Shown here: positions 1 through 64,000 of the stretch, piece after piece
Layout: each line of letters starts with the position of its first letter
Position numbering within the stretch: position 1 is the stretch's first letter
Assembly: GCA_947646015.1 (NCBI GenBank)
Contig: CANSEY010000012.1
Span: forward strand, 1 to 64,000
Direction of reading: 5' to 3'
Length of the DNA stretch: 64,000 nucleotides
Source: an uncultured Bacteroides sp.
Lineage (GTDB): Bacteria > Bacteroidota > Bacteroidia > Bacteroidales > Bacteroidaceae
Made by a program: the position numbers and the translations under genes
Notes under the pieces: model-generated
Seen by the model: only the letters and a program-made list of their open reading frames with translations
Told to the model about the DNA's origin: nothing
The model's database searches: none

Positions 1-511
1 CCAGGTCGGTACCTTCGCCCGATGCTCCCTGGTTACCCATTTGAGTAACTACTCCGGTAGAGGCGGCGAGCTTGGTCAGCAAACGGGATTCGTAAACGGA
101 GTGGGTCAACGGTTTCTGGCAATATACGTGCTTGCCCATTGTCATGGCGTCTGCTGTGATAATAGCATGAGTATGGTCGGCAGTAGCAATGATTACGCCA
201 TCAATGGATTTGCCCATTTCATCGTACATTTTGCGGTAATCCCAGTATTTCTTCGCATTCGGGAATTCATCGAATACGCCTTTGGCATATTTCCAGTCTA
301 CGTCACAAAGGGCTACGATGTTTTCGGTGCCCTTCACGTTGTTGATGTTGGCATGTCCCATACCGCCGATACCTACGGCTGCGAGGTTCAGTTTGTCGGT
401 TGGTGAAACGTGCCCATGGCTCATACCTAAAATAGAGCTGGGAGCAATGGTGATTCCTGCTAAAGCAGCGGCTCCCGTTTTAAGAAATTTTCTTCTTGAA
501 AAGTCTGACAT
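1..511 (-). CDS. Gfo/Idh/MocA family oxidoreductase, N-terminal part (runs off the left edge)
   Basis: Only the first 170 codons are in the window; the 3' end lies to the left of base 1. The start ATG is at 509-511. The protein opens with a twin-arginine-type signal (SRRKFLKTGAAALAG), so export of a folded, NAD(P)-loaded enzyme is likely. A Rossmann segment follows (AVGIGGMGHAN) and then the family's conserved lysine-proline element (YCQKPLTH). The family uses NAD(P) to oxidise or reduce sugars, inositols or glycosides; the substrate cannot be read from this part. It is the last gene seen of a minus-strand run with the oxidoreductase and acyltransferase upstream (57-bp and 21-bp gaps). Confidence 0.9.
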   Translation of the reverse strand, partial: MSDFSRRKFLKTGAAALAGITIAPSSILGMSHGHVSPTDKLNLAAVGIGGMGHANINNVKGTENIVALCDVDWKYAKGVFDEFPNAKKYWDYRKMYDEMGKSIDGVIIATADHTHAIITADAMTMGKHVYCQKPLTHSVYESRLLTKLAASTGVVTQMGNQGASGEGTDL

Positions 512-568
512 GGTTTTATTTTTAAGAGTTAATAATTGATTTCAGTTTCTTGTTTTATTGAATGTTCG

Positions 569-1636
569 TTATGGTTTTCGGAGTAATCCGTATCCATTTT
601 TCATATTTCTTCTTCTTTCCCATATTTGCTCAAGTGTTTTCAATTCACCGATGGCAGGAAGGTCATGCGTGCGGGCATCGTGCAAAAAGGTCCATGCATA
701 TTCCGATGCGATGGCTGAATCACGTATGAGCGGTAGTTTGGGATTTCTGATTCCGGTCTCTATGGAGTCGGCGAATAAGTCGCACAGCACATCGATGTTT
801 TTTCCACCGAACGGCTTCTCTATATGATGGGTCTGTGTCACTCCACGCAGATCGACGACAGCTGTCTTGAAGTCATGTGTCATTCGGGCGATACCTTTGG
901 TACCGATGATATCCACGTATGAGTTATGAGTCTGATCTTTGGATAATTGTCCGTACACAAACCCCTGAGTGATATCAAAAACAACACCGTTCTGGAATGT
1001 CCCGTGACACTGTACCCACCAAGGGTCTTTATAACTCCACATATTGACGCCCTGTGCATGCCATGTCTTGTATTCGCATCCGGCATACCAGCGTGCAATG
1101 TCTACATAATGCATTCCGCAGTCATGGAAGGCAGGGCCTTCATATTCGTGACCTTCGCCCGGTGCGAGACCCGGAGTCATGTGGCAGATTCGCAGAATGG
1201 CAAGTTCGCCGATCTCGCCCTGATCGATAAACTGTTTGATAGTCTGATGATACCAGGCGTTGCGGAGATACAAATTGACGGTAGAAAAACAACTGGCTTT
1301 CTCGGTGATGTCCACTACTTTCCATTCTTTGTCTATGGTGTCTGATACCGGTTTCTCGGAGATGATATGTTTCCCGTATTTGATAGCCTTTTCAATCCGG
1401 TCAAGCCTTGAATCTGCCAACGCGAAGAGTCCCACTACCTGTACACTTTCATCATCGAACATTTCCTGTTCATTTTCGAGTATTTTCGATTCGGGCGACA
1501 ATTGCTTTGCCAGTTCGCGGCAGTCGGGATTGATGTCGCAAATGTATGCGACTTCCCATCTTCCGCTTTTCTGCATCTCTTTCAAATAAAATCGTCCCAT
1601 TCGACCGAATCCAATAAGACCAACTTTAATTTTCAT
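569..1636 (-). CDS. Gfo/Idh/MocA family oxidoreductase (cytoplasmic type)
   Basis: A 355-residue protein, the usual length of the family. It starts directly with a Rossmann nucleotide-binding motif (IGFGRMG, residues about 8-14), has no signal peptide, and carries the EKP motif (ISEKPVSD, near residue 95) that supplies the family's catalytic lysine. A histidine-rich stretch (FHDCGMHYVDIARW) fits the substrate-binding C-terminal domain. It probably interconverts sugar or inositol hydroxyl and keto forms with NAD(P). It sits 21 bp downstream of the acyltransferase and 57 bp upstream of the exported paralogue, so the three are likely co-transcribed. The natural substrate is unknown. Confidence 0.9.
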   Translation of the reverse strand: MKIKVGLIGFGRMGRFYLKEMQKSGRWEVAYICDINPDCRELAKQLSPESKILENEQEMFDDESVQVVGLFALADSRLDRIEKAIKYGKHIISEKPVSDTIDKEWKVVDITEKASCFSTVNLYLRNAWYHQTIKQFIDQGEIGELAILRICHMTPGLAPGEGHEYEGPAFHDCGMHYVDIARWYAGCEYKTWHAQGVNMWSYKDPWWVQCHGTFQNGVVFDITQGFVYGQLSKDQTHNSYVDIIGTKGIARMTHDFKTAVVDLRGVTQTHHIEKPFGGKNIDVLCDLFADSIETGIRNPKLPLIRDSAIASEYAWTFLHDARTHDLPAIGELKTLEQIWERRRNMKNGYGLLRKP

Positions 1637-1657
1637 CGTATATCTTTTTTAGTTTCT

Positions 1658-2893
1658 TTATCCCATTATATACTTTGCCTTGTGAGGCATCAGCTTATAT
1701 AGTAACGCGGTGAATGCCCAGCTGCAAAGGAAAATACAAACTGCCATCAACGGAACCTGCAACGGAATTGGAATTTCCGAAGGACCTATCAGCAGAAAGA
1801 ACGGACCTACTACAAAGTAGTGTACCATATAAATTCCAAAACCGCATTGGGTCATGTTGGCTAATGCTTTGACGATGACAGGTGTATTGATCACTACTTT
1901 CTGCAACATCAGGAACATGGCTAAAGTCATCAGCAACACGTTCGGACTACAGAATGTGAAGTACAGTTCCATCTCAGTCTCCGTAGCATTCGGGTTGGCG
2001 GCAGTTGTGCTGAACCCTGTGTACGTCACATAATATCCAATGGCAAACATCACGGCACAAATGAGGAATGTCTTCCAAACACTCCAATCATTAGTAAGAC
2101 GATCATCTTTTGACGAACCACTAAAAGGCCAGAAAATTTTTAGTGCATTTCCGTTGCCGCCTTCTTTCAGATAATGTCCCAACAGCAGGTAGCCGTTGAA
2201 TCCGGCAAAGTAGTAGAACATACTGAACTCGTTCCACGTGTCAGTGCCGAATACATAGCCGCTCCGGTCGAAAAGCATATTGGCTACATATTCGCGGATA
2301 TACGGGATAAACAGGGAAACAATCCAGATGAAAAGGAAAATTTGTTTGGTTTTGTTGCTTGCCCGCTCTACCCATGCAGAGAAGAAAGGCATATAAAGAT
2401 ACAATCCGATGAGCAGATAGATATACCACATATGGTTCTCCTTATGGCTGAAGTTGAACGGTATCATGGCTACATCTTTCAGAGAATCGATGAGGCTTTG
2501 CGACTCATGTCCCTGAGTATAGCAGAAGAAGTCGCCGATGATTTCTTTGGGCAGACCCAGCAGCCCCGTGAACCAGGGGAACATACTGTAAAGTACCGAC
2601 CAGATGAGGAACGGGAAAAGTACGCGGAAGATGCGCTTCTTATAAAAAGTGCCTAAAGGCTGTTGCCTGACCGGTAGCAGCAGTAATCCGGTCATCATTA
2701 CGAATAAGGGAACCGAAGGACGGAGAAGCGAACCGTAGATGGCTGCCCAATGTGTGTACTCGGGAATAACGCGCATCGTAGGAGAAATGTAAAAAGGGTC
2801 AATGCAATGTACGCCGATTACCATTAGCATGGCGACGCAACGGACAACATCCAGCCAGACCATCCGGTTGTCCGCAATAGAGTTTTGAGTCAT
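1658..2893 (-). CDS. Membrane-bound acyltransferase family 3 protein
   Basis: A 411-residue polytopic inner-membrane protein with about ten hydrophobic segments. The N-terminus has the family signature of an Arg followed about ten residues later by a His in the first membrane segment (DVVRCVAMLMVIGVH). These enzymes transfer acetyl or other acyl groups to sugars of surface polysaccharides or similar carriers. It is first in the minus-strand run with two Gfo/Idh/MocA genes. A Bacteroides -7 box lies just upstream. The acceptor cannot be told from sequence. Confidence 0.88.
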   Translation of the reverse strand: MTQNSIADNRMVWLDVVRCVAMLMVIGVHCIDPFYISPTMRVIPEYTHWAAIYGSLLRPSVPLFVMMTGLLLLPVRQQPLGTFYKKRIFRVLFPFLIWSVLYSMFPWFTGLLGLPKEIIGDFFCYTQGHESQSLIDSLKDVAMIPFNFSHKENHMWYIYLLIGLYLYMPFFSAWVERASNKTKQIFLFIWIVSLFIPYIREYVANMLFDRSGYVFGTDTWNEFSMFYYFAGFNGYLLLGHYLKEGGNGNALKIFWPFSGSSKDDRLTNDWSVWKTFLICAVMFAIGYYVTYTGFSTTAANPNATETEMELYFTFCSPNVLLMTLAMFLMLQKVVINTPVIVKALANMTQCGFGIYMVHYFVVGPFFLLIGPSEIPIPLQVPLMAVCIFLCSWAFTALLYKLMPHKAKYIMG

Positions 2894-2919
2894 GATATTT
2901 TGTTTTTAAGTTATGTAGG

Positions 2920-2927
2920 CAAAGTTA
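2920..2927 (-). promoter_or_regulatory. -7 promoter box for the acyltransferase run
   Basis: Read on the minus strand this is TAACTTTG, a full match to the Bacteroides TAnnTTTG -7 element, 27 bp upstream of the acyltransferase ATG. No good TTTG -33 element is seen at the expected distance. Confidence 0.5.
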
Positions 2928-3002
2928 GCGAACGGCGAAAGCAACCATCATTAAAAACTGATCATTTTAGAACAATCTCTGACCATTTCGAGTATAAATG
3001 CT

Positions 3003-3010
3003 TATTTTTG
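3003..3010 (+). promoter_or_regulatory. -7 promoter box for the nucleosidase gene
   Basis: TATTTTTG fits TAnnTTTG. Transcription would begin near 3015, after the upstream in-frame ATG at 2998, which supports 3043 as the true start of the nucleosidase. Confidence 0.55.
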
Positions 3011-3042
3011 CATCTGGTAATGTCTTTTTATACAGAAAACTT

Positions 3043-3609
3043 ATGCTGAAAATATTAGTAACGTATGCCGTTCAAGGCGAATTTGTAGAGATAAAGTGGC
3101 CCGATGTAGAGCCTTATTACATCCGTACGGGGATCGGAAAAGTGAAGTCCGCCTTTCATCTGGCAGAAGCGATCCGCCAGGTGCAGCCCGATCTCGTTTT
3201 GAATCTCGGAAGTGCAGGAACAGTCAATCATCAGGTAGGGGATATCTTTGTCTGCCGCAAATTTATAGACCGCGATATGCAGAAACTTGCCGGACTAGGT
3301 ATGGAATGCGAAATAGATTCTTCCGCTTTGCTCGAAACAAAAGGCTTTTGCAAGCATTGGACGGAAGAGGGAATCTGTAATACGGGAGATGGTTTCCTGA
3401 CGGAACTGACTCACGTAAGCGGAGATGTCGTCGACATGGAAGCGTATGCGCAAGCCTTCGTCTGCCGTTCCAAAGAGATTCCTTTTATCTCCGTGAAGTA
3501 TGTGACCGACATTATCGGACAAAACTCCGTGAAACATTGGGAGGACAAACTTGCCGACGCCCGTCAGGGGCTTTCGAACTATTTCAATGTCTTGAAAGAA
3601 AGAATATGA
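3043..3609 (+). CDS. MTA/SAH nucleosidase-like purine nucleosidase
   Basis: A 188-residue protein starting MLKILVTYAVQGEF. It resembles the nucleoside phosphorylase/hydrolase fold of 5'-methylthioadenosine/S-adenosylhomocysteine nucleosidases: a glycine/serine motif after a beta strand (VLNLGSAGTVN), a VDMEAYA segment typical of the ribose-binding methionine-glutamate pair, and a late SVKYVTD strand. It is shorter than E. coli MTAN (about 230 residues), so substrate range is uncertain. An earlier in-frame ATG (2998) lies upstream of the predicted transcription start and was not chosen. Its 3' end overlaps the convergent ybaN-like gene by 31 bp. Confidence 0.8.
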   Translation: MLKILVTYAVQGEFVEIKWPDVEPYYIRTGIGKVKSAFHLAEAIRQVQPDLVLNLGSAGTVNHQVGDIFVCRKFIDRDMQKLAGLGMECEIDSSALLETKGFCKHWTEEGICNTGDGFLTELTHVSGDVVDMEAYAQAFVCRSKEIPFISVKYVTDIIGQNSVKHWEDKLADARQGLSNYFNVLKERI

Positions 3610-3938
3610 TAGGTGACTCCTGCCGCTATCAGTCCCAGAAGAATTTTCACCCATAGGAACGGAATCAGGAAGAAGATGCAATAGAGCATCGTTCCCCACA
3701 TCAGCACAAGGGAGATAATCTTGGCGCGGAGCGGTATTGCCTTGTTTTCCCGGAAATTGCGGATGTACGGGCCGAAGTGCCGGTGATTCAGCAACCAGTT
3801 ATATAATCGTGGCGACCCTTTGAAATAAAGTGCGGCGGTCAGTAACAGAAAAGGGGTAGTGGGCAGTAACGGCAGAAAGATGCCGAGAATGCCGAGTCCG
3901 AGAGATATGCTTCCTAAAACAATATAAAGAGTTTTCAT
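3579..3938 (-). CDS. ybaN: YbaN/DUF454 family inner-membrane protein
   Basis: A 119-residue small membrane protein with the family's opening (IVLGSISLGLGILG) and the LPLLPTTPFLLL motif near residues 23-34, then two further hydrophobic segments near the C-terminus. Function of the family is not established. A TATCTTTG -7 box sits only 4 nt before the ATG, and the family's usual start is this methionine, so the mRNA may be leaderless. The 3' end overlaps the nucleosidase gene on the other strand. Confidence 0.88.
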   Translation of the reverse strand: MKTLYIVLGSISLGLGILGIFLPLLPTTPFLLLTAALYFKGSPRLYNWLLNHRHFGPYIRNFRENKAIPLRAKIISLVLMWGTMLYCIFFLIPFLWVKILLGLIAAGVTYHILSFKTLK

Positions 3939-3942
3939 TCGG

Positions 3943-3950
3943 CAAAGATA
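3943..3950 (-). promoter_or_regulatory. -7 promoter box 4 nt before the ybaN start
   Basis: TATCTTTG on the minus strand, followed by CCGA and then the ATG. With initiation a few bases after the box, the transcript would begin at or next to the start codon. Confidence 0.55.
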
Positions 3951-3977
3951 GTGTAAAAACAGGAAAAAATAATCGGG

Positions 3978-4012
3978 TTTGCTGGATGAAAGCTCTTTTT
4001 ATATTACCTTTG
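3978..4012 (+). promoter_or_regulatory. Promoter for queDE
   Basis: TTTG at 3978-3981 and TACCTTTG at 4005-4012 match the two Bacteroides elements. Their 23-bp spacing is slightly longer than the usual 19-21. The predicted leader is about 50 nt. Confidence 0.5.
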
Positions 4013-4066
4013 TCCTTGCATCGAGGTGACATTAGATGCTTGTAACTATATTAAATATATACAGCC

Positions 4067-4441
4067 ATGTTTACAGTAATCAAACGCATGGAGATATCAG
4101 CTTCTCACAAGCTGGTACTTCCGTATCGCAGTAAATGCGCCAGTCTACACGGTCACAACTGGATTATCACTGTCTATTGCCGTTCCTCACGGCTCAACTC
4201 CGAAGGAATGGTGGTGGATTTCACCCGAATCAAAGAAGTGGTCACGGAGAAACTGGACCATCAGAATCTGAATGAAGTACTTCCATTCAATCCGACAGCA
4301 GAAAACATTGCCCGATGGGTTTGCAAGCAGATTCCGCAATGCTATAAAGTAGAAGTGCAGGAGTCCGAAGGAAACATCGTCATCTACGAGAAAGATGCTA
4401 CGGCAAACGAGAAAACTTCGGCAGCAGGAGAGACAGAATAG
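4067..4441 (+). CDS. queD: 6-carboxy-5,6,7,8-tetrahydropterin synthase (QueD)
   Basis: A 124-residue member of the 6-pyruvoyl-tetrahydropterin synthase family. The three zinc-binding histidines are visible (His14 in SASHKL; His28 and His30 in LHGHNW) with the catalytic cysteine Cys24 just before them. It converts dihydroneopterin triphosphate to 6-carboxytetrahydropterin on the way to queuosine. The QueE gene begins 26 bp downstream, so both early pathway steps are in one operon. The last 20 residues are a polar tail without family motifs. Confidence 0.93.
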   Translation: MFTVIKRMEISASHKLVLPYRSKCASLHGHNWIITVYCRSSRLNSEGMVVDFTRIKEVVTEKLDHQNLNEVLPFNPTAENIARWVCKQIPQCYKVEVQESEGNIVIYEKDATANEKTSAAGETE

Positions 4442-4467
4442 ACAATAGAAATTTTAGAACAGTTCGA

Positions 4468-5016
4468 ATGATGAGAAAGATTAATGAAATCTTTTACAGT
4501 CTACAGGGTGAAGGCTACCACACAGGTACTCCGGCAGTCTTCATCCGTTTTTCCGGATGCAACCTGAAATGCAGTTTTTGCGACACACAACACGAAGCAG
4601 GCACCTTGATGACTGACGACGAAATCATAGCCGAAGTCAGCAAATATCCCGCCGTTACCGTTATCCTCACAGGGGGAGAACCTTCGCTCTGGATAGACGA
4701 CGCACTGATCGACCGTCTGCACAAAGCGGGTAAATACGTTTGTATCGAAACCAACGGCACGCGACCGCTGCCGGAGTCCATCGACTGGGTGACCTGTTCG
4801 CCCAAGCAGGGTGTCAAATTAGGGATTACCCGGATGGATGAAGTGAAAGTTGTCTACGAAGGGCAAGATATAAGTATTTATGAACTGCTTCCCGCTGAAC
4901 ATTTTTTCCTCCAGCCTTGTTCTTGTAATAACACTGCTTTGACAGTGGACTGTGTAATGCGACATCCTAAATGGAGACTAAGCCTGCAAACGCACAAACT
5001 AATTGACATCCGGTAA
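4468..5016 (+). CDS. queE: 7-carboxy-7-deazaguanine synthase (QueE), radical SAM
   Basis: A 182-residue radical SAM enzyme that rearranges 6-carboxytetrahydropterin to 7-carboxy-7-deazaguanine. The cluster-binding cysteines are Cys31, Cys35 and Cys38 (CNLKCSFC), preceded by the QueE-typical SLQGEG and followed by the glycine-rich SAM motif TGGEPS. The C-terminal QTHK motif is present. An ATG one codon later is equally possible as the start. It follows queD directly. A short inverted repeat overlaps its stop codon. Confidence 0.94.
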   Translation: MMRKINEIFYSLQGEGYHTGTPAVFIRFSGCNLKCSFCDTQHEAGTLMTDDEIIAEVSKYPAVTVILTGGEPSLWIDDALIDRLHKAGKYVCIETNGTRPLPESIDWVTCSPKQGVKLGITRMDEVKVVYEGQDISIYELLPAEHFFLQPCSCNNTALTVDCVMRHPKWRLSLQTHKLIDIR

Positions 5017-5033
5017 GCTGATAAAACGGATGT
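5006..5033 (+). terminator. Weak hairpin at the end of queE
   Basis: ACATCCG (5006-5012) pairs with CGGATGT (5027-5033) across a 14-nt loop that contains the queE stop codon. There is no T-run after it, so termination is only a possibility. Confidence 0.3.
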
Positions 5034-5072
5034 AGTAGCAGAGGATGCATCTAAATTTTACGTAATATAATT

Positions 5073-5813
5073 ATGAAAGTAGGTTTATTTATTCCTTGTT
5101 ATATCAATGCTATCTATCCCAATGTGGGGGTAGCATCGTATAAACTATTGAAAAGTTTAGGAGTAGATGTCGATTATCCGTTGGATCAGACCTGTTGCGG
5201 ACAACCGATGGCGAATGCCGGTTTTGAAGATGAATCGATGAAGCTGGCGCTCCGTTTTGACGATCTGTTCCGGGAGTACGATTACATTGTCGGCCCTTCC
5301 GCCAGTTGTGTGGCATTTGTGAAAGAGAATCATCCCGGTATCCTTGAAAAAGAAGGGCACGTCTGCCAGAGTGCGGGGAAGATTTATGACCTTTGCGAGT
5401 TTATCCATGATGTGCTTAAACCGACGAAGATACCCGCACGCTTCCCGCATAAAGTCAGTATCCACAACAGTTGCCACGGTGTGCGCGAACTCTTGATTTC
5501 CGCTCCCAGCGAGTTAAATATCCCTTATTACAATAAATTGCGCGATCTGCTCGATATGGTCGAAGGCATCGAAGTTTTCGAGCCCAGCCATATAGACGAA
5601 TGTTGCGGGTTTGGCGGTATGTTTGCCGTAGAAGAGCAGGCGGTGTCCGTCTGCATGGGGCGTGATAAGGTGAAAGACCACATGGCTACCGGAGCCGAAT
5701 ACATTGTCGGAGCGGACAGTTCCTGCCTGATGCACATGCAAGGTGTGATCAAACGGGAGCATCTGCCGATTCAAATTATCCACATTGTCGAAATTTTAGC
5801 GTCGCAATCATGA
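5073..5813 (+). CDS. lutA: Lactate utilisation protein A, Fe-S binding (LutA)
   Basis: A 246-residue protein with two CCG cysteine-rich domains: CCGQP near residue 42 and CCGFGG near residue 177, each preceded by a separated cysteine. This arrangement binds iron-sulfur cofactors in LutA/GlpC-type subunits. With LutB and LutC it forms the LutABC complex that oxidises L-lactate to pyruvate. Its TGA overlaps the lutB ATG (ATGA at 5810-5813), so translation of the two is likely coupled. Confidence 0.92.
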   Translation: MKVGLFIPCYINAIYPNVGVASYKLLKSLGVDVDYPLDQTCCGQPMANAGFEDESMKLALRFDDLFREYDYIVGPSASCVAFVKENHPGILEKEGHVCQSAGKIYDLCEFIHDVLKPTKIPARFPHKVSIHNSCHGVRELLISAPSELNIPYYNKLRDLLDMVEGIEVFEPSHIDECCGFGGMFAVEEQAVSVCMGRDKVKDHMATGAEYIVGADSSCLMHMQGVIKREHLPIQIIHIVEILASQS

Positions 5814-7195
5814 GTACAAAACATTCAAAGGCTGCCGAAAAGTTCTTGCAGGACAGCAAGATGGCAGCATGGCATAACGAAACCCTTTGGATGGTCCGAG
5901 CCAAAAGGGACAAGATGAGCAAGGAAGTTCCCGAATGGGAAGAGCTTCGCAACAAGGCTTGTGAACTGAAACTGTATTCCAACAGCCACCTCGAAGAGCT
6001 CTTGCAGGAGTTTGAAAAGAACGCCACTGCCAACGGAGCGATTGTGCACTGGGCAAAAGATGCGGACGAATATTGTGCCATTGTGTACGAAATACTGAAT
6101 GAGCATAATGTACATCATTTCATCAAGAGCAAGTCGATGCTTGCCGAAGAGTGCGGGTTGAATCCCTTCTTGATGGAACGCGGAATAGACGTGGTAGAGT
6201 CCGACTTGGGCGAACGTATTCTGCAATTGATGCATCTCGAGCCGAGCCATATCGTTCTTCCTGCTATCCACATCAAACGGGAGCAAGTGGGAGAACTGTT
6301 TGAAAAGGAGATGGGTACGGAAAAAGGAAACTTCGACCCGACCTACCTTACTCATGCCGCACGCAAGAATCTGCGTCATCTCTTTCTGAATGCGGAAGCC
6401 GCCATGACGGGCGCCAACTTTGCCGTAGCCTCTACCGGAGACATTGTAGTCTGCACCAATGAAGGGAATGCCGATATGGGTACTTCTTATCCCAAACTGA
6501 ATATAGCCGCTTTCGGCATGGAGAAGATCGTGCCGGATCTGGATGCGCTGGGTGTGTTCACCCGTCTGCTGGCACGTTCGGCAACCGGACAGCCGGTGAC
6601 TACCTATACTTCTCATTACCGCCGTCCTCGTGAAGGTGGCGAATATCATATTATTATTGTGGATAACGGCCGGAGTACGATCCTTTCCAAGCCCGACCAT
6701 ATCAAGACATTAAACTGTATCCGTTGCGGTGCCTGTATGAATACCTGTCCGGTCTATCGCCGGAGTGGGGGATACTCCTACACTTACTTTATACCCGGCC
6801 CTATCGGTATCAATCTGGGGATGGCTCATGATCCGGAGAAGTATTATGATAATCTTTCCGCCTGCTCCTTGTGTATGTCCTGTTCCGATGTCTGTCCGGT
6901 AAAAGTGGATTTGGCAGAACAGATTTACAAGTGGCGTCAGGACCTTGACGGATTGGGAAAGGCGAATACCGGAAAGAAGATAATGTCCGGGGGCATGAAG
7001 TTCCTGATGGAGCGTCCTGCATTGTTCAATGCGGCTTTGTGGGCGGCTCCGATGGTGAACGGCCTGCCACGCTTTATGAAATACAATGACTTTGACGATT
7101 GGGGCAAAGGACGCGAACTGCCGGAATTTGCCAAAGAGTCATTCAACGAAATGTGGAAGAAAAACGAGGTACAGGGAAAGGAGGAATCAAAATGA
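5810..7195 (+). CDS. lutB: Lactate utilisation protein B, Fe-S binding (LutB)
   Basis: A 461-residue iron-sulfur subunit. An N-terminal LUD domain covers roughly residues 50-290. Two ferredoxin-type cysteine clusters follow: CIRCGACMNTC near residue 303 and CSLCMSCSDVC near residue 351, each ending in CP, enough for two [4Fe-4S] clusters. It passes electrons from lactate within the LutABC complex. It overlaps lutA and lutC by 4 bp at each end. Confidence 0.94.
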   Translation: MSTKHSKAAEKFLQDSKMAAWHNETLWMVRAKRDKMSKEVPEWEELRNKACELKLYSNSHLEELLQEFEKNATANGAIVHWAKDADEYCAIVYEILNEHNVHHFIKSKSMLAEECGLNPFLMERGIDVVESDLGERILQLMHLEPSHIVLPAIHIKREQVGELFEKEMGTEKGNFDPTYLTHAARKNLRHLFLNAEAAMTGANFAVASTGDIVVCTNEGNADMGTSYPKLNIAAFGMEKIVPDLDALGVFTRLLARSATGQPVTTYTSHYRRPREGGEYHIIIVDNGRSTILSKPDHIKTLNCIRCGACMNTCPVYRRSGGYSYTYFIPGPIGINLGMAHDPEKYYDNLSACSLCMSCSDVCPVKVDLAEQIYKWRQDLDGLGKANTGKKIMSGGMKFLMERPALFNAALWAAPMVNGLPRFMKYNDFDDWGKGRELPEFAKESFNEMWKKNEVQGKEESK

Positions 7196-7773
7196 GCAGT
7201 AGAGAAGAAATATTGGCGAGCATCCGTAAGCATACGCAGACACGCTACGAAAAACCGGATATAGCAGATATGAAACGTTTGACGTATCCGGACAAAATGG
7301 AGCAATTTTGCGCTATCAGCCGTGCGGTAGGCGGTACGGCAGTGGTATTGGGCGAAGGCGAAGATGTGAATGCCGTCATTCGCCGGACGTATCCGGATGC
7401 GATGCGCATTGCTTCCGTATTGCCGGATATATCTTGCGCAACTTTCAACCCGGATATGGTGGACGACCCGAAAGAACTGGACGGAACTGAGGTCGCCGTT
7501 ATTCGAGGAGAGATCGGAGTAGCGGAGAACGGCGCTGTCTGGATACCGCAAACCGTGAAGTACAAAGCGATTTATTTTATTTCGGAGAAACTGGTGATTC
7601 TGATCGACCGGAATAAGATTGTGGATACCATGTACGACGCTTATCGCAAACTGGACGGACAGGAATATCAGTTCGGTACCTTTATTTCCGGCCCGTCAAA
7701 GACAGCGGACATCGAACAGGCATTGGTCATGGGAGCGCATGGAGCACGGGAGGTTTTGGTCATATTGACGTAA
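7192..7773 (+). CDS. lutC: Lactate utilisation protein C, LUD domain (LutC)
   Basis: A 193-residue protein starting MSSREEILASIRKH, the usual opening of the family, with a LUD domain over the remainder (EVAVIRGEIGVAENGAVW; FISGPSKTADIEQALVMGAHG). It is the third LutABC subunit. The start at 7192 was chosen because its ATG overlaps the lutB stop (ATGA); an upstream in-frame ATG lies deep inside lutB. A strong hairpin 94 bp after the stop may end the operon. Confidence 0.93.
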   Translation: MSSREEILASIRKHTQTRYEKPDIADMKRLTYPDKMEQFCAISRAVGGTAVVLGEGEDVNAVIRRTYPDAMRIASVLPDISCATFNPDMVDDPKELDGTEVAVIRGEIGVAENGAVWIPQTVKYKAIYFISEKLVILIDRNKIVDTMYDAYRKLDGQEYQFGTFISGPSKTADIEQALVMGAHGAREVLVILT

Positions 7774-7798
7774 CTCCGCTTTATTATTCTAAAATAAA

Positions 7799-7830
7799 TT
7801 TGGATTTAAAACAATAGAAGCTTAGTTTTG
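7799..7830 (+). promoter_or_regulatory. Bacteroides promoter upstream of a terminator-like hairpin and pdxK
   Basis: TTTG (7799-7802), 20 bp, then TAGTTTTG (7823-7830): a full consensus match. The start of transcription should be near 7836. A 7-bp inverted repeat (AGAAGCT 7816-7822, AGCTTCT 7850-7856) straddles the -7 box and the predicted start and could be an operator. Confidence 0.65.
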
Positions 7831-7866
7831 TTAGGACAAAGAAAAATGGAGCTTCTGTATAAGATA

Positions 7867-7903
7867 AACAAAGGCTCTGTTGATAGGAAACAGAGCCTTT
7901 GTT
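7867..7903 (+). terminator. Perfect 15-bp hairpin, lut terminator or pdxK attenuator
   Basis: AACAAAGGCTCTGTT (7867-7881) and AACAGAGCCTTTGTT (7889-7903) are exact reverse complements with a 7-nt loop. The tail (GTTGATATAT) is only moderately T-rich. It lies after lutC but also after a good promoter and 74 bp before pdxK. A partial copy of the right arm (AGAGCCTCTGTT, 7914-7925) follows. Confidence 0.6.
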
Positions 7904-7976
7904 GTTGATATATAGAGCCTCTGTTATCTGTCTCATCCATGGAAAGAACTATAATCGTCTAAATAATAAAAACAGT

Positions 7977-8849
7977 ATGTATGCAAATAAAGTAAAGAAG
8001 ATAGCTGCCGTTCATGACCTTTCGGGGATGGGACGTGTTTCTCTGACAGTCGTTATTCCTATCTTATCCTCTATGGGTTTTCAGGTTTGTCCGCTTCCTA
8101 CGGCGGTATTGTCCAACCATACGCAGTATCCCGGCTTCTCCTTTCTGGACCTGACGGATGAAATGCCGAAGATCATAGGCGAATGGAAGAAGCTGGAAGT
8201 TCAGTTTGACGCTATTTATACCGGTTATCTGGGTTCCCCGCGGCAGATTCAGATTGTTTCTGATTTCATCAAGGATTTTCGTCAGCCGGATAGTCTGATA
8301 GTAGCCGATCCGGTGCTGGGTGATAACGGCCGGCTTTATACCAACTTTGATATGGAGATGGTGAAAGAAATGCGTCATCTGATAACCAAAGCGGATGTGA
8401 TCACACCGAATCTGACAGAACTGTTTTATTTGCTGGACGAACCGTATAAAGCGGATAGTACGGATGAGGAACTGAAAGAATATCTCCGTCTCCTGTCCGA
8501 CAAAGGTCCGCAGGTGGTTATTATCACCAGTGTTCCGGTGCACGATGAGCCTCATAAGACTTCTGTATATGCCTACAATCGTCAGGGAAACCGCTACTGG
8601 AAAGTGACTTGCCCTTATCTGCCTGCCCACTATCCGGGTACAGGGGATACTTTTACAAGCGTGATCACCGGCTCCTTGATGCAGGGAGACAGCCTTCCGA
8701 TGGCGTTGGACCGTGCTACCCAGTTTATTCTGCAAGGGATTCGGGCAACCTTCGGCTATGAGTATGACAACCGGGAAGGTATTCTACTGGAAAAAGTGCT
8801 TCATAATCTGGATATGCCGATACAAATGGCAAGCTATGAGTTGATATAA
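7977..8849 (+). CDS. pdxK: Pyridoxal/pyridoxamine kinase (ribokinase-like superfamily)
   Basis: A 290-residue PfkB/ribokinase-fold kinase of the PdxK/PdxY type, which phosphorylates vitamin B6 vitamers with ATP. Visible landmarks are the N-terminal VHDLSGMGRVSLT, the substrate segment (YTGYLGSPRQI), the metal/phosphate region (VADPVLGDNG), TPNLTE, and the anion hole with catalytic aspartate (PGTGDTF, near residue 220). The start at 7977 is preferred over an upstream ATG at 7899, which falls within the hairpin. It is monocistronic. The upstream promoter and hairpin suggest leader-based control. Confidence 0.85.
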   Translation: MYANKVKKIAAVHDLSGMGRVSLTVVIPILSSMGFQVCPLPTAVLSNHTQYPGFSFLDLTDEMPKIIGEWKKLEVQFDAIYTGYLGSPRQIQIVSDFIKDFRQPDSLIVADPVLGDNGRLYTNFDMEMVKEMRHLITKADVITPNLTELFYLLDEPYKADSTDEELKEYLRLLSDKGPQVVIITSVPVHDEPHKTSVYAYNRQGNRYWKVTCPYLPAHYPGTGDTFTSVITGSLMQGDSLPMALDRATQFILQGIRATFGYEYDNREGILLEKVLHNLDMPIQMASYELI

Positions 8850-8929
8850 TTAATATTTATAAACTTTTGTACTTCAGATATTTCTACTATTTTTACTGCC
8901 TAATTAGTAATCATGAATAAACATATCTG

Positions 8930-10102
8930 ATGACTCAAACACTTAAAACGACTGAACGGCTCGGAGTAGTAGATGCTCTGCGCGGATTTGCCCTGCTGGC
9001 TATTGTATTGTTGCACAACCTTGAACACTATAATCTGTTTTTACCGCTGGATTATACGTTGCCGGCATGGTTGCAGACTATAGATAAGTATGCGTGGGAT
9101 ACCATGTTCTTCCTGTTTGCAGGGAAGGCATATGCTACGTTCTCTTTGTTGTTCGGATTTAGTTTCTATATCCAGTTTCATAATGCGGAAAAGCGCGGAA
9201 CAGATTTCCGTGGACGATTTGCGTGGCGGATGTGCCTGCTTTTCCTGTTTGCACAATTACATGCCTTGTTCTACAACGGGGATATTCTTTTGCTTTATGC
9301 AGTAGTCGGCTTTGCCTTGATTCCTGTTTGCAAGCTCAAAGATAAGACGGTCTTTTGGATTGCTGCCATCTTACTTTTGCAACCTTATGAATGGGGGCGT
9401 GCCATCTATGCAATGATCAATCCGGAGTATGTACCGTCAACAGGACATTTTATTCCTTACTTCGAACTTGCTCAGGAAGTGACATCCAATGGTAGTTTCT
9501 TTGAAGTACTCCGTTCCAATATTACTGACGGACAGTTGTACAGCAATATCTGGCAAGTAGAAAACGGTCGCTTGTTTCAGACCGCCGCTTTGTTCATGTT
9601 CGGAATGCTTTTAGGACGCCGGAAGTATTTTATGAAAAGCGAAGAGTCTTTGCGTTTCTGGAAGAAGATGTTAGCTGGTGCTGCTATCGCATTTATTCCT
9701 CTCTATTGCTTGAAAACCTTTGTACCTCAGTTGATTACAAACCTATCTATAATGGTCCCGTATAAGATTGCTGTTCCGTCTTATGCCAACTTTGCTTTTA
9801 TGGTCATTCTTGTTTCTGTCTTTACCTTGCTTTGGTTTAAGAAGGACACAGGATATAACTGGCAAAGTCTGCTGATTCCTTACGGCCGCATGAGTCTGAC
9901 AAACTATATTTCTCAGTCAATCATGGGAGTAACTATCTATTACGGATTCGGACTGTCAATGTACAAGTATGCAGGAGCAACGGGAAGCCTGCTGATTGCA
10001 TTGCTTATCTTCACTATTCAGTTGATATTCAGCCGCTGGTGGCTTGCCCGTCATAAGCAAGGACCGTTGGAATTCCTGTGGCGTAAAGGAACTTGGATTT
10101 AG
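8930..10102 (+). CDS. DUF418 domain-containing membrane protein (YeiB-like)
   Basis: A 390-residue polytopic membrane protein. The N-terminal ERLGVVDALRGFALLAIVLLHN is typical of DUF418/YeiB proteins, and the C-terminal YGRMSLTNYISQS with the final R-W segment (FSRWWLARHKQGPLEFLWR) completes the domain. The fold is related to acyltransferase-like membrane proteins, but the reaction is unknown. No clear promoter was seen in the 80 bp before it. A palindrome array lies directly downstream. Confidence 0.88.
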   Translation: MTQTLKTTERLGVVDALRGFALLAIVLLHNLEHYNLFLPLDYTLPAWLQTIDKYAWDTMFFLFAGKAYATFSLLFGFSFYIQFHNAEKRGTDFRGRFAWRMCLLFLFAQLHALFYNGDILLLYAVVGFALIPVCKLKDKTVFWIAAILLLQPYEWGRAIYAMINPEYVPSTGHFIPYFELAQEVTSNGSFFEVLRSNITDGQLYSNIWQVENGRLFQTAALFMFGMLLGRRKYFMKSEESLRFWKKMLAGAAIAFIPLYCLKTFVPQLITNLSIMVPYKIAVPSYANFAFMVILVSVFTLLWFKKDTGYNWQSLLIPYGRMSLTNYISQSIMGVTIYYGFGLSMYKYAGATGSLLIALLIFTIQLIFSRWWLARHKQGPLEFLWRKGTWI

Positions 10103-10132
10103 ACTCTTATAACGACTGACAGGCGCTTATTA

Positions 10133-10271
10133 TTCTCAAACCATTCTCATCGCAATGAGAAAAAATTCTCACCACAGTGAGAAAAAATACTCATTGCAAT
10201 GAGAAAATATTCTCAAGCCTATGAGAATTAATTCTCACTGTGGTGAGAACTTTTTCTTATTAAAGTGAGTA
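10133..10271. repeat. Array A: six 18-bp palindromes at exact 22-bp spacing
   Basis: Units begin at 10144, 10166, 10188, 10210, 10232 and 10254. Each is TTCTCA, six variable bases, TGAGAA, followed by four mostly A/T bases. The third has one arm change and the sixth two. Unit 2 (TTCTCACCACAGTGAGAA) and unit 5 are exact reverse complements of each other. A lone TTCTCA half-site lies at 10133, one 11-bp step before unit 1. The array fills the gap between two convergent genes. No cas-type genes or unique spacers are present, so it is not CRISPR. Confidence 0.93.
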
Positions 10272-10349
10272 TAATTCTTGTTGTATTCATCATTTATAAG
10301 AAAGCTAATTCATAAAAAGTCAGCTCTCATAAGAACTCTGCCGGCCACA

Positions 10350-11699
10350 TTACTTGTGGAATTTCACTGTGATTTCTGCCGATTGGTTTCCGTAAGTCCA
10401 GTCCGGACCTTCTTGAATCAGACGTATGGCCTCCTTATCCAGAGATTTGCAAAGACTTTCCTTGACTTTAATGTCGAAGGGACGCCCTTCTTTGTTAACA
10501 AAGAAAGTCAAGGTAACCTTGCCTTTGAGTTCTGCGCAAGCGTCGTCCGCAGGGTATGCCAGATTCTTTTTCAGATACTTTTTATATTGCTTCATTCCTG
10601 TTACGGGTTCCGGAATGACAGCCCCCTGTAATGTATCGGTCTTTTGGGAAATATCAGCATCTTTTGATGTTGCTGATTTCTGCAATGCACCCGAAGCTTT
10701 TTTCAAATCTTTGATTGATACGGCAGAAATGGCTCCAGTCACAGCTACCTTTTTCTGTGTGCCATATCCTGTTACTACGACTTCATTAAGTGTTGTTTTA
10801 TTTTCATGCATGGCTATCAGCATAGTCTTACTGGTGTCTGCCGGTATACTAACCGGATTATAGCCAATATAATGTGCAGTTAATATCGCATTACCTTCCT
10901 TTTTGGGCAAGGAGAATTCTCCGTTGATATCCGTTATCGTTCCATAAGTTGTTCCTTTGTAAGTGACGTTAGCTCCGATGAGTGGTTCTCCTTTGTCGTC
11001 CGTCACTTTCCCTTTGATCATGTTGTTCATTTGGGTGGCTAATTGAGCTACTTTCATCTTTTTCCTGTTGGCATCCAGGAAAGAAGTATCTGTAACCGTT
11101 GTGATAGCCGCTTCTTCCAGCTCCTCTGCCGGAGCAACTATTTCTTCCATTATCGGAGTTCCGGCAGGCGTTGCTTTGGGAGCTGTTGCTTTAGAAGCCG
11201 TCGCTTTAGGAACCGTTGCGGAAGTAGCCCTCGAAGGTGTACTTTGGGATGGAGAATCCTGCCTTGTCTTGGCGATTATATCTTTTCCGACCGTTTCCTT
11301 TGTGGCAGAAGGGCGACCGGAATCCGGTTCCATCTTTGGAGCGGATAGGGAAGTGTCTTCTTTGTGAGCAGGAACAGTTGCAGTGGCGGCGGGCTGCTCC
11401 TTAGCTATAAACACATCCTCTCCAACGTTCTGTTTCAGAAACAGGAAGTAACTGCTGATTCCGATTCCTATAATCAGGCAGGCGGCAATGCTCCAGGTGA
11501 CGGCATACGTATTTCTTTTTTTTGCCGAATGGGCGTTTACCTTCATCCGCAATTTATTAATCTGTTCATCGTGGTCCCCTTCTACTTGGTGGTACCCATC
11601 CATCGCGTCAGCCAGAAAAGGGTCTTTCATCGACTCTTTTTCCAGTCGATGTGCCTCTTTTCCTTTGCGGAGTCCTCGTATGTAGTCCAATAGTTTCAT
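10350..11699 (-). CDS. Single-pass membrane protein with CarboxypepD_reg-like and TonB C-terminal domains
   Basis: A 449-residue protein. Residues 1-80 are cytoplasmic and highly charged; one membrane segment follows (SIAACLIIGIGISSYFLFL). A low-complexity Ala/Thr/Pro linker covers about 110-190. A carboxypeptidase-regulatory-like beta domain (IKGKVTDDKGEPLIGANV) starts near 228 and ends in a SusC-style TonB-box segment (VVVTGYGTQKKVAVTG). The C-terminal 85 residues match a TonB C-terminal domain (AYPADDACAELKGKVTLTFFV). It starts in an ATGA overlap with the ECF sigma gene, so the cytoplasmic part may act as its anti-sigma factor; that role is inferred. Confidence 0.85.
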   Translation of the reverse strand: MKLLDYIRGLRKGKEAHRLEKESMKDPFLADAMDGYHQVEGDHDEQINKLRMKVNAHSAKKRNTYAVTWSIAACLIIGIGISSYFLFLKQNVGEDVFIAKEQPAATATVPAHKEDTSLSAPKMEPDSGRPSATKETVGKDIIAKTRQDSPSQSTPSRATSATVPKATASKATAPKATPAGTPIMEEIVAPAEELEEAAITTVTDTSFLDANRKKMKVAQLATQMNNMIKGKVTDDKGEPLIGANVTYKGTTYGTITDINGEFSLPKKEGNAILTAHYIGYNPVSIPADTSKTMLIAMHENKTTLNEVVVTGYGTQKKVAVTGAISAVSIKDLKKASGALQKSATSKDADISQKTDTLQGAVIPEPVTGMKQYKKYLKKNLAYPADDACAELKGKVTLTFFVNKEGRPFDIKVKESLCKSLDKEAIRLIQEGPDWTYGNQSAEITVKFHK

Positions 11700-12265
11700 A
11701 GGGCTTGTTTCTTAATACAAATTTTCAAGTTTCGCTTTCCGTTCTGGATATAGCTTTTCACGTTATTCAGAGTAAATCCGGTTTGTTCGACAATATCCGC
11801 ATACGACATTTCTTCCAGGAAGAAACGTGTAATGCTGGTCCTTTGTTCTTCGGGCAGCTTTTCCAGACAGTGGTGCAATGCTTTCAGCTGCTCTTCCGAA
11901 CTTTCCTCTTCACTTAATAGATGCAGAAATTCATCGGATTCCATAATATTAATGGTATAATCCAGCGGAATTTCTTTGTTTTCCTTTCGTAACAGTTGCA
12001 GGCAATGGTTCTTCGCCACCCGATAGAGCCACGGCTTGAATGCTTTTATCTCATAATTGATTATTTTAGGTAACAGGTCTTCAAACATCTGCATCACCGC
12101 TTCCTGCGCTTGGTCTTCATCTTGCAGATATTTCAGGCAAAGTCCGTACGTCAGCGGGATATAACGGTTGTATAGTTCACCGAAATATTCCGTATCCTCG
12201 GACATTATATAATGGGTCAGTAGTTCCTCGTCCGATAGCTTCGATATGTTTCTTTTAAAGAACAC
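11696..12265 (-). CDS. ECF-type RNA polymerase sigma-70 factor
   Basis: A 189-residue extracytoplasmic-function sigma factor. Region 2 is seen at about residues 22-95 (GELYNRYIPLTYGLCLKYL; AFKPWLYRVAKNHCLQLLR) and region 4 at about 125-180 (LEKLPEEQRTSITRFFLEEMSYADIVEQTGFTLNNVKSYI split over helix-turn-helix positions). It is co-transcribed with the membrane TonB-type protein and divergent from the von Willebrand A gene, its likely target. A TATCTTTG -7 box lies 17 bp before the start. Confidence 0.93.
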   Translation of the reverse strand: MFFKRNISKLSDEELLTHYIMSEDTEYFGELYNRYIPLTYGLCLKYLQDEDQAQEAVMQMFEDLLPKIINYEIKAFKPWLYRVAKNHCLQLLRKENKEIPLDYTINIMESDEFLHLLSEEESSEEQLKALHHCLEKLPEEQRTSITRFFLEEMSYADIVEQTGFTLNNVKSYIQNGKRNLKICIKKQAL

Positions 12266-12281
12266 AGCTTTTTTTTGCAGT

Positions 12282-12289
12282 CAAAGATA
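12282..12289 (-). promoter_or_regulatory. -7 promoter box for the ECF sigma operon
   Basis: TATCTTTG on the minus strand. A GTTG (12310-12313) at 20-bp distance is one base from the TTTG -33 element, so this looks like a housekeeping promoter for the sigma factor. Confidence 0.5.
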
Positions 12290-12428
12290 GGCATAGGAAT
12301 TAAAAATAGCAACGTGTGGAAGAAAAATAAAAAAAACTTCAGTTGGTTTATGGAATCCGTGTGGAATCTGCATCTCTATAGTAAAAGCGGATTAATTGTA
12401 ACATTTTAAAAATTAAAAAGATAAAGTT

Positions 12429-14294
12429 ATGAAGACAAATCAACTCAGAGCAATGATGCTCACGGTGATGTTAGTGATTACTACATTGGGTGGTACGGTA
12501 TGGGCGCAGCCTTTGATCGTAAAGGGAACGGTGACGGACGGATCAGACGGTTCGCCGTTGGTAGGATGTGCGGTGACGGTGAAGGGAACATCCCGTGGAA
12601 CTGTTACGAACCTACAAGGGCAGTACAGGATTGAAGCAAACAAGGGGGAAACTCTTATCTTCAGCTATATTGGTTTTGAGAAAGTGGAAAAAATCATATT
12701 CTCTGCAAAGATGGACGTAAGCCTTATGGCTAGTTCTGATGTTTTGGAAGAATGTGTTGTCGTCGGATACGGCAGCCAGCGAAAGGTAGCTGTTACCGGC
12801 GTCATATCAACCGTCAATCTGGCAAGTCTCAGACACCCGTCCGTACGTATGGATGCAGTAAATACGGAAGAATATAAATCAATCAGTGAAAATGGTTTTA
12901 AGCAGGTAGGAGAATCTCCGCTTTCTACTTTCTCTATTGATGTGGATGCCGCTTCTTACAGTAATATGCGTCGTATGATCAACAGCGGTACCTTGCCGGT
13001 GCCTGATGCTATCCGTACAGAAGAGTTAGTGAATTATTTCTCCTACGATTATGCGAAGCCGACCGGAAGCGATCCGGTGAAGATTACAATGGAGGCTGGT
13101 GTTTGCCCCTGGAATGCTGATCATCGTCTGGTACGTATCGGACTGAAAGCAAGGGAGATTCCGACTGACAAACTTCCGGAATCTAATCTGGTATTCTTGA
13201 TTGATGTATCCGGTTCTATGTGGGGACCTACCCGTCTGGATCTGGTGAAGTCATCTCTGAAGCTATTAGTTAATAACCTGCGTGAAAAAGATAAGGTAGC
13301 CATCGTTGTATATGCGGGCAACGCCAGCGTAAAACTGGAATCTACTCCGGGCAGTGACAAACAGAAAATACGTGATGCGATAGACGAACTGACATCCGGT
13401 GGCTCTACGGCCGGTGGCGCAGGTATCCAACTGGCTTATAAAGTGGCTAAACAGAACTTCCTTCCTAAAGGAAACAATCGGATCATTCTTTGTTCCGATG
13501 GAGATTTCAATGTAGGTGTTTCTTCTGTGGAAGGTTTGGAACAGCTGATAGAAAATGAACGTAAGAGCGGAGTATTCCTGAGTGTGCTAGGTTATGGAAT
13601 GGGTAACTATAAAGACAATAAAGGTCAGGCTTTAGCAGAAAAAGGGAATGGAAATCATGCTTATATCGATAATTTGCAGGAAGCCAATCGTGTCCTGGTG
13701 GGTGAGTTTGGCGCTACGCTTCATACGGTAGCAAAGGACGTGAAGCTGCAAGTGGAATTTAATCCGGCTCAGGTGCAGGCATATCGTCTGGTTGGTTATG
13801 AGAGCCGTTTGCTGAAAGACGAAGACTTTAATAATGACGCCAAAGATGCCGGAGAATTGGGAGCCGGACATACGGTGACAGCTTTCTATGAAGTGATTCC
13901 CGTAGGCGTGAAGAATGACTACGTAGGAAAGGTAGATGATCTGAAATATCAGAAGAAACAAAAAGAGCCAGTACAGCCGACCGGCTCTAATGAATTGCTG
14001 ACCGTGAAACTGCGCTATAAAGCTCCGGACAAGGACGTCAGCAAAAAGATGGAAGTTCCCTTTGTGGATAATAAAGGAAATAATGTTTCTTCCGATTTCC
14101 GTTTCGCTTCTGCCGTGGCTATGTTCGGTCAGCTGCTTCGGGACTCTGACTTTAAAGGAGCGGCAAGCTATGATAAAGTGATCGGCCTTGCCAAACAGGG
14201 ACTGAATAATGATGAAAAAGGATACAGAAGAGAATTTATCCGTCTGGTAGAAACTGCCAAAGGGATGAAACGGGAGATAGCGGAAAAGAAGTAA
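12429..14294 (+). CDS. Exported von Willebrand factor A (YfbK-type) protein with CarboxypepD_reg and TonB-box-like segment
   Basis: A 621-residue protein with a signal peptide ending TVWAQ. A carboxypeptidase-regulatory-like domain (IVKGTVTDGSDGSPLVGC) comes first, ending in VVVGYGSQRKVAVTGVIS, which looks like the TonB box and plug entry of SusC proteins although no barrel follows. Next is the YfbK N-terminal region (TFSIDVDAASYSNMRR), the vWA domain with its metal-site motif DVSGSMWG near residue 260, and a C-terminal DUF3520-like part. It is divergent from the ECF sigma factor and shares domains with that sigma factor's partner. Its binding partner is unknown. Confidence 0.88.
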   Translation: MKTNQLRAMMLTVMLVITTLGGTVWAQPLIVKGTVTDGSDGSPLVGCAVTVKGTSRGTVTNLQGQYRIEANKGETLIFSYIGFEKVEKIIFSAKMDVSLMASSDVLEECVVVGYGSQRKVAVTGVISTVNLASLRHPSVRMDAVNTEEYKSISENGFKQVGESPLSTFSIDVDAASYSNMRRMINSGTLPVPDAIRTEELVNYFSYDYAKPTGSDPVKITMEAGVCPWNADHRLVRIGLKAREIPTDKLPESNLVFLIDVSGSMWGPTRLDLVKSSLKLLVNNLREKDKVAIVVYAGNASVKLESTPGSDKQKIRDAIDELTSGGSTAGGAGIQLAYKVAKQNFLPKGNNRIILCSDGDFNVGVSSVEGLEQLIENERKSGVFLSVLGYGMGNYKDNKGQALAEKGNGNHAYIDNLQEANRVLVGEFGATLHTVAKDVKLQVEFNPAQVQAYRLVGYESRLLKDEDFNNDAKDAGELGAGHTVTAFYEVIPVGVKNDYVGKVDDLKYQKKQKEPVQPTGSNELLTVKLRYKAPDKDVSKKMEVPFVDNKGNNVSSDFRFASAVAMFGQLLRDSDFKGAASYDKVIGLAKQGLNNDEKGYRREFIRLVETAKGMKREIAEKK

Positions 14295-14358
14295 TAGTAT
14301 AGGTTAATTAAAAGGGTGATCAGCATAGATCAATGTATGGTTTCGCATTGATTAGTTC

Positions 14359-14442
14359 GTTCCATATACGTTTCCCTTTCGTTCGACCTAGGTGGGACTA
14401 AACGATCACCTGGGTCGAACTAAAAGATAACCTAGGTGGAAC
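14359..14442. repeat. Array B: four palindromes at exact 22-bp spacing
   Basis: Units start at 14359 (degenerate), 14381, 14403 and 14425. The core ACCTAGGT or ACCTGGGT recurs at 14386, 14408 and 14430, and GTTC/GAAC-like arms give the consensus GTTCnACCTAGGTnGAAC. Spacers are TTTC, TAAA and TAAA. TTCGTTCC (14356-14363) and GGAACGAA (14438-14445) are reverse complements at the two edges, so the array can also fold as one long hairpin. It lies between the vWA gene and the tRNA-Trp terminator. The sequence is unrelated to array A but the spacing is identical. Confidence 0.85.
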
Positions 14443-14511
14443 GAATTAGGATTTGCATAAATTTTAAATAGAATCTGCAATGCAATTACTAAGCTATGGA
14501 CTATAAAAGAG

Positions 14512-14544
14512 AAACCGCAGATAATCGACGATTACCTGCGGTTT
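14512..14544 (-). terminator. Terminator of tRNA-Trp
   Basis: AAACCGCAG (14512-14520) pairs with CTGCGGTTT (14536-14544), and an inner TAATC/GATTA adds five pairs. On the minus strand it is followed by a pyrimidine-rich tail (CTCTTTTATAG), eight bases downstream of the tRNA. Confidence 0.75.
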
Positions 14545-14551
14545 ACTTCTG

Positions 14552-14624
14552 CACGGGAGGAGAGGCTCGAACTCCCGACACCCGGTTTTGGAGACCGGTG
14601 CTCTACCAACTGAGCTACTCCCGT
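14552..14624 (-). tRNA. trnW: tRNA-Trp (anticodon CCA)
   Basis: A 73-nt cloverleaf on the minus strand. The acceptor stem is ACGGGAG/CTCCCGT with discriminator G; the D stem is GCTC/GAGC; the anticodon stem is CCGGT/ACCGG with loop CTCCAAA, giving CCA for tryptophan; the T arm has the TTCGAGC loop. The 3' CCA is not encoded. It stands alone rather than in a tRNA cluster. Confidence 0.97.
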
Positions 14625-14689
14625 GTTTGCGGCTGCAAAGGTAGTATAAACTTTCGAACCAGCAAATATTAGGGTAAATAAATTTCCAA

Positions 14690-15043
14690 TTATTTTAATT
14701 TTTCCCATTCATCGGGCTTAAAACCTACCAGAACGAAGCTGTCTGTCACTACTAACGGGCGTTTCACCAGCTTACCGTTCGTTGCCAGCAATGCGATTTG
14801 TTCTTCCTCAGTCATGGAAGGCAGCTTCTCGCTCAGTTTCAGCTCTTTATATACCAAACCACTTGTGTTGAAGAATTTCTTTATTGGCAATCCGCTTCGT
14901 GGAATCCACGCTTTCAACTCTTCCACTGTAGGGTTATCTTCCACAATGAACCGGTTAGTATACTCAATGTTATTTTCGATTAGCCATTTCTTAGCTTTCT
15001 GGCATGTACTGCACGCCGGATATTGCAAAAATAAAGGTGTCAT
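14690..15043 (-). CDS. ArsC/Spx/MgsR family thioredoxin-fold protein
   Basis: A 117-residue protein with the N-terminal redox motif CSTC (QYPACSTCQKAKKWL) and the family segment RSGLPIKKFFNTSG, then KLVKRPLVV, which in this family holds the cis-proline and a conserved arginine. Relatives are either glutaredoxin-type arsenate reductases or Spx-like regulators; the CxxC rather than CxxS favours the broad 'arsenate reductase family' label, without proof of arsenate activity. A 7-bp repeat array separates it from the glycosylase gene upstream, so it may or may not be in the same transcript. Confidence 0.85.
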   Translation of the reverse strand: MTPLFLQYPACSTCQKAKKWLIENNIEYTNRFIVEDNPTVEELKAWIPRSGLPIKKFFNTSGLVYKELKLSEKLPSMTEEEQIALLATNGKLVKRPLVVTDSFVLVGFKPDEWEKLK

Positions 15044-15060
15044 ACTATATACTATTTATC

Positions 15061-15103
15061 GATTAATACCTAATACTTATTACTTAATACCTATTACCTA
15101 AAT
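15061..15103 (-). repeat. Heptamer repeat array at the end of the glycosylase gene
   Basis: Read on the minus strand, 7-bp units TAATAGG, TATTAAG, TAATAAG, TATTAGG follow in perfect 7-bp register from the TAG stop of the glycosylase gene (15098-15100) to about 15069. Because 7 is not a multiple of 3, the array places stop codons in every frame. Confidence 0.8.
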
Positions 15104-15682
15104 AACCATCTGCAAATCCTGATACATAATCCGATAGGCGGCGGCTTTTTTATCTAATGCAAGCGGGTACGCCCGTGAGGAAGAAGGCATCCGGTAGAGT
15201 CTCATCGCCCGTCCTTCAAACACAAATTCGGCATAGTCTCCTACTTTCGGTTCTTCCACTTCCAGTTGTGCACGGAGCGTATCCGTTGCCTTCTGTCCGG
15301 TGGTGACGATTGCTCTGCATTCGGGAAGTTGGCGGAGTAATGCGGCAATGTCCGTCGGCTGCACCACTTCCAGAAATTTGTCCGAAGCGTTATCCTGCAG
15401 ACGCCGGATAGATGAGGCTGTATCGAACAGGGCGATTCCTTTTTCATTCAGGAAGTCAATAATCTGTTCCCGGCAGAATGCTTTCCGCGTATCGTTCAAA
15501 AAGTGATCTTTATCTCCGAAAAACAAGAGTCCGACAATGCGCCACATATCATTGTTCAGGTTCGGATAATAAAAATCCATCGACCACCGTTTTCTTTGTG
15601 GCGGAAAACTTCCCAGCATCAGCAGCTTTGCTTTTGGCGGGAGAAAGGGTTCTAAAGGATGTTTTTCGATTTCAATCTCCAT
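15098..15682 (-). CDS. Uracil-DNA glycosylase superfamily protein (DNA-deoxyinosine glycosylase-like)
   Basis: A 194-residue protein. LLMLGSFPP and FYYPNLNNDMWRIVG match motif 1 and the following substrate region of UDG-superfamily members of the MUG/hypoxanthine-glycosylase type, and MPSSSRAYP near residue 170 resembles motif 2. It would excise deaminated bases from DNA. The start at 15682 (MEIEIEKHPLEPF) is preferred to an ATG at 15751, because a good promoter lies between them. The exact base specificity is uncertain. Confidence 0.82.
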   Translation of the reverse strand: MEIEIEKHPLEPFLPPKAKLLMLGSFPPQRKRWSMDFYYPNLNNDMWRIVGLLFFGDKDHFLNDTRKAFCREQIIDFLNEKGIALFDTASSIRRLQDNASDKFLEVVQPTDIAALLRQLPECRAIVTTGQKATDTLRAQLEVEEPKVGDYAEFVFEGRAMRLYRMPSSSRAYPLALDKKAAAYRIMYQDLQMVI

Positions 15683-15699
15683 ATTGATGTAATTTCCTA

Positions 15700-15731
15700 C
15701 AAAAATAACGAATCTATTCTTTTCCCTCAAA
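15700..15731 (-). promoter_or_regulatory. Promoter of the glycosylase gene
   Basis: On the minus strand TTTG (15728-15731), 20 bp, then TATTTTTG (15700-15707). A full consensus match that sets the start codon at 15682 with a leader of about 13 nt. Confidence 0.7.
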
Positions 15732-15768
15732 ATAGTTACGGAAAAAAACAAATTTAAAAATATTTGGC

Positions 15769-15776
15769 TATTTTTG
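15769..15776 (+). promoter_or_regulatory. -7 promoter box for the first SusC gene
   Basis: TATTTTTG matches TAnnTTTG. No TTTG is seen about 20 bp upstream. The predicted leader before the ATG at 15807 is about 26 nt. Confidence 0.5.
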
Positions 15777-15806
15777 CACGGAGATGGTGAAAAACAACTT
15801 ATTGAA

Positions 15807-18800
15807 ATGCTGTTGAAAACAAGAATAATTATAAGTTGCTGTTTTATAAGCTTGTTAGCTTTCTTTGAAGAAGATTGTTATGCTTCACGGCCGGGGTCGA
15901 AAGAATGTGTGAAAGTTTCCTCTGCCAGTTTTACGGTAAGGGGGCGGGTCATCGATACCTATGGTGAACCACTTATCGGAGCGACAATCAGAGAGAAAGG
16001 CGGAGCGAATGGAACAGTGACAGATGTGGAGGGGAATTTCTTTTTATCCGTTCCGGATAGTGCTGTTCTGCAAATTTCTTTCGTAGGTTACGAGTCTCAG
16101 GAAGTCAGTGTAAAGGGTAGGTCAATGCTTGAAATATGTCTGAAAGAAAATATTCTGCTGCTTGACCACGTGATTGTAACTGCTTTGGGGCTTGAAAAGA
16201 AAGAATCCTCTTTGGCCTATGCCATGCAAAAGGTGAGGGGAGAAGAACTGAATCGTGTGAAAGAAGTGAATATGATCACGGCTTTGGCAGGAAAGGCAGC
16301 CGGTGTGCAGGTCAGCAAGAACTCTTCCGGCATGGGCGGATCGGCGAAAGTCAGTATCCGTGGGGTACGATCGGTGGCCGGTGATAATCAGCCTCTGTAC
16401 GTGATAGATGGTGTTCCCATGTTAAATTCTACTTCGGAACAGGCTTATTCGGCTATCGGCGGTACGGCAAATGCCGGTAACAGGGACGGAGGCAACGGTA
16501 TCTCAAATCTGAATCCGGAGGATGTGGAAAGTATCAGCATCCTGAAAGGAGCTCCTGCCGCAGCCTTGTATGGTAGCCAGGCGGCCAACGGAGTCATTCT
16601 TATTACTACAAAGAAAGGAAATACCGTAGGACGGAGGGATATTCATTTCTCTACCGGACTGACTTTTGAAAAGGCTTTCTCTCTGCCCGAAATGCAGAAC
16701 AGCTACGGAGTAAATGATGTAACAGACAGTTGGGGAGAAAAAGAAAATCTGACGGTTTACGATAATTTGGGTGACTTTTTCCGTACCGGACTGACGTCGA
16801 TCACTTCTGTATCCGTCAACTCCGGAAATGACAAGCTGCAAACATATTTCTCCTATGCCAACACCACCGGTCGCGGCATTCTGAATGAAAATAAACTCTC
16901 CAAACACAATATCAATCTGAGAGAGACCGCCGTCCTCTTCAACAGCAGGCTGAAACTGGACGGTAACGTGAATGTCATGAAGCAGACAGTGAAGAATAAA
17001 CCCGTATCGGGAGGCTTTTATATGAATCCGCTGGTAGGTCTATACCGCTTTCCTCGTGGCGAGGACTTGGCTTATTATAAAGATAACTATGAGCGTTATG
17101 ACGAGGACAGAAAGCTGAATACACAAAACTGGCATACTTTTACCGAAGACTTTGAACAGAATCCGTATTGGATACAAAACCGCATACAGAGTAAGGATGC
17201 ACGTATCCGCCTGCTCCTTTCCCTTTCTGCCAATTTGAAAGTCACTGATTGGCTGACACTTCAGGCTCGTGGCAATCTGGATTACTCAGCCGATAAACTG
17301 CGTCAGAAATTTTATGCCTCCACCGCTACGGCACTCTGTGGGATGAACGGGCGCTATATTGAAATGGATTATCAGGAAACGCAGATGTACGGAGATGTGA
17401 TGGCGATGGTCAAGAAGCAACTGAATGACTTCACATTGGATGTAGCCATTGGTGGCAGTATCAATGACAGAATCACTAACTCTACTCGCATTGATTCGAA
17501 GAATGCTTCGTTGAAATATGCCAATGTGTTTAATCTTGCCAATATCGTGATGAGCAGTTCTGCCAGTATCGATCAGAAAATAGATGCCCATTACCAACTG
17601 CAATCGGTCTTTGCGACGGCACAGATTGGCTATAAAGAAGGAGTCTTCCTTGATCTGACCGCACGTAACGACTGGTCGTCTACGCTGGCTTACACGAAGT
17701 ACGAGAAGAAAGGATTCTTTTATCCTTCCGTCGGTGTCTCTTTCCTTCCGGATAAGTGGGTAAAGATGCCCGAATGGGTTTCGTTCTCGAAGTTGCGCGG
17801 TGCTTATAGTATCGTTGGCAATGGGGTGCCTCCCTTTATCACCTATCCTGTTTCGTATGTGACTGCCGGTGGAGAGATACTGGCAAGCGATGCGGCCCCT
17901 TTCGCCGAGATGAAACCGGAGATGACGCATTCCGTTGAATTGGGTATAGAGTGGAAGTTTTTGCAGCACCGCCTCGGATTAAATTTGACCTATTACCATA
18001 CCGACACGTATGAGCAGTTTTTCAAACTGCCTGCGCTTGCGGGCGATAAGTATGCCTATCGATACGTCAACGCCGGAGATATCCGGAATCAGGGATGGGA
18101 GATAACGCTGGATGCCACTCCGGTACTGACCCCCGACTTCACGTGGAAGACCTCTCTCAACTTCTCTGCCAATAAGAACAAGATTGTAGAACTCCATGAA
18201 GAACTGAAAGAATTTGTTTACGGACCTACCAGCTTCTCGTCCAGTTATGCGATGAAACTAGTGAAAGGCGGCTCTATCGGCGATATTTACGGTAAAGCCT
18301 TTATACGTGATGAAGAAGGGCACATCGTTTATGGAACGGACGGAGACTATAAAGGACTTCCGTTGGTAGAAGGCGATGGAAATACTGTAAAGGTGGGCAA
18401 TGCCAATCCGGTCTTTATGTTGGGGTGGAATCATTCCTTCTCCTACAAAGGTTTCAGCCTTTACTTCCTGCTTGACTGGCGCTATGGAGGTGAAGTCCTT
18501 TCGCAGACCCAGGCGGAGATGGACCTCTATGGAGTATCGAAAGCGACGGCGCAAGCCCGTGATAAAGGATATGTTTCGCTGGAAGGCCGGCAAATAAGTG
18601 ATGTCAAAGGATTCTATAAAAATGTAGTGGGCGGACGCGCCGGCGTGACGGAATACTATATGTATGACGCTACCAACCTCCGTCTGCGGGAAGTATCGCT
18701 GAGTTATAGCTTCCCCCGAAAATGGGTACAGAAAACGAATTGTCTGAAAGACCTGCAACTTTCTTTTGTAGCCCGCAACCTTTGTTTTCTGTACAAGAAA

Positions 18801-18914
18801 GCGCCTTTCGATCCCGATCTGGTACTTTCTACAGGCAATGACAATCAGGGAATTGAAGTGTTCGGTATGCCTACCACCCGCAGTCTGGGCTTTACTTTGA
18901 CATGTGAATTTTAA
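15807..18914 (+). CDS. SusC/RagA family TonB-dependent outer-membrane transporter
   Basis: A 1035-residue outer-membrane protein. A signal peptide is followed by a carboxypeptidase-regulatory-like domain (VRGRVIDTYGEPLIGATI), a TonB-box region (VIVTALGLEKKESSLAYA), the plug (VSIRGVRSVAGDNQPLYVIDGVP) and the 22-strand barrel. It imports a solute captured by the SusD-like lipoprotein 17 bp downstream. The start at 15807 is preferred over an upstream in-frame TTG, which lies within the promoter. Next to a Tsx-like protein and a nucleobase permease it may carry nucleosides or nucleobases rather than glycans; this is inferred from context. Confidence 0.93.
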   Translation: MLLKTRIIISCCFISLLAFFEEDCYASRPGSKECVKVSSASFTVRGRVIDTYGEPLIGATIREKGGANGTVTDVEGNFFLSVPDSAVLQISFVGYESQEVSVKGRSMLEICLKENILLLDHVIVTALGLEKKESSLAYAMQKVRGEELNRVKEVNMITALAGKAAGVQVSKNSSGMGGSAKVSIRGVRSVAGDNQPLYVIDGVPMLNSTSEQAYSAIGGTANAGNRDGGNGISNLNPEDVESISILKGAPAAALYGSQAANGVILITTKKGNTVGRRDIHFSTGLTFEKAFSLPEMQNSYGVNDVTDSWGEKENLTVYDNLGDFFRTGLTSITSVSVNSGNDKLQTYFSYANTTGRGILNENKLSKHNINLRETAVLFNSRLKLDGNVNVMKQTVKNKPVSGGFYMNPLVGLYRFPRGEDLAYYKDNYERYDEDRKLNTQNWHTFTEDFEQNPYWIQNRIQSKDARIRLLLSLSANLKVTDWLTLQARGNLDYSADKLRQKFYASTATALCGMNGRYIEMDYQETQMYGDVMAMVKKQLNDFTLDVAIGGSINDRITNSTRIDSKNASLKYANVFNLANIVMSSSASIDQKIDAHYQLQSVFATAQIGYKEGVFLDLTARNDWSSTLAYTKYEKKGFFYPSVGVSFLPDKWVKMPEWVSFSKLRGAYSIVGNGVPPFITYPVSYVTAGGEILASDAAPFAEMKPEMTHSVELGIEWKFLQHRLGLNLTYYHTDTYEQFFKLPALAGDKYAYRYVNAGDIRNQGWEITLDATPVLTPDFTWKTSLNFSANKNKIVELHEELKEFVYGPTSFSSSYAMKLVKGGSIGDIYGKAFIRDEEGHIVYGTDGDYKGLPLVEGDGNTVKVGNANPVFMLGWNHSFSYKGFSLYFLLDWRYGGEVLSQTQAEMDLYGVSKATAQARDKGYVSLEGRQISDVKGFYKNVVGGRAGVTEYYMYDATNLRLREVSLSYSFPRKWVQKTNCLKDLQLSFVARNLCFLYKKAPFDPDLVLSTGNDNQGIEVFGMPTTRSLGFTLTCEF

Positions 18915-18931
18915 GAGCAGGAGGGAAGATG

Positions 18932-20527
18932 ATGAAGAAAAAACATATTTATATATACTTGCTGGGGATGCTGCTGTTTTCTGTTGGTTGTACAGGAAAA
19001 TTCCGTGAATTTAATACCGACCAGTCGGGAATTACGGACGATGATTTGCTGATTGACGACAATGGCTTCGGTATTCGTCTGGGGATTATCCAGCAAGGCA
19101 TCTATTTTAACTACGATTTCGGTAAAGGCAAGAACTGGCCTTTCCAGTTGATACAGAATCTGAACGCGGATATGTTCTCCGGTTATATGCACGACGGCAA
19201 ACCCTTGAACGGAGGTACGCATAACTCGGATTATAATATGCAGGATGGCTGGAACAGCGCCATGTGGACACATATGTATTCGTATATCTTTCCACAAATC
19301 TACCAGTCGGAGAATGCCACCCGTGATACGGAACCTGCCTTGTTCGGCATTACCAAAGTGCTGAAAGTGGAAGTCATGCACCGTGTGACAGATTATTACG
19401 GCCCTGTTATTTATAAGAATTTCGCGAATGCCCAGAATCAATATCGCCCTGATACGCAGAAAGAAGTCTACTATGAGTTCTTTAATGAACTCGATTCGGC
19501 TGTTGTCTCTCTTGCCGATTATATAGACAAGAAGCCCGACTCCAATGGATTCACCCGCTTTGATATCTTGCTGGATGGTCAATATTCCTCCTGGATCAAG
19601 TTTGCCAATTCGTTGCGTATGCGTCTGGCAATGCGTATTTCTGCGGTTGATCCGGATAAGGCACGCGCCGAGTTCCGGAAGGGACTGGAAAATGAATTTG
19701 GTGTCTTTGAAGCGGAAGCTGAACGGGTAGCAGTCTCTACGAAATCCGGATTCACGAACCCGTTGGGAGAGCTCAACCGGGTATGGAATGAAACTTATAT
19801 GAGCGCTGCAATGGAATCTATTCTGACAGGCTACGATGATCCCCGATTGAAAGTTTACTTTGAAACCTGTACCGACAAGGCGTATGCAGGAGAGTACCGC
19901 GGCATCCGTCAGGGAACCTGCTTTGCGCACAATCATTATGCAGGCTTATCCAAATTGTCCGTCGATCAGAGTACGGATGCCCCTTTGATGAGCTCCGCCG
20001 AAGTCTGGTTTCTCCGTGCCGAAGCTGCTTTGCGCGGATGGATTCCGGAAGATGAAGAAGAATGTTATCTGAACGGAATAAAGGCGTCTCTTCATCAACA
20101 CGGCATTTATCAGATGGACGATTATCTGAACAGTGAGCGGACGGCTGCCGATTTCATCGACACACAAGACTCCGAAAATAACATTCCTGCCCGTTGCCGG
20201 GTTTCTCCTAAATGGAATCCCGCAGACGACAAGGAAATAAAGCTGGAAAAGATCATTACGCAGAAATGGATTGCCTTATTCCCGGAAGGTTGCGAGGCAT
20301 GGGCGGAACAGCGCCGCACGGGATATCCCCGCCTGTTTCCGGTACGCTTCAACCATAGCAAGAACGGATGTATTGACACAGAGACAATGGTACGTCGTCT
20401 CAACTTTCCCGGTACGCTGCAAACCGAAGACAGAGAGCAATACCTGGCTCTTGTGGAGGCTTTGGGCGGACCCGATCATGGAGGAACCCGATTGTGGTGG
20501 GATAAAGGAAATAATAGTCTGGATTAA
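18932..20527 (+). CDS. SusD-like outer-membrane lipoprotein
   Basis: A 531-residue lipoprotein with lipobox FSVGC (Cys20). The long TPR-type helical body, the early FREFNTDQSGITDDDL and the mid-region YYGPVIYKNF fit the SusD-like_2 group. It caps the neighbouring SusC barrel and binds substrate at the cell surface. An ATG one codon earlier (18929) is equally possible. It is in an operon with SusC. A tryptophan pair near the C-terminus (RLWWDKG) is conserved-looking but its role is unknown. Confidence 0.9.
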   Translation: MKKKHIYIYLLGMLLFSVGCTGKFREFNTDQSGITDDDLLIDDNGFGIRLGIIQQGIYFNYDFGKGKNWPFQLIQNLNADMFSGYMHDGKPLNGGTHNSDYNMQDGWNSAMWTHMYSYIFPQIYQSENATRDTEPALFGITKVLKVEVMHRVTDYYGPVIYKNFANAQNQYRPDTQKEVYYEFFNELDSAVVSLADYIDKKPDSNGFTRFDILLDGQYSSWIKFANSLRMRLAMRISAVDPDKARAEFRKGLENEFGVFEAEAERVAVSTKSGFTNPLGELNRVWNETYMSAAMESILTGYDDPRLKVYFETCTDKAYAGEYRGIRQGTCFAHNHYAGLSKLSVDQSTDAPLMSSAEVWFLRAEAALRGWIPEDEEECYLNGIKASLHQHGIYQMDDYLNSERTAADFIDTQDSENNIPARCRVSPKWNPADDKEIKLEKIITQKWIALFPEGCEAWAEQRRTGYPRLFPVRFNHSKNGCIDTETMVRRLNFPGTLQTEDREQYLALVEALGGPDHGGTRLWWDKGNNSLD

Positions 20528-20567
20528 AATTTTAGTGTCGGAATGTGAATATATGTATAGGTTTAGC

Positions 20568-20575
20568 TATTTTTG
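20568..20575 (+). promoter_or_regulatory. -7 promoter box for the DUF5020 gene
   Basis: TATTTTTG, 24 bp before the chosen ATG at 20600. The surrounding bases (GCTATTTTTGCAC) repeat those at the SusC promoter (15767-15779), which suggests related control of both units. Confidence 0.5.
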
Positions 20576-20599
20576 CACCTTCATTTAAACACATTTGTC

Positions 20600-21307
20600 A
20601 TGAAAAAGATCATTTCTGCTCTTTTCCTATGTATGCTGTTTTCTGCCGTACCGGAATTGCAGGCACAAAACATTCAGTTACATTATGATTTCGGACGTTC
20701 CCTGTATGATAAAGACTTGAAAGGACGCCCGCTGTTGACCTCCACTGTCGAGAAGTTTCATCCCGACAACTGGGGAAGTACCTACTTCTTTATCGATATG
20801 GACTATACGTCCGAAGGAGTCGCTTCCGCTTACTGGGAGATAGCCCGTGAACTGAAATTCTGGAAAGGTCCTTTCTCCGCCCATCTCGAATACAATGGCG
20901 GACTGGCGAAAGGATTTTCCTACAACAACGCTTACCTGGCGGGAGCCACCTATACCTATAATAACGCTTCTTTCTCCAGAGGCTTCACATTGACAGCCAT
21001 GTACAAATATATACAAAAGCACCCATCCCCGAATAACTTCCAGTTGACAGGAACATGGTACATGAACTTTTGCAAGGATTTGCTCACCTTCTCCGGTTTT
21101 GCCGACTGGTGGCGTGAAGAAACCAAGTATGGAAAAACCATCTTCCTCTCCGAACCGCAATTCTGGGTAAACCTGAACCGCATCAAGGGAGTGAATAAAA
21201 ACTTTAACCTGAGTGTCGGTTCTGAAGTGGAACTGAGCAATAACTTCGGTGGTCGTGACGGCTTCTATGTAATTCCGACACTGGCTTTGAAGTGGACGCT
21301 GAACTAA
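20600..21307 (+). CDS. DUF5020 family outer-membrane protein (Tsx-like)
   Basis: A 235-residue protein with a signal peptide ending LQAQN and a beta-rich body of alternating aromatic strands closing with a terminal-phenylalanine-like strand (ALKWTLN). DUF5020 proteins are thought to resemble the nucleoside channel Tsx. With the NCS2 permease 58 bp downstream and SusCD upstream, a role in outer-membrane passage of nucleosides or bases is reasonable but inferred. The start at 20600 is preferred because an earlier in-frame ATG (20573) lies inside the -7 box. Confidence 0.78.
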   Translation: MKKIISALFLCMLFSAVPELQAQNIQLHYDFGRSLYDKDLKGRPLLTSTVEKFHPDNWGSTYFFIDMDYTSEGVASAYWEIARELKFWKGPFSAHLEYNGGLAKGFSYNNAYLAGATYTYNNASFSRGFTLTAMYKYIQKHPSPNNFQLTGTWYMNFCKDLLTFSGFADWWREETKYGKTIFLSEPQFWVNLNRIKGVNKNFNLSVGSEVELSNNFGGRDGFYVIPTLALKWTLN

Positions 21308-21365
21308 ACTTCGAAGTACAAAATTCCCCAGTGGATATACATCAATTATTGAATAAAAATATCGA

Positions 21366-22676
21366 ATGAAAACAGATTTGATCTATGGCGTAGAAGACCG
21401 CCCCCCATTTAAAGATGCCCTGTTTGCTGCCTTGCAACATCTGTTGGCTATCTTTGTAGCCATCATTACACCTCCTCTTATCATTGCGAGCGCACTGAAG
21501 CTGGATGTTGAAAAAACAAGCTTTCTGGTATCTATGTCCCTTTTTGCTTCGGGGGTATCTACGTTTATACAATGCCGTCGTATCGGCCCGATAGGAGCGA
21601 AGCTGCTCTGTATCCAAGGTACCAGTTTCTCCTTTATCGGTCCTATCATAGCGACCGGATTAGTAGGCGGACTTCCGTTGATATTCGGCTCCTGTATAGC
21701 TGCCGCACCTATTGAAATGGTCGTCAGCCGTACCTTCAAGTATCTTCGCAATATCATCACCCCGCTAGTGTCCGGCATTGTCGTACTACTGATCGGATTG
21801 AGTCTGATCAAAGTCGGTATCGTTTCCTGTGGCGGCGGATATGGCGCGATGGACGACGGCTCCTTCGGTTCGTGGGAAAATCTGTCCATTGCTGCACTCG
21901 TATTGTTGAGCGTCTTGTTTTTCAATCGCTGCAAAAACAAATACCTGCGCATGAGTTCCATCGTGTTCGGCCTTTGTCTGGGTTATGGATTGGCTTTCGC
22001 CCTGGGAAAAGTAAATATGAGCGCACTAAATGTCGAGATGCTGATGAGTTTCAACATCCCGCAACCTTTTAAATACGGTATTGATTTTAATATCTCTTCA
22101 TTTATCGCCATTGGCCTGGTCTATCTGATCACTGCCATTGAAGCCACAGGTGATGTGACAGCCAACTCCATGATTTCCGGACTTCCGATTGAAGGTGATT
22201 CTTATCTGAAACGTGTTTCCGGCGGTGTGATGGCAGATGGCTTCAACTCTCTTTTAGCAGGTATATTCAACTCCTTCCCGAACTCCATCTTCGCACAGAA
22301 TAACGGTATCATCCAATTAACAGGAGTTGCCAGCCGCTATGTAGGCTATTATATTGCCGCTATGCTCGTTCTGCTGGGATTATTCCCCATTGTAGGAGCT
22401 ATATTCTCTCTGATGCCCGATCCGGTACTGGGAGGCGCCACCTTATTAATGTTCGGTACAGTAGCGGCAGCAGGTATCCGCATCGTTTCCTCACAGGAAA
22501 TAGGCCGCAAAGAAACCCTAGTCTTAGCAGTCAGCCTATCTTTAGGTTTGGGTGTGGAACTAATGCCGGACGTATTAAAACAAGCTCCAGAGGCGATTCG
22601 AAGTATTTTCTCTTCAGGAATCACCACCGGAGGTTTAACTGCAATTGTTGCTAATATGGTAATTAGAGTGAAGTAA
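21366..22676 (+). CDS. NCS2 family nucleobase:cation symporter (xanthine/uracil permease type)
   Basis: A 436-residue inner-membrane transporter with about 14 helices. The opening LQHLLAIFVAIITPPLIIASAL and the QGTSFSFIGP segment are NCS2 hallmarks, and the helix-8 motif ITAIEATGDVTANS carries the conserved glutamate that binds the base; the short NQ-type motif near helix 10 is AQNNGIIQLTG. It imports purine or pyrimidine bases with a cation. The TAA stop is the first unit of a 7-bp repeat array. Confidence 0.92.
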   Translation: MKTDLIYGVEDRPPFKDALFAALQHLLAIFVAIITPPLIIASALKLDVEKTSFLVSMSLFASGVSTFIQCRRIGPIGAKLLCIQGTSFSFIGPIIATGLVGGLPLIFGSCIAAAPIEMVVSRTFKYLRNIITPLVSGIVVLLIGLSLIKVGIVSCGGGYGAMDDGSFGSWENLSIAALVLLSVLFFNRCKNKYLRMSSIVFGLCLGYGLAFALGKVNMSALNVEMLMSFNIPQPFKYGIDFNISSFIAIGLVYLITAIEATGDVTANSMISGLPIEGDSYLKRVSGGVMADGFNSLLAGIFNSFPNSIFAQNNGIIQLTGVASRYVGYYIAAMLVLLGLFPIVGAIFSLMPDPVLGGATLLMFGTVAAAGIRIVSSQEIGRKETLVLAVSLSLGLGVELMPDVLKQAPEAIRSIFSSGITTGGLTAIVANMVIRVK

Positions 22677-22708
22677 TAAGTAATAGGTAATAAGTAATAG
22701 GTATTAAG
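22674..22708 (+). repeat. Heptamer repeat array starting at the permease stop codon
   Basis: Five 7-bp units: TAATAAG, TAATAGG, TAATAAG, TAATAGG, TATTAAG. The first unit supplies the TAA stop. The array pairs with the inverted array at 22739-22772. Confidence 0.85.
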
Positions 22709-22738
22709 CCATGCGGATAAACTAACCAGTAGCTACGG

Positions 22739-22772
22739 TTATTACTTATTACCTAATACCTATTACTTATTT
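22739..22772 (-). repeat. Heptamer repeat array overlapping the end of the KamA-type gene
   Basis: On the minus strand the units ATAAG, TAATAGG, TATTAGG, TAATAAG run in 7-bp register. They encode the last residues (ISNRY) and the TAG stop of the KamA-type protein. With 22674-22708 they form an inverted pair of about 34-bp arms around a 30-bp loop, probably acting as a bidirectional terminator. Confidence 0.8.
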
Positions 22773-24915
22773 CTAAATTACTCATTTTATCTGTAATCTG
22801 AAAGGGGAAATCTGGATACTCGTAGAGGCTGAAACGAGGTTCGGTTTCCCCTTTCGTATAGCTCCAGATAGAAGCATAGTCTTCCGGGTCTTCACCCATC
22901 TTGCTGAGTTGGCGTAGATAAGCTGCCAGTGATTTATTCTCTACGATATAGATTTGTCCCATCTGATCGATAATAGGGCTATGGTGACGGGTACCGTCAT
23001 GTTCGAAGCGAAGAATTCGTTTGCCTTCCTCAGTCAATCCTACCAGTTGGAAAGTCATACTCTTGCCGATAGCAGGCAGATTCAGTACACTGCGGTCGGT
23101 AGCAAGGAAAGGCAGATGATGCTTTCTCATGAACCGTCTTATTTGTTTGGCGGTGTCAGCATCTTCTTTCGGGTTTTCTTCATTTATACCTGTACTGATT
23201 TTGGTTTCCAGTATCTTATACAATTCTTCCGCCTGTTCCGGAGTCATCTGTCCGTAAATCTTCTCCTCCTGCTGCTCCTGCATTGAGCGGCTGTTGGGTG
23301 CAAACACCGCATAATTCTCATTAAATCCCTTCACCGAGAACGTATAATAACATACCACTCCCAGTGAATTGAGTACTTGGCGAAGCCGCGTAGTATGTCC
23401 TCTGCGTGAAGCGGCCACCGTATATACCAACTGGTTCGTAATAATCCATCCGGCAGAAAGAATTTTCCGAATCGCCTCTTTTGCTTCGGGCGTCACCTCC
23501 AGTGGTGTCTGAAAATGGGTCTGAATGATAAACTGCTTGACGCCAACAGCCGAAGCCTTTTCCTTAAACTCCCGCAAAATGTCAACCAACTCGTCATTAA
23601 TACGCATCGGCAAATAAGCCAATAAACGAGAACCCAGTCTCACCCGTTGCAATTCCGCATATTTCTCACCTTCCGGACGTTCAAGATTCGCTCTTTGCTT
23701 GCGTACCGCCATACGATACACTGCTTCTAATATATTTCTCAACGTCTTATTCTGACTCATCAGCGCATCGCCTCCCGTAATCAGAATATCGCGTAACTGT
23801 GTATCCTGTTCAAAATAGGTCATCAACCGTCGCAACTTACTGTCCCACGACTCCTTCGGTCGTAACGTCTCAAATTCAAAATTCAGCCGTTCACTCTGAA
23901 AGTCATACATACGCTGGCAAGATGCACAAAGCCCTCCACAAGCCCGTCCCATCGTATCAGGAATAAGGATAGCCACCTCCGGATACCGTCGGTGAATATT
24001 ATGTCCGTCCGGCAAGAGCCATCCGGCAGCATTCGGCTTTCCTGCCTCCACAATATCTTCCTTCTCCCATGCACGAATATTGCCATACGTCTCCACTAAT
24101 CGTGGCGAATAAAGTATATAACTCCGAATCGCTTCATCATTATACCCATACCCCGTCACATTCAGCAACGACAAATAATAAGGCGTAGCAAAGAACGGCA
24201 TTCCCTTTTTACGTGCCCGATTCAGCAAATACATCGTCTCCGACGAAAGTGAATTTCCTAAAAAGCGATTCAACTCAGCCGGACTTTTCACAGCCATCGA
24301 CAAATGAAAGCGGAAATCTCCCCACCATTTGCTTACCAACTGATACTTCTCCTCATAACTCATCCCTTCCTCAAAATGAAACCGCACCGAAGGCTTCGAC
24401 TTCCGGTTCTCAATCTTCTGAATCAGCAGATGCAGCATCCGTTCCTTATTCTCATCACGCATCTCCCGCACTTCCTCATCCAATCCGGTATCCCACCGGT
24501 CATTCCGGCTCTTGATGCGCTGCGGAGACGGCAAAGGAACACTTTCCCCTTGCAAACGTTTGAACAACTGGAACAATTCTAGAAACAAATCCGTCGGCAT
24601 CTCTATATTCTCCAACTTCTCTGTCAGAAACTGATAAAGCAACCGTATCGTCTGTACCGAAATATCCTGTCCCGTAGACAGTTCATGAACATCCTGTCCA
24701 TCATACTGGAGTAAGAGTCGAATTTGCTCCCTTGCCTCTTCCGCAACCTCATTAACCATCCCGCAACTATCCAGATGTTTTAGCAGACCAGCCTTAAAGT
24801 CCTCCACTGTCGGACTCACCGCCGCCATCTCCACCAACTCCGGCATCTCCTGCGTGTAGATTTGTTTCAACTGCGAAAAAGTAAGTACAAGCATTTTCTT
24901 TTGTTTCATAAGCAT
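22753..24915 (-). CDS. KamA family radical SAM protein (lysine 2,3-aminomutase-like), long form
   Basis: A 720-residue protein, much longer than standard lysine 2,3-aminomutase (about 415 residues). The first 230 or so residues are a charged helical extension without recognised motif. The radical SAM cysteines are CGGLCASC near residue 325. TGGDALM follows as the SAM glycine motif, and an aminomutase-like barrel leads to the PLP-binding region. Family members move an amino group between lysine carbons using PLP and SAM; activity of the long Bacteroides form is not certain. Starts at 24915 or 24909 are both possible. Confidence 0.82.
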   Translation of the reverse strand: MLMKQKKMLVLTFSQLKQIYTQEMPELVEMAAVSPTVEDFKAGLLKHLDSCGMVNEVAEEAREQIRLLLQYDGQDVHELSTGQDISVQTIRLLYQFLTEKLENIEMPTDLFLELFQLFKRLQGESVPLPSPQRIKSRNDRWDTGLDEEVREMRDENKERMLHLLIQKIENRKSKPSVRFHFEEGMSYEEKYQLVSKWWGDFRFHLSMAVKSPAELNRFLGNSLSSETMYLLNRARKKGMPFFATPYYLSLLNVTGYGYNDEAIRSYILYSPRLVETYGNIRAWEKEDIVEAGKPNAAGWLLPDGHNIHRRYPEVAILIPDTMGRACGGLCASCQRMYDFQSERLNFEFETLRPKESWDSKLRRLMTYFEQDTQLRDILITGGDALMSQNKTLRNILEAVYRMAVRKQRANLERPEGEKYAELQRVRLGSRLLAYLPMRINDELVDILREFKEKASAVGVKQFIIQTHFQTPLEVTPEAKEAIRKILSAGWIITNQLVYTVAASRRGHTTRLRQVLNSLGVVCYYTFSVKGFNENYAVFAPNSRSMQEQQEEKIYGQMTPEQAEELYKILETKISTGINEENPKEDADTAKQIRRFMRKHHLPFLATDRSVLNLPAIGKSMTFQLVGLTEEGKRILRFEHDGTRHHSPIIDQMGQIYIVENKSLAAYLRQLSKMGEDPEDYASIWSYTKGETEPRFSLYEYPDFPFQITDKMSNLEISNRY

Positions 24916-24963
24916 CCTCTATATTATTATATTATTTATTGATTAGTAACGACCTATCCCTCC

Positions 24964-25156
24964 GCAAGGTTCCCCCGGCCTCGACTGCCCGGCGTCAAGC
25001 GCAGGTCTTATTTACGGCGTTAAAAAGGGCAGACTGTTTGAGCGAAGCGAGTTTCTGCCCTTTAGCCGGAAATAAGACCGGAGTAGCCGGGCAGGCGCAG
25101 CCTTGATTTTTTCTTTTTGGTACTTTTTCTTTTGCATCAAGGCAAAAGAAAAAGTA
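24964..25156. repeat. Highly folded intergenic element with nested hairpins
   Basis: Nested complementary blocks: CAAGG/CCTTG (24964-24968 and 25101-25105), CTGCCCGGC/GCCGGGCAG (24985-24993 and 25086-25094), GGTCTTATTT/AAATAAGACC (25004-25013 and 25070-25079), AAAGGGCAGA/TCTGCCCTTT (25024-25033 and 25054-25063). A second perfect 15-bp hairpin (25121-25135 with 25142-25156, starting TACTTTTTC) follows. The element is more GC-rich than its surroundings. It looks like the REP-like intergenic repeats I recall from Bacteroides chromosomes; copy number cannot be seen here. Confidence 0.7.
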
Positions 25157-25171
25157 CATAAAGATAATAAA

Positions 25172-25200
25172 AAAAGCGGAAGTATGCCACTCCCGCTTTT
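25172..25200 (-). terminator. Terminator of the 210-residue hypothetical gene
   Basis: A 12-bp stem with one mismatch (25172-25183 with 25189-25200) around ATGCC. On the minus strand it ends in a T-rich tail (TTTTTTATTATC), 44 bp after the stop codon. Confidence 0.8.
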
Positions 25201-25243
25201 CCTGCTATGCTATTCTTTACGATTTTCTAACATTTACGCGATC

Positions 25244-25876
25244 TTATTTTTTCGTTTCCGTGTCGTCGTTCTTTCTTTTCGGTTCCTTTTTGGCAAGGAG
25301 CACTATATTATATACATAGTCCGTCATCCACTGTTCCGAATAGCCCAGACGTTCCTTGTACTGGCGGACAGTCGCCGCAGTCTTGTGCACATCATCAGCC
25401 TTCCACACCGTCTTCGTACAAACATCGTGTACCGTCTTCTGCGTCATCCCGTAAAGCGCCTTCTTGAATATAGACGGCATACGGAACTTCCATTGCATCA
25501 GATTTCCCATCAGCATCATCAAATCGTTGGAAAACCCTTGATACATAAACAGATACGACTGAATATCATTCTGCGTACGGCAATTACGCTTCACGGAGCT
25601 GTCGATCTCCTTAAAGAAACTTTCATTCAGTCCGTAGTCCTGCATCAGCATTTTGCGTGAAGCCGACTTTTCTGCCAGTCCCAGCTTACCTCCCTGCGTA
25701 GGAATCTTGAACAAACGTTTGAAGTTAGCCACATCCGGTAAAAAGCGGATGTTGGTAATACCTAAGTTAGTAGCGATGACTGACTGGAAATAAACCCGGG
25801 TCAGTGATATGAAATCTTCTACATTGCCGACTTTTGTTTCATCGGATTTCTTTTTGAATAAACCAAATAAGCCCAT
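25244..25876 (-). CDS. Conserved hypothetical protein, cytoplasmic
   Basis: A 210-residue protein that I do not recognise. It begins MGLFGLFKKKSDETK, has no signal peptide or membrane segment, is rich in basic and aromatic residues (for example SFFKEIDSSVKRNC and MMLMGNLMQWKFRMPS), and ends in a charged tail (KKEPKRKNDDTETKK). It is transcribed away from the AGCS symporter gene with an 88-bp gap and has its own terminator. It is a real gene judging by length, codon use and terminator. Confidence 0.72.
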   Translation of the reverse strand: MGLFGLFKKKSDETKVGNVEDFISLTRVYFQSVIATNLGITNIRFLPDVANFKRLFKIPTQGGKLGLAEKSASRKMLMQDYGLNESFFKEIDSSVKRNCRTQNDIQSYLFMYQGFSNDLMMLMGNLMQWKFRMPSIFKKALYGMTQKTVHDVCTKTVWKADDVHKTAATVRQYKERLGYSEQWMTDYVYNIVLLAKKEPKRKNDDTETKK

Positions 25877-25964
25877 CGTTATATTTACTATTTTATAATT
25901 TACAATTTACAAATCGTGTGTGGAGATTTTAATGAGCCGCAAAGGTACGAAAAAGTGTTGGTTT

Positions 25965-27353
25965 TCACCAACATTCCAAGTCCTTTTCGATGTCCGGCAT
26001 GGTCTCTTTCCTGAAAACAGGACTTTGGATGCCCGCTTTCTTCTGGGCACGATAGTCCGAGAGCAGGCGGATGGCATACTTTCCGAGAAAGATAATGGCG
26101 ATCAGGTTGCAGACAGCCATCAGAGCCATCGTGATGTCCGCCAGACTCCATACCAAATCGAGTGTGGCGACAGACCCGAAAAGTACCATGCCGCTGACCA
26201 ATATCCGGTAGGTGTGGAGCACCCATTTCTTTGCGGTGATGAAACGGATATTCGCTTCGCCGTAATAATAATTTCCCAAGATACTGCTGAATGCGAAGAA
26301 GAACAGCGCTACGGCAACAAAGATGCTTCCGGAAGCACCGATCTCATTCGTGAGCGCCTGTTGGGTCAGTTGCACCCCATTGGAGGAACCGTCCAAAGGA
26401 GCACCGCTGAAAAGAATGATAAATGCCGTACAGGTGCAAATTAATAAAGTATCAGTAAATACTGCCAGCGTCTGTATCAACCCCTGTTTGACAGGATGAG
26501 TGACGTTGGCCGTCGCTGCTGCATTCGGAGCCGAACCCATACCGGCCTCATTGCTGAATAATCCGCGCTTGATACCCTGCATCAGCGCCATGCCGACACC
26601 TCCGCCCAATGCCTGTTCCCAGCCGAAGGCATGGCTGATGATGAGAGATATCACTTCCGGCAGATGCGTGATATTAAGTAATACGATGACCAGTGCCAGA
26701 CCTACATATCCTAATGCCATAATCGGGACGATAATGCTGCTTACACGCGCTATCCAGCGGATACCACCGAAGATGATGACAAGAGTCAGAGCGGTAAGCA
26801 CTCCTCCCAACACCATATGATTGAATCCGAACGCATGTTCGGCAGCAGCACAAATCGTATTGCTCTGTACCGAATTGAAAGCAAAACCGAAAGTAATGCT
26901 GATGAGCACAGCGAAAAGCATCCCCATCCACGGCTGTTTCAATCCCTTCTTCATATAATAAGCCGGGCCTCCGACAAAAGAGTCCTTCCCGCGTATCTTA
27001 TATAACTGTGCCAGGGTAGATTCGATAAAAGCGCTCGAAGCTCCCAGCAGGGCGATCGCCCACATCCAGAAAACAGCTCCCGGTCCGCCGATGGCGATGG
27101 CGGTGGCCACCCCTGCCAAGTTGCCCGTACCCACACGGCTGGCAATCGTAATAGCGAATGCCTGAAAAGATGAAACATGTTTCTCGCCCTGTTTTCCTTT
27201 TCCGGCGGACTCGCTGAGTAATATAATCATTTCGCGAAGCATACGGAACTGTACGAACCGCGTTCGGATGCTGAACCAGACGGCACAGCCCAGTAACATG
27301 ATAATCAGGATGTATGTCCAGAGTATATCATTTATTTCATTGATAAAGTTCAT
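25965..27353 (-). CDS. AGCS family alanine/glycine:sodium symporter
   Basis: A 462-residue inner-membrane transporter with about eleven helices. GTGNLAGVATAIAIGGPGAVFWMW and NEAGMGSAPNAAATA (both split by helix boundaries) are hallmark segments of the alanine/glycine:cation symporter family. It would import small neutral amino acids with sodium. The AlbA_2 gene ends 34 bp upstream on the same strand, so both may share a transcript. Confidence 0.93.
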   Translation of the reverse strand: MNFINEINDILWTYILIIMLLGCAVWFSIRTRFVQFRMLREMIILLSESAGKGKQGEKHVSSFQAFAITIASRVGTGNLAGVATAIAIGGPGAVFWMWAIALLGASSAFIESTLAQLYKIRGKDSFVGGPAYYMKKGLKQPWMGMLFAVLISITFGFAFNSVQSNTICAAAEHAFGFNHMVLGGVLTALTLVIIFGGIRWIARVSSIIVPIMALGYVGLALVIVLLNITHLPEVISLIISHAFGWEQALGGGVGMALMQGIKRGLFSNEAGMGSAPNAAATANVTHPVKQGLIQTLAVFTDTLLICTCTAFIILFSGAPLDGSSNGVQLTQQALTNEIGASGSIFVAVALFFFAFSSILGNYYYGEANIRFITAKKWVLHTYRILVSGMVLFGSVATLDLVWSLADITMALMAVCNLIAIIFLGKYAIRLLSDYRAQKKAGIQSPVFRKETMPDIEKDLECW

Positions 27354-27387
27354 AGTTAGGTTTTTGAAAAGAGTAAATCGTAATATA

Positions 27388-28035
27388 TCACTCGTTTTTC
27401 ATTCGGAAATAAAATTTATGATTTTCGAATACGGGCTCTACTATATCATACCGAACAAATTTGGCAAGCAGATGTTCGGCGGCACGTCGGGAAATACCGG
27501 TCTGCCGGCAATACCGGTTGAGCGAAAGCAGCGTTCCCTGTTCCAACAGGTCGAGCAGGAGTTGTTCGCGTTCCGTATAGCGGATCAGTTCTCCCCGCGG
27601 GCTGTCGCTTTGTTGCCATACACGCAGGTGGATAGGGGTAGCCAGTATATTCTCATCCTTGATACGGAGATAAGCGAGAGCTTTTCCGTTTTCGTCTTTC
27701 GCATAGACAGGCTTATGCGGACTCTCTTCGATGGTGGCCACTAATACCTGTTTGCCCTCCACTATATATGTTTGTAAAGTATAATCTATCTCCGGGATGC
27801 AATAAAGTTGTGCGGCCGCTTCGATCATATATTTTTCCTCTTCGGATCGTACGCCGGCTATTCGTCCATTGTCTTTCACGCCGATTAATAGCCGCCCTCC
27901 GTCGGTATTGGCAAAAGCCGACAGCGTTTTGGCAATCTTGCGTGCGTCGGAAATTTCGAATTTGAAGTCCTGTTGCTGATGCTCTCCTTCAGCTATCAAA
28001 GTATGTATGTAATCCGTATCTGTAAGCGTTTTCAT
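27388..28035 (-). CDS. AlbA_2/Schlafen-like domain protein with winged-helix C-terminus
   Basis: A 215-residue protein. Residues about 10-130 form an AlbA_2 domain (EHQQQDFKFEISDARKIAKTLSAFANTDGGRLLIGV, with the conserved FANTDGG). The remainder looks like a helix-turn-helix domain (NRYCRQTGISRRAAEHLLAKFV). Related proteins are putative ATP- or nucleic acid-binding regulators. A TACCTTTG -7 box lies 5 nt before the ATG, so the mRNA may be leaderless. Confidence 0.85.
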   Translation of the reverse strand: MKTLTDTDYIHTLIAEGEHQQQDFKFEISDARKIAKTLSAFANTDGGRLLIGVKDNGRIAGVRSEEEKYMIEAAAQLYCIPEIDYTLQTYIVEGKQVLVATIEESPHKPVYAKDENGKALAYLRIKDENILATPIHLRVWQQSDSPRGELIRYTEREQLLLDLLEQGTLLSLNRYCRQTGISRRAAEHLLAKFVRYDIVEPVFENHKFYFRMKNE

Positions 28036-28040
28036 GGCTA

Positions 28041-28048
28041 CAAAGGTA
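28041..28048 (-). promoter_or_regulatory. -7 promoter box 5 nt before the AlbA_2 start
   Basis: TACCTTTG on the minus strand, then TAGCC and ATG. No TTTG -33 element is evident. Confidence 0.5.
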
Positions 28049-28141
28049 GGGAAAAATGGTGAAAAGCCCTTTTTTTAGCTTATTTTCGCAGATAAATTCA
28101 AAAAAAATATTGTTTTTATGCGTTTATTTCGGGAAACAGTG

Positions 28142-28149
28142 TATTTTTG
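28142..28149 (+). promoter_or_regulatory. -7 promoter box for the histone H1-like gene
   Basis: TATTTTTG, 33 bp before the ATG at 28183; the predicted leader is about 29 nt. Confidence 0.5.
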
Positions 28150-28182
28150 CGACACATTATTAACGAAAAAAATAAAAGGATT

Positions 28183-28359
28183 ATGAAAGAATTGGTAGAA
28201 AAAGTAGCAGCTCTGTATGCTGACTTCTCAAAAGATGCTAACGCTCAGATTGAAAACGGTAACAAAGCAGCAGGAACTCGTGCTCGTAAGGCTTCTTTGG
28301 AAATCGAAAAAGCAATGAAAGAATTCCGTAAAGCATCTTTGGAAGCTTCTAAAAACTAA
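28183..28359 (+). CDS. Histone H1-like protein (Hc1 type)
   Basis: A 58-residue, lysine- and alanine-rich helical protein (MKELVEKVAALYADF; GTRARKASLEIEKAMKEFRKAS split across the helix). It matches the small histone H1-like Hc1 proteins of Bacteroidetes that bind DNA non-specifically and may compact the nucleoid. The start follows a good -7 box, and a strong terminator closes the gene, so it is a single-gene unit. Codon use is that of a highly expressed gene. Confidence 0.88.
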   Translation: MKELVEKVAALYADFSKDANAQIENGNKAAGTRARKASLEIEKAMKEFRKASLEASKN

Positions 28360-28390
28360 GAAATAGAAGTCTACTAAGATATCAGGAAAA

Positions 28391-28426
28391 AAGAAGAGGA
28401 TGTGTCGTGAGATGCATCCTCTTCTT
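28391..28426 (+). terminator. Terminator of the histone H1-like gene
   Basis: AAGAAGAGGATG (28391-28402) pairs perfectly with CATCCTCTTCTT (28415-28426) over a 12-nt loop, followed by CTATTATATA. Confidence 0.8.
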
Positions 28427-28429
28427 CTA

Positions 28430-29200
28430 TTATATACTTACTTCTCTTTTCTGAAATCCGAAATTCGGATGAATGTGCTATTTTTAAGGTTGCATTGAAA
28501 AACAGTTGCTCTAAAAATAACGAACCAGAGAAAAATCTGCATAAATAAATGCAATAATATACGAAAAAAAAACATTCTTTGCATGAAACTACATGAAATA
28601 TACACCTTTTCAAAACAAAAAAGTATCTTTTGGTTTTAAACCAAGGGGGTGTTTCTTTAAAACCAACGCCTCCTTCCTCACCGACCAACCTGTTTTCCGT
28701 CGGTAAGGGAGACCTGAAAAAGCTGTTTTTGCTTAATTTTCTTCTAATTGATCCATAAATACCGGGAAAATAAAAGTGTCATTCGGAACTGTTTTTCTTC
28801 AGTAAGCGATCAGAATGATCAGTGAAAAAGAATTATACTTCTGATTTGACCGATAAACTCTTTGAATAGTAAAAAAGAGGAATCCTGTATTTGTGAATGA
28901 TGGCATTTTTATGCCTTTCTTTAAAGTGGGATACAATTATGCCCTTCTTTCACTGTTTAAATATTCCTTTTTTAAGAAAGGTCCTTTTTTAGTGATCAAT
29001 AGATGTCGCTATATGTGAAAAGTTATTCATGGTAATTTGAATAAATGAACTCAATCTTTCCCTATTTGTTGTTTCGTTTTTCGGTGATACTGATTTTCGG
29101 AGTGTCTTATTCTGAAAATTGGTCGTGTATATGCGTATTAGGCAATTATAGTTGCTGAAATATGTGTATATTTATTGTGTAATATTTAATACTGAGTACA
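28430..29200. other. Gene-free A/T-rich region before the recombinase gene
   Basis: About 770 bp with no convincing gene. It holds a perfect 11-bp inverted repeat (TTGGTTTTAAA 28630-28640, TTTAAAACCAA 28656-28666) with a G-rich loop, and a 6-bp hairpin ACCGAC/GTCGGT (28680-28685, 28699-28704). No clear promoter for the recombinase could be placed. Confidence 0.55.
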
Positions 29201-30139
29201 ATGTTAAAAGTAGTAGCATTTATGAAGCAAGTAGCCGAAGAGCTACGGATGGGGGGAAACTTTGGTACGGCGCACGTATATCGCAGCAGCACCAATGCCA
29301 TCATTGCTTATTGTGGGGAAGGGGATTTTTCTTTTGACGAGGTCACCCCGGAGTGGTTGAAAGGTTTCGAGATACACCTTCGTGGGAAGGGATGTAGCTG
29401 GAACACCGTTTCCACTTATCTAAGAACATTTCGTGCGGTGTACAATCGTGCCGTCAACAGTAGGATGGTCGTTTATACGCCCCATCTGTTCCGCTCTGTT
29501 TATACGGGCACGCGTGCGGACCATAAGAGGGCATTGTGTGATGAAGATATGAAGAAGGTATTCACCAGACTGCCTTCATCTTCCGCCATACCTCTTGCCG
29601 TGAGGCGTGCGCAGGACATGTTCGTGCTGATGTTCTTGCTTCGTGGTCTGCCGTTTGTCGATCTCGCTTATCTGCGCAAAAGTGATTTAAGAGATAATGT
29701 GATCATTTACCGCAGGCGGAAGACAGGCCGGCCCTTGTCGGTGACGCTTACTCCGGAAGCGCTCGAACTATTAAAGAAGTATATGAACCGCGACAGCCAT
29801 TCGCCTTATCTCTTTCCGCTGTTGAAAAGCGGAGAGGGAACAAAGGAGGCTTACCGGGAATATCAGTTGGCATTGCGCAGCTTCAACCAGCAGCTCACGC
29901 TCTTGGGGAAGGTATTGGGACTGAACGATAGACTGAGTTCATACACCGCCCGCCATACATGGGCTACAACAGCCTATTATTGCGAAATTCACCCGGGTAT
30001 TATCTCCGAAGCTATGGGGCACTCGTCCATCAAGGTGACCGAGACTTATCTAAAACCTTTCCGTAATAAGAAAATTGATGAGGCTAATAATCAGATTATT
30101 GATTTTGTAAAACATTCAATAGCTGGAGTAGTAGCTTGA
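29201..30139 (+). CDS. Tyrosine recombinase, likely inverting the adjacent promoter
   Basis: A 312-residue integrase-family enzyme. A SAM-like N-terminal domain covers about 1-105. Catalytic landmarks are Arg in FLLRGLPFVDL, Lys in RRRKTGRPL, SYTARHTWAT and GHSSIKVTETYL with the nucleophilic tyrosine near residue 285. The usual HxxR histidine is a tyrosine here, which is common in Bacteroides relatives. Its stop is 10 bp from the left inverted repeat of a 302-bp invertible segment, so it probably catalyses that inversion. The start at 29201 was taken as the first ATG in frame. Confidence 0.92.
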   Translation: MLKVVAFMKQVAEELRMGGNFGTAHVYRSSTNAIIAYCGEGDFSFDEVTPEWLKGFEIHLRGKGCSWNTVSTYLRTFRAVYNRAVNSRMVVYTPHLFRSVYTGTRADHKRALCDEDMKKVFTRLPSSSAIPLAVRRAQDMFVLMFLLRGLPFVDLAYLRKSDLRDNVIIYRRRKTGRPLSVTLTPEALELLKKYMNRDSHSPYLFPLLKSGEGTKEAYREYQLALRSFNQQLTLLGKVLGLNDRLSSYTARHTWATTAYYCEIHPGIISEAMGHSSIKVTETYLKPFRNKKIDEANNQIIDFVKHSIAGVVA

Positions 30140-30149
30140 AAATGAATCT

Positions 30150-30451
30150 GTTACTTTCTAGGTAACGGAGCTAAATAGCGTTGCAAAGATGGATATATTT
30201 TGGAAAACATGCAAACAAAAAAGATATTTTTTCTGATAAACTACTAAAAAAAGAGAAATAATACGATAAAACAACGGATTTCTTTCTGTTAGGGACCTGT
30301 TAACCTCTGATCAAGATACAAAGAATTTCCTCCCCTCTGCCGCATGTCTGAAGCAGGGGTAAATATGTTTCACTGTAAAATAGTCCGGTTTTTCATATAG
30401 ATAGCTCCACAGGAGTCAGGACAAAGGTTTACCCGTTACCTAGAAAGTAAC
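30150..30451. promoter_or_regulatory. Invertible promoter segment (apparently OFF for the surface protein)
   Basis: Perfect 19-bp inverted repeats, CCGTTACCTAGAAAGTAAC at 30433-30451 and its reverse complement at 30150-30168, flank 264 bp. Inside, the only good promoter reads leftward (see 30184-30215), away from the surface protein gene. Inversion would point it at 30633. This is the standard layout of phase-variable promoters in Bacteroides. Confidence 0.88.
30184..30215 (-). promoter_or_regulatory. Promoter inside the invertible segment, facing left
   Basis: On the minus strand TTTG (30212-30215), 20 bp, then CATCTTTG (30184-30191), seven of eight bases of TAnnTTTG. Transcription would start about 10 bp inside the left repeat and run into the recombinase 3' end. 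No comparable rightward promoter was found in the segment. Confidence 0.65.
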
Positions 30452-30632
30452 GGGTAAAGGCTGTTTGGCCTGTATGCTTCATAGTGTATTATATAAGGGA
30501 AATAAAGGTTGAATGAATTAAGAAAAGGAGGTCGCACGAGAAATGAACGGAACAACACATGGGATTTAAAATCAAAAGTGAGAAATTATATTTTTATTAT
30601 TTTTTTAATTTATAAATTAAAAGTTTTTTATT
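30452..30632 (+). other. Leader of the phase-variable surface protein
   Basis: About 180 bp between the right inverted repeat and the ATG. The last 60 bp are almost only A and T, as in leaders of strongly expressed Bacteroides genes. A purine-rich AAGGAGG (30524-30530) lies too far upstream to serve the ATG at 30633. Confidence 0.5.
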
Positions 30633-33600
30633 ATGAACAAAAAGTTTTTAAATGCTGTCCTGTTTGGAGCGCTGATAGCGTCCTCGGCAGGTACATTTAC
30701 TTCTTGTAAAGACTACGATGACGACATCAAGAGTCTGCAGGAACAAATTGACAAAAGCGGAAGCACCGTTGGCGATCTTCAGACTCAGCTGACAACGCTG
30801 AAGAGTGCTGCAGAAGCTGCACAGGCTGCTGCTGATGCTGCAAAGACAGCTGCTGCAGAAGCTAAGACTGCCGCAGAAGCTGCAAAAACTGCCGGCGACC
30901 AGGCTGCTGCCGATGCTGCTACAGCGAAAGCGCTGGCAGAAGAAGCGAAAGCTGCCGCTGCGCAAGCAAAAGCAGATGCGATAGCGGAAGCCGCAACACA
31001 GGTTGAAGCATTGAGAAATTCAATGCAGGCTGCTATTGACAACAAACTGGATGTGACAGTACACGAAGCTGCTGTAAAAGCACTCGGTGCTCAGATTGAA
31101 GGTATAGAAACAGGTTTGAGCAATCTTGCTAACGGAGCAGTGAAAGAAAATACTGAAGCGATCAAAAATGCTCAGGATGCTATCGAAACGTTGATTACAG
31201 CAGATAAAGACTTGCAGACTCAGCTCGACGCTTTGAAACTTTATGCAGAAGGTGTAAAAGATATAGCTGACGCTAACAAGGAAGATATCGCGGCAGCGCA
31301 GGAAGCTATTGAAGCTGCACAGGATGAGATTAAGAAACTTTGGGATGAAATCAACGGTGAAGGCGGTCTGAAAGCTTTGATCGGTGAGAATAAATCTGCC
31401 ATTGAAGCGCTGAAGAACTCTACAGCTCAGGATATTGCTGACCTCGAAGATAAGATCAACGATGAGCTGGATGCTATCAAATCGGATATCTCAGGTATTC
31501 AGGGTGACATCAGAACCATCAACAGCCAGATTATTACTATCAACGCTGACTTGGTGAGCCTGCACACTTTAATGACTTGCCGTCTGACAAGCATCACGTT
31601 TGCTCCCGACTATATCGTAGACGGTGTGGAAGCGATCAAGTTCAACTCATTGAAATATGCTCCGATGGGAAGCGGTGAAAATGCTGCTATTCCTACGAAT
31701 TATAGTATTTCTACAGCTGCTTTGGCAACTGCAAGCTACCACTTCAACCCAGCTAGCTTCAAGTTGGGCAATGCTGACTATAGCTACTTGGATCGTAGCG
31801 CTACAGTGATCAACACTCGCGCGGCTGCCAGCCAGTGGGTTCAGATCAGCGGTACTCCGGTTGCTAACGCTGCAACAGGAACAGTGGACTTCAAACTGCT
31901 TCGTCTTAACGTTCATTCTACTCAGCCGGCAGAAGATAAAGTAAACATGGTTGCTTTGCAGGCTACTCTGAAGGGTGATGCTGTAGACAAAGACGAGACT
32001 AACGTAGTGGTTACTTCTCCGTATGTATCTATCTATGATGACGTACTGGCTGAACCGGACGTTCGCATCTCTGACAAAGCTACTTTAGTTTCAGGTGCTG
32101 ACGGTGCTCATTATGCAACTACTTTCACTGCTTGTAAGTCAGAAGCTGTTCGCTATACAACTCCTTACGATCAAGTATTCAACCTGAAAGACCTGGTGGC
32201 TACTTGCTTCGGTAACGGTAATCACAAAGAATTCCCGATCGAAGACTATAAGTTGTCATATAAGTTCTCTGTAGCTTCTTCTGATTACAACATCACTGAA
32301 GGTGAAACTTCAACCAACCAGCAGAAATGGGTGGTATGTAACGACGCTGCGGCAGGTTTGTACCAGGCAGAAGGCTTCAATAAAGAAGCGATCGGTCGTA
32401 CTCCTATCCTGAAAGTGGAATTGGTAGACGAAGCAGGCAATGTAGTACGTCGCGGATTCGTGAAGATCGAATTTGGTGTGACGAAGCAAGATGACCTCGT
32501 AGTAGGTGACAAGGCTTATGACTTGGTAGCTAAATGTACTGAAACAGCTGCTGAATACACTATCACAGAGCAATTCATCCGTGAAAATGTTTACCGCGTT
32601 ATTACTAACGGTAAGGAAACAAGCATGAGCCACGAAGAATTCTGGAACTTGTATGATGCTTCCGGTGCTGTTGCTGTAGTGAAGAAGAACAACCTGTCAC
32701 ACACTATGACTCTGCCGAGAATCGTTGACGGTGATACTTCAGTAGGTACTGCTACGAAGAAGATCGTTTGGTCATTCAATCATGGTGAACTGGGTAAGAT
32801 CGGTGCCGGTGGTTCTCAATTTGTTGCAACTGTAACAGTGAAGAACAAGCTGACTTCTTCTGAATATCCTGCAAGCATCACATTCAAGTTCACAGTAAAC
32901 GTGAAGTTGCCTGAACTTACTTTGGATGCTACTGAAAATGATATTTACTGGACGAAAGATGGTGATGAGTACAAGTACTTCAATGTAAATGTGAGTGTAC
33001 CTAACTCAGTTGCTTCTCCTGCAAGTGATTGCCAGTTCAGAAGAGCATTGACAGAAGCTTACTCTGCTTACACTGTGAAAGGACTTCCGGGTTGCGAATC
33101 TGCTCGTTACAAAGTAATCAAGACTTACTCTAACGGTAACTTGACTTCTCCTGTAATGTCTGGTGTTCAGATCGACGGTAACTATATCACCCTGGATAAG
33201 AGCAATGCTGCTGTGAAGGCTGCGTTGAACAGCGCAAACGGTCTGCAAGCTGTCGTTGCACACATCTACACGATGAGCAATGGCGACGAAGTGACTGTTA
33301 ACGAATTTATGGTTGACTTTATCCGTCCTGTTAACTTGAACATGCCGAGCGGTATTGCAGTAATAGACGCTAAGACTGGCGGTGATGTTGCTGACTTCCA
33401 ATGGAATGGTCTGTTGACTGACTGGAGAAACGAAGCAATTGTAAAAGATAGCTGGTCATGGGTTGAAAATGTTCATTCTTACTGGAAGAGAGTTTGTACT
33501 CCTGAATTCGAATATGTTCAAGGTCACGAAGAAATGGTTACACCGGCTCAGTTGGATGTAGAATATGGTACGATTAAGTTTACTACCACTACTGTGACTA

Positions 33601-34253
33601 CTATGTATACAGGTAAGGCTACTTATAGATACTATAACAGATTGGGTGGATCTACTAAGAAGACTTACACAACTGAAGAGTTCTTGACTCAGGCAGAAGT
33701 TGACGCTTCTCTTGAAGCACAGAAATTAGCTGGATGGCCGTTGATATATCCACATGTTGAATTAGATGGCGATATTATATATACGGAAGTTTCTAAACCT
33801 GCAAGCACTACTATTGAGTACGACTATGTGAAGAGTATCAACTATGTACCGGCAACTTACAAGTGGGTTGAAGGTAACTGGACAATGGTTCCTCACAGAC
33901 ACACTGAAAAGCCTGCATTCGAAGGAACATCTTACGGACAGATCTCAGGATGTTGGGAATGGACGAAGAAAGAGTGGGGCAGACCGGATTGGAATCCTGG
34001 ACAATACTGGTTCTTCTATGGTCCGTTCGGCGATGTAACACTGGATTTGAACAAAGTAACTACAAGCTTGGAATACAACGGTAACAAGTTGCCTGATGGC
34101 GCTACTTTGGTTCAGACTGGTAACACTGTGAAGTATGTGAATGTTAGCTCACCAGTTGGATATACTTATCAGATATTCATTCCTGCTACAGTAAATTACG
34201 GCTGGGGAACTACTTCTTCTACATTGACTATTACAGTTAATCCGAATAACTAA
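30633..34253 (+). CDS. Phase-variable surface (S-layer-like) lipoprotein with coiled-coil N-terminus
   Basis: A 1206-residue lipoprotein: lipobox TFTSC with Cys25, then KDYDDDI. Residues about 30-290 form a long alanine-rich coiled coil (AAEAKTAAEAAKTAG and similar), and the rest is a beta-rich body. Codon use is strongly biased, as for very abundant proteins. Lipid-anchored coiled coil plus recombinase and invertible promoter resembles the phase-variable surface-layer protein BT1927 described in B. thetaiotaomicron; homology to it is my recollection, not a search result. It is followed by an OmpA-family gene. In the sequenced orientation it should be mostly silent. Confidence 0.85.
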   Translation: MNKKFLNAVLFGALIASSAGTFTSCKDYDDDIKSLQEQIDKSGSTVGDLQTQLTTLKSAAEAAQAAADAAKTAAAEAKTAAEAAKTAGDQAAADAATAKALAEEAKAAAAQAKADAIAEAATQVEALRNSMQAAIDNKLDVTVHEAAVKALGAQIEGIETGLSNLANGAVKENTEAIKNAQDAIETLITADKDLQTQLDALKLYAEGVKDIADANKEDIAAAQEAIEAAQDEIKKLWDEINGEGGLKALIGENKSAIEALKNSTAQDIADLEDKINDELDAIKSDISGIQGDIRTINSQIITINADLVSLHTLMTCRLTSITFAPDYIVDGVEAIKFNSLKYAPMGSGENAAIPTNYSISTAALATASYHFNPASFKLGNADYSYLDRSATVINTRAAASQWVQISGTPVANAATGTVDFKLLRLNVHSTQPAEDKVNMVALQATLKGDAVDKDETNVVVTSPYVSIYDDVLAEPDVRISDKATLVSGADGAHYATTFTACKSEAVRYTTPYDQVFNLKDLVATCFGNGNHKEFPIEDYKLSYKFSVASSDYNITEGETSTNQQKWVVCNDAAAGLYQAEGFNKEAIGRTPILKVELVDEAGNVVRRGFVKIEFGVTKQDDLVVGDKAYDLVAKCTETAAEYTITEQFIRENVYRVITNGKETSMSHEEFWNLYDASGAVAVVKKNNLSHTMTLPRIVDGDTSVGTATKKIVWSFNHGELGKIGAGGSQFVATVTVKNKLTSSEYPASITFKFTVNVKLPELTLDATENDIYWTKDGDEYKYFNVNVSVPNSVASPASDCQFRRALTEAYSAYTVKGLPGCESARYKVIKTYSNGNLTSPVMSGVQIDGNYITLDKSNAAVKAALNSANGLQAVVAHIYTMSNGDEVTVNEFMVDFIRPVNLNMPSGIAVIDAKTGGDVADFQWNGLLTDWRNEAIVKDSWSWVENVHSYWKRVCTPEFEYVQGHEEMVTPAQLDVEYGTIKFTTTTVTTMYTGKATYRYYNRLGGSTKKTYTTEEFLTQAEVDASLEAQKLAGWPLIYPHVELDGDIIYTEVSKPASTTIEYDYVKSINYVPATYKWVEGNWTMVPHRHTEKPAFEGTSYGQISGCWEWTKKEWGRPDWNPGQYWFFYGPFGDVTLDLNKVTTSLEYNGNKLPDGATLVQTGNTVKYVNVSSPVGYTYQIFIPATVNYGWGTTSSTLTITVNPNN

Positions 34254-34292
34254 GAATCGCAAATGTCAATGAATTCTTAGACATTCAATAAC

Positions 34293-34327
34293 AAAAGGGT
34301 GCTCTAATCAGAAAAGGGCACCCTTTT
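34293..34327 (+). terminator. Hairpin between the surface protein and OmpA-family genes
   Basis: AAAAGGGTGC (34293-34302) pairs with GCACCCTTTT (34318-34327) over 15 nt. The tail is CACCATAAC, poor in T, so it may only partly terminate and set the ratio of the two products. Confidence 0.55.
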
Positions 34328-34383
34328 CACCATAACAAGTACATTCTGCATACTCTGTGATAAGACATAAAATATATAAAATT

Positions 34384-35475
34384 ATGAGAATAAGAAATTT
34401 ATTAATAGCCATACTTACTGTCAGCAGCACAGTAGCATTCGCTCAGGAACAGCGACAAATCAAGGAAGAAGGCAAGACTGTGTTCAAACCTCATTGGTTT
34501 ATGCAAGTACAGGCAGGAGCTGCTCACACAGTAGGCGAAGCCGATTTTACAGATCTGATCTCTCCGGCAGCAGCTGTCAATGTAGGGTATAAGTTTGCAC
34601 CTGCATTTGGAGCCCGTTTAGGCGTAAGCGGTTGGCAGGCAAAGGCAGGATGGGTCACTCCTTCTCAAACCTATCAGTACAAATATCTGCAAGGCAATCT
34701 GGACCTTATGGCAGACCTCAGTACTTTATTTTGTGGTTTTAATCCGAAACGTGTATTCAATGGATATATTTTTGGCGGCGTAGGATTGAATCATGCTTTC
34801 GACAACGACGAAGCAAACGCACTGGACACAAGATCTCACGAACTGGAGTATCTGTGGCAAGACAAACAAAACCTTGTAGCCGGACGTATGGGACTGGGAT
34901 GTGATCTGCGCCTCAATGACCGGCTGGCTATCAATATTGAAGGAAACGCAAATGTACTGTCCGACAAATTCAACTCGAAAAAGGCAGGCAACTGTGACTG
35001 GCAATTTAACGTATTAGTGGGCCTGAACATCAAATTAGGAAAAAGCTATAAGAAAACAGCTCCGGTATATTATGAACCGGAACCAATAGTAGAACAACCT
35101 AAACCACAACCTGTCGTGAAACAGCCCGAACCGGAACCTGTGGCAGTGGTAGTGGAACCTATGAAACAGAATATATTCTTTGCTCTGAACTCCGCACTTC
35201 TCCAGAAAGACCAGCAATCGAAGATCGATGCAATGGTGGCATACATGGAAAAGTATCCGGCAAGCAAAGTTGCCATAACCGGATATGCCGACAAAGAAAC
35301 CGGTAATCCGAGAATCAATATGACTTTATCAGAAAAACGTGCGAAGATTGTTGCCGATGCCTTGAAAGACAAAGGAATAGCGCCGGACAGAATCGTTACG
35401 GATTTTAAAGGAGATACAGTACAGCCTTTCCGGGTGCCTGAAGAAAACCGGGTAAGTGTCTGTATTGCAGAATAA
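34384..35475 (+). CDS. OmpA family outer-membrane protein
   Basis: A 363-residue protein with signal peptide (cleavage near AFAQ), an N-terminal eight-strand barrel-like domain (about 30-225), a Pro/Glu/Val-rich linker (YEPEPIVEQPKPQPVVKQ), and a C-terminal OmpA peptidoglycan-binding domain (IFFALNSALLQKD; ITGYADKETGNPRINMTLSEKRA split). It probably anchors the outer membrane, or the surface layer formed by the upstream lipoprotein, to peptidoglycan. The start at 34384 (MRIRNLL) is preferred since the signal peptide begins there. It likely depends on the invertible promoter upstream. Confidence 0.9.
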   Translation: MRIRNLLIAILTVSSTVAFAQEQRQIKEEGKTVFKPHWFMQVQAGAAHTVGEADFTDLISPAAAVNVGYKFAPAFGARLGVSGWQAKAGWVTPSQTYQYKYLQGNLDLMADLSTLFCGFNPKRVFNGYIFGGVGLNHAFDNDEANALDTRSHELEYLWQDKQNLVAGRMGLGCDLRLNDRLAINIEGNANVLSDKFNSKKAGNCDWQFNVLVGLNIKLGKSYKKTAPVYYEPEPIVEQPKPQPVVKQPEPEPVAVVVEPMKQNIFFALNSALLQKDQQSKIDAMVAYMEKYPASKVAITGYADKETGNPRINMTLSEKRAKIVADALKDKGIAPDRIVTDFKGDTVQPFRVPEENRVSVCIAE

Positions 35476-35529
35476 TATTTTCCCACTTCTCATGCGGGTA
35501 TATACCCCATTCCTCTATTCTATTAATAA

Positions 35530-35732
35530 AAGTATGAGGGACCTGCATGGGAGGTAAAAGAGGAAGCCCGTGCTTGTGAAAGCCCGGACTTCTGCAATGA
35601 ACCCTTTCTTCACTTGTTAGTGAAGATAACCCCACAGGGAACAGATGGAAAGCAATGCTTGTGAAAGTCTTCTTTCCCGATATCTGTTCCTTACAGAGGA
35701 TGCCCCTCACATTTTTCCCACGGGCATCCTCT
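35530..35732 (+). ncRNA. Structured 3' region with two hairpins sharing the loop TGCTTGTGAAAG
   Basis: The 12-mer TGCTTGTGAAAG occurs at 35571-35582 and 35656-35667, each in the apical loop of a hairpin. The first is bounded by GAAGcCC/GGaCTTC. The second is bounded by GGAACAGAT + GGAAAG and CTTTCC + ATCTGTTCC (35638-35690). A perfect small hairpin CTTCACT-TGTT-AGTGAAG (35608-35625) lies between them, and a terminator follows. It may be a 3'-UTR-derived small RNA; no separate promoter was found. Confidence 0.45.
35695..35732 (+). terminator. Strong terminator after the OmpA-family gene
   Basis: AGAGGATGCCC (35695-35705) pairs perfectly with GGGCATCCTCT (35722-35732), then seven T. Confidence 0.88.
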
Positions 35733-35839
35733 TTTTTTATATATAGACTGATTTTATTATAAAGTCTGATTGTTTTGTTTATAGAGAACAAAATACGAGT
35801 GATTTGGTTCGTTATCAACCGGCATTCCGATTAAAATCG

Positions 35840-35847
35840 TATATTTG
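35840..35847 (+). promoter_or_regulatory. -7 promoter box for the radical SAM repair gene
   Basis: TATATTTG, 22 bp before the ATG at 35870. It lies after the in-frame ATG at 35804, which is therefore not used. Confidence 0.5.
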
Positions 35848-35869
35848 CGTCTGTAATCAGATTGGGTCC

Positions 35870-37138
35870 ATGAACGAAAATGTCCTCACTAAACTAAAGA
35901 TACTTGCAGAATCGGCCAAGTACGATGTATCCTGTGCATCCAGCGGTACAGTGCGCTCCAACAAACCGGGCATGCTGGGCAATACCGTAGGTGGTTGGGG
36001 AATCTGTCACAGCTTTGCCGAAGACGGACGGTGCATCTCCTTGCTCAAAGTCATGCTGACCAATTATTGTATTTACGACTGTGCCTACTGTATTAACCGG
36101 CGCAGTAATGATCTGCCTCGCGCCACGTTATCCGTCTCCGAACTAGTAGAGCTGACGATTGAATTCTACCGGCGCAATTATATCGAAGGCTTGTTTCTTA
36201 GTTCCGGTGTGGTCCGTAGTCCGGATTATACGATGGAGCGGCTTGTGCGTGTGGCGAAAGATTTGCGTCAGGTGCATCGCTTTAACGGATATATTCATCT
36301 GAAAAGCATTCCCGGAGCAAGCCGGGAACTGGTGAATGAAGCCGGGCTGTATGCCGACCGCCTTAGTGTCAACGTAGAAATCCCGAAAGAAGAGAACCTC
36401 AAACTGCTGGCTCCCGAAAAAGATCATAAGAGCGTTTTCGCTCCGATGAAGTATATCCAACAAGGTGTGCTGGAAAGTAAGGAAGAACGGCAGAAGTTCC
36501 GTCATGCTCCCCGTTTTGCGCCTGCGGGACAGAGCACGCAGATGATTGTAGGGGCTACCTCCGAGTCGGATAAAGATATCCTTTACCTTTCGTCGGCACT
36601 CTATGGGCGACCGACGATGAAGCGTGTTTATTATTCCGGATACGTCTCCGTGAATACGTACGATACACGTCTGCCTGCACTGAAACAACCGCCTTTGGTA
36701 CGTGAGAACCGTCTTTATCAGGCGGACTGGCTGCTACGTTTCTATCAGTTTAAAGTGGATGAAATCGTAGATGACGCATATCCTGATCTAGATCTGGAGA
36801 TAGACCCGAAGCTCTCATGGGCTTTGCGTCATCCGGAACAGTTTCCTGTCGATATCAATAAGGCGGATTATGAGATGTTGCTCCGTGTGCCGGGCATCGG
36901 GGTGAAGTCGGCTAAGTTGATTGTGGCATCCCGTCGTTTTTCCCGTCTGGGTTTTTATGAATTGAAGAAGATAGGCGTAGTGATGAAAAAAGCGCAGTAC
37001 TTCATTACATGCAGAGAATTGCCTTTGCAGATGCAGACGGTGAATGAGCTTTCTCCGCAGCGGGTACGCAGTCTGCTGCTTCCGAAGCCTAAGAAGAAGG
37101 TGGACGACCGCCAGTTGGTACTGGATTTTGGGGAATAA
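35870..37138 (+). CDS. Putative DNA modification/repair radical SAM protein with helix-hairpin-helix
   Basis: A 422-residue protein. The radical SAM motif is CIYDCAYC near residue 70, followed by a TIM-barrel-type middle. The C-terminal part has a helix-hairpin-helix DNA-binding motif (DINKADYEMLLRVPGIGVKSAKLI, split by the hairpin GIG). This matches the TIGR03916-type family named 'putative DNA modification/repair protein'. The next gene is its regular partner, so they probably act together on DNA. The reaction is unknown. Confidence 0.9.
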   Translation: MNENVLTKLKILAESAKYDVSCASSGTVRSNKPGMLGNTVGGWGICHSFAEDGRCISLLKVMLTNYCIYDCAYCINRRSNDLPRATLSVSELVELTIEFYRRNYIEGLFLSSGVVRSPDYTMERLVRVAKDLRQVHRFNGYIHLKSIPGASRELVNEAGLYADRLSVNVEIPKEENLKLLAPEKDHKSVFAPMKYIQQGVLESKEERQKFRHAPRFAPAGQSTQMIVGATSESDKDILYLSSALYGRPTMKRVYYSGYVSVNTYDTRLPALKQPPLVRENRLYQADWLLRFYQFKVDEIVDDAYPDLDLEIDPKLSWALRHPEQFPVDINKADYEMLLRVPGIGVKSAKLIVASRRFSRLGFYELKKIGVVMKKAQYFITCRELPLQMQTVNELSPQRVRSLLLPKPKKKVDDRQLVLDFGE

Positions 37139-37170
37139 ATGGAGTTTCAGATGTTGTAAACCGCAAGATA

Positions 37171-37944
37171 ATGAACGTCTATATCTACGATAAAACTTTT
37201 GATGGTCTGCTGACTGCTGTCTTTGACGCTTATTTTCGTAAGACCTTTCCCGATTTCCTGTTGTCGGAAGGGGATGCTTTGCCTTTGTTTTATGATGAAT
37301 TGCATACGGTGGTCACCGATGAAGAGAAAGCCGCCCGCGTGTGGCGTGGTTTGCAGAAGAAAGTCTCTTCTTCCGCGCTTGGCTGCCTCACCCAGTGCTG
37401 GTTGTCGGAATTGCCGGATATAGGGATGGTTATCTTTCGATATATTCGTAAGGCGATCGACGCTTCCCGTTCTATCGAGACTAACTTCGGCGATCCGGAT
37501 GTGCTTCTGCTTGCCCAGATATGGAAGAAGGTGGATGGTGAACGGATGCATCTGATGCAGTTCGTGCGTTTTCAGAAAGCGGCGGACGGTACTTTCTTTG
37601 CTGCCTTCGAACCGCAGTATAATGCCTTACCACTTACTGTCCAACATTTCAAAGATCGTTTTGCCGATCAGAAGTGGATTATCTATGATATGAAGCGGCG
37701 TTATGGCTTTTACTATGATTTGCAGGAAGTGACTACGATCTCTTTTGATGACGACAGCCGGGAAGCTCATCTGATTACGGGTATGCTGGACGAGAGCTTG
37801 ATGGATGAAAATGAGAAGATCTTTCAGAAGCTCTGGAAAACGTATTTCAAGGCTATCTGCATTAAAGAACGCATGAATCCGAGGAAGCATAGAAAGGATA
37901 TGCCTGTCCGCTACTGGAAGTATCTGACGGAGAAGCAGAAGTAA
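37171..37944 (+). CDS. TIGR03915-type putative DNA metabolism protein, partner of the radical SAM protein
   Basis: A 257-residue protein opening MNVYIYDKTFDGLLTAVFDAY, the typical start of this family, which is nearly always encoded next to the radical SAM/HhH protein. The C-terminal KHRKDMPVRYWKYLTEKQ is also characteristic. The family is thought to act in DNA repair or modification with its partner, but no chemistry is established. It begins 32 bp after its partner and ends 2 bp from the convergent MgtC-family gene. Confidence 0.87.
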   Translation: MNVYIYDKTFDGLLTAVFDAYFRKTFPDFLLSEGDALPLFYDELHTVVTDEEKAARVWRGLQKKVSSSALGCLTQCWLSELPDIGMVIFRYIRKAIDASRSIETNFGDPDVLLLAQIWKKVDGERMHLMQFVRFQKAADGTFFAAFEPQYNALPLTVQHFKDRFADQKWIIYDMKRRYGFYYDLQEVTTISFDDDSREAHLITGMLDESLMDENEKIFQKLWKTYFKAICIKERMNPRKHRKDMPVRYWKYLTEKQK

Positions 37945-37946
37945 GC

Positions 37947-38615
37947 TTATTCTATCCGCTGCACCGTCACATCCGGAAATTTCTGCATCAACGAAAGTAA
38001 ATGTCCCTCATCATTGTTCCGTTTCGATTTGATGACCATTGTGACTTGATAAGATTCCATTTCACCCGAATGCTGTGTTTCCATTTCGTAAGAGACAATC
38101 ATATAATCTTTTGAATTAAATCTGTCCGCTATCTGTTTCAAAGTATCTTTGTTGTTAGTAGAGAAGGAGATCATCGAACTTTTCATGCCTACACTCTTGA
38201 AGATGTAACTGAGTAATTCCAGGCCGATCAGAGTCAGTACGGTAGTAGCTATGCCGATGGTGTACATTCCCGCGCCGACTGCCAGACCGATGCCGGCTGT
38301 AGCCCATATACCGGCGGCTGTGGTTAGTCCGCGGACGATTTGTTTCTGTAGGATAATGGTTCCTGCACCGATGAATCCGATGCCGCTGACTACTTGTGCC
38401 GCTACACGGCTGGGGTCGAGCGTCACACTGTTTTCTTTGATGATCTCTTGAAATCCGTATTGCGAAACGATCATGATCAGGGCACTTCCCAATGATACGA
38501 GGAAGTGAGTGCGGTATCCGGCTTCTTTGGCGCGATATTCACGGTCCAGTCCGATGATGGCTCCCAGTATTCCTGCCACCAGTAATCTTAACATAAAATC
38601 AACGTTCAACATCAT
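37947..38615 (-). CDS. MgtC/SapB family membrane protein
   Basis: A 222-residue protein with four to five membrane helices. The family motif GAIIGLDREYRAKEAGYRTH is near residue 18, followed by FIGAGTII and GIWATAGIGLAVG, all typical of MgtC/SapB. The C-terminal 80 residues form a small soluble ACT-like domain. The family is linked to magnesium limitation and to inhibition of F-type ATPase in pathogens; the role here is unknown. Confidence 0.9.
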   Translation of the reverse strand: MMLNVDFMLRLLVAGILGAIIGLDREYRAKEAGYRTHFLVSLGSALIMIVSQYGFQEIIKENSVTLDPSRVAAQVVSGIGFIGAGTIILQKQIVRGLTTAAGIWATAGIGLAVGAGMYTIGIATTVLTLIGLELLSYIFKSVGMKSSMISFSTNNKDTLKQIADRFNSKDYMIVSYEMETQHSGEMESYQVTMVIKSKRNNDEGHLLSLMQKFPDVTVQRIE

Positions 38616-38802
38616 AGGTTCAGTCTCCTTTCTTTTCTTTGTTTGTTTCTTCTGTTTTTTTCTTTAAAAACGGTTAGTTCTATAAATATACAATTCTTTT
38701 CTCTTTTTGTGCTATTAATTTAGTAATATTTGAATGTAGCATCTGCATTTTATCGTATATTCGCAAACAAAACCATGCATTGCGCCAAAGATTGAATAAG
38801 AA

Positions 38803-39168
38803 ATGAAGAAAAGGATATTTTACATCATTAGTTTTTTGGTAATATTTTGTATAGAGGTATTCATAGCGTTGTATATACGTGATAGTTTCATACGTCCTTA
38901 TATGGGAGATGCTTTGGTCGTGGTGCTGGTATATAGTTTCGTACGTATATTTATCCCGACAGGGGTTCCCCGTCTGTCGTTTTACGTTTTCCTGTTCGCT
39001 TGTTTTGTCGAAGTACTGCAATATTTTCAGTTAGTGGAAACTTTGGGAATCACCAACCGTGCATTAAGAATCATTCTGGGCTCCACGTTCGATTGGAAAG
39101 ATATTGTCTGCTATGGAGCAGGATGTATCTTTATCTTTCTGTTTGAGCAAATATTCAGACGACGTTAA
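38803..39168 (+). CDS. DUF2809 family small membrane protein
   Basis: A 121-residue protein with four predicted membrane segments. FIRPYMGDALVVVLVYSFVR near residue 28 and the C-terminal GSTFDWKDIVCYGAGC match DUF2809. Function unknown. A near-consensus box TATATTCG (38757-38764) lies 38 bp upstream. It ends 33 bp from the convergent potassium channel gene. Confidence 0.82.
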   Translation: MKKRIFYIISFLVIFCIEVFIALYIRDSFIRPYMGDALVVVLVYSFVRIFIPTGVPRLSFYVFLFACFVEVLQYFQLVETLGITNRALRIILGSTFDWKDIVCYGAGCIFIFLFEQIFRRR

Positions 39169-39201
39169 TTGGAATAACTGATTCTCTTGTTTGGCGATTG
39201 C

Positions 39202-40080
39202 TTATTGTACGCTCTCTTTATTTTCGTTTTCTGAAGTCGGATTCAGATCGTGTCCGCAATACTTGCAGAACTGCGCATTGTCTTCATGCCCTGACCGATG
39301 GCAGTTCGGACATTCTTTGTCTCTTCTCCGTTTATATTCCTTCATCATGGAGGCGGACACAATACCGGTAGGTACCGCAATGATAGTGTAACCAATCAGC
39401 ATGACGCAAGCCGAAAGAAATTTTCCCAGTCCGGTGACAGGAGTTATATCTCCGTATCCTACGGTGGTCATTGTGACAATAGCCCAGTAGATACTGTTCG
39501 GAATGTTGTTGAACTGAGAATTGGGCAAAGTTCCTTCGATCATATACATTAACGTCCCGATGGAAGTAACCAAAATCACAACAAAAAGAAAGAAGACCGC
39601 AATCTTTTTACTACTTTCCCGAAGTGCGGTGAGCAGTCGTTCGCCTTCATTCAAGAAATTGAATAGCTTAAAGACACGGAATACCCGTATCAATCGAAAT
39701 GCACGGATGATAAGCAGATAGCGTGCTCCCGGAAAGATCAAACCGATGTAAAGCGGCAAGGTAGCCAACAGGTCAACAATGCCGAAGAAACTGAATATGT
39801 ATTTCTTCGGGCGTGGAGAGCAATATATTCGTGTCAGATACTCAAAGGTAAAGAAAGCAGTGAAAAGGTACTCCATTATGACAAATGGGGTAGTCAGATA
39901 GGAGGGGAGCCCTTTCAGGCTTTCTATAATGACTAATAATACACTGGCAAGGATACAGCCGATAAGAACCACATCAAACAGCTTTCCCGAAGGAGTGTCT
40001 GACTCGAAGATGATGACGTACAGCTTATGTTTCAGCTTTTGGTCATTCAGAAAATGATGGATTCTTTCTTTTAGTTTCAT
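39202..40080 (-). CDS. Voltage-gated-type potassium channel with C-terminal zinc ribbon
   Basis: A 292-residue ion transporter with six membrane helices. S4 carries spaced arginines (IIRAFRLIRVFRVFKL), and the pore has the potassium selectivity filter TVGYGD. The C-terminus has two CxxC pairs (CPNC and CKYC), a small zinc-ribbon-like element. It would conduct potassium across the inner membrane. A heptamer array separates it from the transglycosylase gene. Confidence 0.92.
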   Translation of the reverse strand: MKLKERIHHFLNDQKLKHKLYVIIFESDTPSGKLFDVVLIGCILASVLLVIIESLKGLPSYLTTPFVIMEYLFTAFFTFEYLTRIYCSPRPKKYIFSFFGIVDLLATLPLYIGLIFPGARYLLIIRAFRLIRVFRVFKLFNFLNEGERLLTALRESSKKIAVFFLFVVILVTSIGTLMYMIEGTLPNSQFNNIPNSIYWAIVTMTTVGYGDITPVTGLGKFLSACVMLIGYTIIAVPTGIVSASMMKEYKRRRDKECPNCHRSGHEDNAQFCKYCGHDLNPTSENENKESVQ

Positions 40081-40126
40081 GAGAATAATCAGTTAACAGG
40101 CCAATATCCCAATAACCTGTATTTTA

Positions 40127-40168
40127 CCTATTACTTATTACCTGCTACTTATTACCTATTACATTAAT
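40127..40168 (-). repeat. Heptamer repeat array at the stop codon of the transglycosylase gene
   Basis: On the minus strand the units TAATAGG, TAATAAG, TAGCAGG, TAATAAG, TAATAGG (40161 down to 40127) are in perfect 7-bp register and begin two bases after the TAA stop (40164-40166). Confidence 0.85.
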
Positions 40169-41165
40169 CTATTACCCAATGCTTGTTATATGCAACCGTC
40201 TTCTTTGGATCATAGTACATTCCCTCTTGTGTAGGTATCTGGAGAACGTATGTTTTTCCGGTCCTGTTTTTTAGGCTTTGTTCGCGTAGCCAAGGATTCG
40301 CGTCCCGAAGTTGGGCGTATGTGATTCCCTGCTGTTTGGCAAAATCGCTTAAGTTGGCAATGGGGGTAGTGACCGTTATCTCTTTGTAGGGGATAGGCGG
40401 GTACAAGTGTTCCTTTTTCAGCAGGAATCCATATCGCTGAGGATTCTTGAATATTTCTTTGACTGCCAGCAGGCGGAACATATAGCGGGAAGTCTCTTCT
40501 ACCAGCCATAAGTCCATTGCGTGGCTGGCAAGTTGCTGGTCCAGTTGAGAGGAAATTCGTCCTTGTCCGGCATTATAGGCGGCAGATACAGCCATCCAGT
40601 CACCGTATTTGGCATAAGCCTGCTTGAAATATTTGCAGGCGGCTACCGTTGCCTTTTCGATGTGATAACGTTCGTCTACGTTCTCATTTACTTCCAGTCC
40701 GAATTCGCGTCCGGTAGCAGGCATGAATTGCCATAATCCGGCTGCACCGGCCGGAGAGCGGGCTATGTTGTTGAGATTACTTTCGATGACCATCAGATAT
40801 TTGAAATCGTCGGGGATACCGTTCGCTTTCAGAATCGGTTCTATAATCGGGAAGTAACGGTTGGCACGCTTGATAAGCAGCGTGGTGGTGGAGTGCATAT
40901 AGGTGAACGCCATCATCTCCCGATCCATCCGTTCTCGGCGGTCGTAACGGCGGAGGTCGATCGTCTCTCCGTCAAAAGTCACCTGCTCGGGGACGGTAGG
41001 TGAGGTGACGCAATAAGGCACTTCCGATTTGGCGGAATGCTGTTCGTCTACATGACTGCTACCGATCAGAATAGGCAGGGTAGCTCCGATGCAGAACACT
41101 AATATAAAGGTTAGAATGTAATTGATCTTGGTAAATTTCTTCATTTTCTGTTTTCTTTTAGTCAT
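40164..41165 (-). CDS. Membrane-anchored lytic transglycosylase (MltD-like)
   Basis: A 333-residue protein with an N-terminal membrane anchor (INYILTFILVFCIGATLPILIG) and an SLT domain. The catalytic glutamate is in MVIESNLN, followed by the family motifs AGAAGLWQFMPATGREFGL and AAYNAGQGRI. It cleaves peptidoglycan with 1,6-anhydro product formation. The C-terminal segment resembles a single LysM-like domain. The start at 41165 is taken as the first ATG outside the upstream gene; 41144 (MKKFTKI) is also possible. It follows the Fpg-like gene by 11 bp. Confidence 0.87.
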   Translation of the reverse strand: MTKRKQKMKKFTKINYILTFILVFCIGATLPILIGSSHVDEQHSAKSEVPYCVTSPTVPEQVTFDGETIDLRRYDRRERMDREMMAFTYMHSTTTLLIKRANRYFPIIEPILKANGIPDDFKYLMVIESNLNNIARSPAGAAGLWQFMPATGREFGLEVNENVDERYHIEKATVAACKYFKQAYAKYGDWMAVSAAYNAGQGRISSQLDQQLASHAMDLWLVEETSRYMFRLLAVKEIFKNPQRYGFLLKKEHLYPPIPYKEITVTTPIANLSDFAKQQGITYAQLRDANPWLREQSLKNRTGKTYVLQIPTQEGMYYDPKKTVAYNKHWVID

Positions 41166-41176
41166 TTGATTGGTTC

Positions 41177-42016
41177 TTATTCCAATATCTGGCAACCACG
41201 GCAGTAATAGATGCTACCGCCAAGATAATTCTCCTTGACAATGGTTTCTCCGCAACGGGGACAGGCTTTGCCTGCCGTGTCTTTAGAGAGGCAAGCTGTG
41301 TACTTGCCGTTCTCTCCAAACAGGTCCGATTCCGTGTTTCGTCCACCCTGCCGGTAGATATCGTTCATGGTCTCCTTTACTTGATAGAACAAATTTTCTT
41401 TCTCTTTGTCCGTTAATGCTGCTATTTTTTTCTTCGGATGGATGTGGGCATGATACAGAATGTCCTGTAATACACCGTTTCCCAGTCCCGGAACAGTCTG
41501 TTCTGTAGCCAGAAAGGCTTTGGCGGACTTCTTCTGCGCACTTTCATCATTAATCAGTCCGAGGAAATATTCTTTGCTGAAAGCGTCCGACATGACCTGC
41601 GGCTTGCTTTTCGCTGTCCGGTAATATTCGGAAAGTACGCCGTTGGCGGCGTCCTTGCTGTAACACATGATTCCTCCATACATGCGCACGGAAGCGATAA
41701 GGCAGCTTTCGTCTTCAAAGCCGATCAGGAGTTGATGTTTGGCAGGCAGTTTCGTTCCGGGTGCGTAATACCGGAGATTTACTCCGTCCGTAAGTATCAG
41801 CATTTTGTCGCCTATTGTCATCTCTACCATGCCTCCTTGTGAACGTGCGTGGTCTATTGACTTTCCGGTCAGCCATTCGGCATACTCGTCGGGACTTCCG
41901 GAAAACCAAGCGAATTTGTGAGGAGTGAACAGGGTGAATACATTTGTGATTCGTTTTCCCTTGACAGTCTTGTTCAGTTGCTCGCATAGATAGAGCGCTT
42001 CGGGTGCCTCAATCAT
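41177..42016 (-). CDS. Fpg/Nei family DNA glycosylase-like protein lacking the catalytic proline
   Basis: A 279-residue protein with the Fpg/Nei layout: N-terminal MIEAPEA in place of MPELPEV, a lysine hairpin (GDKMLIL), a helix-two-turns-helix (VPGLGNGVLQDILYHAHIHPKKK, split) and a C-terminal zinc finger (CPRCG and CRGC). Glu3 and the hairpin lysine are kept. The catalytic Pro2 is Ile, and the zinc-finger arginine usually five residues before the third cysteine is Gly. It may be a structural or diverged repair protein. A TATCTTTG -7 box lies upstream. Confidence 0.83.
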   Translation of the reverse strand: MIEAPEALYLCEQLNKTVKGKRITNVFTLFTPHKFAWFSGSPDEYAEWLTGKSIDHARSQGGMVEMTIGDKMLILTDGVNLRYYAPGTKLPAKHQLLIGFEDESCLIASVRMYGGIMCYSKDAANGVLSEYYRTAKSKPQVMSDAFSKEYFLGLINDESAQKKSAKAFLATEQTVPGLGNGVLQDILYHAHIHPKKKIAALTDKEKENLFYQVKETMNDIYRQGGRNTESDLFGENGKYTACLSKDTAGKACPRCGETIVKENYLGGSIYYCRGCQILE

Positions 42017-42053
42017 GTTCTTTCTTTTTTATGGTTCTATAAATGTTCTCTTG

Positions 42054-42061
42054 CAAAGATA
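42054..42061 (-). promoter_or_regulatory. -7 promoter box for the Fpg-like gene
   Basis: TATCTTTG on the minus strand, with a predicted leader of about 33 nt. Confidence 0.5.
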
Positions 42062-42168
42062 ATGCTTATTAATCAGAATAGCCCTAATTCGGCAGAACAA
42101 AATACATCCGTTTACCGGAGTGTCACTTTCTTCTGAGATGTTGAGAGACGTTATCCGGCATGCTAATA

Positions 42169-42276
42169 CTGCGCCTTGCTTTTACACACTTGTGCCAACA
42201 GCTTGTCACACTTGTGCCAAAGGCTTGGCACGGCTGTGCCACCGCATTGGCACAACTGTGCCACAATGTTGGCACA
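42169..42276. repeat. Array C: four 20-bp palindromes at exact 22-bp spacing
   Basis: Units start at 42191, 42213, 42235 and 42257. Each is TGTGCCA, six variable bases, TGGCACA (for example TGTGCCACCGCATTGGCACA), with 2-bp spacers; the first and second have one arm change each. A decayed copy precedes them (TGCGCC at 42170, TTACACA at 42182-42188). The array lies between divergent genes. Its geometry is that of arrays A and B but its sequence is unrelated. Confidence 0.93.
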
Positions 42277-42412
42277 AGCATACCTCCGTAGGGGGCAGAG
42301 TTTATCAATATATATAACAACTGCAATGAAATAGTTTATTTTACTTTTTTCAAAGAACCTTTTCTGCTTTTGATACGTTTCTCTAGTATAGTTAAAAAAA
42401 CGAAGAATCAAG

Positions 42413-43726
42413 ATGAATATAGCAATGACCGGAGCCACCGGATATATAGGCAAACATCTTTCTAACTATCTGACCGAAAAGGGTGGACATCGGATCATTC
42501 CTTTGGGAAGAGCGATGTTTCGGGAAGGTATGTCCGGACTTTTGGTTCAGACGCTGACGCATTGCGATGTCATTATAAATCTGGCAGGCGCTCCTATCAA
42601 TCAGCGCTGGACGCCGGAACATAAACAACAGCTTTTCAATAGCCGGATAACGGTAACACACCGCATTATCCGTGCCTTGAATGCAGTCAAAACCAAACCG
42701 AAACTTATGATTTCGGCCTCTGCTGTAGGATATTACCCCTCTTTGGTGGAATCGGACGAGTATACACAGACTCGTGGCGATGGTTTTCTGTCCGATCTTT
42801 GTTATGCGTGGGAGAAGGAAGCGAAGCGTTGTCCGCAACCGACCAGGCTTGTCATTACCCGTTTCGGTGTAGTGCTTTCTCCCGATGGGGGAGCGATGCA
42901 ACAGATGCTTCGCCCGCTACGCGCAACAAAGGTTGCCGCCGTCATAGGGCCGGGTACGCAACCTTTTCCGTGGATAGATATTCGTGACCTTTGTCGTGCC
43001 ATGGCCTTCTTTATTGAAAATGAAGAGTTGAGAGGTGTTTTCAATTTGGTTGCTCCTCAAGCAGTTTCACAGTCCACGTTTACACGTGCGATGGGAAAGG
43101 CGTATCATGCGTGGACAACTTTGATTGTTCCGCAAACGGTCTTTCGTTTGCTCTACGGTGAAGCCGCCTCTTTTCTGACAGCCGGACAGAGTGTGCGTCC
43201 TACACGTTTGCTGGAAGCCGGATTCCATTTTTCCGTTCCTACCATAGAGAAGTTGTTTGAGGAGACAGATCACAGTACGGTAGATCGGCTTGATCTGAAA
43301 CGCTATATGGGGCTTTGGTACGAGATAGCCCGTTATGATCATCGTTTCGAACGTGGGCTTATGGAAGTGACCGCTACTTATACCCTCCGTTCCGATGGAA
43401 CAATTCGTGTTGAGAATCGGGGATATAAACGCAATTCCCCTTACGATATTTGTAAAACAGCCACTGGACACGCCAAGATTCCCGACCCTGCACAGCCCGG
43501 TAAACTGAAAGTCTCTTTTTTCTTGAATTTCTATTCCGATTATTATGTGATGGAATTGGATCAGGAGAATTACAATTATGCTCTTATAGGCAGCAGTACC
43601 GATAAATATCTCTGGATATTGAGTCGGACGCCCCAACTGCCGGAAGATATAAAAAAGAAATTAGTAACTGCCGCCGAACGTCGTGGCTATGATACGAATC
43701 GGCTACAATGGATTGAACAACTTTAA
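42413..43726 (+). CDS. TIGR01777-type SDR epimerase fused to a lipocalin
   Basis: A 437-residue two-domain protein. Residues 1 to about 285 are a YfcH/SulA-like NAD-dependent epimerase-type domain (MTGATGYIGKHL; NLAGAPINQRWTPEHKQ; SASAVGYYP). Residues about 290-437 are a bacterial lipocalin (Blc type) with the GLWYEIARYDHRFERG motif and the ALIGSSTDKYLWILSR strand. Normal lipocalins of this type are separate outer-membrane lipoproteins; here there is no signal peptide, so the domain is cytoplasmic. The GNAT gene follows by 10 bp. Confidence 0.92.
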   Translation: MNIAMTGATGYIGKHLSNYLTEKGGHRIIPLGRAMFREGMSGLLVQTLTHCDVIINLAGAPINQRWTPEHKQQLFNSRITVTHRIIRALNAVKTKPKLMISASAVGYYPSLVESDEYTQTRGDGFLSDLCYAWEKEAKRCPQPTRLVITRFGVVLSPDGGAMQQMLRPLRATKVAAVIGPGTQPFPWIDIRDLCRAMAFFIENEELRGVFNLVAPQAVSQSTFTRAMGKAYHAWTTLIVPQTVFRLLYGEAASFLTAGQSVRPTRLLEAGFHFSVPTIEKLFEETDHSTVDRLDLKRYMGLWYEIARYDHRFERGLMEVTATYTLRSDGTIRVENRGYKRNSPYDICKTATGHAKIPDPAQPGKLKVSFFLNFYSDYYVMELDQENYNYALIGSSTDKYLWILSRTPQLPEDIKKKLVTAAERRGYDTNRLQWIEQL

Positions 43727-43736
43727 AATAAACATT

Positions 43737-44009
43737 ATGGATTACAAAATTACTCATCAGCCCGAACAGAAACTATTCAAGACGGAAGTCGACGGTCGTA
43801 CCGCATTTGTAGAATATCGCCTGTTAGGTGATTATCTTGATATTATTCACACGATTGTCCCTAAACCGATAGAAGGATGCGGAATTGCTGCCGCACTGGT
43901 GAAAGCTGCTTACGACTTTGCACTCGCCAACGGGATGAAACCGAAAGCTACCTGCTCCTATGCAGTGAGGTGGCTTGAACGCCATCCGGAAATGAATGCG
44001 GATAGTTGA
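43737..44009 (+). CDS. GNAT-like N-acetyltransferase (YjdJ type)
   Basis: A 90-residue protein with the short Gcn5-related fold: an IHTIVPKPIEGCGIAAALVKAAYDFA segment (split at the acetyl-CoA loop EGCGIA) and a final CSYAVRWLERHPE. These small proteins acetylate unknown amines. The start at 43737 (MDYKITHQPEQ) lies 10 bp after the SDR-lipocalin stop; an in-frame earlier ATG lies inside that gene. Confidence 0.86.
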   Translation: MDYKITHQPEQKLFKTEVDGRTAFVEYRLLGDYLDIIHTIVPKPIEGCGIAAALVKAAYDFALANGMKPKATCSYAVRWLERHPEMNADS

Positions 44010-44016
44010 ATAAATA

Positions 44017-44113
44017 GGGGCTGACCTAAAAGCACGAAAAGTCATTTTCTCTTTGCTGTAATGGATATTTGTGACAAAGATACGTTTGGAAGAAGAACTT
44101 TCGGGTCAGTCCC
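44017..44113. terminator. Long-loop hairpin between convergent genes
   Basis: GGGGCTGACCT (44017-44027) pairs with GGGTCAGTCCC (44103-44113), with two G-T wobbles, across a 75-nt loop, followed by TTTTTAG. It may terminate the GNAT gene on the plus strand. The large loop is unusual for a terminator. Confidence 0.5.
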
Positions 44114-44121
44114 TTTTTAGC

Positions 44122-44391
44122 CTATTGTTTCCATCTCTTTAGTTGAGGGAAGAACTCTTTCATCGTTGCCCGCGCCTCTTCTATAGTGTACTTTACTTCC
44201 GAATCCTTATTAAACTCCTCAAGGTAGTTCAGGTTGAGCTCAATCATTTCATCCATTGTGCATTCTTTGGTAAAATGCCCGTCTGCATAGCAATACTGGC
44301 AATACTCTTCATTCTTGCTGCCGTCTGCTTCTGTTCCGAATGTCGTTTCATCAATTGGCATAGCACAACACTGACAAATTTTCTGTTCCAT
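44122..44391 (-). CDS. Small zinc-ribbon protein
   Basis: An 89-residue protein with two cysteine clusters: CQCCAMP near residue 6 and CQYCYADG near residue 31, giving a treble-clef zinc ribbon. The rest is a charged helical tail (MDEMIELNLNYLEEFNKDSEV). It matches the putative zinc ribbon family PF12674. Function unknown. A box TATATTTG (minus strand, 44449-44456) lies 58 bp before the start. Confidence 0.85.
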   Translation of the reverse strand: MEQKICQCCAMPIDETTFGTEADGSKNEEYCQYCYADGHFTKECTMDEMIELNLNYLEEFNKDSEVKYTIEEARATMKEFFPQLKRWKQ

Positions 44392-44491
44392 TTTTTATTG
44401 ATTTTAAGTGAGTAAAAGCATGATAAATAATTCTCTTTTATCTGTTTACAAATATAGTTACTTTCAATAAGTTCTCAGTTATCCGATCTTG

Positions 44492-45223
44492 CTATTTTGT
44501 TTTTACCGGCAAACGTTTCCATATCCATCGGGGAATCATTCGCCAGAAGAATACGAGAATACGATAACGTCCGTCAATGATAGCTACCCGCTGTTTCCGA
44601 TGAAGTGCGCGTACAATGTCGCGGCCTACCTGGTCGGTTTTCATCAGCATAGGATAATGCTTTCCGTCATTCAGCAAGTCAGTGGCTACAAATCCCGGAC
44701 GAATATCGGTAAAGTGAATGTTTAACTTTTGCAGGTGGGCGAGTTGTTCAAGAGCATCGATGTATGTATTCTGAAAGCGCTTCGTTGCAGAATAGGCAGG
44801 GGCAACTCCCAGACCTTTAGTTCCGGCAATCGAACTGATGACAGCCAGGTGTCCGCCTCCATTGTTCTTAAAATAGGAAAAAGCGGTATCCACCATTCGT
44901 GTGAAGCCTTCGACATTGGTACGTGCGGTATTCAGCTCGATTTCCATCTTCAAATCCATATTTTGGAAACCGATGCCGGAACTGAGCAGAAATAAATCCA
45001 TACCGCCCAATTGATGGATAAGCGCATCCAGCTTTCCGGCACTGTCTTCCTGAGTGACGTCCAGTGATTGAATTTTTATCTGTTCCGGTGCGATTTGCCG
45101 GAAATCTTCGAGAGCTGACTGGCGTCTGCCCGCTATGCCGATCTGCCATCCTTCGGACAGGAGGCGTTGGGCAACTTCCTTTCCGATACCGGAGGTGGCG
45201 CCTATGATAATGGCTCGTTTCAT
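44492..45223 (-). CDS. Short-chain dehydrogenase/reductase
   Basis: A 243-residue classical SDR. The cofactor motif is IGATSGIGKEV near residue 8; a NAG-like turn appears as LLSSGIG; the catalytic set is Ser in ISSIAG, Tyr and Lys in YSATKRF. It would oxidise or reduce an alcohol or ketone with NAD(P); substrate unknown. The start at 45223 places the Rossmann motif at the N-terminus. A longer ORF to 45319 reads through repeat array D and was not accepted. Confidence 0.9.
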   Translation of the reverse strand: MKRAIIIGATSGIGKEVAQRLLSEGWQIGIAGRRQSALEDFRQIAPEQIKIQSLDVTQEDSAGKLDALIHQLGGMDLFLLSSGIGFQNMDLKMEIELNTARTNVEGFTRMVDTAFSYFKNNGGGHLAVISSIAGTKGLGVAPAYSATKRFQNTYIDALEQLAHLQKLNIHFTDIRPGFVATDLLNDGKHYPMLMKTDQVGRDIVRALHRKQRVAIIDGRYRILVFFWRMIPRWIWKRLPVKTK

Positions 45224-45233
45224 CTTTTTGGAA

Positions 45234-45241
45234 CAAAGATA
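45234..45241 (-). promoter_or_regulatory. -7 promoter box for the SDR gene
   Basis: TATCTTTG on the minus strand, ten bases before the ATG. Array D begins eight bases upstream of it. Confidence 0.5.
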
Positions 45242-45248
45242 GTCAAAT

Positions 45249-45327
45249 CTTTCTATTTTGAAAGGAGAACTTTCCATTTTGAAAGCCATCCTTTTCGTTT
45301 TGACAGGAAACCTTTTCATTTTGGTAG
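45249..45327. repeat. Array D: four imperfect palindromes at 21-bp spacing
   Basis: Units start at 45249, 45270, 45291 and 45312: CTTTC or CTTTT, then a six-base centre (TATTTT, CATTTT, CGTTTT, CATTTT), then GAAAG, GAAAG, GACAG, GGTAG. The first two are perfect inverted repeats; the others are decayed. It sits just upstream of the SDR -7 box. Spacing is 21 rather than 22, but the six-base centre is shared with arrays A and C. Confidence 0.65.
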
Positions 45328-45451
45328 GGTAGGAGTCTTCTCGTTTTTCAAAGCAGAAATAGTATGTTGCTGATAAATAGCAGCTTAAAAAAAATACGGC
45401 TGTTTTGGCATACTATTAGCTATGGGATTCGTGCAGAGTAATTCATGAGTT

Positions 45452-46957
45452 ATGGAAGAGTATATATCAGACAATAGTGTGTATGCGCGTGCTAAAAGCA
45501 ACAGCATGATCAATCCGAAAATGATAGGACGGGTGCTTGGGACGTTGCTTTTTATTGAGTTGGGAATGTTCCTTTTGTGTGCTGGTATTTCGTTGGGGTA
45601 CGGAGAGGATGATTATAAGTATTTTCTTTATACGTGTGTGATTAATGCCGTAGCAGGAGGATTATTATTGCTTTACGGACGGGGAGCGGAGAATAAGATG
45701 AGCCGCCGGGACGGATATTGTGTCGTCACTCTTTCATGGATATTCTTTACCGTTTTCGGGATGCTTCCTTTTTATTTCAGCGGGAGCATTGATACCATCA
45801 CCAATGCTTTCTTCGAAACGATGTCCGGATTCACTACCACAGGAGCTACGATACTCGATGATATCGAGTCCCTTTCACATGGGATGCTGTTTTGGCGAAG
45901 CCTGACGCAGTGGATTGGTGGACTGGGGATTGTCTTTTTTACGATTGCTATTCTCCCGATCTTTACCACAGGCGGCGTACAGCTCTTTTCTGCCGAGACT
46001 ACCGGAGTGACTCATGACCGCACGCATCCCAAAATCAATGTAATGGCGAAATGGCTGTGGACTGTTTATCTGATATTGACCGTTTCGGAGACGATCCTGC
46101 TGATGTTTGGCGGAATGGATTTATTTGATGCCATTTGTCAATCATTTGCTACTACGGCGACAGGAGGATATTCTACCAAACAAAACAGTATTTCTTACTG
46201 GAATTCTCCGTATATCGAGTATGTTGTCGCTATCTTTATGATTATCTCCAGTATTAACTTTTCCTTATTCCTGATGTGTCTGAAAGGAAAAGTCGGCCGC
46301 TTGTTTAAAGATGAAGAAACGCATTGGTTTCTGGGCTCTGTCGGGATATTGACATTGCTTATCACTTTGGCACTCGTATTTCAGAACAACTATGGATGGG
46401 AGCTGGCTTTTCGTAAATCATTGTTTCAGGTAGCTACAGTGCATACATCCTGCGGCTTTGCGACGGATGACTATAATTTGTGGCCTCCTTTCACGTGGCT
46501 GTTGCTGTTTATAGCGATGCTTTCGGGAGGTTGTACGGGATCTACCAGCGGAGGTATCAAGAATATGCGGTTACTGATTGTGGCGCGGACCATCCGGAAT
46601 GAATTCAAACATCTGCTTCATCCGAATGCGGTGCTTCCGGTACGGGTTAACAAACAAACCGTATCTTCTTCCATCGTAACGACTGTATTACTGTTCTTTG
46701 CTTTTTATCTGGTGATTATTCTGATCGGCTGGACGATTCTTTTATTTTTAGGAGTCGGTTTCTCCGAATCGGTCAGTACGGTAATCTCCAGTATCGGTAA
46801 CGTGGGACCGGGTTTGGGTAGTTGCGGTCCCGCATACTCGTGGAATTCTTTGCCGGACTTGGCAAAATGGGTTCTTTCTTTTCTGATGTTGATAGGCAGA
46901 CTGGAACTTTTCAGCGTTCTGTTACTCTTTTATCCGGGATTCTGGAAAAACCGTTAA
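45452..46957 (+). CDS. trkH: TrkH family potassium uptake protein
   Basis: A 501-residue transporter with four repeated membrane-pore-membrane units. Selectivity loops are seen as SGFTTTGATI, ATGGYSTKQNS, HTSCGFATDD and SSIGNVGPGLG. It takes up potassium, usually with a cytoplasmic TrkA subunit, which is not encoded nearby. The N-terminus (MEEYISDNSVYARAKS) extends about 20 residues before the first helix, so a later start cannot be excluded. It ends 28 bp from the convergent YgbA-like gene. Confidence 0.92.
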   Translation: MEEYISDNSVYARAKSNSMINPKMIGRVLGTLLFIELGMFLLCAGISLGYGEDDYKYFLYTCVINAVAGGLLLLYGRGAENKMSRRDGYCVVTLSWIFFTVFGMLPFYFSGSIDTITNAFFETMSGFTTTGATILDDIESLSHGMLFWRSLTQWIGGLGIVFFTIAILPIFTTGGVQLFSAETTGVTHDRTHPKINVMAKWLWTVYLILTVSETILLMFGGMDLFDAICQSFATTATGGYSTKQNSISYWNSPYIEYVVAIFMIISSINFSLFLMCLKGKVGRLFKDEETHWFLGSVGILTLLITLALVFQNNYGWELAFRKSLFQVATVHTSCGFATDDYNLWPPFTWLLLFIAMLSGGCTGSTSGGIKNMRLLIVARTIRNEFKHLLHPNAVLPVRVNKQTVSSSIVTTVLLFFAFYLVIILIGWTILLFLGVGFSESVSTVISSIGNVGPGLGSCGPAYSWNSLPDLAKWVLSFLMLIGRLELFSVLLLFYPGFWKNR

Positions 46958-46985
46958 GACTATTTTGCCGGTATAGCTTTGCCGC

Positions 46986-47291
46986 TCAGGAGAATAAATG
47001 GCGTATCGCCTCTAAAGGGGCATAGAATAACATTCTGGGACCGGAGAACCGCATAACCTCTCGCATCCGTTTGCGCATGGCAGGCTTATAACAATGTACG
47101 GGACACTTCTTGCACGAGCTTTTTTTCTCTCCGAACGGACAATGGTCAAGACGGGCATGTGCGTAGCGGAGCAACTCTTCGCACTTCGGACAAAGGGTTG
47201 CATTCTTCTCTTTTTTCCGGCAATAGAGACGGATCATGATCTCTACGGTTCTCTTTTCCTGAGTGATACGCGGTTTTTTATCTGTTTCCAT
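46986..47291 (-). CDS. ygbA: YgbA-like nitrous oxide-stimulated promoter family protein
   Basis: A 101-residue protein rich in cysteines: CPKCEELL, CPFGEKKSSCKKCPVHC, all conserved in the YgbA family (PF11756). The start METDKKPRITQEKRTVE was chosen because a promoter lies between it and an ATG at 47372. The family is associated with nitric oxide responses in other bacteria; the biochemical role is unknown, and the cysteines suggest metal or Fe-S binding. Confidence 0.88.
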   Translation of the reverse strand: METDKKPRITQEKRTVEIMIRLYCRKKEKNATLCPKCEELLRYAHARLDHCPFGEKKSSCKKCPVHCYKPAMRKRMREVMRFSGPRMLFYAPLEAIRHLFS

Positions 47292-47329
47292 TTGTTTTCT
47301 TTTGGCTTTGGAGGCTGGCTTCACTTCGG

Positions 47330-47362
47330 CAAAGATAATAAACTGATCGCATATTCTGCAAA
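47330..47362 (-). promoter_or_regulatory. Promoter of the YgbA-like gene
   Basis: On the minus strand TTTG (47359-47362), 21 bp, TATCTTTG (47330-47337). Full match to both elements. Confidence 0.7.
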
Positions 47363-47403
47363 GAACTTCCACTGGAATGATTGCCGTTGCTGGAAACTAT
47401 GCG

Positions 47404-47411
47404 TATCTTTG
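47404..47411 (+). promoter_or_regulatory. -7 promoter box 4 nt before a small zinc-ribbon gene
   Basis: TATCTTTG, then CGGC and ATG at 47416. Transcription would start at or next to the start codon. Confidence 0.55.
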
Positions 47412-47415
47412 CGGC

Positions 47416-47622
47416 ATGAGAAAGTTATTATGTCCGCAATGCAAGATTGCTGCCCTATATGTGGTGAATGACCGTAAAGAGCGTCTTTTGGTCTATGTAC
47501 TCGAAAATGGAGAAGTTGTGCCTAAAGATCCGGCAGCTTCCACCGATGGATTTGATTTGACGGAAGTTTATTGTCTGGGTTGTTCCTGGCATGGTTCGCC
47601 GAAAAGACTGGTGAAGAGATAG
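47416..47622 (+). CDS. Small zinc-ribbon-like hypothetical protein
   Basis: A 68-residue protein with two CxxC pairs (CPQC near residue 6 and CLGC near residue 55), consistent with one zinc ribbon. The middle (KERLLVYVLENGEVVPKDP) is a beta-hairpin-like segment. I do not recognise the family. An earlier in-frame ATG (47377) lies upstream of the -7 box and was not used. The mRNA may be leaderless. Confidence 0.72.
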   Translation: MRKLLCPQCKIAALYVVNDRKERLLVYVLENGEVVPKDPAASTDGFDLTEVYCLGCSWHGSPKRLVKR

Positions 47623-47706
47623 ACAGTTGCCGGCACTTCGTCTTTTTTTGATTTATGTCAATAAAAAGAGGGTGCGGGATTAGAATCTTTCAACCGGATT
47701 TTTCTG

Positions 47707-47714
47707 TATCTTTG
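47707..47714 (+). promoter_or_regulatory. -7 promoter box for the MATE gene
   Basis: TATCTTTG, 25 bp before the ATG at 47740. Confidence 0.5.
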
Positions 47715-47739
47715 CAGCCAATTTTTAGGACATAGACGT
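47707..47739 (+). other. Short leader of the MATE gene
   Basis: From the -7 box to the ATG is 33 bp with no further structure seen. Confidence 0.3.
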
Positions 47740-49098
47740 ATGGCAACTTCTAAAGAGATGACGGCAGGGCCGGCATTACCTCTGATTTTTAATTTCACTC
47801 TGCCGCTTTTGTTCGGCAATCTGTTGCAGCAAACGTATTCGCTTGTTGATGCTGCAATCGTAGGAAAGTTTTTGGGTATTAATGCGTTAGCCTCTGTCGG
47901 GGCTAGTACATCCGTTGTGTTTCTTATTCTGGGTTTCTGCAACGGATGTTGTGGAGGATTCGGTATCCCCGTGGCACAGAAGTTTGGGGCGAGGGATTAT
48001 AGTACGATGCGCAGTTACGTTTCCGTCAGTCTGCAACTTGCTGTTGTGATGTCTGTGGTCATAGCCATCTTTACCAGTATTTATTGTGCGGATATCCTAA
48101 AGATGATGCGTACACCAGAGAATATCTTTGAAGGAGCGTATGCTTATCTGCTTGTTACTTTTATTGGGATACCTTGTACTTTCTTTTATAATCTGTTGTC
48201 GAGCATTATCCGTGCTTTGGGAGATAGTAAGACACCTTTCTATTTCTTGGTACTGGCTACGGTGCTCAATATTATTCTCGATTTATTCTGTATTTTGGTA
48301 CTGGGCTGGGGAGTGATGGGAGCTGCCATTGCTACTGTCTTTTCGCAGGGAGTTTCCGCTTTTCTTTGTTACGTTTATATGTATCGGAAGTTTGACATTC
48401 TGCGGGGCACGCCGAAAGAACGGAAGTATCAGTCGAAGCTGGCGAAGACGTTGCTTTCCATTGGTGTTCCTATGGGATTGCAGTTCTCCATTACGGCCAT
48501 TGGCAGTATCATGCTTCAGAGTGCGAATAATGCGTTGGGTACGGCGTGTGTGGCAGCTTTTACTTCTGCGATGCGTATCAAAATGTTTTTTCTTTGTCCG
48601 TTGGAGAGTCTGGGTATGGCTATGGCTACCTTTAGCGGTCAGAATTACGGTGCCGGAAAGCCTGAACGTATTTGGTCGGGGATTAAAGCCAGCACGCTGA
48701 TGATGGTTATCTATACAGCCGTCACTTTCTTGATTCTGATGCTGGGAGCCAAATCTTTTGCCTTGATTTTTGTTGATCCGTCGGAAATTGAGATCTTGGA
48801 GAAAACAGAACTTTTCCTGCATATATCAGTCTCTTTCTTCCCGATGCTTGGGTTACTTTGTATCCTGCGCTATACCATTCAAGGGGTGGGATATACTAAT
48901 CTCGCCATGTTTTCGGGAGTGTCGGAGATGATTGCACGCATTCTCGTCAGTATTTATGCCGTGCCGGCTTTCGGCTTTATCGCTGTTTGTTACGGTGATC
49001 CGATGGCATGGATAGCGGCTGATTTGTTTTTGATTCCTGCATTTATTTATGTTTATCGCAGGTTGAAACGTCAGGTGCTGACAAGTGTCGTTGCATAA
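47740..49098 (+). CDS. MATE family efflux transporter
   Basis: A 452-residue membrane protein with twelve predicted helices in two homologous halves. GNLLQQTYSLVDAAIVGKFLG near residue 26 and the second-half GSIMLQSANNALGTACVAAFTSAMRI (split) are typical of the DinF/NorM-type MATE transporters that export drugs or organic cations using sodium or protons. The substrate cannot be inferred. A long bidirectional terminator follows. Confidence 0.93.
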   Translation: MATSKEMTAGPALPLIFNFTLPLLFGNLLQQTYSLVDAAIVGKFLGINALASVGASTSVVFLILGFCNGCCGGFGIPVAQKFGARDYSTMRSYVSVSLQLAVVMSVVIAIFTSIYCADILKMMRTPENIFEGAYAYLLVTFIGIPCTFFYNLLSSIIRALGDSKTPFYFLVLATVLNIILDLFCILVLGWGVMGAAIATVFSQGVSAFLCYVYMYRKFDILRGTPKERKYQSKLAKTLLSIGVPMGLQFSITAIGSIMLQSANNALGTACVAAFTSAMRIKMFFLCPLESLGMAMATFSGQNYGAGKPERIWSGIKASTLMMVIYTAVTFLILMLGAKSFALIFVDPSEIEILEKTELFLHISVSFFPMLGLLCILRYTIQGVGYTNLAMFSGVSEMIARILVSIYAVPAFGFIAVCYGDPMAWIAADLFLIPAFIYVYRRLKRQVLTSVVA

Positions 49099-49101
49099 TT
49101 G

Positions 49102-49161
49102 AAGTGTGTGTCAAAAGTCAATATACCCGTAGGGGAGTTTAGTTACTTTTGACACACACTT
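49102..49161. terminator. Bidirectional terminator between MATE and fimbrillin genes
   Basis: AAGTGTGTGTCAAAAGT (49102-49118) is the exact reverse complement of 49145-49161. The 17-bp stem has a 26-nt loop and lies between convergent stop codons. Confidence 0.8.
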
Positions 49162-49170
49162 TATCATATT

Positions 49171-50148
49171 TTAGTCTTGTATCGGATACAGCGGGTTACC
49201 GCTTTCATCTACATCCGTCCAGTCTTTTACGCTCACGTTACCGAATGATACGGAGTTTTCGTTGATTACTGCACGGAAAAGATATGAATTTCCGGCAGCC
49301 AGAATATTGTCTGGCGGGATAATGGTCGTATTGTAAGTACGTGAGAAACTTTCTCCGTTGACCATCAGTTCCATCGTTAAAGCCATCGGGTCGGAACTTT
49401 TCAGCGGAAGCATGATATATTGAACCGTGAAATCATTGATTCCCATGTCGGCAGGCTTATCGTAACTGACTTCTGAAGAAATGATCCCTGTTGACAGATC
49501 CATGAAAGCTCCCGGTTTCGTGGGAGTAATAGTGGCGGAGAGTACTTTGTTGAGTGTAATATTCTCACCTCCCGTTATGGTTATCACGACCTGAGTGGCT
49601 ACGTGCTGGTAAGTGATGGGAATGTTGACTTGTGAACTGGTCACATCCTGATGCAGGGCATGCCACCACAGATAATCCACCCCATTGGATAATGCTTCGG
49701 ACTTGCCGTTGGTAAAGCTAGGAGCGGGGTTGCTGGAATTACAGGAAACCGCATAAAAACTATAGATATCATTACTGAGATACATTTTATAACTTTGTAT
49801 TCCCGTCAAAACTCCGGGAGAAGAAGTGATATAGTTGCCTTCACCGACAGGCTCTCCCTCTATCGTATTGGTGGTATTGGAAGGGTAGGCACATAACCAG
49901 CTCTGCAATCCTTTTCCCATCGGAGACATGGCACGCGTTATATTTCTTCCTTCTACGGAAGCACTGAAAGTAATGAGTGCATCTTTTTTGTCAGGATTGT
50001 CATTGTTTCCCTCTTCTCCGCCACTATTTTCTTCTCCGTTCGGATAGGCAACATCCATATAAATGTTGTTTTTGGAGCAGGCTCCTAACAGCAGCACCGC
50101 CAGTGCGGATACTGCCAGATACTTTGTAATTCGAAACTTAAAATTCAT
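49171..50148 (-). CDS. Fimbrillin-family (FimA/Mfa-like) lipoprotein
   Basis: A 325-residue lipoprotein with lipobox LLGAC (Cys24), a Gly/Glu/Asn-rich spacer, and a beta-sandwich body (ALITFSASVEGRNITRA; a late AGNSYLFRAVINENSVSFG). The C-terminal VSVKDWTDVDESGNPLYP is typical of Bacteroides fimbrillin-like proteins, which build or tip cell-surface pili. No usher or tip partners are adjacent. A perfect 12-bp hairpin ends 7 nt before its start codon, suggesting translational control. Confidence 0.85.
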   Translation of the reverse strand: MNFKFRITKYLAVSALAVLLLGACSKNNIYMDVAYPNGEENSGGEEGNNDNPDKKDALITFSASVEGRNITRAMSPMGKGLQSWLCAYPSNTTNTIEGEPVGEGNYITSSPGVLTGIQSYKMYLSNDIYSFYAVSCNSSNPAPSFTNGKSEALSNGVDYLWWHALHQDVTSSQVNIPITYQHVATQVVITITGGENITLNKVLSATITPTKPGAFMDLSTGIISSEVSYDKPADMGINDFTVQYIMLPLKSSDPMALTMELMVNGESFSRTYNTTIIPPDNILAAGNSYLFRAVINENSVSFGNVSVKDWTDVDESGNPLYPIQD

Positions 50149-50155
50149 AGTCAGG

Positions 50156-50202
50156 TTCTTTTTGAAAGTTAGTAATTACCCCTATATACATTTCAAAAAG
50201 AA
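50156..50202 (-). promoter_or_regulatory. 12-bp hairpin just before the fimbrillin start codon
   Basis: TTCTTTTTGAAA (50156-50167) and TTTCAAAAAGAA (50191-50202) are exact reverse complements with a 23-nt loop. In the transcript it ends 7 nt before the ATG. It could end the rluA transcript or hide the ribosome landing site; there is no T-run. Confidence 0.5.
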
Positions 50203-50229
50203 TTTAGTTCATATCGGAAGAAACTATTT

Positions 50230-51879
50230 TTAGAACTCCGCTTCCTTCTGTATGCAGATGATATCGCCGTAAACGGGATGGCGGAACTCAATATATTCAG
50301 CATGGAGATAGAGCCTGTCCGCCTTTTTTCCATAGAGTTCATCGCCCAGAATGGGGCAGTTTAATCCTTGATGATGGGCGGCATGTACCCGTAGTTGGTG
50401 GGTACGCCCTGTCAATGGATAAAAAGCGATGCGTATGTACTTATCGGAATAGTTCAGAATCCGGTATTCGGTAACTGCCGGTTTGCCGTATTCTTCACTG
50501 ACCATTTGCCGGGGGCGGTCGAGCGGATTGAGGCAAAGAGGAAGATTGATGGTTCCTGTTTCTTCGAGTTGCTGGTTCAATCCATTTCTATCCAGCAAGG
50601 CTACATAACGCTTCTTAATACTGCGATTGATGAACTGTTCCTGCAAGTGTTGATGAACTTCCTTAGTTTTGGCGACAAGTAACAACCCCGAAGTAGCCAT
50701 ATCCAGCCGGTGTACAATCATGGGACCGGTAGCTTCCGGATATTTAGCTTTTACACGATGGTAAACGGAATCCGTCTCCTCTTCCTTTCCGGGGACAGAC
50801 AACATACCGGATGGCTTATTGACTACCACCAGCCATTCGTCCTCAAAAACGATTTCTAATTCTTCCTTCCTGTGTGCTTGGGGCGAAAGTGGATTCCCGT
50901 CTACTTCCAGTCCTTGCAGCATGTGTTGCAGAATCGGTTCGCATTTTCCTTTACACGAAGGGTAATAATAACCGTGATGCCGTACCTCTGTTTTCGGAGA
51001 GTTTCCCCACCAGAACTCGGCCATAGCCAATGGCTTCAGTTGGTGAAGATAGGCATATTGCAGCAATTTGGGCAAGGCACATTCGCCTGCTCCGGCAGGG
51101 GGGATTTTGTGTACGGTTTGCTCAAAGATAGTACATAAGTCTTTTACTTCTCCTTTCGCATTCAGCATACGGAACTGTTCGAATAACTTTTGCTGCAAGG
51201 CTGCCGAACGTTGCTTTCGTTCGTTTTTTAGTTTTTCTATTTCCGTCTCAAAGGTAATAACCTCTTCTTCCAGCGTTTTGATTCGTTCTTTCCATCCCCG
51301 TTCCAATCGCTTGAATTCCGCTTTCTGATATTGGCTTTCACGAATAAGTGCGTCCTGTTCTTCTTTAGACAGGGCAGGGGATGACTTGCGGCGAAGTTCC
51401 CTCTCTTTCTTTGCTGTCTTTAGTTCCTCTTTGGCTTGAATAAGAGCCAGCCTTGTTTGTTCCGTTTCCCTGTCCAGTTTTTCTTTTAAGTGCAGATAAT
51501 GAGGATTAACTTCCAATGCACTGATACGGACATTGATAGCTGAAATTTGTTCTTCTTCTATTTTAAAGAATCCCTGTGGTTGCAGCAAATCGTAAACAGG
51601 TGGGACGAAATACGGATGCAGATTCTTTCCTGCCAGATTGCCGGAAAAAGCAGCAAGATAACCGATAGAGGAAGATCCTTCTTCCTGGGTTTGTACGATC
51701 AGTACTCCGAACATTTTTCCGAGAGTCAGTTCCTCTAGCCACTCCTTCTTTGTCGAAATATAGGCTTTGACTTCTTCGGCCGCTAATACACATAGCGGAT
51801 GAGGAGTATAGTTGAAAGGGTATGTAAACCTTTCCGGTAGTGCAATATGGGAAACCGGTTGGTCGAAAAAATGTATCAT
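50230..51879 (-). CDS. RluA family pseudouridine synthase with long coiled-coil N-terminal extension
   Basis: A 549-residue protein. The C-terminal 230 residues are an RluA-type catalytic domain with the aspartate motif HRLDMATSGLLL near residue 390 and the later RTHQLRVH. The N-terminal 310 residues are unlike standard RluA: residues about 125-230 form a charged coiled coil (KLDRETEQTRLALIQAKEELK, split), and a cysteine-bearing stretch SCKGKCEPI precedes the catalytic domain. It makes pseudouridine in rRNA or tRNA. The extension may help bind RNA. Confidence 0.9.
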   Translation of the reverse strand: MIHFFDQPVSHIALPERFTYPFNYTPHPLCVLAAEEVKAYISTKKEWLEELTLGKMFGVLIVQTQEEGSSSIGYLAAFSGNLAGKNLHPYFVPPVYDLLQPQGFFKIEEEQISAINVRISALEVNPHYLHLKEKLDRETEQTRLALIQAKEELKTAKKERELRRKSSPALSKEEQDALIRESQYQKAEFKRLERGWKERIKTLEEEVITFETEIEKLKNERKQRSAALQQKLFEQFRMLNAKGEVKDLCTIFEQTVHKIPPAGAGECALPKLLQYAYLHQLKPLAMAEFWWGNSPKTEVRHHGYYYPSCKGKCEPILQHMLQGLEVDGNPLSPQAHRKEELEIVFEDEWLVVVNKPSGMLSVPGKEEETDSVYHRVKAKYPEATGPMIVHRLDMATSGLLLVAKTKEVHQHLQEQFINRSIKKRYVALLDRNGLNQQLEETGTINLPLCLNPLDRPRQMVSEEYGKPAVTEYRILNYSDKYIRIAFYPLTGRTHQLRVHAAHHQGLNCPILGDELYGKKADRLYLHAEYIEFRHPVYGDIICIQKEAEF

Positions 51880-51948
51880 TGACTCGTCATAACAGAATTA
51901 GGGGTACAAAAATAAGGTAAATCCGCGAAATATACGGCAGATTCATCC

Positions 51949-52821
51949 TTAGAACTTTGTCATAAACTTCTGTACATTCTCTCTATATTCAGTAGGAGTC
52001 TGTCCTTTCTTCTTTTTGAATAGACGATTAAAGTTAGATACATTATTGAATCCGGAGGCATAGCAAATTTCAGAGATGGTATTGGATGTTTCATATAGCA
52101 TTTTGGCTGCATTGCCTATCCGTATGTCATTCAGAAAATCTATAAAACTTCTATTTGTTCTTTTTTTGAAGAAGTGGCTAAATGCAGATTCAGACATTCC
52201 CACGCTGCTTGCAACCAATTCTAATGATATCTCTTCCTGAAAATGTTCCTGAATATAGGCGATCACTTTATTGATTCTTCGGCTTTTTGATTCTCTGATG
52301 GCGAAATCTCTTTCGTTGTTGGCTGCCAGCAATAATTTTTGGTTTTCAGATATAGATAAATGATATAGTATTTTGAAAAACTCAAGGGCAGAATCAACTC
52401 CTTGCCTGTGGGATAGATTCAGTATCGTATCTTTCAATGCAAGTGATGTTTCCTGAGAAAATTCGATTCCGTAAGATGAGTCAGTGAACAGTTGTTTAAT
52501 AGGGTAGAAAATCTTCTTATTAATAATTGGATACTCCAAGGTTTCCTTATGAAACTGAATGGTGACGACGTGTGCTTCGTCATGATCGCTCTCACTAATC
52601 CATCGGTGTGGAATATTAGGACCTACCATAACCAGATCAATATCGCTGAATGGAGCGACACAATCACCAACAATTCTTTTACCTTTGCCATTGATGACCA
52701 TATTTATTTCATAATCAGAATGAAAATGGGCGGCATAGTCAAATTTTGCATGAGGATGATTTAATACGATGAATAAATCTTCTTCTCCGATAGGGGTAAT
52801 TTCTCTTTGTATGTATTCCAT
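51949..52821 (-). CDS. AraC family transcriptional regulator of the downstream PUL
   Basis: A 290-residue regulator: an N-terminal cupin-type sensing domain (HPHAKFDYAAHFHSDYEINMV, with spaced histidines) and a C-terminal double helix-turn-helix (about 190-285; VASSVGMSESAFSHFFKKRT and SEICYASGFNNVSNFNRLFKKKKG split) of AraC type. It is divergent from the SusC gene, 242 bp away, and probably activates that operon in response to a sugar. A full promoter is present. Confidence 0.9.
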   Translation of the reverse strand: MEYIQREITPIGEEDLFIVLNHPHAKFDYAAHFHSDYEINMVINGKGKRIVGDCVAPFSDIDLVMVGPNIPHRWISESDHDEAHVVTIQFHKETLEYPIINKKIFYPIKQLFTDSSYGIEFSQETSLALKDTILNLSHRQGVDSALEFFKILYHLSISENQKLLLAANNERDFAIRESKSRRINKVIAYIQEHFQEEISLELVASSVGMSESAFSHFFKKRTNRSFIDFLNDIRIGNAAKMLYETSNTISEICYASGFNNVSNFNRLFKKKKGQTPTEYRENVQKFMTKF

Positions 52822-52837
52822 AGGGGTTGTTTTTCTG

Positions 52838-52869
52838 CAAATATATCATTTTGTTCAAGAAAGTACAAA
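52838..52869 (-). promoter_or_regulatory. Promoter of the AraC regulator
   Basis: On the minus strand TTTG (52866-52869), 20 bp, TATATTTG (52838-52845). Full consensus match; leader about 12 nt. Confidence 0.7.
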
Positions 52870-52997
52870 CCTTTATAAAAATAATATATAATGTTATTTG
52901 GTTGATAATCAGCGGATTGTTTGTTTTGTGTGGTGGAAACTTCAAAAAAGTATCATGTATTGACAGTATAATATTACAAAATAGATGAAGACCTCCC

Positions 52998-53005
52998 TAT
53001 ATTTG
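52998..53005 (+). promoter_or_regulatory. -7 promoter box of the PUL operon
   Basis: TATATTTG without a -33 TTTG at the right distance, as expected of a promoter that needs an activator such as the adjacent AraC protein. Confidence 0.5.
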
Positions 53006-53063
53006 TGGCATCGAATATGACTAGTCGTTGTAGTAGTATTGAAAAACATTAATTTATTAATTT

Positions 53064-56000
53064 ATGTCGTTTATGGGAAAGAAGAAAAATTTGTTGACCT
53101 TATTGTTTATATTATTGGCTATGCCATTAATTGCCCAAGAGATGATTGTGAAGGGTAATGTAATGTCAACTGATAATGAAACATTGGTTGGTGCGACGAT
53201 TCTTGTTAAAAGTAAGAAGACGGGAGCTACCACCGATTTTGATGGAAACTATTCTATTTCAGCTAAAAAAAGCGATATCCTGGTGTTTTCTTATATAGGA
53301 TTTAAAACTGTTGAGAAAAAAGTGACTTCTAATGTATTGAATGTCATAATGGAGCCGGTAACAGAAATGTTGAATGAGGTGGTAGCAGTAGGATATGGTG
53401 TACAAAAGAAAGTTGACCTGACAGGGTCTGTTTCTACAGTGAAAGGAGAAGCTTTGATAAAAGCTGCCACACCCAACCTGACCAATGCACTGACCGGAAA
53501 GATGACCGGCGTCATTTCAACACAACAAAGTGGGGAGGCTGGATTTGATGATCCTACTTTCTATATCCGTGGAAAGAGTACATTTGGAGATAACAGTGCT
53601 TTATTGCTTGTAGACGGTGTAGAACGGTCTATCAGTAAACTAGATCCCAATGAGATTGAAAGTATTACGATACTGAAGGATGCAGCGTCTGCTGCTGTAT
53701 ATGGTGCGCGTGCTGCCAATGGGGTAATCATTGTCACTACAAAAAGAGGAACTCAGGGGAAACCGAAAATCACTTACTCGGGTACTTTTGGTTTTCAAAA
53801 ACCGACTATCGTTCCGGAGATGATGAATGCATATGAATATGCGAAATACCTGAATTTGGCGTTGGTAAACATTGGAAATGTGCCTCGTTTCACAGAATCC
53901 GAAATTCAGGATTATAAAAGTGGAAAGAAACCTTCTACAGACTGGTGGAAAGAAACATTGAAAGAGCGTGCAGGTATTCAACAGCATAGCCTGAATGTGA
54001 ATGGAGGTAGTGAATCGACTAAGTTTTTTGTATCATTCGGTTATCTCGACCAGGATGGATTGTACGATTTGTCTTATTTCAAAAGATATAATGTACGTTC
54101 CAATATTGATACTCAAATAACGAAAGACTTCAGTGTTTCGGTAGATCTTGCCGGACGCTATGAAAAACTCGGCAAATCAGCTGTCGGCAACGGGCTCTTC
54201 TCTACTATTATCAATTCGAAGCCAACCGAGCGTGCTTATGCTCCGGACGATGTAGAAAAAGGTGCCTTAGTTTCTAACGGGCAAAATGTTTCTCCTATCG
54301 GACAGGCTGCCCATTCGGGATATAGTAAGACGGAAAACTCAGTATTTCAAGGAACGTTGCAGGGTGTCTATGATGTTCCTTTCTTGAAAGGGCTGAAGGC
54401 CAGAGCCAGTTTCTCTTATGACCGTTGGTTCTCAAAAGCCAAGACTTTTACTACTCCCTATGAGTTTTACAGATATGATAAAGAGATCGATCTGTATACC
54501 AAACAGAAGTCAGGAGGAGGTATCAGTCTGTATGAAGGGACGGCTGAGGATGAAAGAATTACCATTCAGGCAGCCTTGTCTTATGATGCTACTTTTAATA
54601 AACTGCATAATATCTCAGCTTTATTACTTTTTGAGGAGTCGTCTTATAAATACAGTAATTTGCAGGCATCCCGCGTAAACTATATATCTTCAGCCATCGA
54701 TCAGTTATTTGCCGGTCCGGATAAAGATCAGACAAATGGAGGAAGTGCGAATGAAACAGTCAGAAAGGGATATGTAGGACGAGTTAATTATAACTATTCG
54801 GGCAAGTACTTATTCCAGTTTAATTTCCGTTATGATGGTTCTTTCAATTTTCCACAGGGGAAAAGATGGGGATTCTTCCCCGCAGTTTCGGGCGGATGGA
54901 GAGTCAGTGAAGAACCTTTCCTGAAAAAGACAGGCATCTTTCATAATCTGAAACTTAGAGCTTCTTACGGACAGTTTGGTAACGACAGAGTGGCAGCGTT
55001 CCAGTATTTATCTGGATATAAATATAATTCCGGTTCAGTTATCGGTGGAAACTACCAGTCGGGAATTACAGATACGGGTATGGCTAATCCTAATATAACC
55101 TGGGAAACGGCAACCAATATGGATTTCGGACTTGATTTTGGTATTCTGGGTGGAAAACTATCGGGAGAACTAACTTACTTCTATAAGAAAACGAGAGACA
55201 TCTTATTGCCCAGAAGTGCTTCCGTACCACAAACTTTTGGTGCTACCCTGCCTGATGAAAATATAGGAAAAGTTGATAATAAAGGTATCGAAGCGATTTT
55301 GCGGTATAATGATAAGATTGGTAATTTTAGATTTATGGTGGAAGGAAATATGACTTTCGCCAAGAGCAAGGTCGTTTACATGGATGAAGCCTTGAATGTG
55401 GCAGAACAGAAGAAAAGAACCGGGCATCCTTTTGATCAGACTTATGGATTGAAGGCATTAGGTTTATTCCGGAGTCAGGAAGAAATAGACGGATGGGCTA
55501 TTCAGGACGGACGTGGAAATACGAGTCTTAAAGTCGGTGACATTAAATATCAGGATTATGATAAGAGTGGGGTGATTGATGGTGAAGATATTCAGAGGAT
55601 AGGTAAAAGTACGGTACCAGAGATTGTTTTCGGGTTGAATATAGGTATGTCATATAAGCAGTTTGAATTGACAATGAATTTTCAGGGTGCAACAGGTTTC
55701 GATCAATATCTGAGATGGGACCCGTTCAATCTTGAGTCTAATGCGTTGGCTATATTCAAGAACTCATGGTCGGAAGATAATCCGAATGCTAAATATCCAC
55801 GCTTATATGCGGGAACTGTACAGAATAATCGGGAGAAATCTTCATTCTGGCTGTATGACGGCACTTATATCCGTTTGCGAAACTTCGAGTTGGCATATAC
55901 ATTTGACAAGTATCCGTTTTTCAAAAAGATAGGAGTGCAGAATCTACGCATATTTGTATCGGGCAACAACTTATTGACCTTCTCGAAGATGAAGGACTTT

Positions 56001-56093
56001 GACCCGGAAGCTCCTAATATTGATCCTGATAATAATGCTTATTATTATCCGCAGATGAAGTCCTATAATGTTGGTTTGAGTATTGAATTTTAA
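53064..56093 (+). CDS. SusC/RagA family TonB-dependent transporter (PUL)
   Basis: A 1009-residue outer-membrane transporter. A signal peptide (cleavage near LIAQ) is followed by a carboxypeptidase-regulatory-like domain (IVKGNVMSTDNETLVGAT), TonB box (VVAVGYGVQKKVDLTG), plug (FYIRGKSTFGDNSALLLVDGVE split) and barrel. It imports oligosaccharides captured by the SusD lipoprotein 12 bp downstream. The start could also be the ATG at 53073. It is first in an at least six-gene operon with 12-16-bp gaps. Confidence 0.94.
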   Translation: MSFMGKKKNLLTLLFILLAMPLIAQEMIVKGNVMSTDNETLVGATILVKSKKTGATTDFDGNYSISAKKSDILVFSYIGFKTVEKKVTSNVLNVIMEPVTEMLNEVVAVGYGVQKKVDLTGSVSTVKGEALIKAATPNLTNALTGKMTGVISTQQSGEAGFDDPTFYIRGKSTFGDNSALLLVDGVERSISKLDPNEIESITILKDAASAAVYGARAANGVIIVTTKRGTQGKPKITYSGTFGFQKPTIVPEMMNAYEYAKYLNLALVNIGNVPRFTESEIQDYKSGKKPSTDWWKETLKERAGIQQHSLNVNGGSESTKFFVSFGYLDQDGLYDLSYFKRYNVRSNIDTQITKDFSVSVDLAGRYEKLGKSAVGNGLFSTIINSKPTERAYAPDDVEKGALVSNGQNVSPIGQAAHSGYSKTENSVFQGTLQGVYDVPFLKGLKARASFSYDRWFSKAKTFTTPYEFYRYDKEIDLYTKQKSGGGISLYEGTAEDERITIQAALSYDATFNKLHNISALLLFEESSYKYSNLQASRVNYISSAIDQLFAGPDKDQTNGGSANETVRKGYVGRVNYNYSGKYLFQFNFRYDGSFNFPQGKRWGFFPAVSGGWRVSEEPFLKKTGIFHNLKLRASYGQFGNDRVAAFQYLSGYKYNSGSVIGGNYQSGITDTGMANPNITWETATNMDFGLDFGILGGKLSGELTYFYKKTRDILLPRSASVPQTFGATLPDENIGKVDNKGIEAILRYNDKIGNFRFMVEGNMTFAKSKVVYMDEALNVAEQKKRTGHPFDQTYGLKALGLFRSQEEIDGWAIQDGRGNTSLKVGDIKYQDYDKSGVIDGEDIQRIGKSTVPEIVFGLNIGMSYKQFELTMNFQGATGFDQYLRWDPFNLESNALAIFKNSWSEDNPNAKYPRLYAGTVQNNREKSSFWLYDGTYIRLRNFELAYTFDKYPFFKKIGVQNLRIFVSGNNLLTFSKMKDFDPEAPNIDPDNNAYYYPQMKSYNVGLSIEF

Positions 56094-56105
56094 TAGAGTA
56101 GAGTT

Positions 56106-57749
56106 ATGAAAAATAGAATATCATCCGTTTTTATCCTGTTTTTGTTGCTGTTCACCAATTCGTGTATGGATTTGGATAAAGAACCGCTGGATATGATTTC
56201 GAGTGATGCGGTATTTAAAGATGAGGCTCTGTCAGAGGCCTATCTCTATAAAATATATGGCTATATGCCTTGTGGATATGGCCTGTTTGTTGAAGCTGGT
56301 GCGAATGTATTAAGTGGAATGGGGATTACCGATCTGCTTGATGGCAGCACCGATCTGTTGCGTTCGCCTGCGGGATGGAATGAGAGTAACGGAGTCATGA
56401 TACCGGGAACGATGTCTTCTACGTACAATCCTCTTGAAACTTGGGGCCGGAGCTATGAAGCCATCCGTAAAGTTAATAATCTGATAGCGGGACTTTCTGA
56501 TGATAGTCCCTTATCAGAAAGTTTTAAGGAAAGAGTGATAGCGGAAGCACGTTTTGTCAGGGCATTCCTGTATTTCGATCTGGTTCGCCGCTATGGAGAC
56601 GTACCTTTGATTAAAGAGTTACAAAACTTTGATAATTTGCAGGCACTGCTCGTTCCGCGTACTCCTAAATCGGATGTTTATGATTTTGTAGAAACCGAAT
56701 TGGAACAGATAGGAGAAATACTTCCGTATGCGAGAGAAATACCGGCAACCGAACATGGACGTGCTTCTCGTGAGGCGGCATGGGCACTAAACGGACGTGT
56801 ATTGCTTTTTGCCGAACGTTATGAACGTTCCGCTTTTTTCTCAAAGAAAGTAATTGATGAGAAGTATTTTGAATTGGATGATGATTACAATGCATTGTTC
56901 CAGTCAAGAAGTGGAAATAAGGAAGTTATATTCGAAGTAATGTTTGATGGGATTAATAAAGGGCATGCGTGTGATAACTTGTTTATGCCCCCCAGCATCG
57001 ATAATGGCTGGGGCTCTCAGACGAATCCGACACAAGAACTGGTGGACTCCTATGAAATGTTGGACGGAACTCCGTTTGACTGGAATAATCCTGTACATGC
57101 CAAAGATCCGTATACCGGACGAGATAAACGTTTGGCTGCAAGCATTATTACAGACGGATCTGTCTTTAAAAATAAAGTAATTCGAACGGGATACCTAATG
57201 CCGGACGACGGCTTGGGACTGGTAGAAAGAACTTATACCGGTTATTATATACGTAAATTTCTTGATGAAACCCTTCCTTTTGAGAAACTCTATTTCGGAG
57301 GTAGCCAGACAAGCTGGAAGGAGTTACGTTTAGCGGAAGTATTGCTGAATTATGCCGAAGCGCAGAACGAAGCTAAGCAGGGACCGGATGATTCTGTTCA
57401 TGATGCGATAAATGCCGTAAGAGACCGTGCCGGACTACCGGATCTTCCGAAAGACCTTGATTATACAGGAATGAAACAGAGAATTATACAGGAACGGAAA
57501 GTAGAACTGGCATTCGAAGGACATCGTTTCTGGGATTTAAGACGTTGGAAACTGGCAGAATCTGTATTGAATAACAAGTATTTCCATGGTATGAAGATTA
57601 CCGAAGAGAATGGAGTGAAACATTATGAGGTATTCGAATTGAATATGCTTCCTAAACAAGTCTTTTTGCCGAAGCACTATCTGATGCCTATAAATATCGG
57701 TGAAATGGAGAAGAACCCTAATTTGGGCAGTAACAATGACGGATATTAA
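56106..57749 (+). CDS. SusD/RagB family glycan-binding lipoprotein (PUL)
   Basis: A 547-residue lipoprotein with Cys20 in FTNSC and the TPR-like SusD fold: AEARFVRAFLYFDLVRRYGDVPLI near residue 155 (split), RLAEVLLNYAEAQNEA and VELAFEGHRFWDLRRWKLA near the C-terminus (split), all hallmarks of the RagB/SusD family. It binds glycan on the cell surface and closes the SusC barrel. Confidence 0.94.
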   Translation: MKNRISSVFILFLLLFTNSCMDLDKEPLDMISSDAVFKDEALSEAYLYKIYGYMPCGYGLFVEAGANVLSGMGITDLLDGSTDLLRSPAGWNESNGVMIPGTMSSTYNPLETWGRSYEAIRKVNNLIAGLSDDSPLSESFKERVIAEARFVRAFLYFDLVRRYGDVPLIKELQNFDNLQALLVPRTPKSDVYDFVETELEQIGEILPYAREIPATEHGRASREAAWALNGRVLLFAERYERSAFFSKKVIDEKYFELDDDYNALFQSRSGNKEVIFEVMFDGINKGHACDNLFMPPSIDNGWGSQTNPTQELVDSYEMLDGTPFDWNNPVHAKDPYTGRDKRLAASIITDGSVFKNKVIRTGYLMPDDGLGLVERTYTGYYIRKFLDETLPFEKLYFGGSQTSWKELRLAEVLLNYAEAQNEAKQGPDDSVHDAINAVRDRAGLPDLPKDLDYTGMKQRIIQERKVELAFEGHRFWDLRRWKLAESVLNNKYFHGMKITEENGVKHYEVFELNMLPKQVFLPKHYLMPINIGEMEKNPNLGSNNDGY

Positions 57750-57761
57750 AAAACTACGGGT

Positions 57762-58616
57762 ATGAAAAGAATCAATCATTGGCTGATAATATGTTTTGTT
57801 TTGCTGTTGACTGTTGCATGTACTTCCGGCAAACAGAGTAAATCGGCATCCTGGCAGGATTTGCATTATGGACCTGATTCGCTACAGACGATGGATGTAT
57901 ATCTGCTGGAGAACAGGACTGCCGATACTCCTTTAATGATTCTTGTGCATGGAGGAGGTTGGATGGCAGGCGATAAGAAAGATGCCGATTTTATGAAAAT
58001 CGCCTGTTATGCCAACGGCATGAATGTGGTGAATATCAACTACCGGATGGGGGATGGAATTTGCTATAAGCAAATGATGGAGGATATGACGGATGCAGTC
58101 CGCTATGTACTGGCCCATGCAGAAGAATGGAATATTAAAAAAACAAATTATGTGATGTGGGGCGGTAGTGCCGGAGCTCATTTATCTTTATTGTATGCGT
58201 ATAATTATGATAAAGAAGATGTTATTTCATTAGTCATCACTTTGGGAGCACCTACCAGACTGGATGCTTTGGATGCCTTGTCGGGTGCAAAGCAAAGCGA
58301 TATTGAAGGACTGTTGCCAATCGTTACCGGTAAACCGTGGAACAGTGACACTTCTCAGCTGGATGTCGATTATCAGCTGGCAAGTCCTTATTACGGAAAA
58401 AACTTTAAGCCTACTTTCCTGATACATGGAGAAAAGGATACGATCGTCCCGAAAGTTCAATCGGAGATGTTGAGTGATCTTTTAAAACAGAAAAATGTTC
58501 CCGATACGCTGGTTATCCTTCCTAATGGAGGGCATGGAGGTGAAAATACTCCTCTGGAAGTTTCGGAAAAGGTAAATGTGGCAATGTATAAATGGATTTT
58601 GAAATACAGCAAATAA
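57762..58616 (+). CDS. Lipid-anchored alpha/beta hydrolase, probable glycan esterase (PUL)
   Basis: A 284-residue lipoprotein (Cys20 in TVAC). HGGGW near residue 63 forms the oxyanion hole; GGSAGAH near residue 130 holds the nucleophilic serine; the acid and histidine are in GEKDTIVP and GGHGGE. The fold is that of BD-FAE/acetyl-xylan-type esterases of the hormone-sensitive-lipase group. In this operon it likely removes acetyl, methyl or feruloyl esters from the pectic or related substrate. The exact ester is unknown. Confidence 0.88.
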   Translation: MKRINHWLIICFVLLLTVACTSGKQSKSASWQDLHYGPDSLQTMDVYLLENRTADTPLMILVHGGGWMAGDKKDADFMKIACYANGMNVVNINYRMGDGICYKQMMEDMTDAVRYVLAHAEEWNIKKTNYVMWGGSAGAHLSLLYAYNYDKEDVISLVITLGAPTRLDALDALSGAKQSDIEGLLPIVTGKPWNSDTSQLDVDYQLASPYYGKNFKPTFLIHGEKDTIVPKVQSEMLSDLLKQKNVPDTLVILPNGGHGGENTPLEVSEKVNVAMYKWILKYSK

Positions 58617-58631
58617 TAAAAAGAGTATACT

Positions 58632-60671
58632 ATGAATGCAATAAATAAACTGAAACTATCTTTATCGGCAGTGCTCTTCTCCTTTTTGGGAATAGCTTGC
58701 AGTGATATAGATGATAACTTGGTGAACTATCCGGTAGTAGCGGAGGTGAATACCGTCTACTACATTGATTCGGAGTCGGGAAATGACGCTAATAGTGGAG
58801 AATCTGAATCGTCTGCATGGAAAACGTTTGCTAACATTAACCGTGTTATTTTTCAGGCAGGTAATCGTATTTTACTGAAGAGAGGGAGTGTATGGACCGG
58901 ACAGGTTAGTCCTAGAGGGACGGGTACACCTTCCAATCCAATTATTCTTGGATCTTATGGCGAAGGAGAAAAACCGATTATCAATGGAAATGGTGAAGTA
59001 AAGGCGGCCGTTTACCTGAAAAACCAGTCGAATTGGGTAATTCAGGATTTGCAGGTGTCTAATTATGCGGATGTACGGGGAGATATCTATCGATGCGGGA
59101 TTTTGGTCGAAAATGATAATGGAGGAACTGTCAGTAATATTAAGATTCTGAATAATACGGTTCGTGACGTGTCCGGTTCCTTCAGATATGTCGGTGCTTT
59201 TCATCCGCATCAATATGGAGGGATAGCTGTCAATGTAATAGGGCAGAATGCCACAGATAAATATGATAAGGTCTTGATTGAAAATAATACCGTAGAAAAA
59301 GCGGGACGTACGGGGATTGTTGTATGGGATAATCTTTTTGCCAGTGATCTGGAAGCTTCCACGAATGTAGTAATACGTAATAATTCGGTGAAAGACATTG
59401 ATTCGGACGGTATAATCACCTATGGTTGTTATGGTTCTTTAATCGAACATAATGTAGCCAATGGATGCGGCTCTTATCGGGAGGACGGTCAGTTTAATGG
59501 CTCGGCAGCTATTTGGTGTACTCGTGGAAAGGACTGTATTATTCAGTATAATGAGGCTTATCATACGAAAGCGCTGGAGGGAAATGATGACGGAACCGGA
59601 TTTGACATTGACATGGATGCTGTTAATTGTATCGTACAATACAATTATAGCCACGATAACGAGGGAGGATTTATGTTGTTTGTAGACGCGTCTAATTCGT
59701 CCGGTAGTATTGTACGCTATAATATCAGTCAGAATGATCGGAAACGTGTCTTCATGATTGCAGGAGGAGTTACTCCGAATACGCAGATTTATAATAATAC
59801 CATATATTTGGGTGCGGGTGCTACTACTAAGATTATAGATCATACCTGGGATGACGGGGGAGATATCAATGCTCCTTGGCTGTTTAAGAATAACATCATT
59901 TACAATCTAGGAACAGGTGATTACAAGATTCCGGGTACAGGTGGAGTTTTTGAAGGAAATGTCTACTATGGAAACCATCCGGCTAACGAACCGGATGAAA
60001 CAGGGAAGATAACAGTAGATCCGAAATTTATAAATGTTGGTGCCGGTGGAACAGGTATCAGTACACTGGATGGATATAAGCTGGAAGAAAACTCTCCGAT
60101 AATGAATACGGGAGTTAAGGTTGCAAGGAATGGCGGTATGGACTTCTTTGGAAATCCGGTATCCTCTGGCGGTAAGCCTACTCCCGGTGCTCATGAATTG
60201 AATGGCACGGCTTCGGGTGAGTCTGAAATGATAGATAAACTGAATGACTGGAGTAACGCATTTTACTATTCACCCAATTTGAATCTGGACAGCAGTAATC
60301 CGCAATTCTTTGGTGGTGATGGATCCAGAGCTGTACGGGCAACTACAGATGATGGAATTATATTGTATAACCTTCCGAATATAAAGTCTGTGGAAGTCAC
60401 TATGTATCTATGTGTCTGGTATCCGACGTTAACCCCGCAGAACATTAAGATATATGGTTCATACACAGGAGGTGATTTTGCTAATTACATCGAAATACCA
60501 GTTACTTATACGACAGATTCTGCTGTAGTGGAAGGCTGGCAGAAGACCACAATCAATACAGCTGGGGCCTTGCCGGAAGGAGTGAACTTTATAGGAGTCC
60601 GCATTAATGATCCGGTGAATGAGAGCTGGGCTGTTCAAATCGGTGAAGTGGCAATCACTTATGTAGAATAA
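58632..60671 (+). CDS. Right-handed parallel beta-helix lipoprotein with extra C-terminal domain (PUL)
   Basis: A 679-residue lipoprotein (Cys23 in GIAC). Residues about 40-520 are a right-handed parallel beta-helix of repeated short strands (WVIQDLQVSN, KILNNTVRDV, VIRNNSVKDI, CIIQYNEAYH and similar). About 150 further residues (530-679) form a beta-sandwich-like domain absent from its paralogue. Proteins of this shape are mainly polysaccharide lyases or glycoside hydrolases acting on pectin-type glycans; a catalytic family could not be assigned. The next gene is a close paralogue. Confidence 0.85.
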   Translation: MNAINKLKLSLSAVLFSFLGIACSDIDDNLVNYPVVAEVNTVYYIDSESGNDANSGESESSAWKTFANINRVIFQAGNRILLKRGSVWTGQVSPRGTGTPSNPIILGSYGEGEKPIINGNGEVKAAVYLKNQSNWVIQDLQVSNYADVRGDIYRCGILVENDNGGTVSNIKILNNTVRDVSGSFRYVGAFHPHQYGGIAVNVIGQNATDKYDKVLIENNTVEKAGRTGIVVWDNLFASDLEASTNVVIRNNSVKDIDSDGIITYGCYGSLIEHNVANGCGSYREDGQFNGSAAIWCTRGKDCIIQYNEAYHTKALEGNDDGTGFDIDMDAVNCIVQYNYSHDNEGGFMLFVDASNSSGSIVRYNISQNDRKRVFMIAGGVTPNTQIYNNTIYLGAGATTKIIDHTWDDGGDINAPWLFKNNIIYNLGTGDYKIPGTGGVFEGNVYYGNHPANEPDETGKITVDPKFINVGAGGTGISTLDGYKLEENSPIMNTGVKVARNGGMDFFGNPVSSGGKPTPGAHELNGTASGESEMIDKLNDWSNAFYYSPNLNLDSSNPQFFGGDGSRAVRATTDDGIILYNLPNIKSVEVTMYLCVWYPTLTPQNIKIYGSYTGGDFANYIEIPVTYTTDSAVVEGWQKTTINTAGALPEGVNFIGVRINDPVNESWAVQIGEVAITYVE

Positions 60672-60686
60672 AATAAAACGAAGAGA

Positions 60687-62219
60687 ATGATGAATATTGC
60701 AATACGAATTTGGATAGTTATTTTATCCTTTGCCTGTATAACTCCTGTTTATGCGAATGATCAAAGTGGTAAAATATACTATATTGATAACTTGGGCGGC
60801 AGCGACAGTAATACCGGACTATCGCCCGGGGAAGCCTGGAAATCTTTTAAAAACACCAACGACCGGGAGTTTAAACCGGGTGAACAGATTTTGCTGAAAT
60901 CCGATTGTACCTGGACGGGGTCTTTGTCTCCAAGAGGGAATGGGACGGACGATTCGCCGATTATAATAGGGGCTTATGGTGAAGGGGCACGTCCTGTGAT
61001 TCACGGGAACGGCCAGGTAAAGGCGGCAGTATACTTGCGTAATCAATCGAATTGGGTGATTCGTCAGCTGGAAGTCACGAATCAGGCTCCGGAACGAGGT
61101 TATGTACATCGCGGAGGCATCTTGGTCGAAAATGATAATGGTGGCGTTTTGAGTAATATCCATATTCTTGATAATTATGTGCACCATGTGACCAGTTCAT
61201 TCCGTTATGCATATAATTTTCATCCTCATCAATTTGGGGGGATTGCTGTAAATGTGAACGGTTTGACCGGTACTGATAAATATAGGAATGTACTGATCGA
61301 GGGTAACAGAGTTGAGAATGTAGGACGTACGGGTATTGTTGTATGGGATCATATTTTTGCCAAATATGATGAAGCCTGTACGGGAGTCAGAATACGTAAA
61401 AACTCGGTGAAGGACATTGATTCTGACGGAATCCTTACCTATGGTTGTGACGGTGCCCTGATAGAACATAATGTGGCGGATGGCTGTGGCTCCTATCGGG
61501 AAGACGGGGGATTTAATGGCTCGGCAGCTATCTGGTGTACCCGTGGAAGTAATTGTATAATCCAGTATAACGAAGCATTCAATACGCATATGCTGGAAGG
61601 AAATGCTGATGGAACAGCTTTCGACATTGATATTGATGCAATAGACTGTATCGTGCAGTACAACTACAGCCACGATAATGAAGGAGGCTTTATGCTGTTC
61701 ATCGATGCTTCTAACTCTTCTGGAGGAATTGTCCGTTACAACATCAGTCAGAATGATAGAACACGCATATTTATGATTGCCGGAGGAGTACAGCCTAATA
61801 TGAAGATATATAACAATACGATTTACATATCGGAAGGGCTGGACACGAAAATCATAGAACATACCTGGGATGAGGCGGGAGATATCAATGCGCCTTGGAT
61901 ATTTAAGAATAACATTATCTGCAATTATGGAAGTGGTGGTTATATGATACCGGGAAAGAATGGAATTTTCTCCAACAATGTATATCATGGCAACCACCCT
62001 TCGACAGAACCTGCTGAACTTAATAAAATAACTGCTGATCCGAAATTCGTCAATCCGGGCAGCGGGAAAAGAGGAATTGAATCTCTGTCAGGTTATTATC
62101 TGAAGAAGAATTCTTCTGCCGGTCAGGCAGGTGCGGTGATCGATCATCATGGTGGTCAGGATATTTTCGGAAAGAAAGTATCGGATAGTGTACCTTCTAA
62201 TATTGGGGCTGTAAACTGA
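60687..62219 (+). CDS. Right-handed parallel beta-helix protein, paralogue of the preceding gene (PUL)
   Basis: A 510-residue protein with an ordinary signal peptide (cleavage near PVYA) and a single beta-helix domain that parallels residues 40-520 of its neighbour almost block by block (for example NGNGEVKAAVYLKNQ against HGNGQVKAAVYLRNQ, and shared NEGGFMLF). The lipid anchor and C-terminal domain are missing, so it is probably periplasmic while its neighbour is on the surface. The pair arose by tandem duplication. Enzyme family not assigned. Confidence 0.85.
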   Translation: MMNIAIRIWIVILSFACITPVYANDQSGKIYYIDNLGGSDSNTGLSPGEAWKSFKNTNDREFKPGEQILLKSDCTWTGSLSPRGNGTDDSPIIIGAYGEGARPVIHGNGQVKAAVYLRNQSNWVIRQLEVTNQAPERGYVHRGGILVENDNGGVLSNIHILDNYVHHVTSSFRYAYNFHPHQFGGIAVNVNGLTGTDKYRNVLIEGNRVENVGRTGIVVWDHIFAKYDEACTGVRIRKNSVKDIDSDGILTYGCDGALIEHNVADGCGSYREDGGFNGSAAIWCTRGSNCIIQYNEAFNTHMLEGNADGTAFDIDIDAIDCIVQYNYSHDNEGGFMLFIDASNSSGGIVRYNISQNDRTRIFMIAGGVQPNMKIYNNTIYISEGLDTKIIEHTWDEAGDINAPWIFKNNIICNYGSGGYMIPGKNGIFSNNVYHGNHPSTEPAELNKITADPKFVNPGSGKRGIESLSGYYLKKNSSAGQAGAVIDHHGGQDIFGKKVSDSVPSNIGAVN

Positions 62220-62235
62220 TTAATGACAATTTAGG

Positions 62236-64000
62236 ATGAAGACAAGAATATTATTATGCATGGCGGTATCGCTCATGCTGACACTCTTCTCATGTCATAA
62301 AACTGAGAAAGTGCAGGTCTATGACCTGAAGGTGGAAAGTCTGGTGAATCCTCTCGGTCTTGAGCAGAAGCAGCCTCGTTTAAGCTGGAAACTGCATTCT
62401 GAAGAAAGAGGAGTCCATCAACAGGCATACCGTATCATCGTATCTTCGTCTGAGGAGAAGCTGAAAGAAAATGTAGGAGACTTATGGGATTCGGGCAGAA
62501 TCCCTTCTTCCGAAACAGTTTTAATTCCTTATGAAGGTGCGCCGTTGTCCGGCAGGCAGTTTTGTTACTGGAAAGTAAGGATTGAAACCAATTTGGGTGA
62601 AGTTGTTTCATCGGAAAGAGCTTTTTGGTCGATGGGACTAGAGGCATCTGATTGGCAAGCCAAATGGATTGGCTTGGAGAGTATAGAGGCGGAAGGAGAA
62701 GATCGAAAGATGAATTTTGTTCCAGAGAATGAAGACGAACTTCGGCTGAAAAGTGAGACTCGCCTTCGTGCCCGCTACTTGCGGAAAGTGATAAAACTGG
62801 GGAAAGATGTAAAGAGTGCAATGCTTTATATCTCCGGTTTAGGCCTGTACGAAGCATATCTGAACGGCCATAAGATTGGAGATCAGGTATTAGCTCCTAC
62901 TCCGACAGATTACAGTAAAACTGTTCCATACAACACTTTTGATGTCACTTCTTATTTGAATAAAGGAGAGAATACTATCGGGGTGATATTGGGAAATGGC
63001 CGATTCTTTTCGATGCGTATTCCCTGGTTCCGTACATTTGGATTGCCTCAACTATTGTCTCAGTTGGAAGTTACTTACAAAGATGATACGAAAGACACTT
63101 TCGTGAGTGACGAATCGTGGAAAGTTACTTTGGATGGTCCTTTGGGAGTAAATAATGAGTTCGACGGCGAAGAATATGATGCCCGTAAAGAAATGGAGGG
63201 ATGGAGCACGAACGACTTTGACGATGCGGCATGGTATTCGGTTGAATTAGTAAATGCCCCCGAAGGAAAGCTGCAGGCACAGGAAAATCCGAATATTAAA
63301 GTGATGGAACATATAAAACCTCTCTCTGTCCATAAACTGGGTGATGACAAATATATTGTGGATATGGGGCAGAATATGGTAGGATGGATGACGTTGAAAG
63401 TACGTGGCAAACAGGGAGACAAAGTAACGCTTCGCTATGCGGAGTTATTGAAAGAAGACGGTCATTTATATCTGGACAACTTACGTGGAGCCAAAGTTAC
63501 GGATACTTATATCTTAAAGGGAGATGAAGAGGAAACATGGGAACCTAAATTTGTATTTCATGGTTTCCGTTATGTTGAAGTGTCTGGTTTCCCCGGTGTA
63601 CCTACTGTTGATCATTTCGAAGGAAGAGTCGTTTATGACGAAATGAAGACCACCGGTACGTTTGAAACTTCCAATGCCATCATTAACCGGATTTATCAAA
63701 ACGCATGCTGGGGTATTAAAGGTAATTACCGTGGAATGCCGACAGACTGTCCTCAACGGGACGAACGGATGGGATGGCTGGGCGATAGAACTACCGGAGC
63801 ATACGGCGAAAGCTATATTTATGACAATCAGAAACTTTATGCAAAATGGCTGAAAGATATTGAAGATTCACAATTAGCGAACGGAGCATTACCGGATGTC
63901 GCTCCTAATTATTGGGAGATGTATACCAATGATGTCACATGGCCGGCTGCATATTTCACCGTTGCCGATATGCTGTACAAACAGTATGGAGATGTACGTC
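62236..64000 (+). CDS. Alpha-L-rhamnosidase (GH78), lipid-anchored, runs off the right edge (PUL)
   Basis: The first 588 codons are present; the 3' end is outside the window. A lipobox LFSC (Cys20) is followed by an N-terminal beta-sandwich region and the bacterial alpha-L-rhamnosidase domains. The GH78 signature DCPQRDERMGWLGD, at about residues 500-513, marks the start of the catalytic barrel. It hydrolyses terminal alpha-L-rhamnose. Together with the esterase and beta-helix proteins it points to a rhamnose-bearing pectic or similar glycan as target of the operon. The start is 16 bp after the previous stop. Confidence 0.93.
   Translation, partial: MKTRILLCMAVSLMLTLFSCHKTEKVQVYDLKVESLVNPLGLEQKQPRLSWKLHSEERGVHQQAYRIIVSSSEEKLKENVGDLWDSGRIPSSETVLIPYEGAPLSGRQFCYWKVRIETNLGEVVSSERAFWSMGLEASDWQAKWIGLESIEAEGEDRKMNFVPENEDELRLKSETRLRARYLRKVIKLGKDVKSAMLYISGLGLYEAYLNGHKIGDQVLAPTPTDYSKTVPYNTFDVTSYLNKGENTIGVILGNGRFFSMRIPWFRTFGLPQLLSQLEVTYKDDTKDTFVSDESWKVTLDGPLGVNNEFDGEEYDARKEMEGWSTNDFDDAAWYSVELVNAPEGKLQAQENPNIKVMEHIKPLSVHKLGDDKYIVDMGQNMVGWMTLKVRGKQGDKVTLRYAELLKEDGHLYLDNLRGAKVTDTYILKGDEEETWEPKFVFHGFRYVEVSGFPGVPTVDHFEGRVVYDEMKTTGTFETSNAIINRIYQNACWGIKGNYRGMPTDCPQRDERMGWLGDRTTGAYGESYIYDNQKLYAKWLKDIEDSQLANGALPDVAPNYWEMYTNDVTWPAAYFTVADMLYKQYGDVR

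What the first reader, a model, noticed from the sequence alone, without database searches (positions are those of the whole stretch)
10133..45327. A family of arrays with shared geometry but private sequence: candidate undescribed repeat system
Three clear arrays and one weak one in 64 kb share period (22, 22, 22, 21), palindromic units and, in A, C and D, a six-base centre, but have four unrelated arm sequences. Within an array arms are alike, so copies arise locally by a mechanism that fixes length. Options: tandem slippage of a 22-bp unit under selection for palindromes, a family of paralogous binding proteins each with its own site, or a templated process such as a tyrosine-recombinase or transposon-tail device. 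I know of no named repeat family that fits.
Basis: inference. Interest (0 to 1): 0.9.

Follow-up and report, generated by a model that had tools for sequence, protein, structure and literature searches.

The report
Palindrome arrays paired with DNA-binding proteins
Bacteroides genomes carry many short arrays of about four palindromes spaced 22 bases apart, and several of these array families appear to be matched with members of an unstudied family of small, probably DNA-binding proteins whose genes end in the same kind of array, which points to a previously undescribed set of protein-and-repeat pairs.

Summary
In 1.6 Mb of the window's genome an arm-blind scan finds 33 strict arrays, 30 of period 22 and 3 of 23, none in three shuffles. 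Arms are not private: A and C recur at three or more other loci. Arrays prefer convergent intergenic DNA and gene 3' ends. Class C leads to DUF6078, an uncharacterised ~144-aa family: 49 of 71 DUF6078 loci have a strict 22/23-bp array within 500 bp downstream, none upstream; control genes 37 of 1145. Arm class follows the protein tree; genomes with the class C protein hold about 20 times more class C matches; one residue at the start of the putative recognition helix separates GTGCCA from TTGCCA arrays in all 24 clear cases. I read arrays A and C as tandem operators of XRE-like DUF6078 proteins, partly spread as satellites; binding and function are inferred. Arrays B and D, and 9 arrays in 400 kb of a genome without DUF6078, have no known partner. 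The papers searched do not describe this.

The parts
10133..10271 (.). Array A: direct half-site TTCTCA at 10133, then six palindromic units TTCTCA-N6-TGAGAA at 10144, 10166, 10188, 10210, 10232, 10254 (period 22); between convergent genes 8930-10102 (+, DUF418) and 10350-11699 (-, TonB_C and carboxypeptidase-regulatory-like domains)
   Evidence: same class at C4:110022, C6:89940, C5:23831 and next to a DUF6078 gene in G001 (L285)
14381..14442 (.). Array B (weak): about 2.6 units around ACCTAGGT with GTTCG/GAAC half-sites, period 22; lies about 110 bp 3' of the tRNA gene at 14552-14624 (-)
   Evidence: one other copy, C14:74463; not in the strict lists; no protein partner found
42191..42276 (.). 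Array C: four units TGTGCCA-N6-TGGCACA at 42191, 42213, 42235, 42257 (period 22), between the divergent genes 41177-42016 (-) and 42413-43726 (+)
   Evidence: same class at C6:18457, C23:59641, C15:62922 and after DUF6078 genes of the class C orthogroup
45249..45327 (.). Array D (weak): four units CTTTC-N6-GAAAG of period 21, the last two degenerate; overlaps the 5' end of the called frame 44492-45319 (-), a short-chain dehydrogenase whose best Pfam match begins only at residue 34
   Evidence: single copy in the genome; orthologous in G001; membership doubtful

Best explanation
Arrays A and C are tandem operator arrays for small DNA-binding proteins of the DUF6078 family. Shown: in 49 of 71 cases a DUF6078 gene is followed by an array of palindromic units, often about four, of period 22 (sometimes 23), with arms typical of its subfamily, and arrays with the same arms lie scattered in the same genomes with a preference for gene 3' ends and convergent intergenic DNA. 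Shown: arms of unrelated sequence occupy the same footprint, about 4-9 bp from the dyad, with the central 6 bp free. Inferred: a DUF6078 dimer, with an N-terminal cysteine cluster (probably metal-binding) and a C-terminal XRE/Cro-like helix-turn-helix, sits on each palindrome; 22 bp is about two helical turns, so neighbouring dimers lie on one face of the DNA and can bind cooperatively, which would select period and unit number whatever the arm sequence. Inferred: units are gained and lost by 22-bp steps, gene-plus-array modules occasionally move, and arrays alone spread as satellites of the gene. Least certain: the function at gene ends. My guess is a protein roadblock that separates convergent transcription units, with part of the spread simply selfish.
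Confidence: 0.66

Rival explanations
1. REP-RAYT-like mobile system: DUF6078 is the enzyme, or part of one, that copies the arrays, which are its non-autonomous satellites; recognition of arms serves mobility, not regulation.
For: Gene adjacent to its repeat; repeat dispersed in trans and tied to presence of the gene; class A elements share both ends across loci and species, judged by eye; gene-plus-array modules in unrelated flanks; some arrays present in one species and absent at the same place in a relative, and the array A locus is a synteny breakpoint in G001; GTTTC arrays together with a second palindromic element at several loci.
Against: No nuclease, HUH or transposase match for DUF6078 in Pfam, PHROGs or NCBIfam; no Y1_Tnp in the own, incomplete genome; class C arrays show no conserved ends beyond the arms; no target-site duplication demonstrated.
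Confidence: 0.18
2. Ordinary transcription factors: each DUF6078 is a repressor or activator with a regulon of operator arrays, and the array behind its own gene is an autoregulatory site.
For: HTH-like domain and cognate palindromes; some arrays lie in divergent promoter regions (array C; 9 of 75 arrays).
Against: 0 of 71 DUF6078 genes have a 22/23-bp array upstream; 36 of 75 arrays are convergent and 9 divergent; some array positions are not conserved between near species, although others are.
Confidence: 0.1
3. The arrays act as RNA: rows of hairpins in 3' UTRs that end transcription or stabilise mRNA, with DUF6078 as an RNA-binding protein or bystander.
For: 3'-end preference; class A units are flanked by A/T runs that look like two-way terminators; loops are complementary within class C arrays more often than by chance (22 pairs against a permutation mean of 8.4, maximum 16).
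Against: Direct similarity of loops is raised just as much (25 against 8.7, maximum 17), so local copying explains both; arms keep their sequence rather than covary; the centre length found by the scan varies from 2 to 9 between arrays while the period does not, and the footprint is shared, which RNA hairpins would not need; Rfam finds nothing in the arrays.
Confidence: 0.1
4. Neutral minisatellites: tandem slippage of chance palindromes.
For: 22-bp and 44-bp copy-number differences between relatives.
Confidence: 0.03

Closest known systems
REP elements with RAYT transposases (GTAG/CGTC REP families, REPINs)
   Same: Short extragenic palindromes, dispersed, with a dedicated protein family encoded beside its own repeat class (partly recalled; passages of PMC3733652 seen)
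   Different: No Y1 transposase match in the own, incomplete genome; tandem 22-bp register with about four units and a free 6-bp centre; partner is a small HTH-like protein; array found only on the 3' side of the gene
BrickBuilt minisatellite/MITE of Porphyromonas gingivalis (PMC4596501)
   Same: Bacteroidales, intergenic tandem repeat of similar period (23 nt), 19 dispersed loci, inside inverted-repeat elements
   Different: One repeat family with leader, tail and terminal repeats like those of ISPg elements, 1 to 22.8 copies; the word 'palindrom' does not occur in the main text; no partner protein in what I read
Multi-operator arrays of XRE/lambda-type repressors and C-proteins
   Same: Palindromic sites with contacted outer half-sites and a free centre, neighbouring sites about two helical turns apart, HTH dimers (recalled)
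   Different: Those operators sit at their promoter (recalled); here the array is behind the gene and copies are spread over the genome in many classes
BOX elements of streptococci (recalled, not tested)
   Same: Modular dispersed intergenic elements with a variable number of central units
   Different: As recalled, no shared 22-bp palindromic register across unrelated sequences and no cognate protein

Membership tests
DUF6078 (PF19555) partner gene | Match to the Pfam profile in the gene next to the array | tested here: met
   All 8 members of A1 and all 27 of A2 match PF19555; the member printed in full scores 151.4 and 160.6 bits against a cut-off of 27
REP-RAYT system | Y1 (HUH) transposase encoded in the genome | tested here: not met
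   PF01797: no match in the own genome, 5 of 14 control genomes ring; the own genome is only 74.7% complete, other genomes were not searched
REP-RAYT system | GTAG or CGTC tag beside each palindrome | not tested
   Not scanned for
BrickBuilt | Tandem core between leader and tail with terminal inverted repeats | tested here: not met
   No inverted repeats at E 0.01 or better within 700 bp on either side of arrays A and C; a few arrays elsewhere have them. The BrickBuilt sequence itself was not compared
XRE/lambda-type HTH protein | Helix-turn-helix fold | tested here: inconclusive
XRE/lambda-type HTH protein | Sequence-specific DNA binding | not testable with these tools
   Only indirect: residue-arm covariation
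CRISPR array | Repeats of 24-48 bp separated by even-sized unique spacers (as in PMC3733652) | tested here: not met
   22-bp units with 6-bp variable centres
Tyrosine-recombinase core sites | Fixed crossover region between conserved arms, cognate integrase alongside | tested here: inconclusive
   A 6-bp centre fits A and C, other arrays have other centre lengths; one integrase family near 3 of 91 arrays

The most novel reading that the evidence does not exclude
Bacteroidales carry a whole repertoire of orthogonal protein-array pairs: paralogous HTH proteins (DUF6078, and other families still unknown for arrays such as TGTACA in G088) each ending in, and acting in trans on, its own class of four-site 22-bp arrays planted behind other genes, forming a genome-wide protein-dependent boundary or termination layer between transcription units, whose specificity drifts by single recognition-helix residues together with the arms.
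Probability: 0.3. Interest if true: 0.92.

Novelty: new variant of a known kind. Interest (0 to 1): 0.8.

Why it matters
It gives a first testable role to DUF6078, a Pfam family of unknown function found in 126 of 158 genomes of this genus, and turns dozens of intergenic repeats per genome (33 strict arrays in a third of this one) into candidate binding sites, some with a predicted partner. If the pairs hold, they are a natural set of orthogonal protein-operator pairs in a major gut genus, with a one-residue specificity switch ready for a bench test, and they raise an old question in a new place: whether dispersed extragenic palindromes are selfish satellites or a chromosome-organising layer.

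Tried and rejected
RAYT/Y1 transposase as partner: no match in the own genome. Arrays as parts of inverted-repeat elements: true for a few (C4:170957, G1C38:120702, G1C41:101979, perhaps others), not seen for most. Conserved ends as transposon termini: present by eye in class A, absent in class C. Loop-loop pairing as an RNA structure: complementarity is above chance, but so is direct identity, so copying explains it. Other recurrent neighbours of arrays looked like common families (named by eye from the sequences, not by a profile search). A DUF4248 gene lies near one AATAGAGGCTCT array of G001; a single case, not pursued. DUF6078 in viral contigs: two stretches matched a pattern, none confirmed. 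PDB sequence search: nothing relevant. Foldseek: no match at E below 1, although XRE regulators recur in the list.

Selection and dropped rows. The 71 DUF6078 loci are the intact own-genome hit, the loci returned, and 40 fetched roughly in the order of the table, leaving out hits near contig starts and some others without a fixed rule, before their flanks were seen; that table is itself capped. Five of the 71 were not usable as proteins: four mis-called frames (L237, L289, L301, L306; misses in the 49 of 71) and L298 (frame called at 100 aa, array of period 33; also a miss). The control genes were scored with a slightly more lenient rule (periods 21-23, 20 bp tolerance). The orthogroup cut at 50% identity was set by me at a visible gap (50 to 44%). 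Arm labels were assigned by a motif count that I wrote after seeing the arrays; L249 and L288 are near ties. The dyad choice favours low conservation at the centre by construction; the fall-off beyond 9 bp is not built in. Several DUF6078-linked arrays there were given the other dyad by the script. L159, an Acidimicrobiia record, was dropped as a likely chance match.
Full report
What was given. The window is contig C12 of an unnamed, 74.7% complete genome of 4.9 Mb. A close relative, G001, has two contigs of the same lengths as Bacteroides faecis MAJ27 records (531,973 and 376,612), so this is a Bacteroides. In my scripts 'G1C41' counts from base 40001 of G001's contig C41.

The observation. 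Arrays A and C are clean. A: six units TTCTCA-N6-TGAGAA from 10144 to 10271, the last with two mismatches, with an extra direct half-site at 10133. C: four units TGTGCCA-N6-TGGCACA from 42191 to 42276. B and D are weaker and absent from the strict lists. B has one other copy. D has none, but is present in G001 at the same place.

The arms are not private. BLAST in the own genome finds class C at C6:18457, C23:59641 and C15:62922 and class A at C4:110022, C6:89940 and C5:23831, with a weaker match at C4:55605.

Period 22 is genome-wide. I took 1.613 Mb of the genome (and the window) and scanned for three tandem palindromes with seven-base arms of any sequence, centre 2-10 and period 15-40. Of 24 arrays, 21 had period 22, two 23 and one 21; three dinucleotide shuffles gave none. 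With six-base arms there were 33 arrays, 30 of period 22 and 3 of period 23, shuffles 0, 0, 0. Loosening the thresholds brought in other periods in the real sequence (53 arrays, 36 of period 22) and hits in shuffles (7, 2, 3; none of period 21-23). About ten arm classes are visible by eye.

Where they lie. Over 91 arrays (own genome, G001 and loci of the class C scan), 75 had a called gene on both sides. 36 of 75 are convergent, against 17% of intergenic DNA; 9 are divergent, against 24%. The median distance to the nearest stop codon is 63.5 bp, and 16 of 66 lie within 25 bp of one. Sixteen arrays were set aside: 11 at an edge, 5 inside a called gene. Genes were called by a simple reading-frame script.

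How they change. Between the own genome and G001, one GTTTC-type array differs by exactly one 22-bp unit. A second pair, L323 and L324, differs by exactly two units. At one locus shared with G001 the centre of a single unit has been replaced wholesale (L010 and L219). One G001 array changes arm class in mid-array in the same 22-bp register. Among 43 class C arrays of three or more units, judged not to be copies of each other, 29 have four units, nine have three and five have five (two-unit arrays were not counted).

The partner gene. Clustering the proteins encoded within 4 kb of arrays showed one small family near 11 of 91 arrays with a median identity of 55%. It is DUF6078, PF19555. In Parabacteroides distasonis and several Bacteroides the class C array follows the DUF6078 stop codon closely; in two of the 12 matches (C12, G1C41) the nearest array is 2.4 kb or more away. 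In the own genome there is one intact DUF6078, at C12:79390-79818 outside the window, and a C-terminal remnant, below the curated cut-off, 14 bp from the class A array at C4:110032. In G001 the same place holds a DUF6078 with a class A array behind it (L219, L285). DUF6078 occurs in 126 of 158 genomes of the genus.

The association test. At 71 DUF6078 loci I looked 500 bp downstream and upstream with the strict scan. A 22- or 23-bp array lies downstream in 49 of 71 (52 with any period) and upstream in none (one of period 33); of 1145 other genes, 37 have an array downstream and 21 upstream (Fisher p 2e-46, without regard to relatedness). Of 66 usable proteins, reduced to under 90, 70 and 50% identity, the counts are 39 of 53, 28 of 35 and 9 of 11, none upstream. 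Of the 17 usable loci without a strict array, several carry a second type of palindromic element (by eye); the sequence downstream of the own genome's DUF6078 recurs beside GTTTC arrays.

Arms follow the protein. Labelled by arm class, 49 proteins need 9 changes for 7 classes on the DUF6078 tree, with 6 the least possible; shuffles average 27.9 and none of 200 is as low. GCCA, TTAC, TGCA and TTCCC classes need one change each, GTTTC five, the three TCTC proteins three and the two GTTTT proteins two.

Relation in trans. The class C protein (50% identity or more to L290) is in 36 genomes. 30 of them have GTGCCA array matches, against 19 of the other 122; the mean number of matches is 20.8 against 1.07. 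Matches are counted on both strands, several per array, and include the array behind the gene. Six of the 36 have none: G032, G527, G513, G092, G516 and G028; the arrays behind their genes carry TTGCCA arms (L321, L326, L331, L300, L335, L329). On the other side, G021 (22), G044 (11), G079 (10) and the incomplete own genome (23) have matches without the class C protein, and G528, G085 and G529 have matches without any DUF6078 match. Of 30 orthogroup loci, 27 have a strict P22 array downstream.

A residue that goes with a base. Among 32 class C proteins I compared those whose arrays are clearly GTGCCA (15) with those clearly TTGCCA (9); eight were mixed or empty and left out. One alignment column separates them completely: the residue before RTYYR is R in all 15, and Q in eight and E in one of the nine. 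In L150 this is residue 99, the first of the predicted helix 99-106. One of the excluded proteins, L279, has G there and mostly CTGCCA arms; four others with R have equal numbers of G and T. On the tree both traits change three times together, but only once on well-supported branches, so this is a strong hint, not a statistical proof. That arginine prefers guanine and glutamine adenine in such helices is recalled general knowledge.

A shared footprint. Folding 82 arrays of period 22 onto their dyads, whatever the class and including four from the DUF6078-less G088, conservation is 0.84-0.87 at 5-9 bp from the dyad, 0.76 at 4, 0.73 at 10, 0.66 at 11 and 0.55-0.60 at 1-3. The choice between the two dyads favours a free centre by construction; the fall beyond 9 bp is not built in. 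Unrelated arms thus sit at one place relative to the dyad, as expected if related proteins read different bases with one architecture, each dimer covering about two turns.

Mobility. Two identical class C proteins in G057 and G087 share 611 bp, the gene from about 15 bp before its start to the end of the array, and nothing else within the 1.5 kb held on either side. In G001 the neighbourhood of array A is broken, and both broken ends carry copies of an inverted-repeat element. No target-site duplication was shown.

Against the reading. G088, a single contig, 99% complete and without a DUF6078 match, has 9 arrays of period 22 or 23 in 400 kb, with TGTACA-type and CCCGGGTGTA-type arms. Either other protein families serve these arrays, or their partners were lost. 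B, D and several classes of the own genome have no partner either. The DUF6078 claim therefore covers A and C and the further classes found at DUF6078 loci (GTTTC, GTTTT, TTAC, TGCA, TTCCC), not the whole phenomenon.

Literature. A search for DUF6078 gave no paper; searches for Bacteroides with palindromic repeats, 22-bp tandem repeats, REP elements or tandem inverted repeats gave nothing whose listing describes these arrays (listings read, those papers not opened except PMC3733652). Of BrickBuilt (PMC4596501) I read the abstract and outline, one section and passages; of PMC3733652 passages. The library holds open-licence papers only, so absence there is weak evidence.

Verdict. A real, widespread and apparently undescribed array system; for several classes, with good evidence of pairing with DUF6078 proteins; binding, cooperativity and function inferred.

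Noticed in passing
window 30150-30166 and 30435-30451: Inverted repeat GTTACTTTCTAGGTAAC flanks about 270 bp between a tyrosine recombinase gene (29201-30139 +) and a 1206-aa ORF (30633-34253 +): looks like an invertible promoter.
   Followed up: partly
window 15063-15101, 22671-22708, 22739-22771, 40124-40162: Heptamer arrays (TTATTAC / TAATACC type) near gene boundaries, another repeat family with its own period of 7.
   Followed up: no
L235, L238-L240, L243-L245, L250 (downstream of DUF6078): A second kind of palindromic element with direct and inverted copies of one word (e.g. GTTGCAGAT) follows one DUF6078 subgroup; sequence like that behind the own genome's DUF6078 recurs beside GTTTC arrays at C4:5, C6:58814 and C12:76887.
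   Followed up: partly
L337-L356 (G088, 400 kb): A genome without a DUF6078 match carries period-22 TGTACA-type and period-23 CCCGGGTGTA-type arrays: partners unknown.
   Followed up: partly
L206 about 2280-2500 and L134 about 1380-2250 (G001): A MITE-like element with about 120-bp inverted repeats (97.5% alike) carries a hybrid TGTGCCA/GTTTCCA array in one 22-bp register; copies of its end lie at both sides of the break at the array A locus.
   Followed up: partly
L132 about 19421 (G001, G1C41:79421): A DUF4248 gene of 98 aa ends about 200 bp before an AATAGAGGCTCT-type array; possible partner of another class, single case.
   Followed up: no
L010 (own genome) and L219 (G001): At a class A array shared by both genomes the centre of unit 2 differs completely (TTGCGA against CCACAG), and the CCACAG unit is identical to unit 2 of array A, as if units were exchanged between dispersed arrays.
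   Followed up: no
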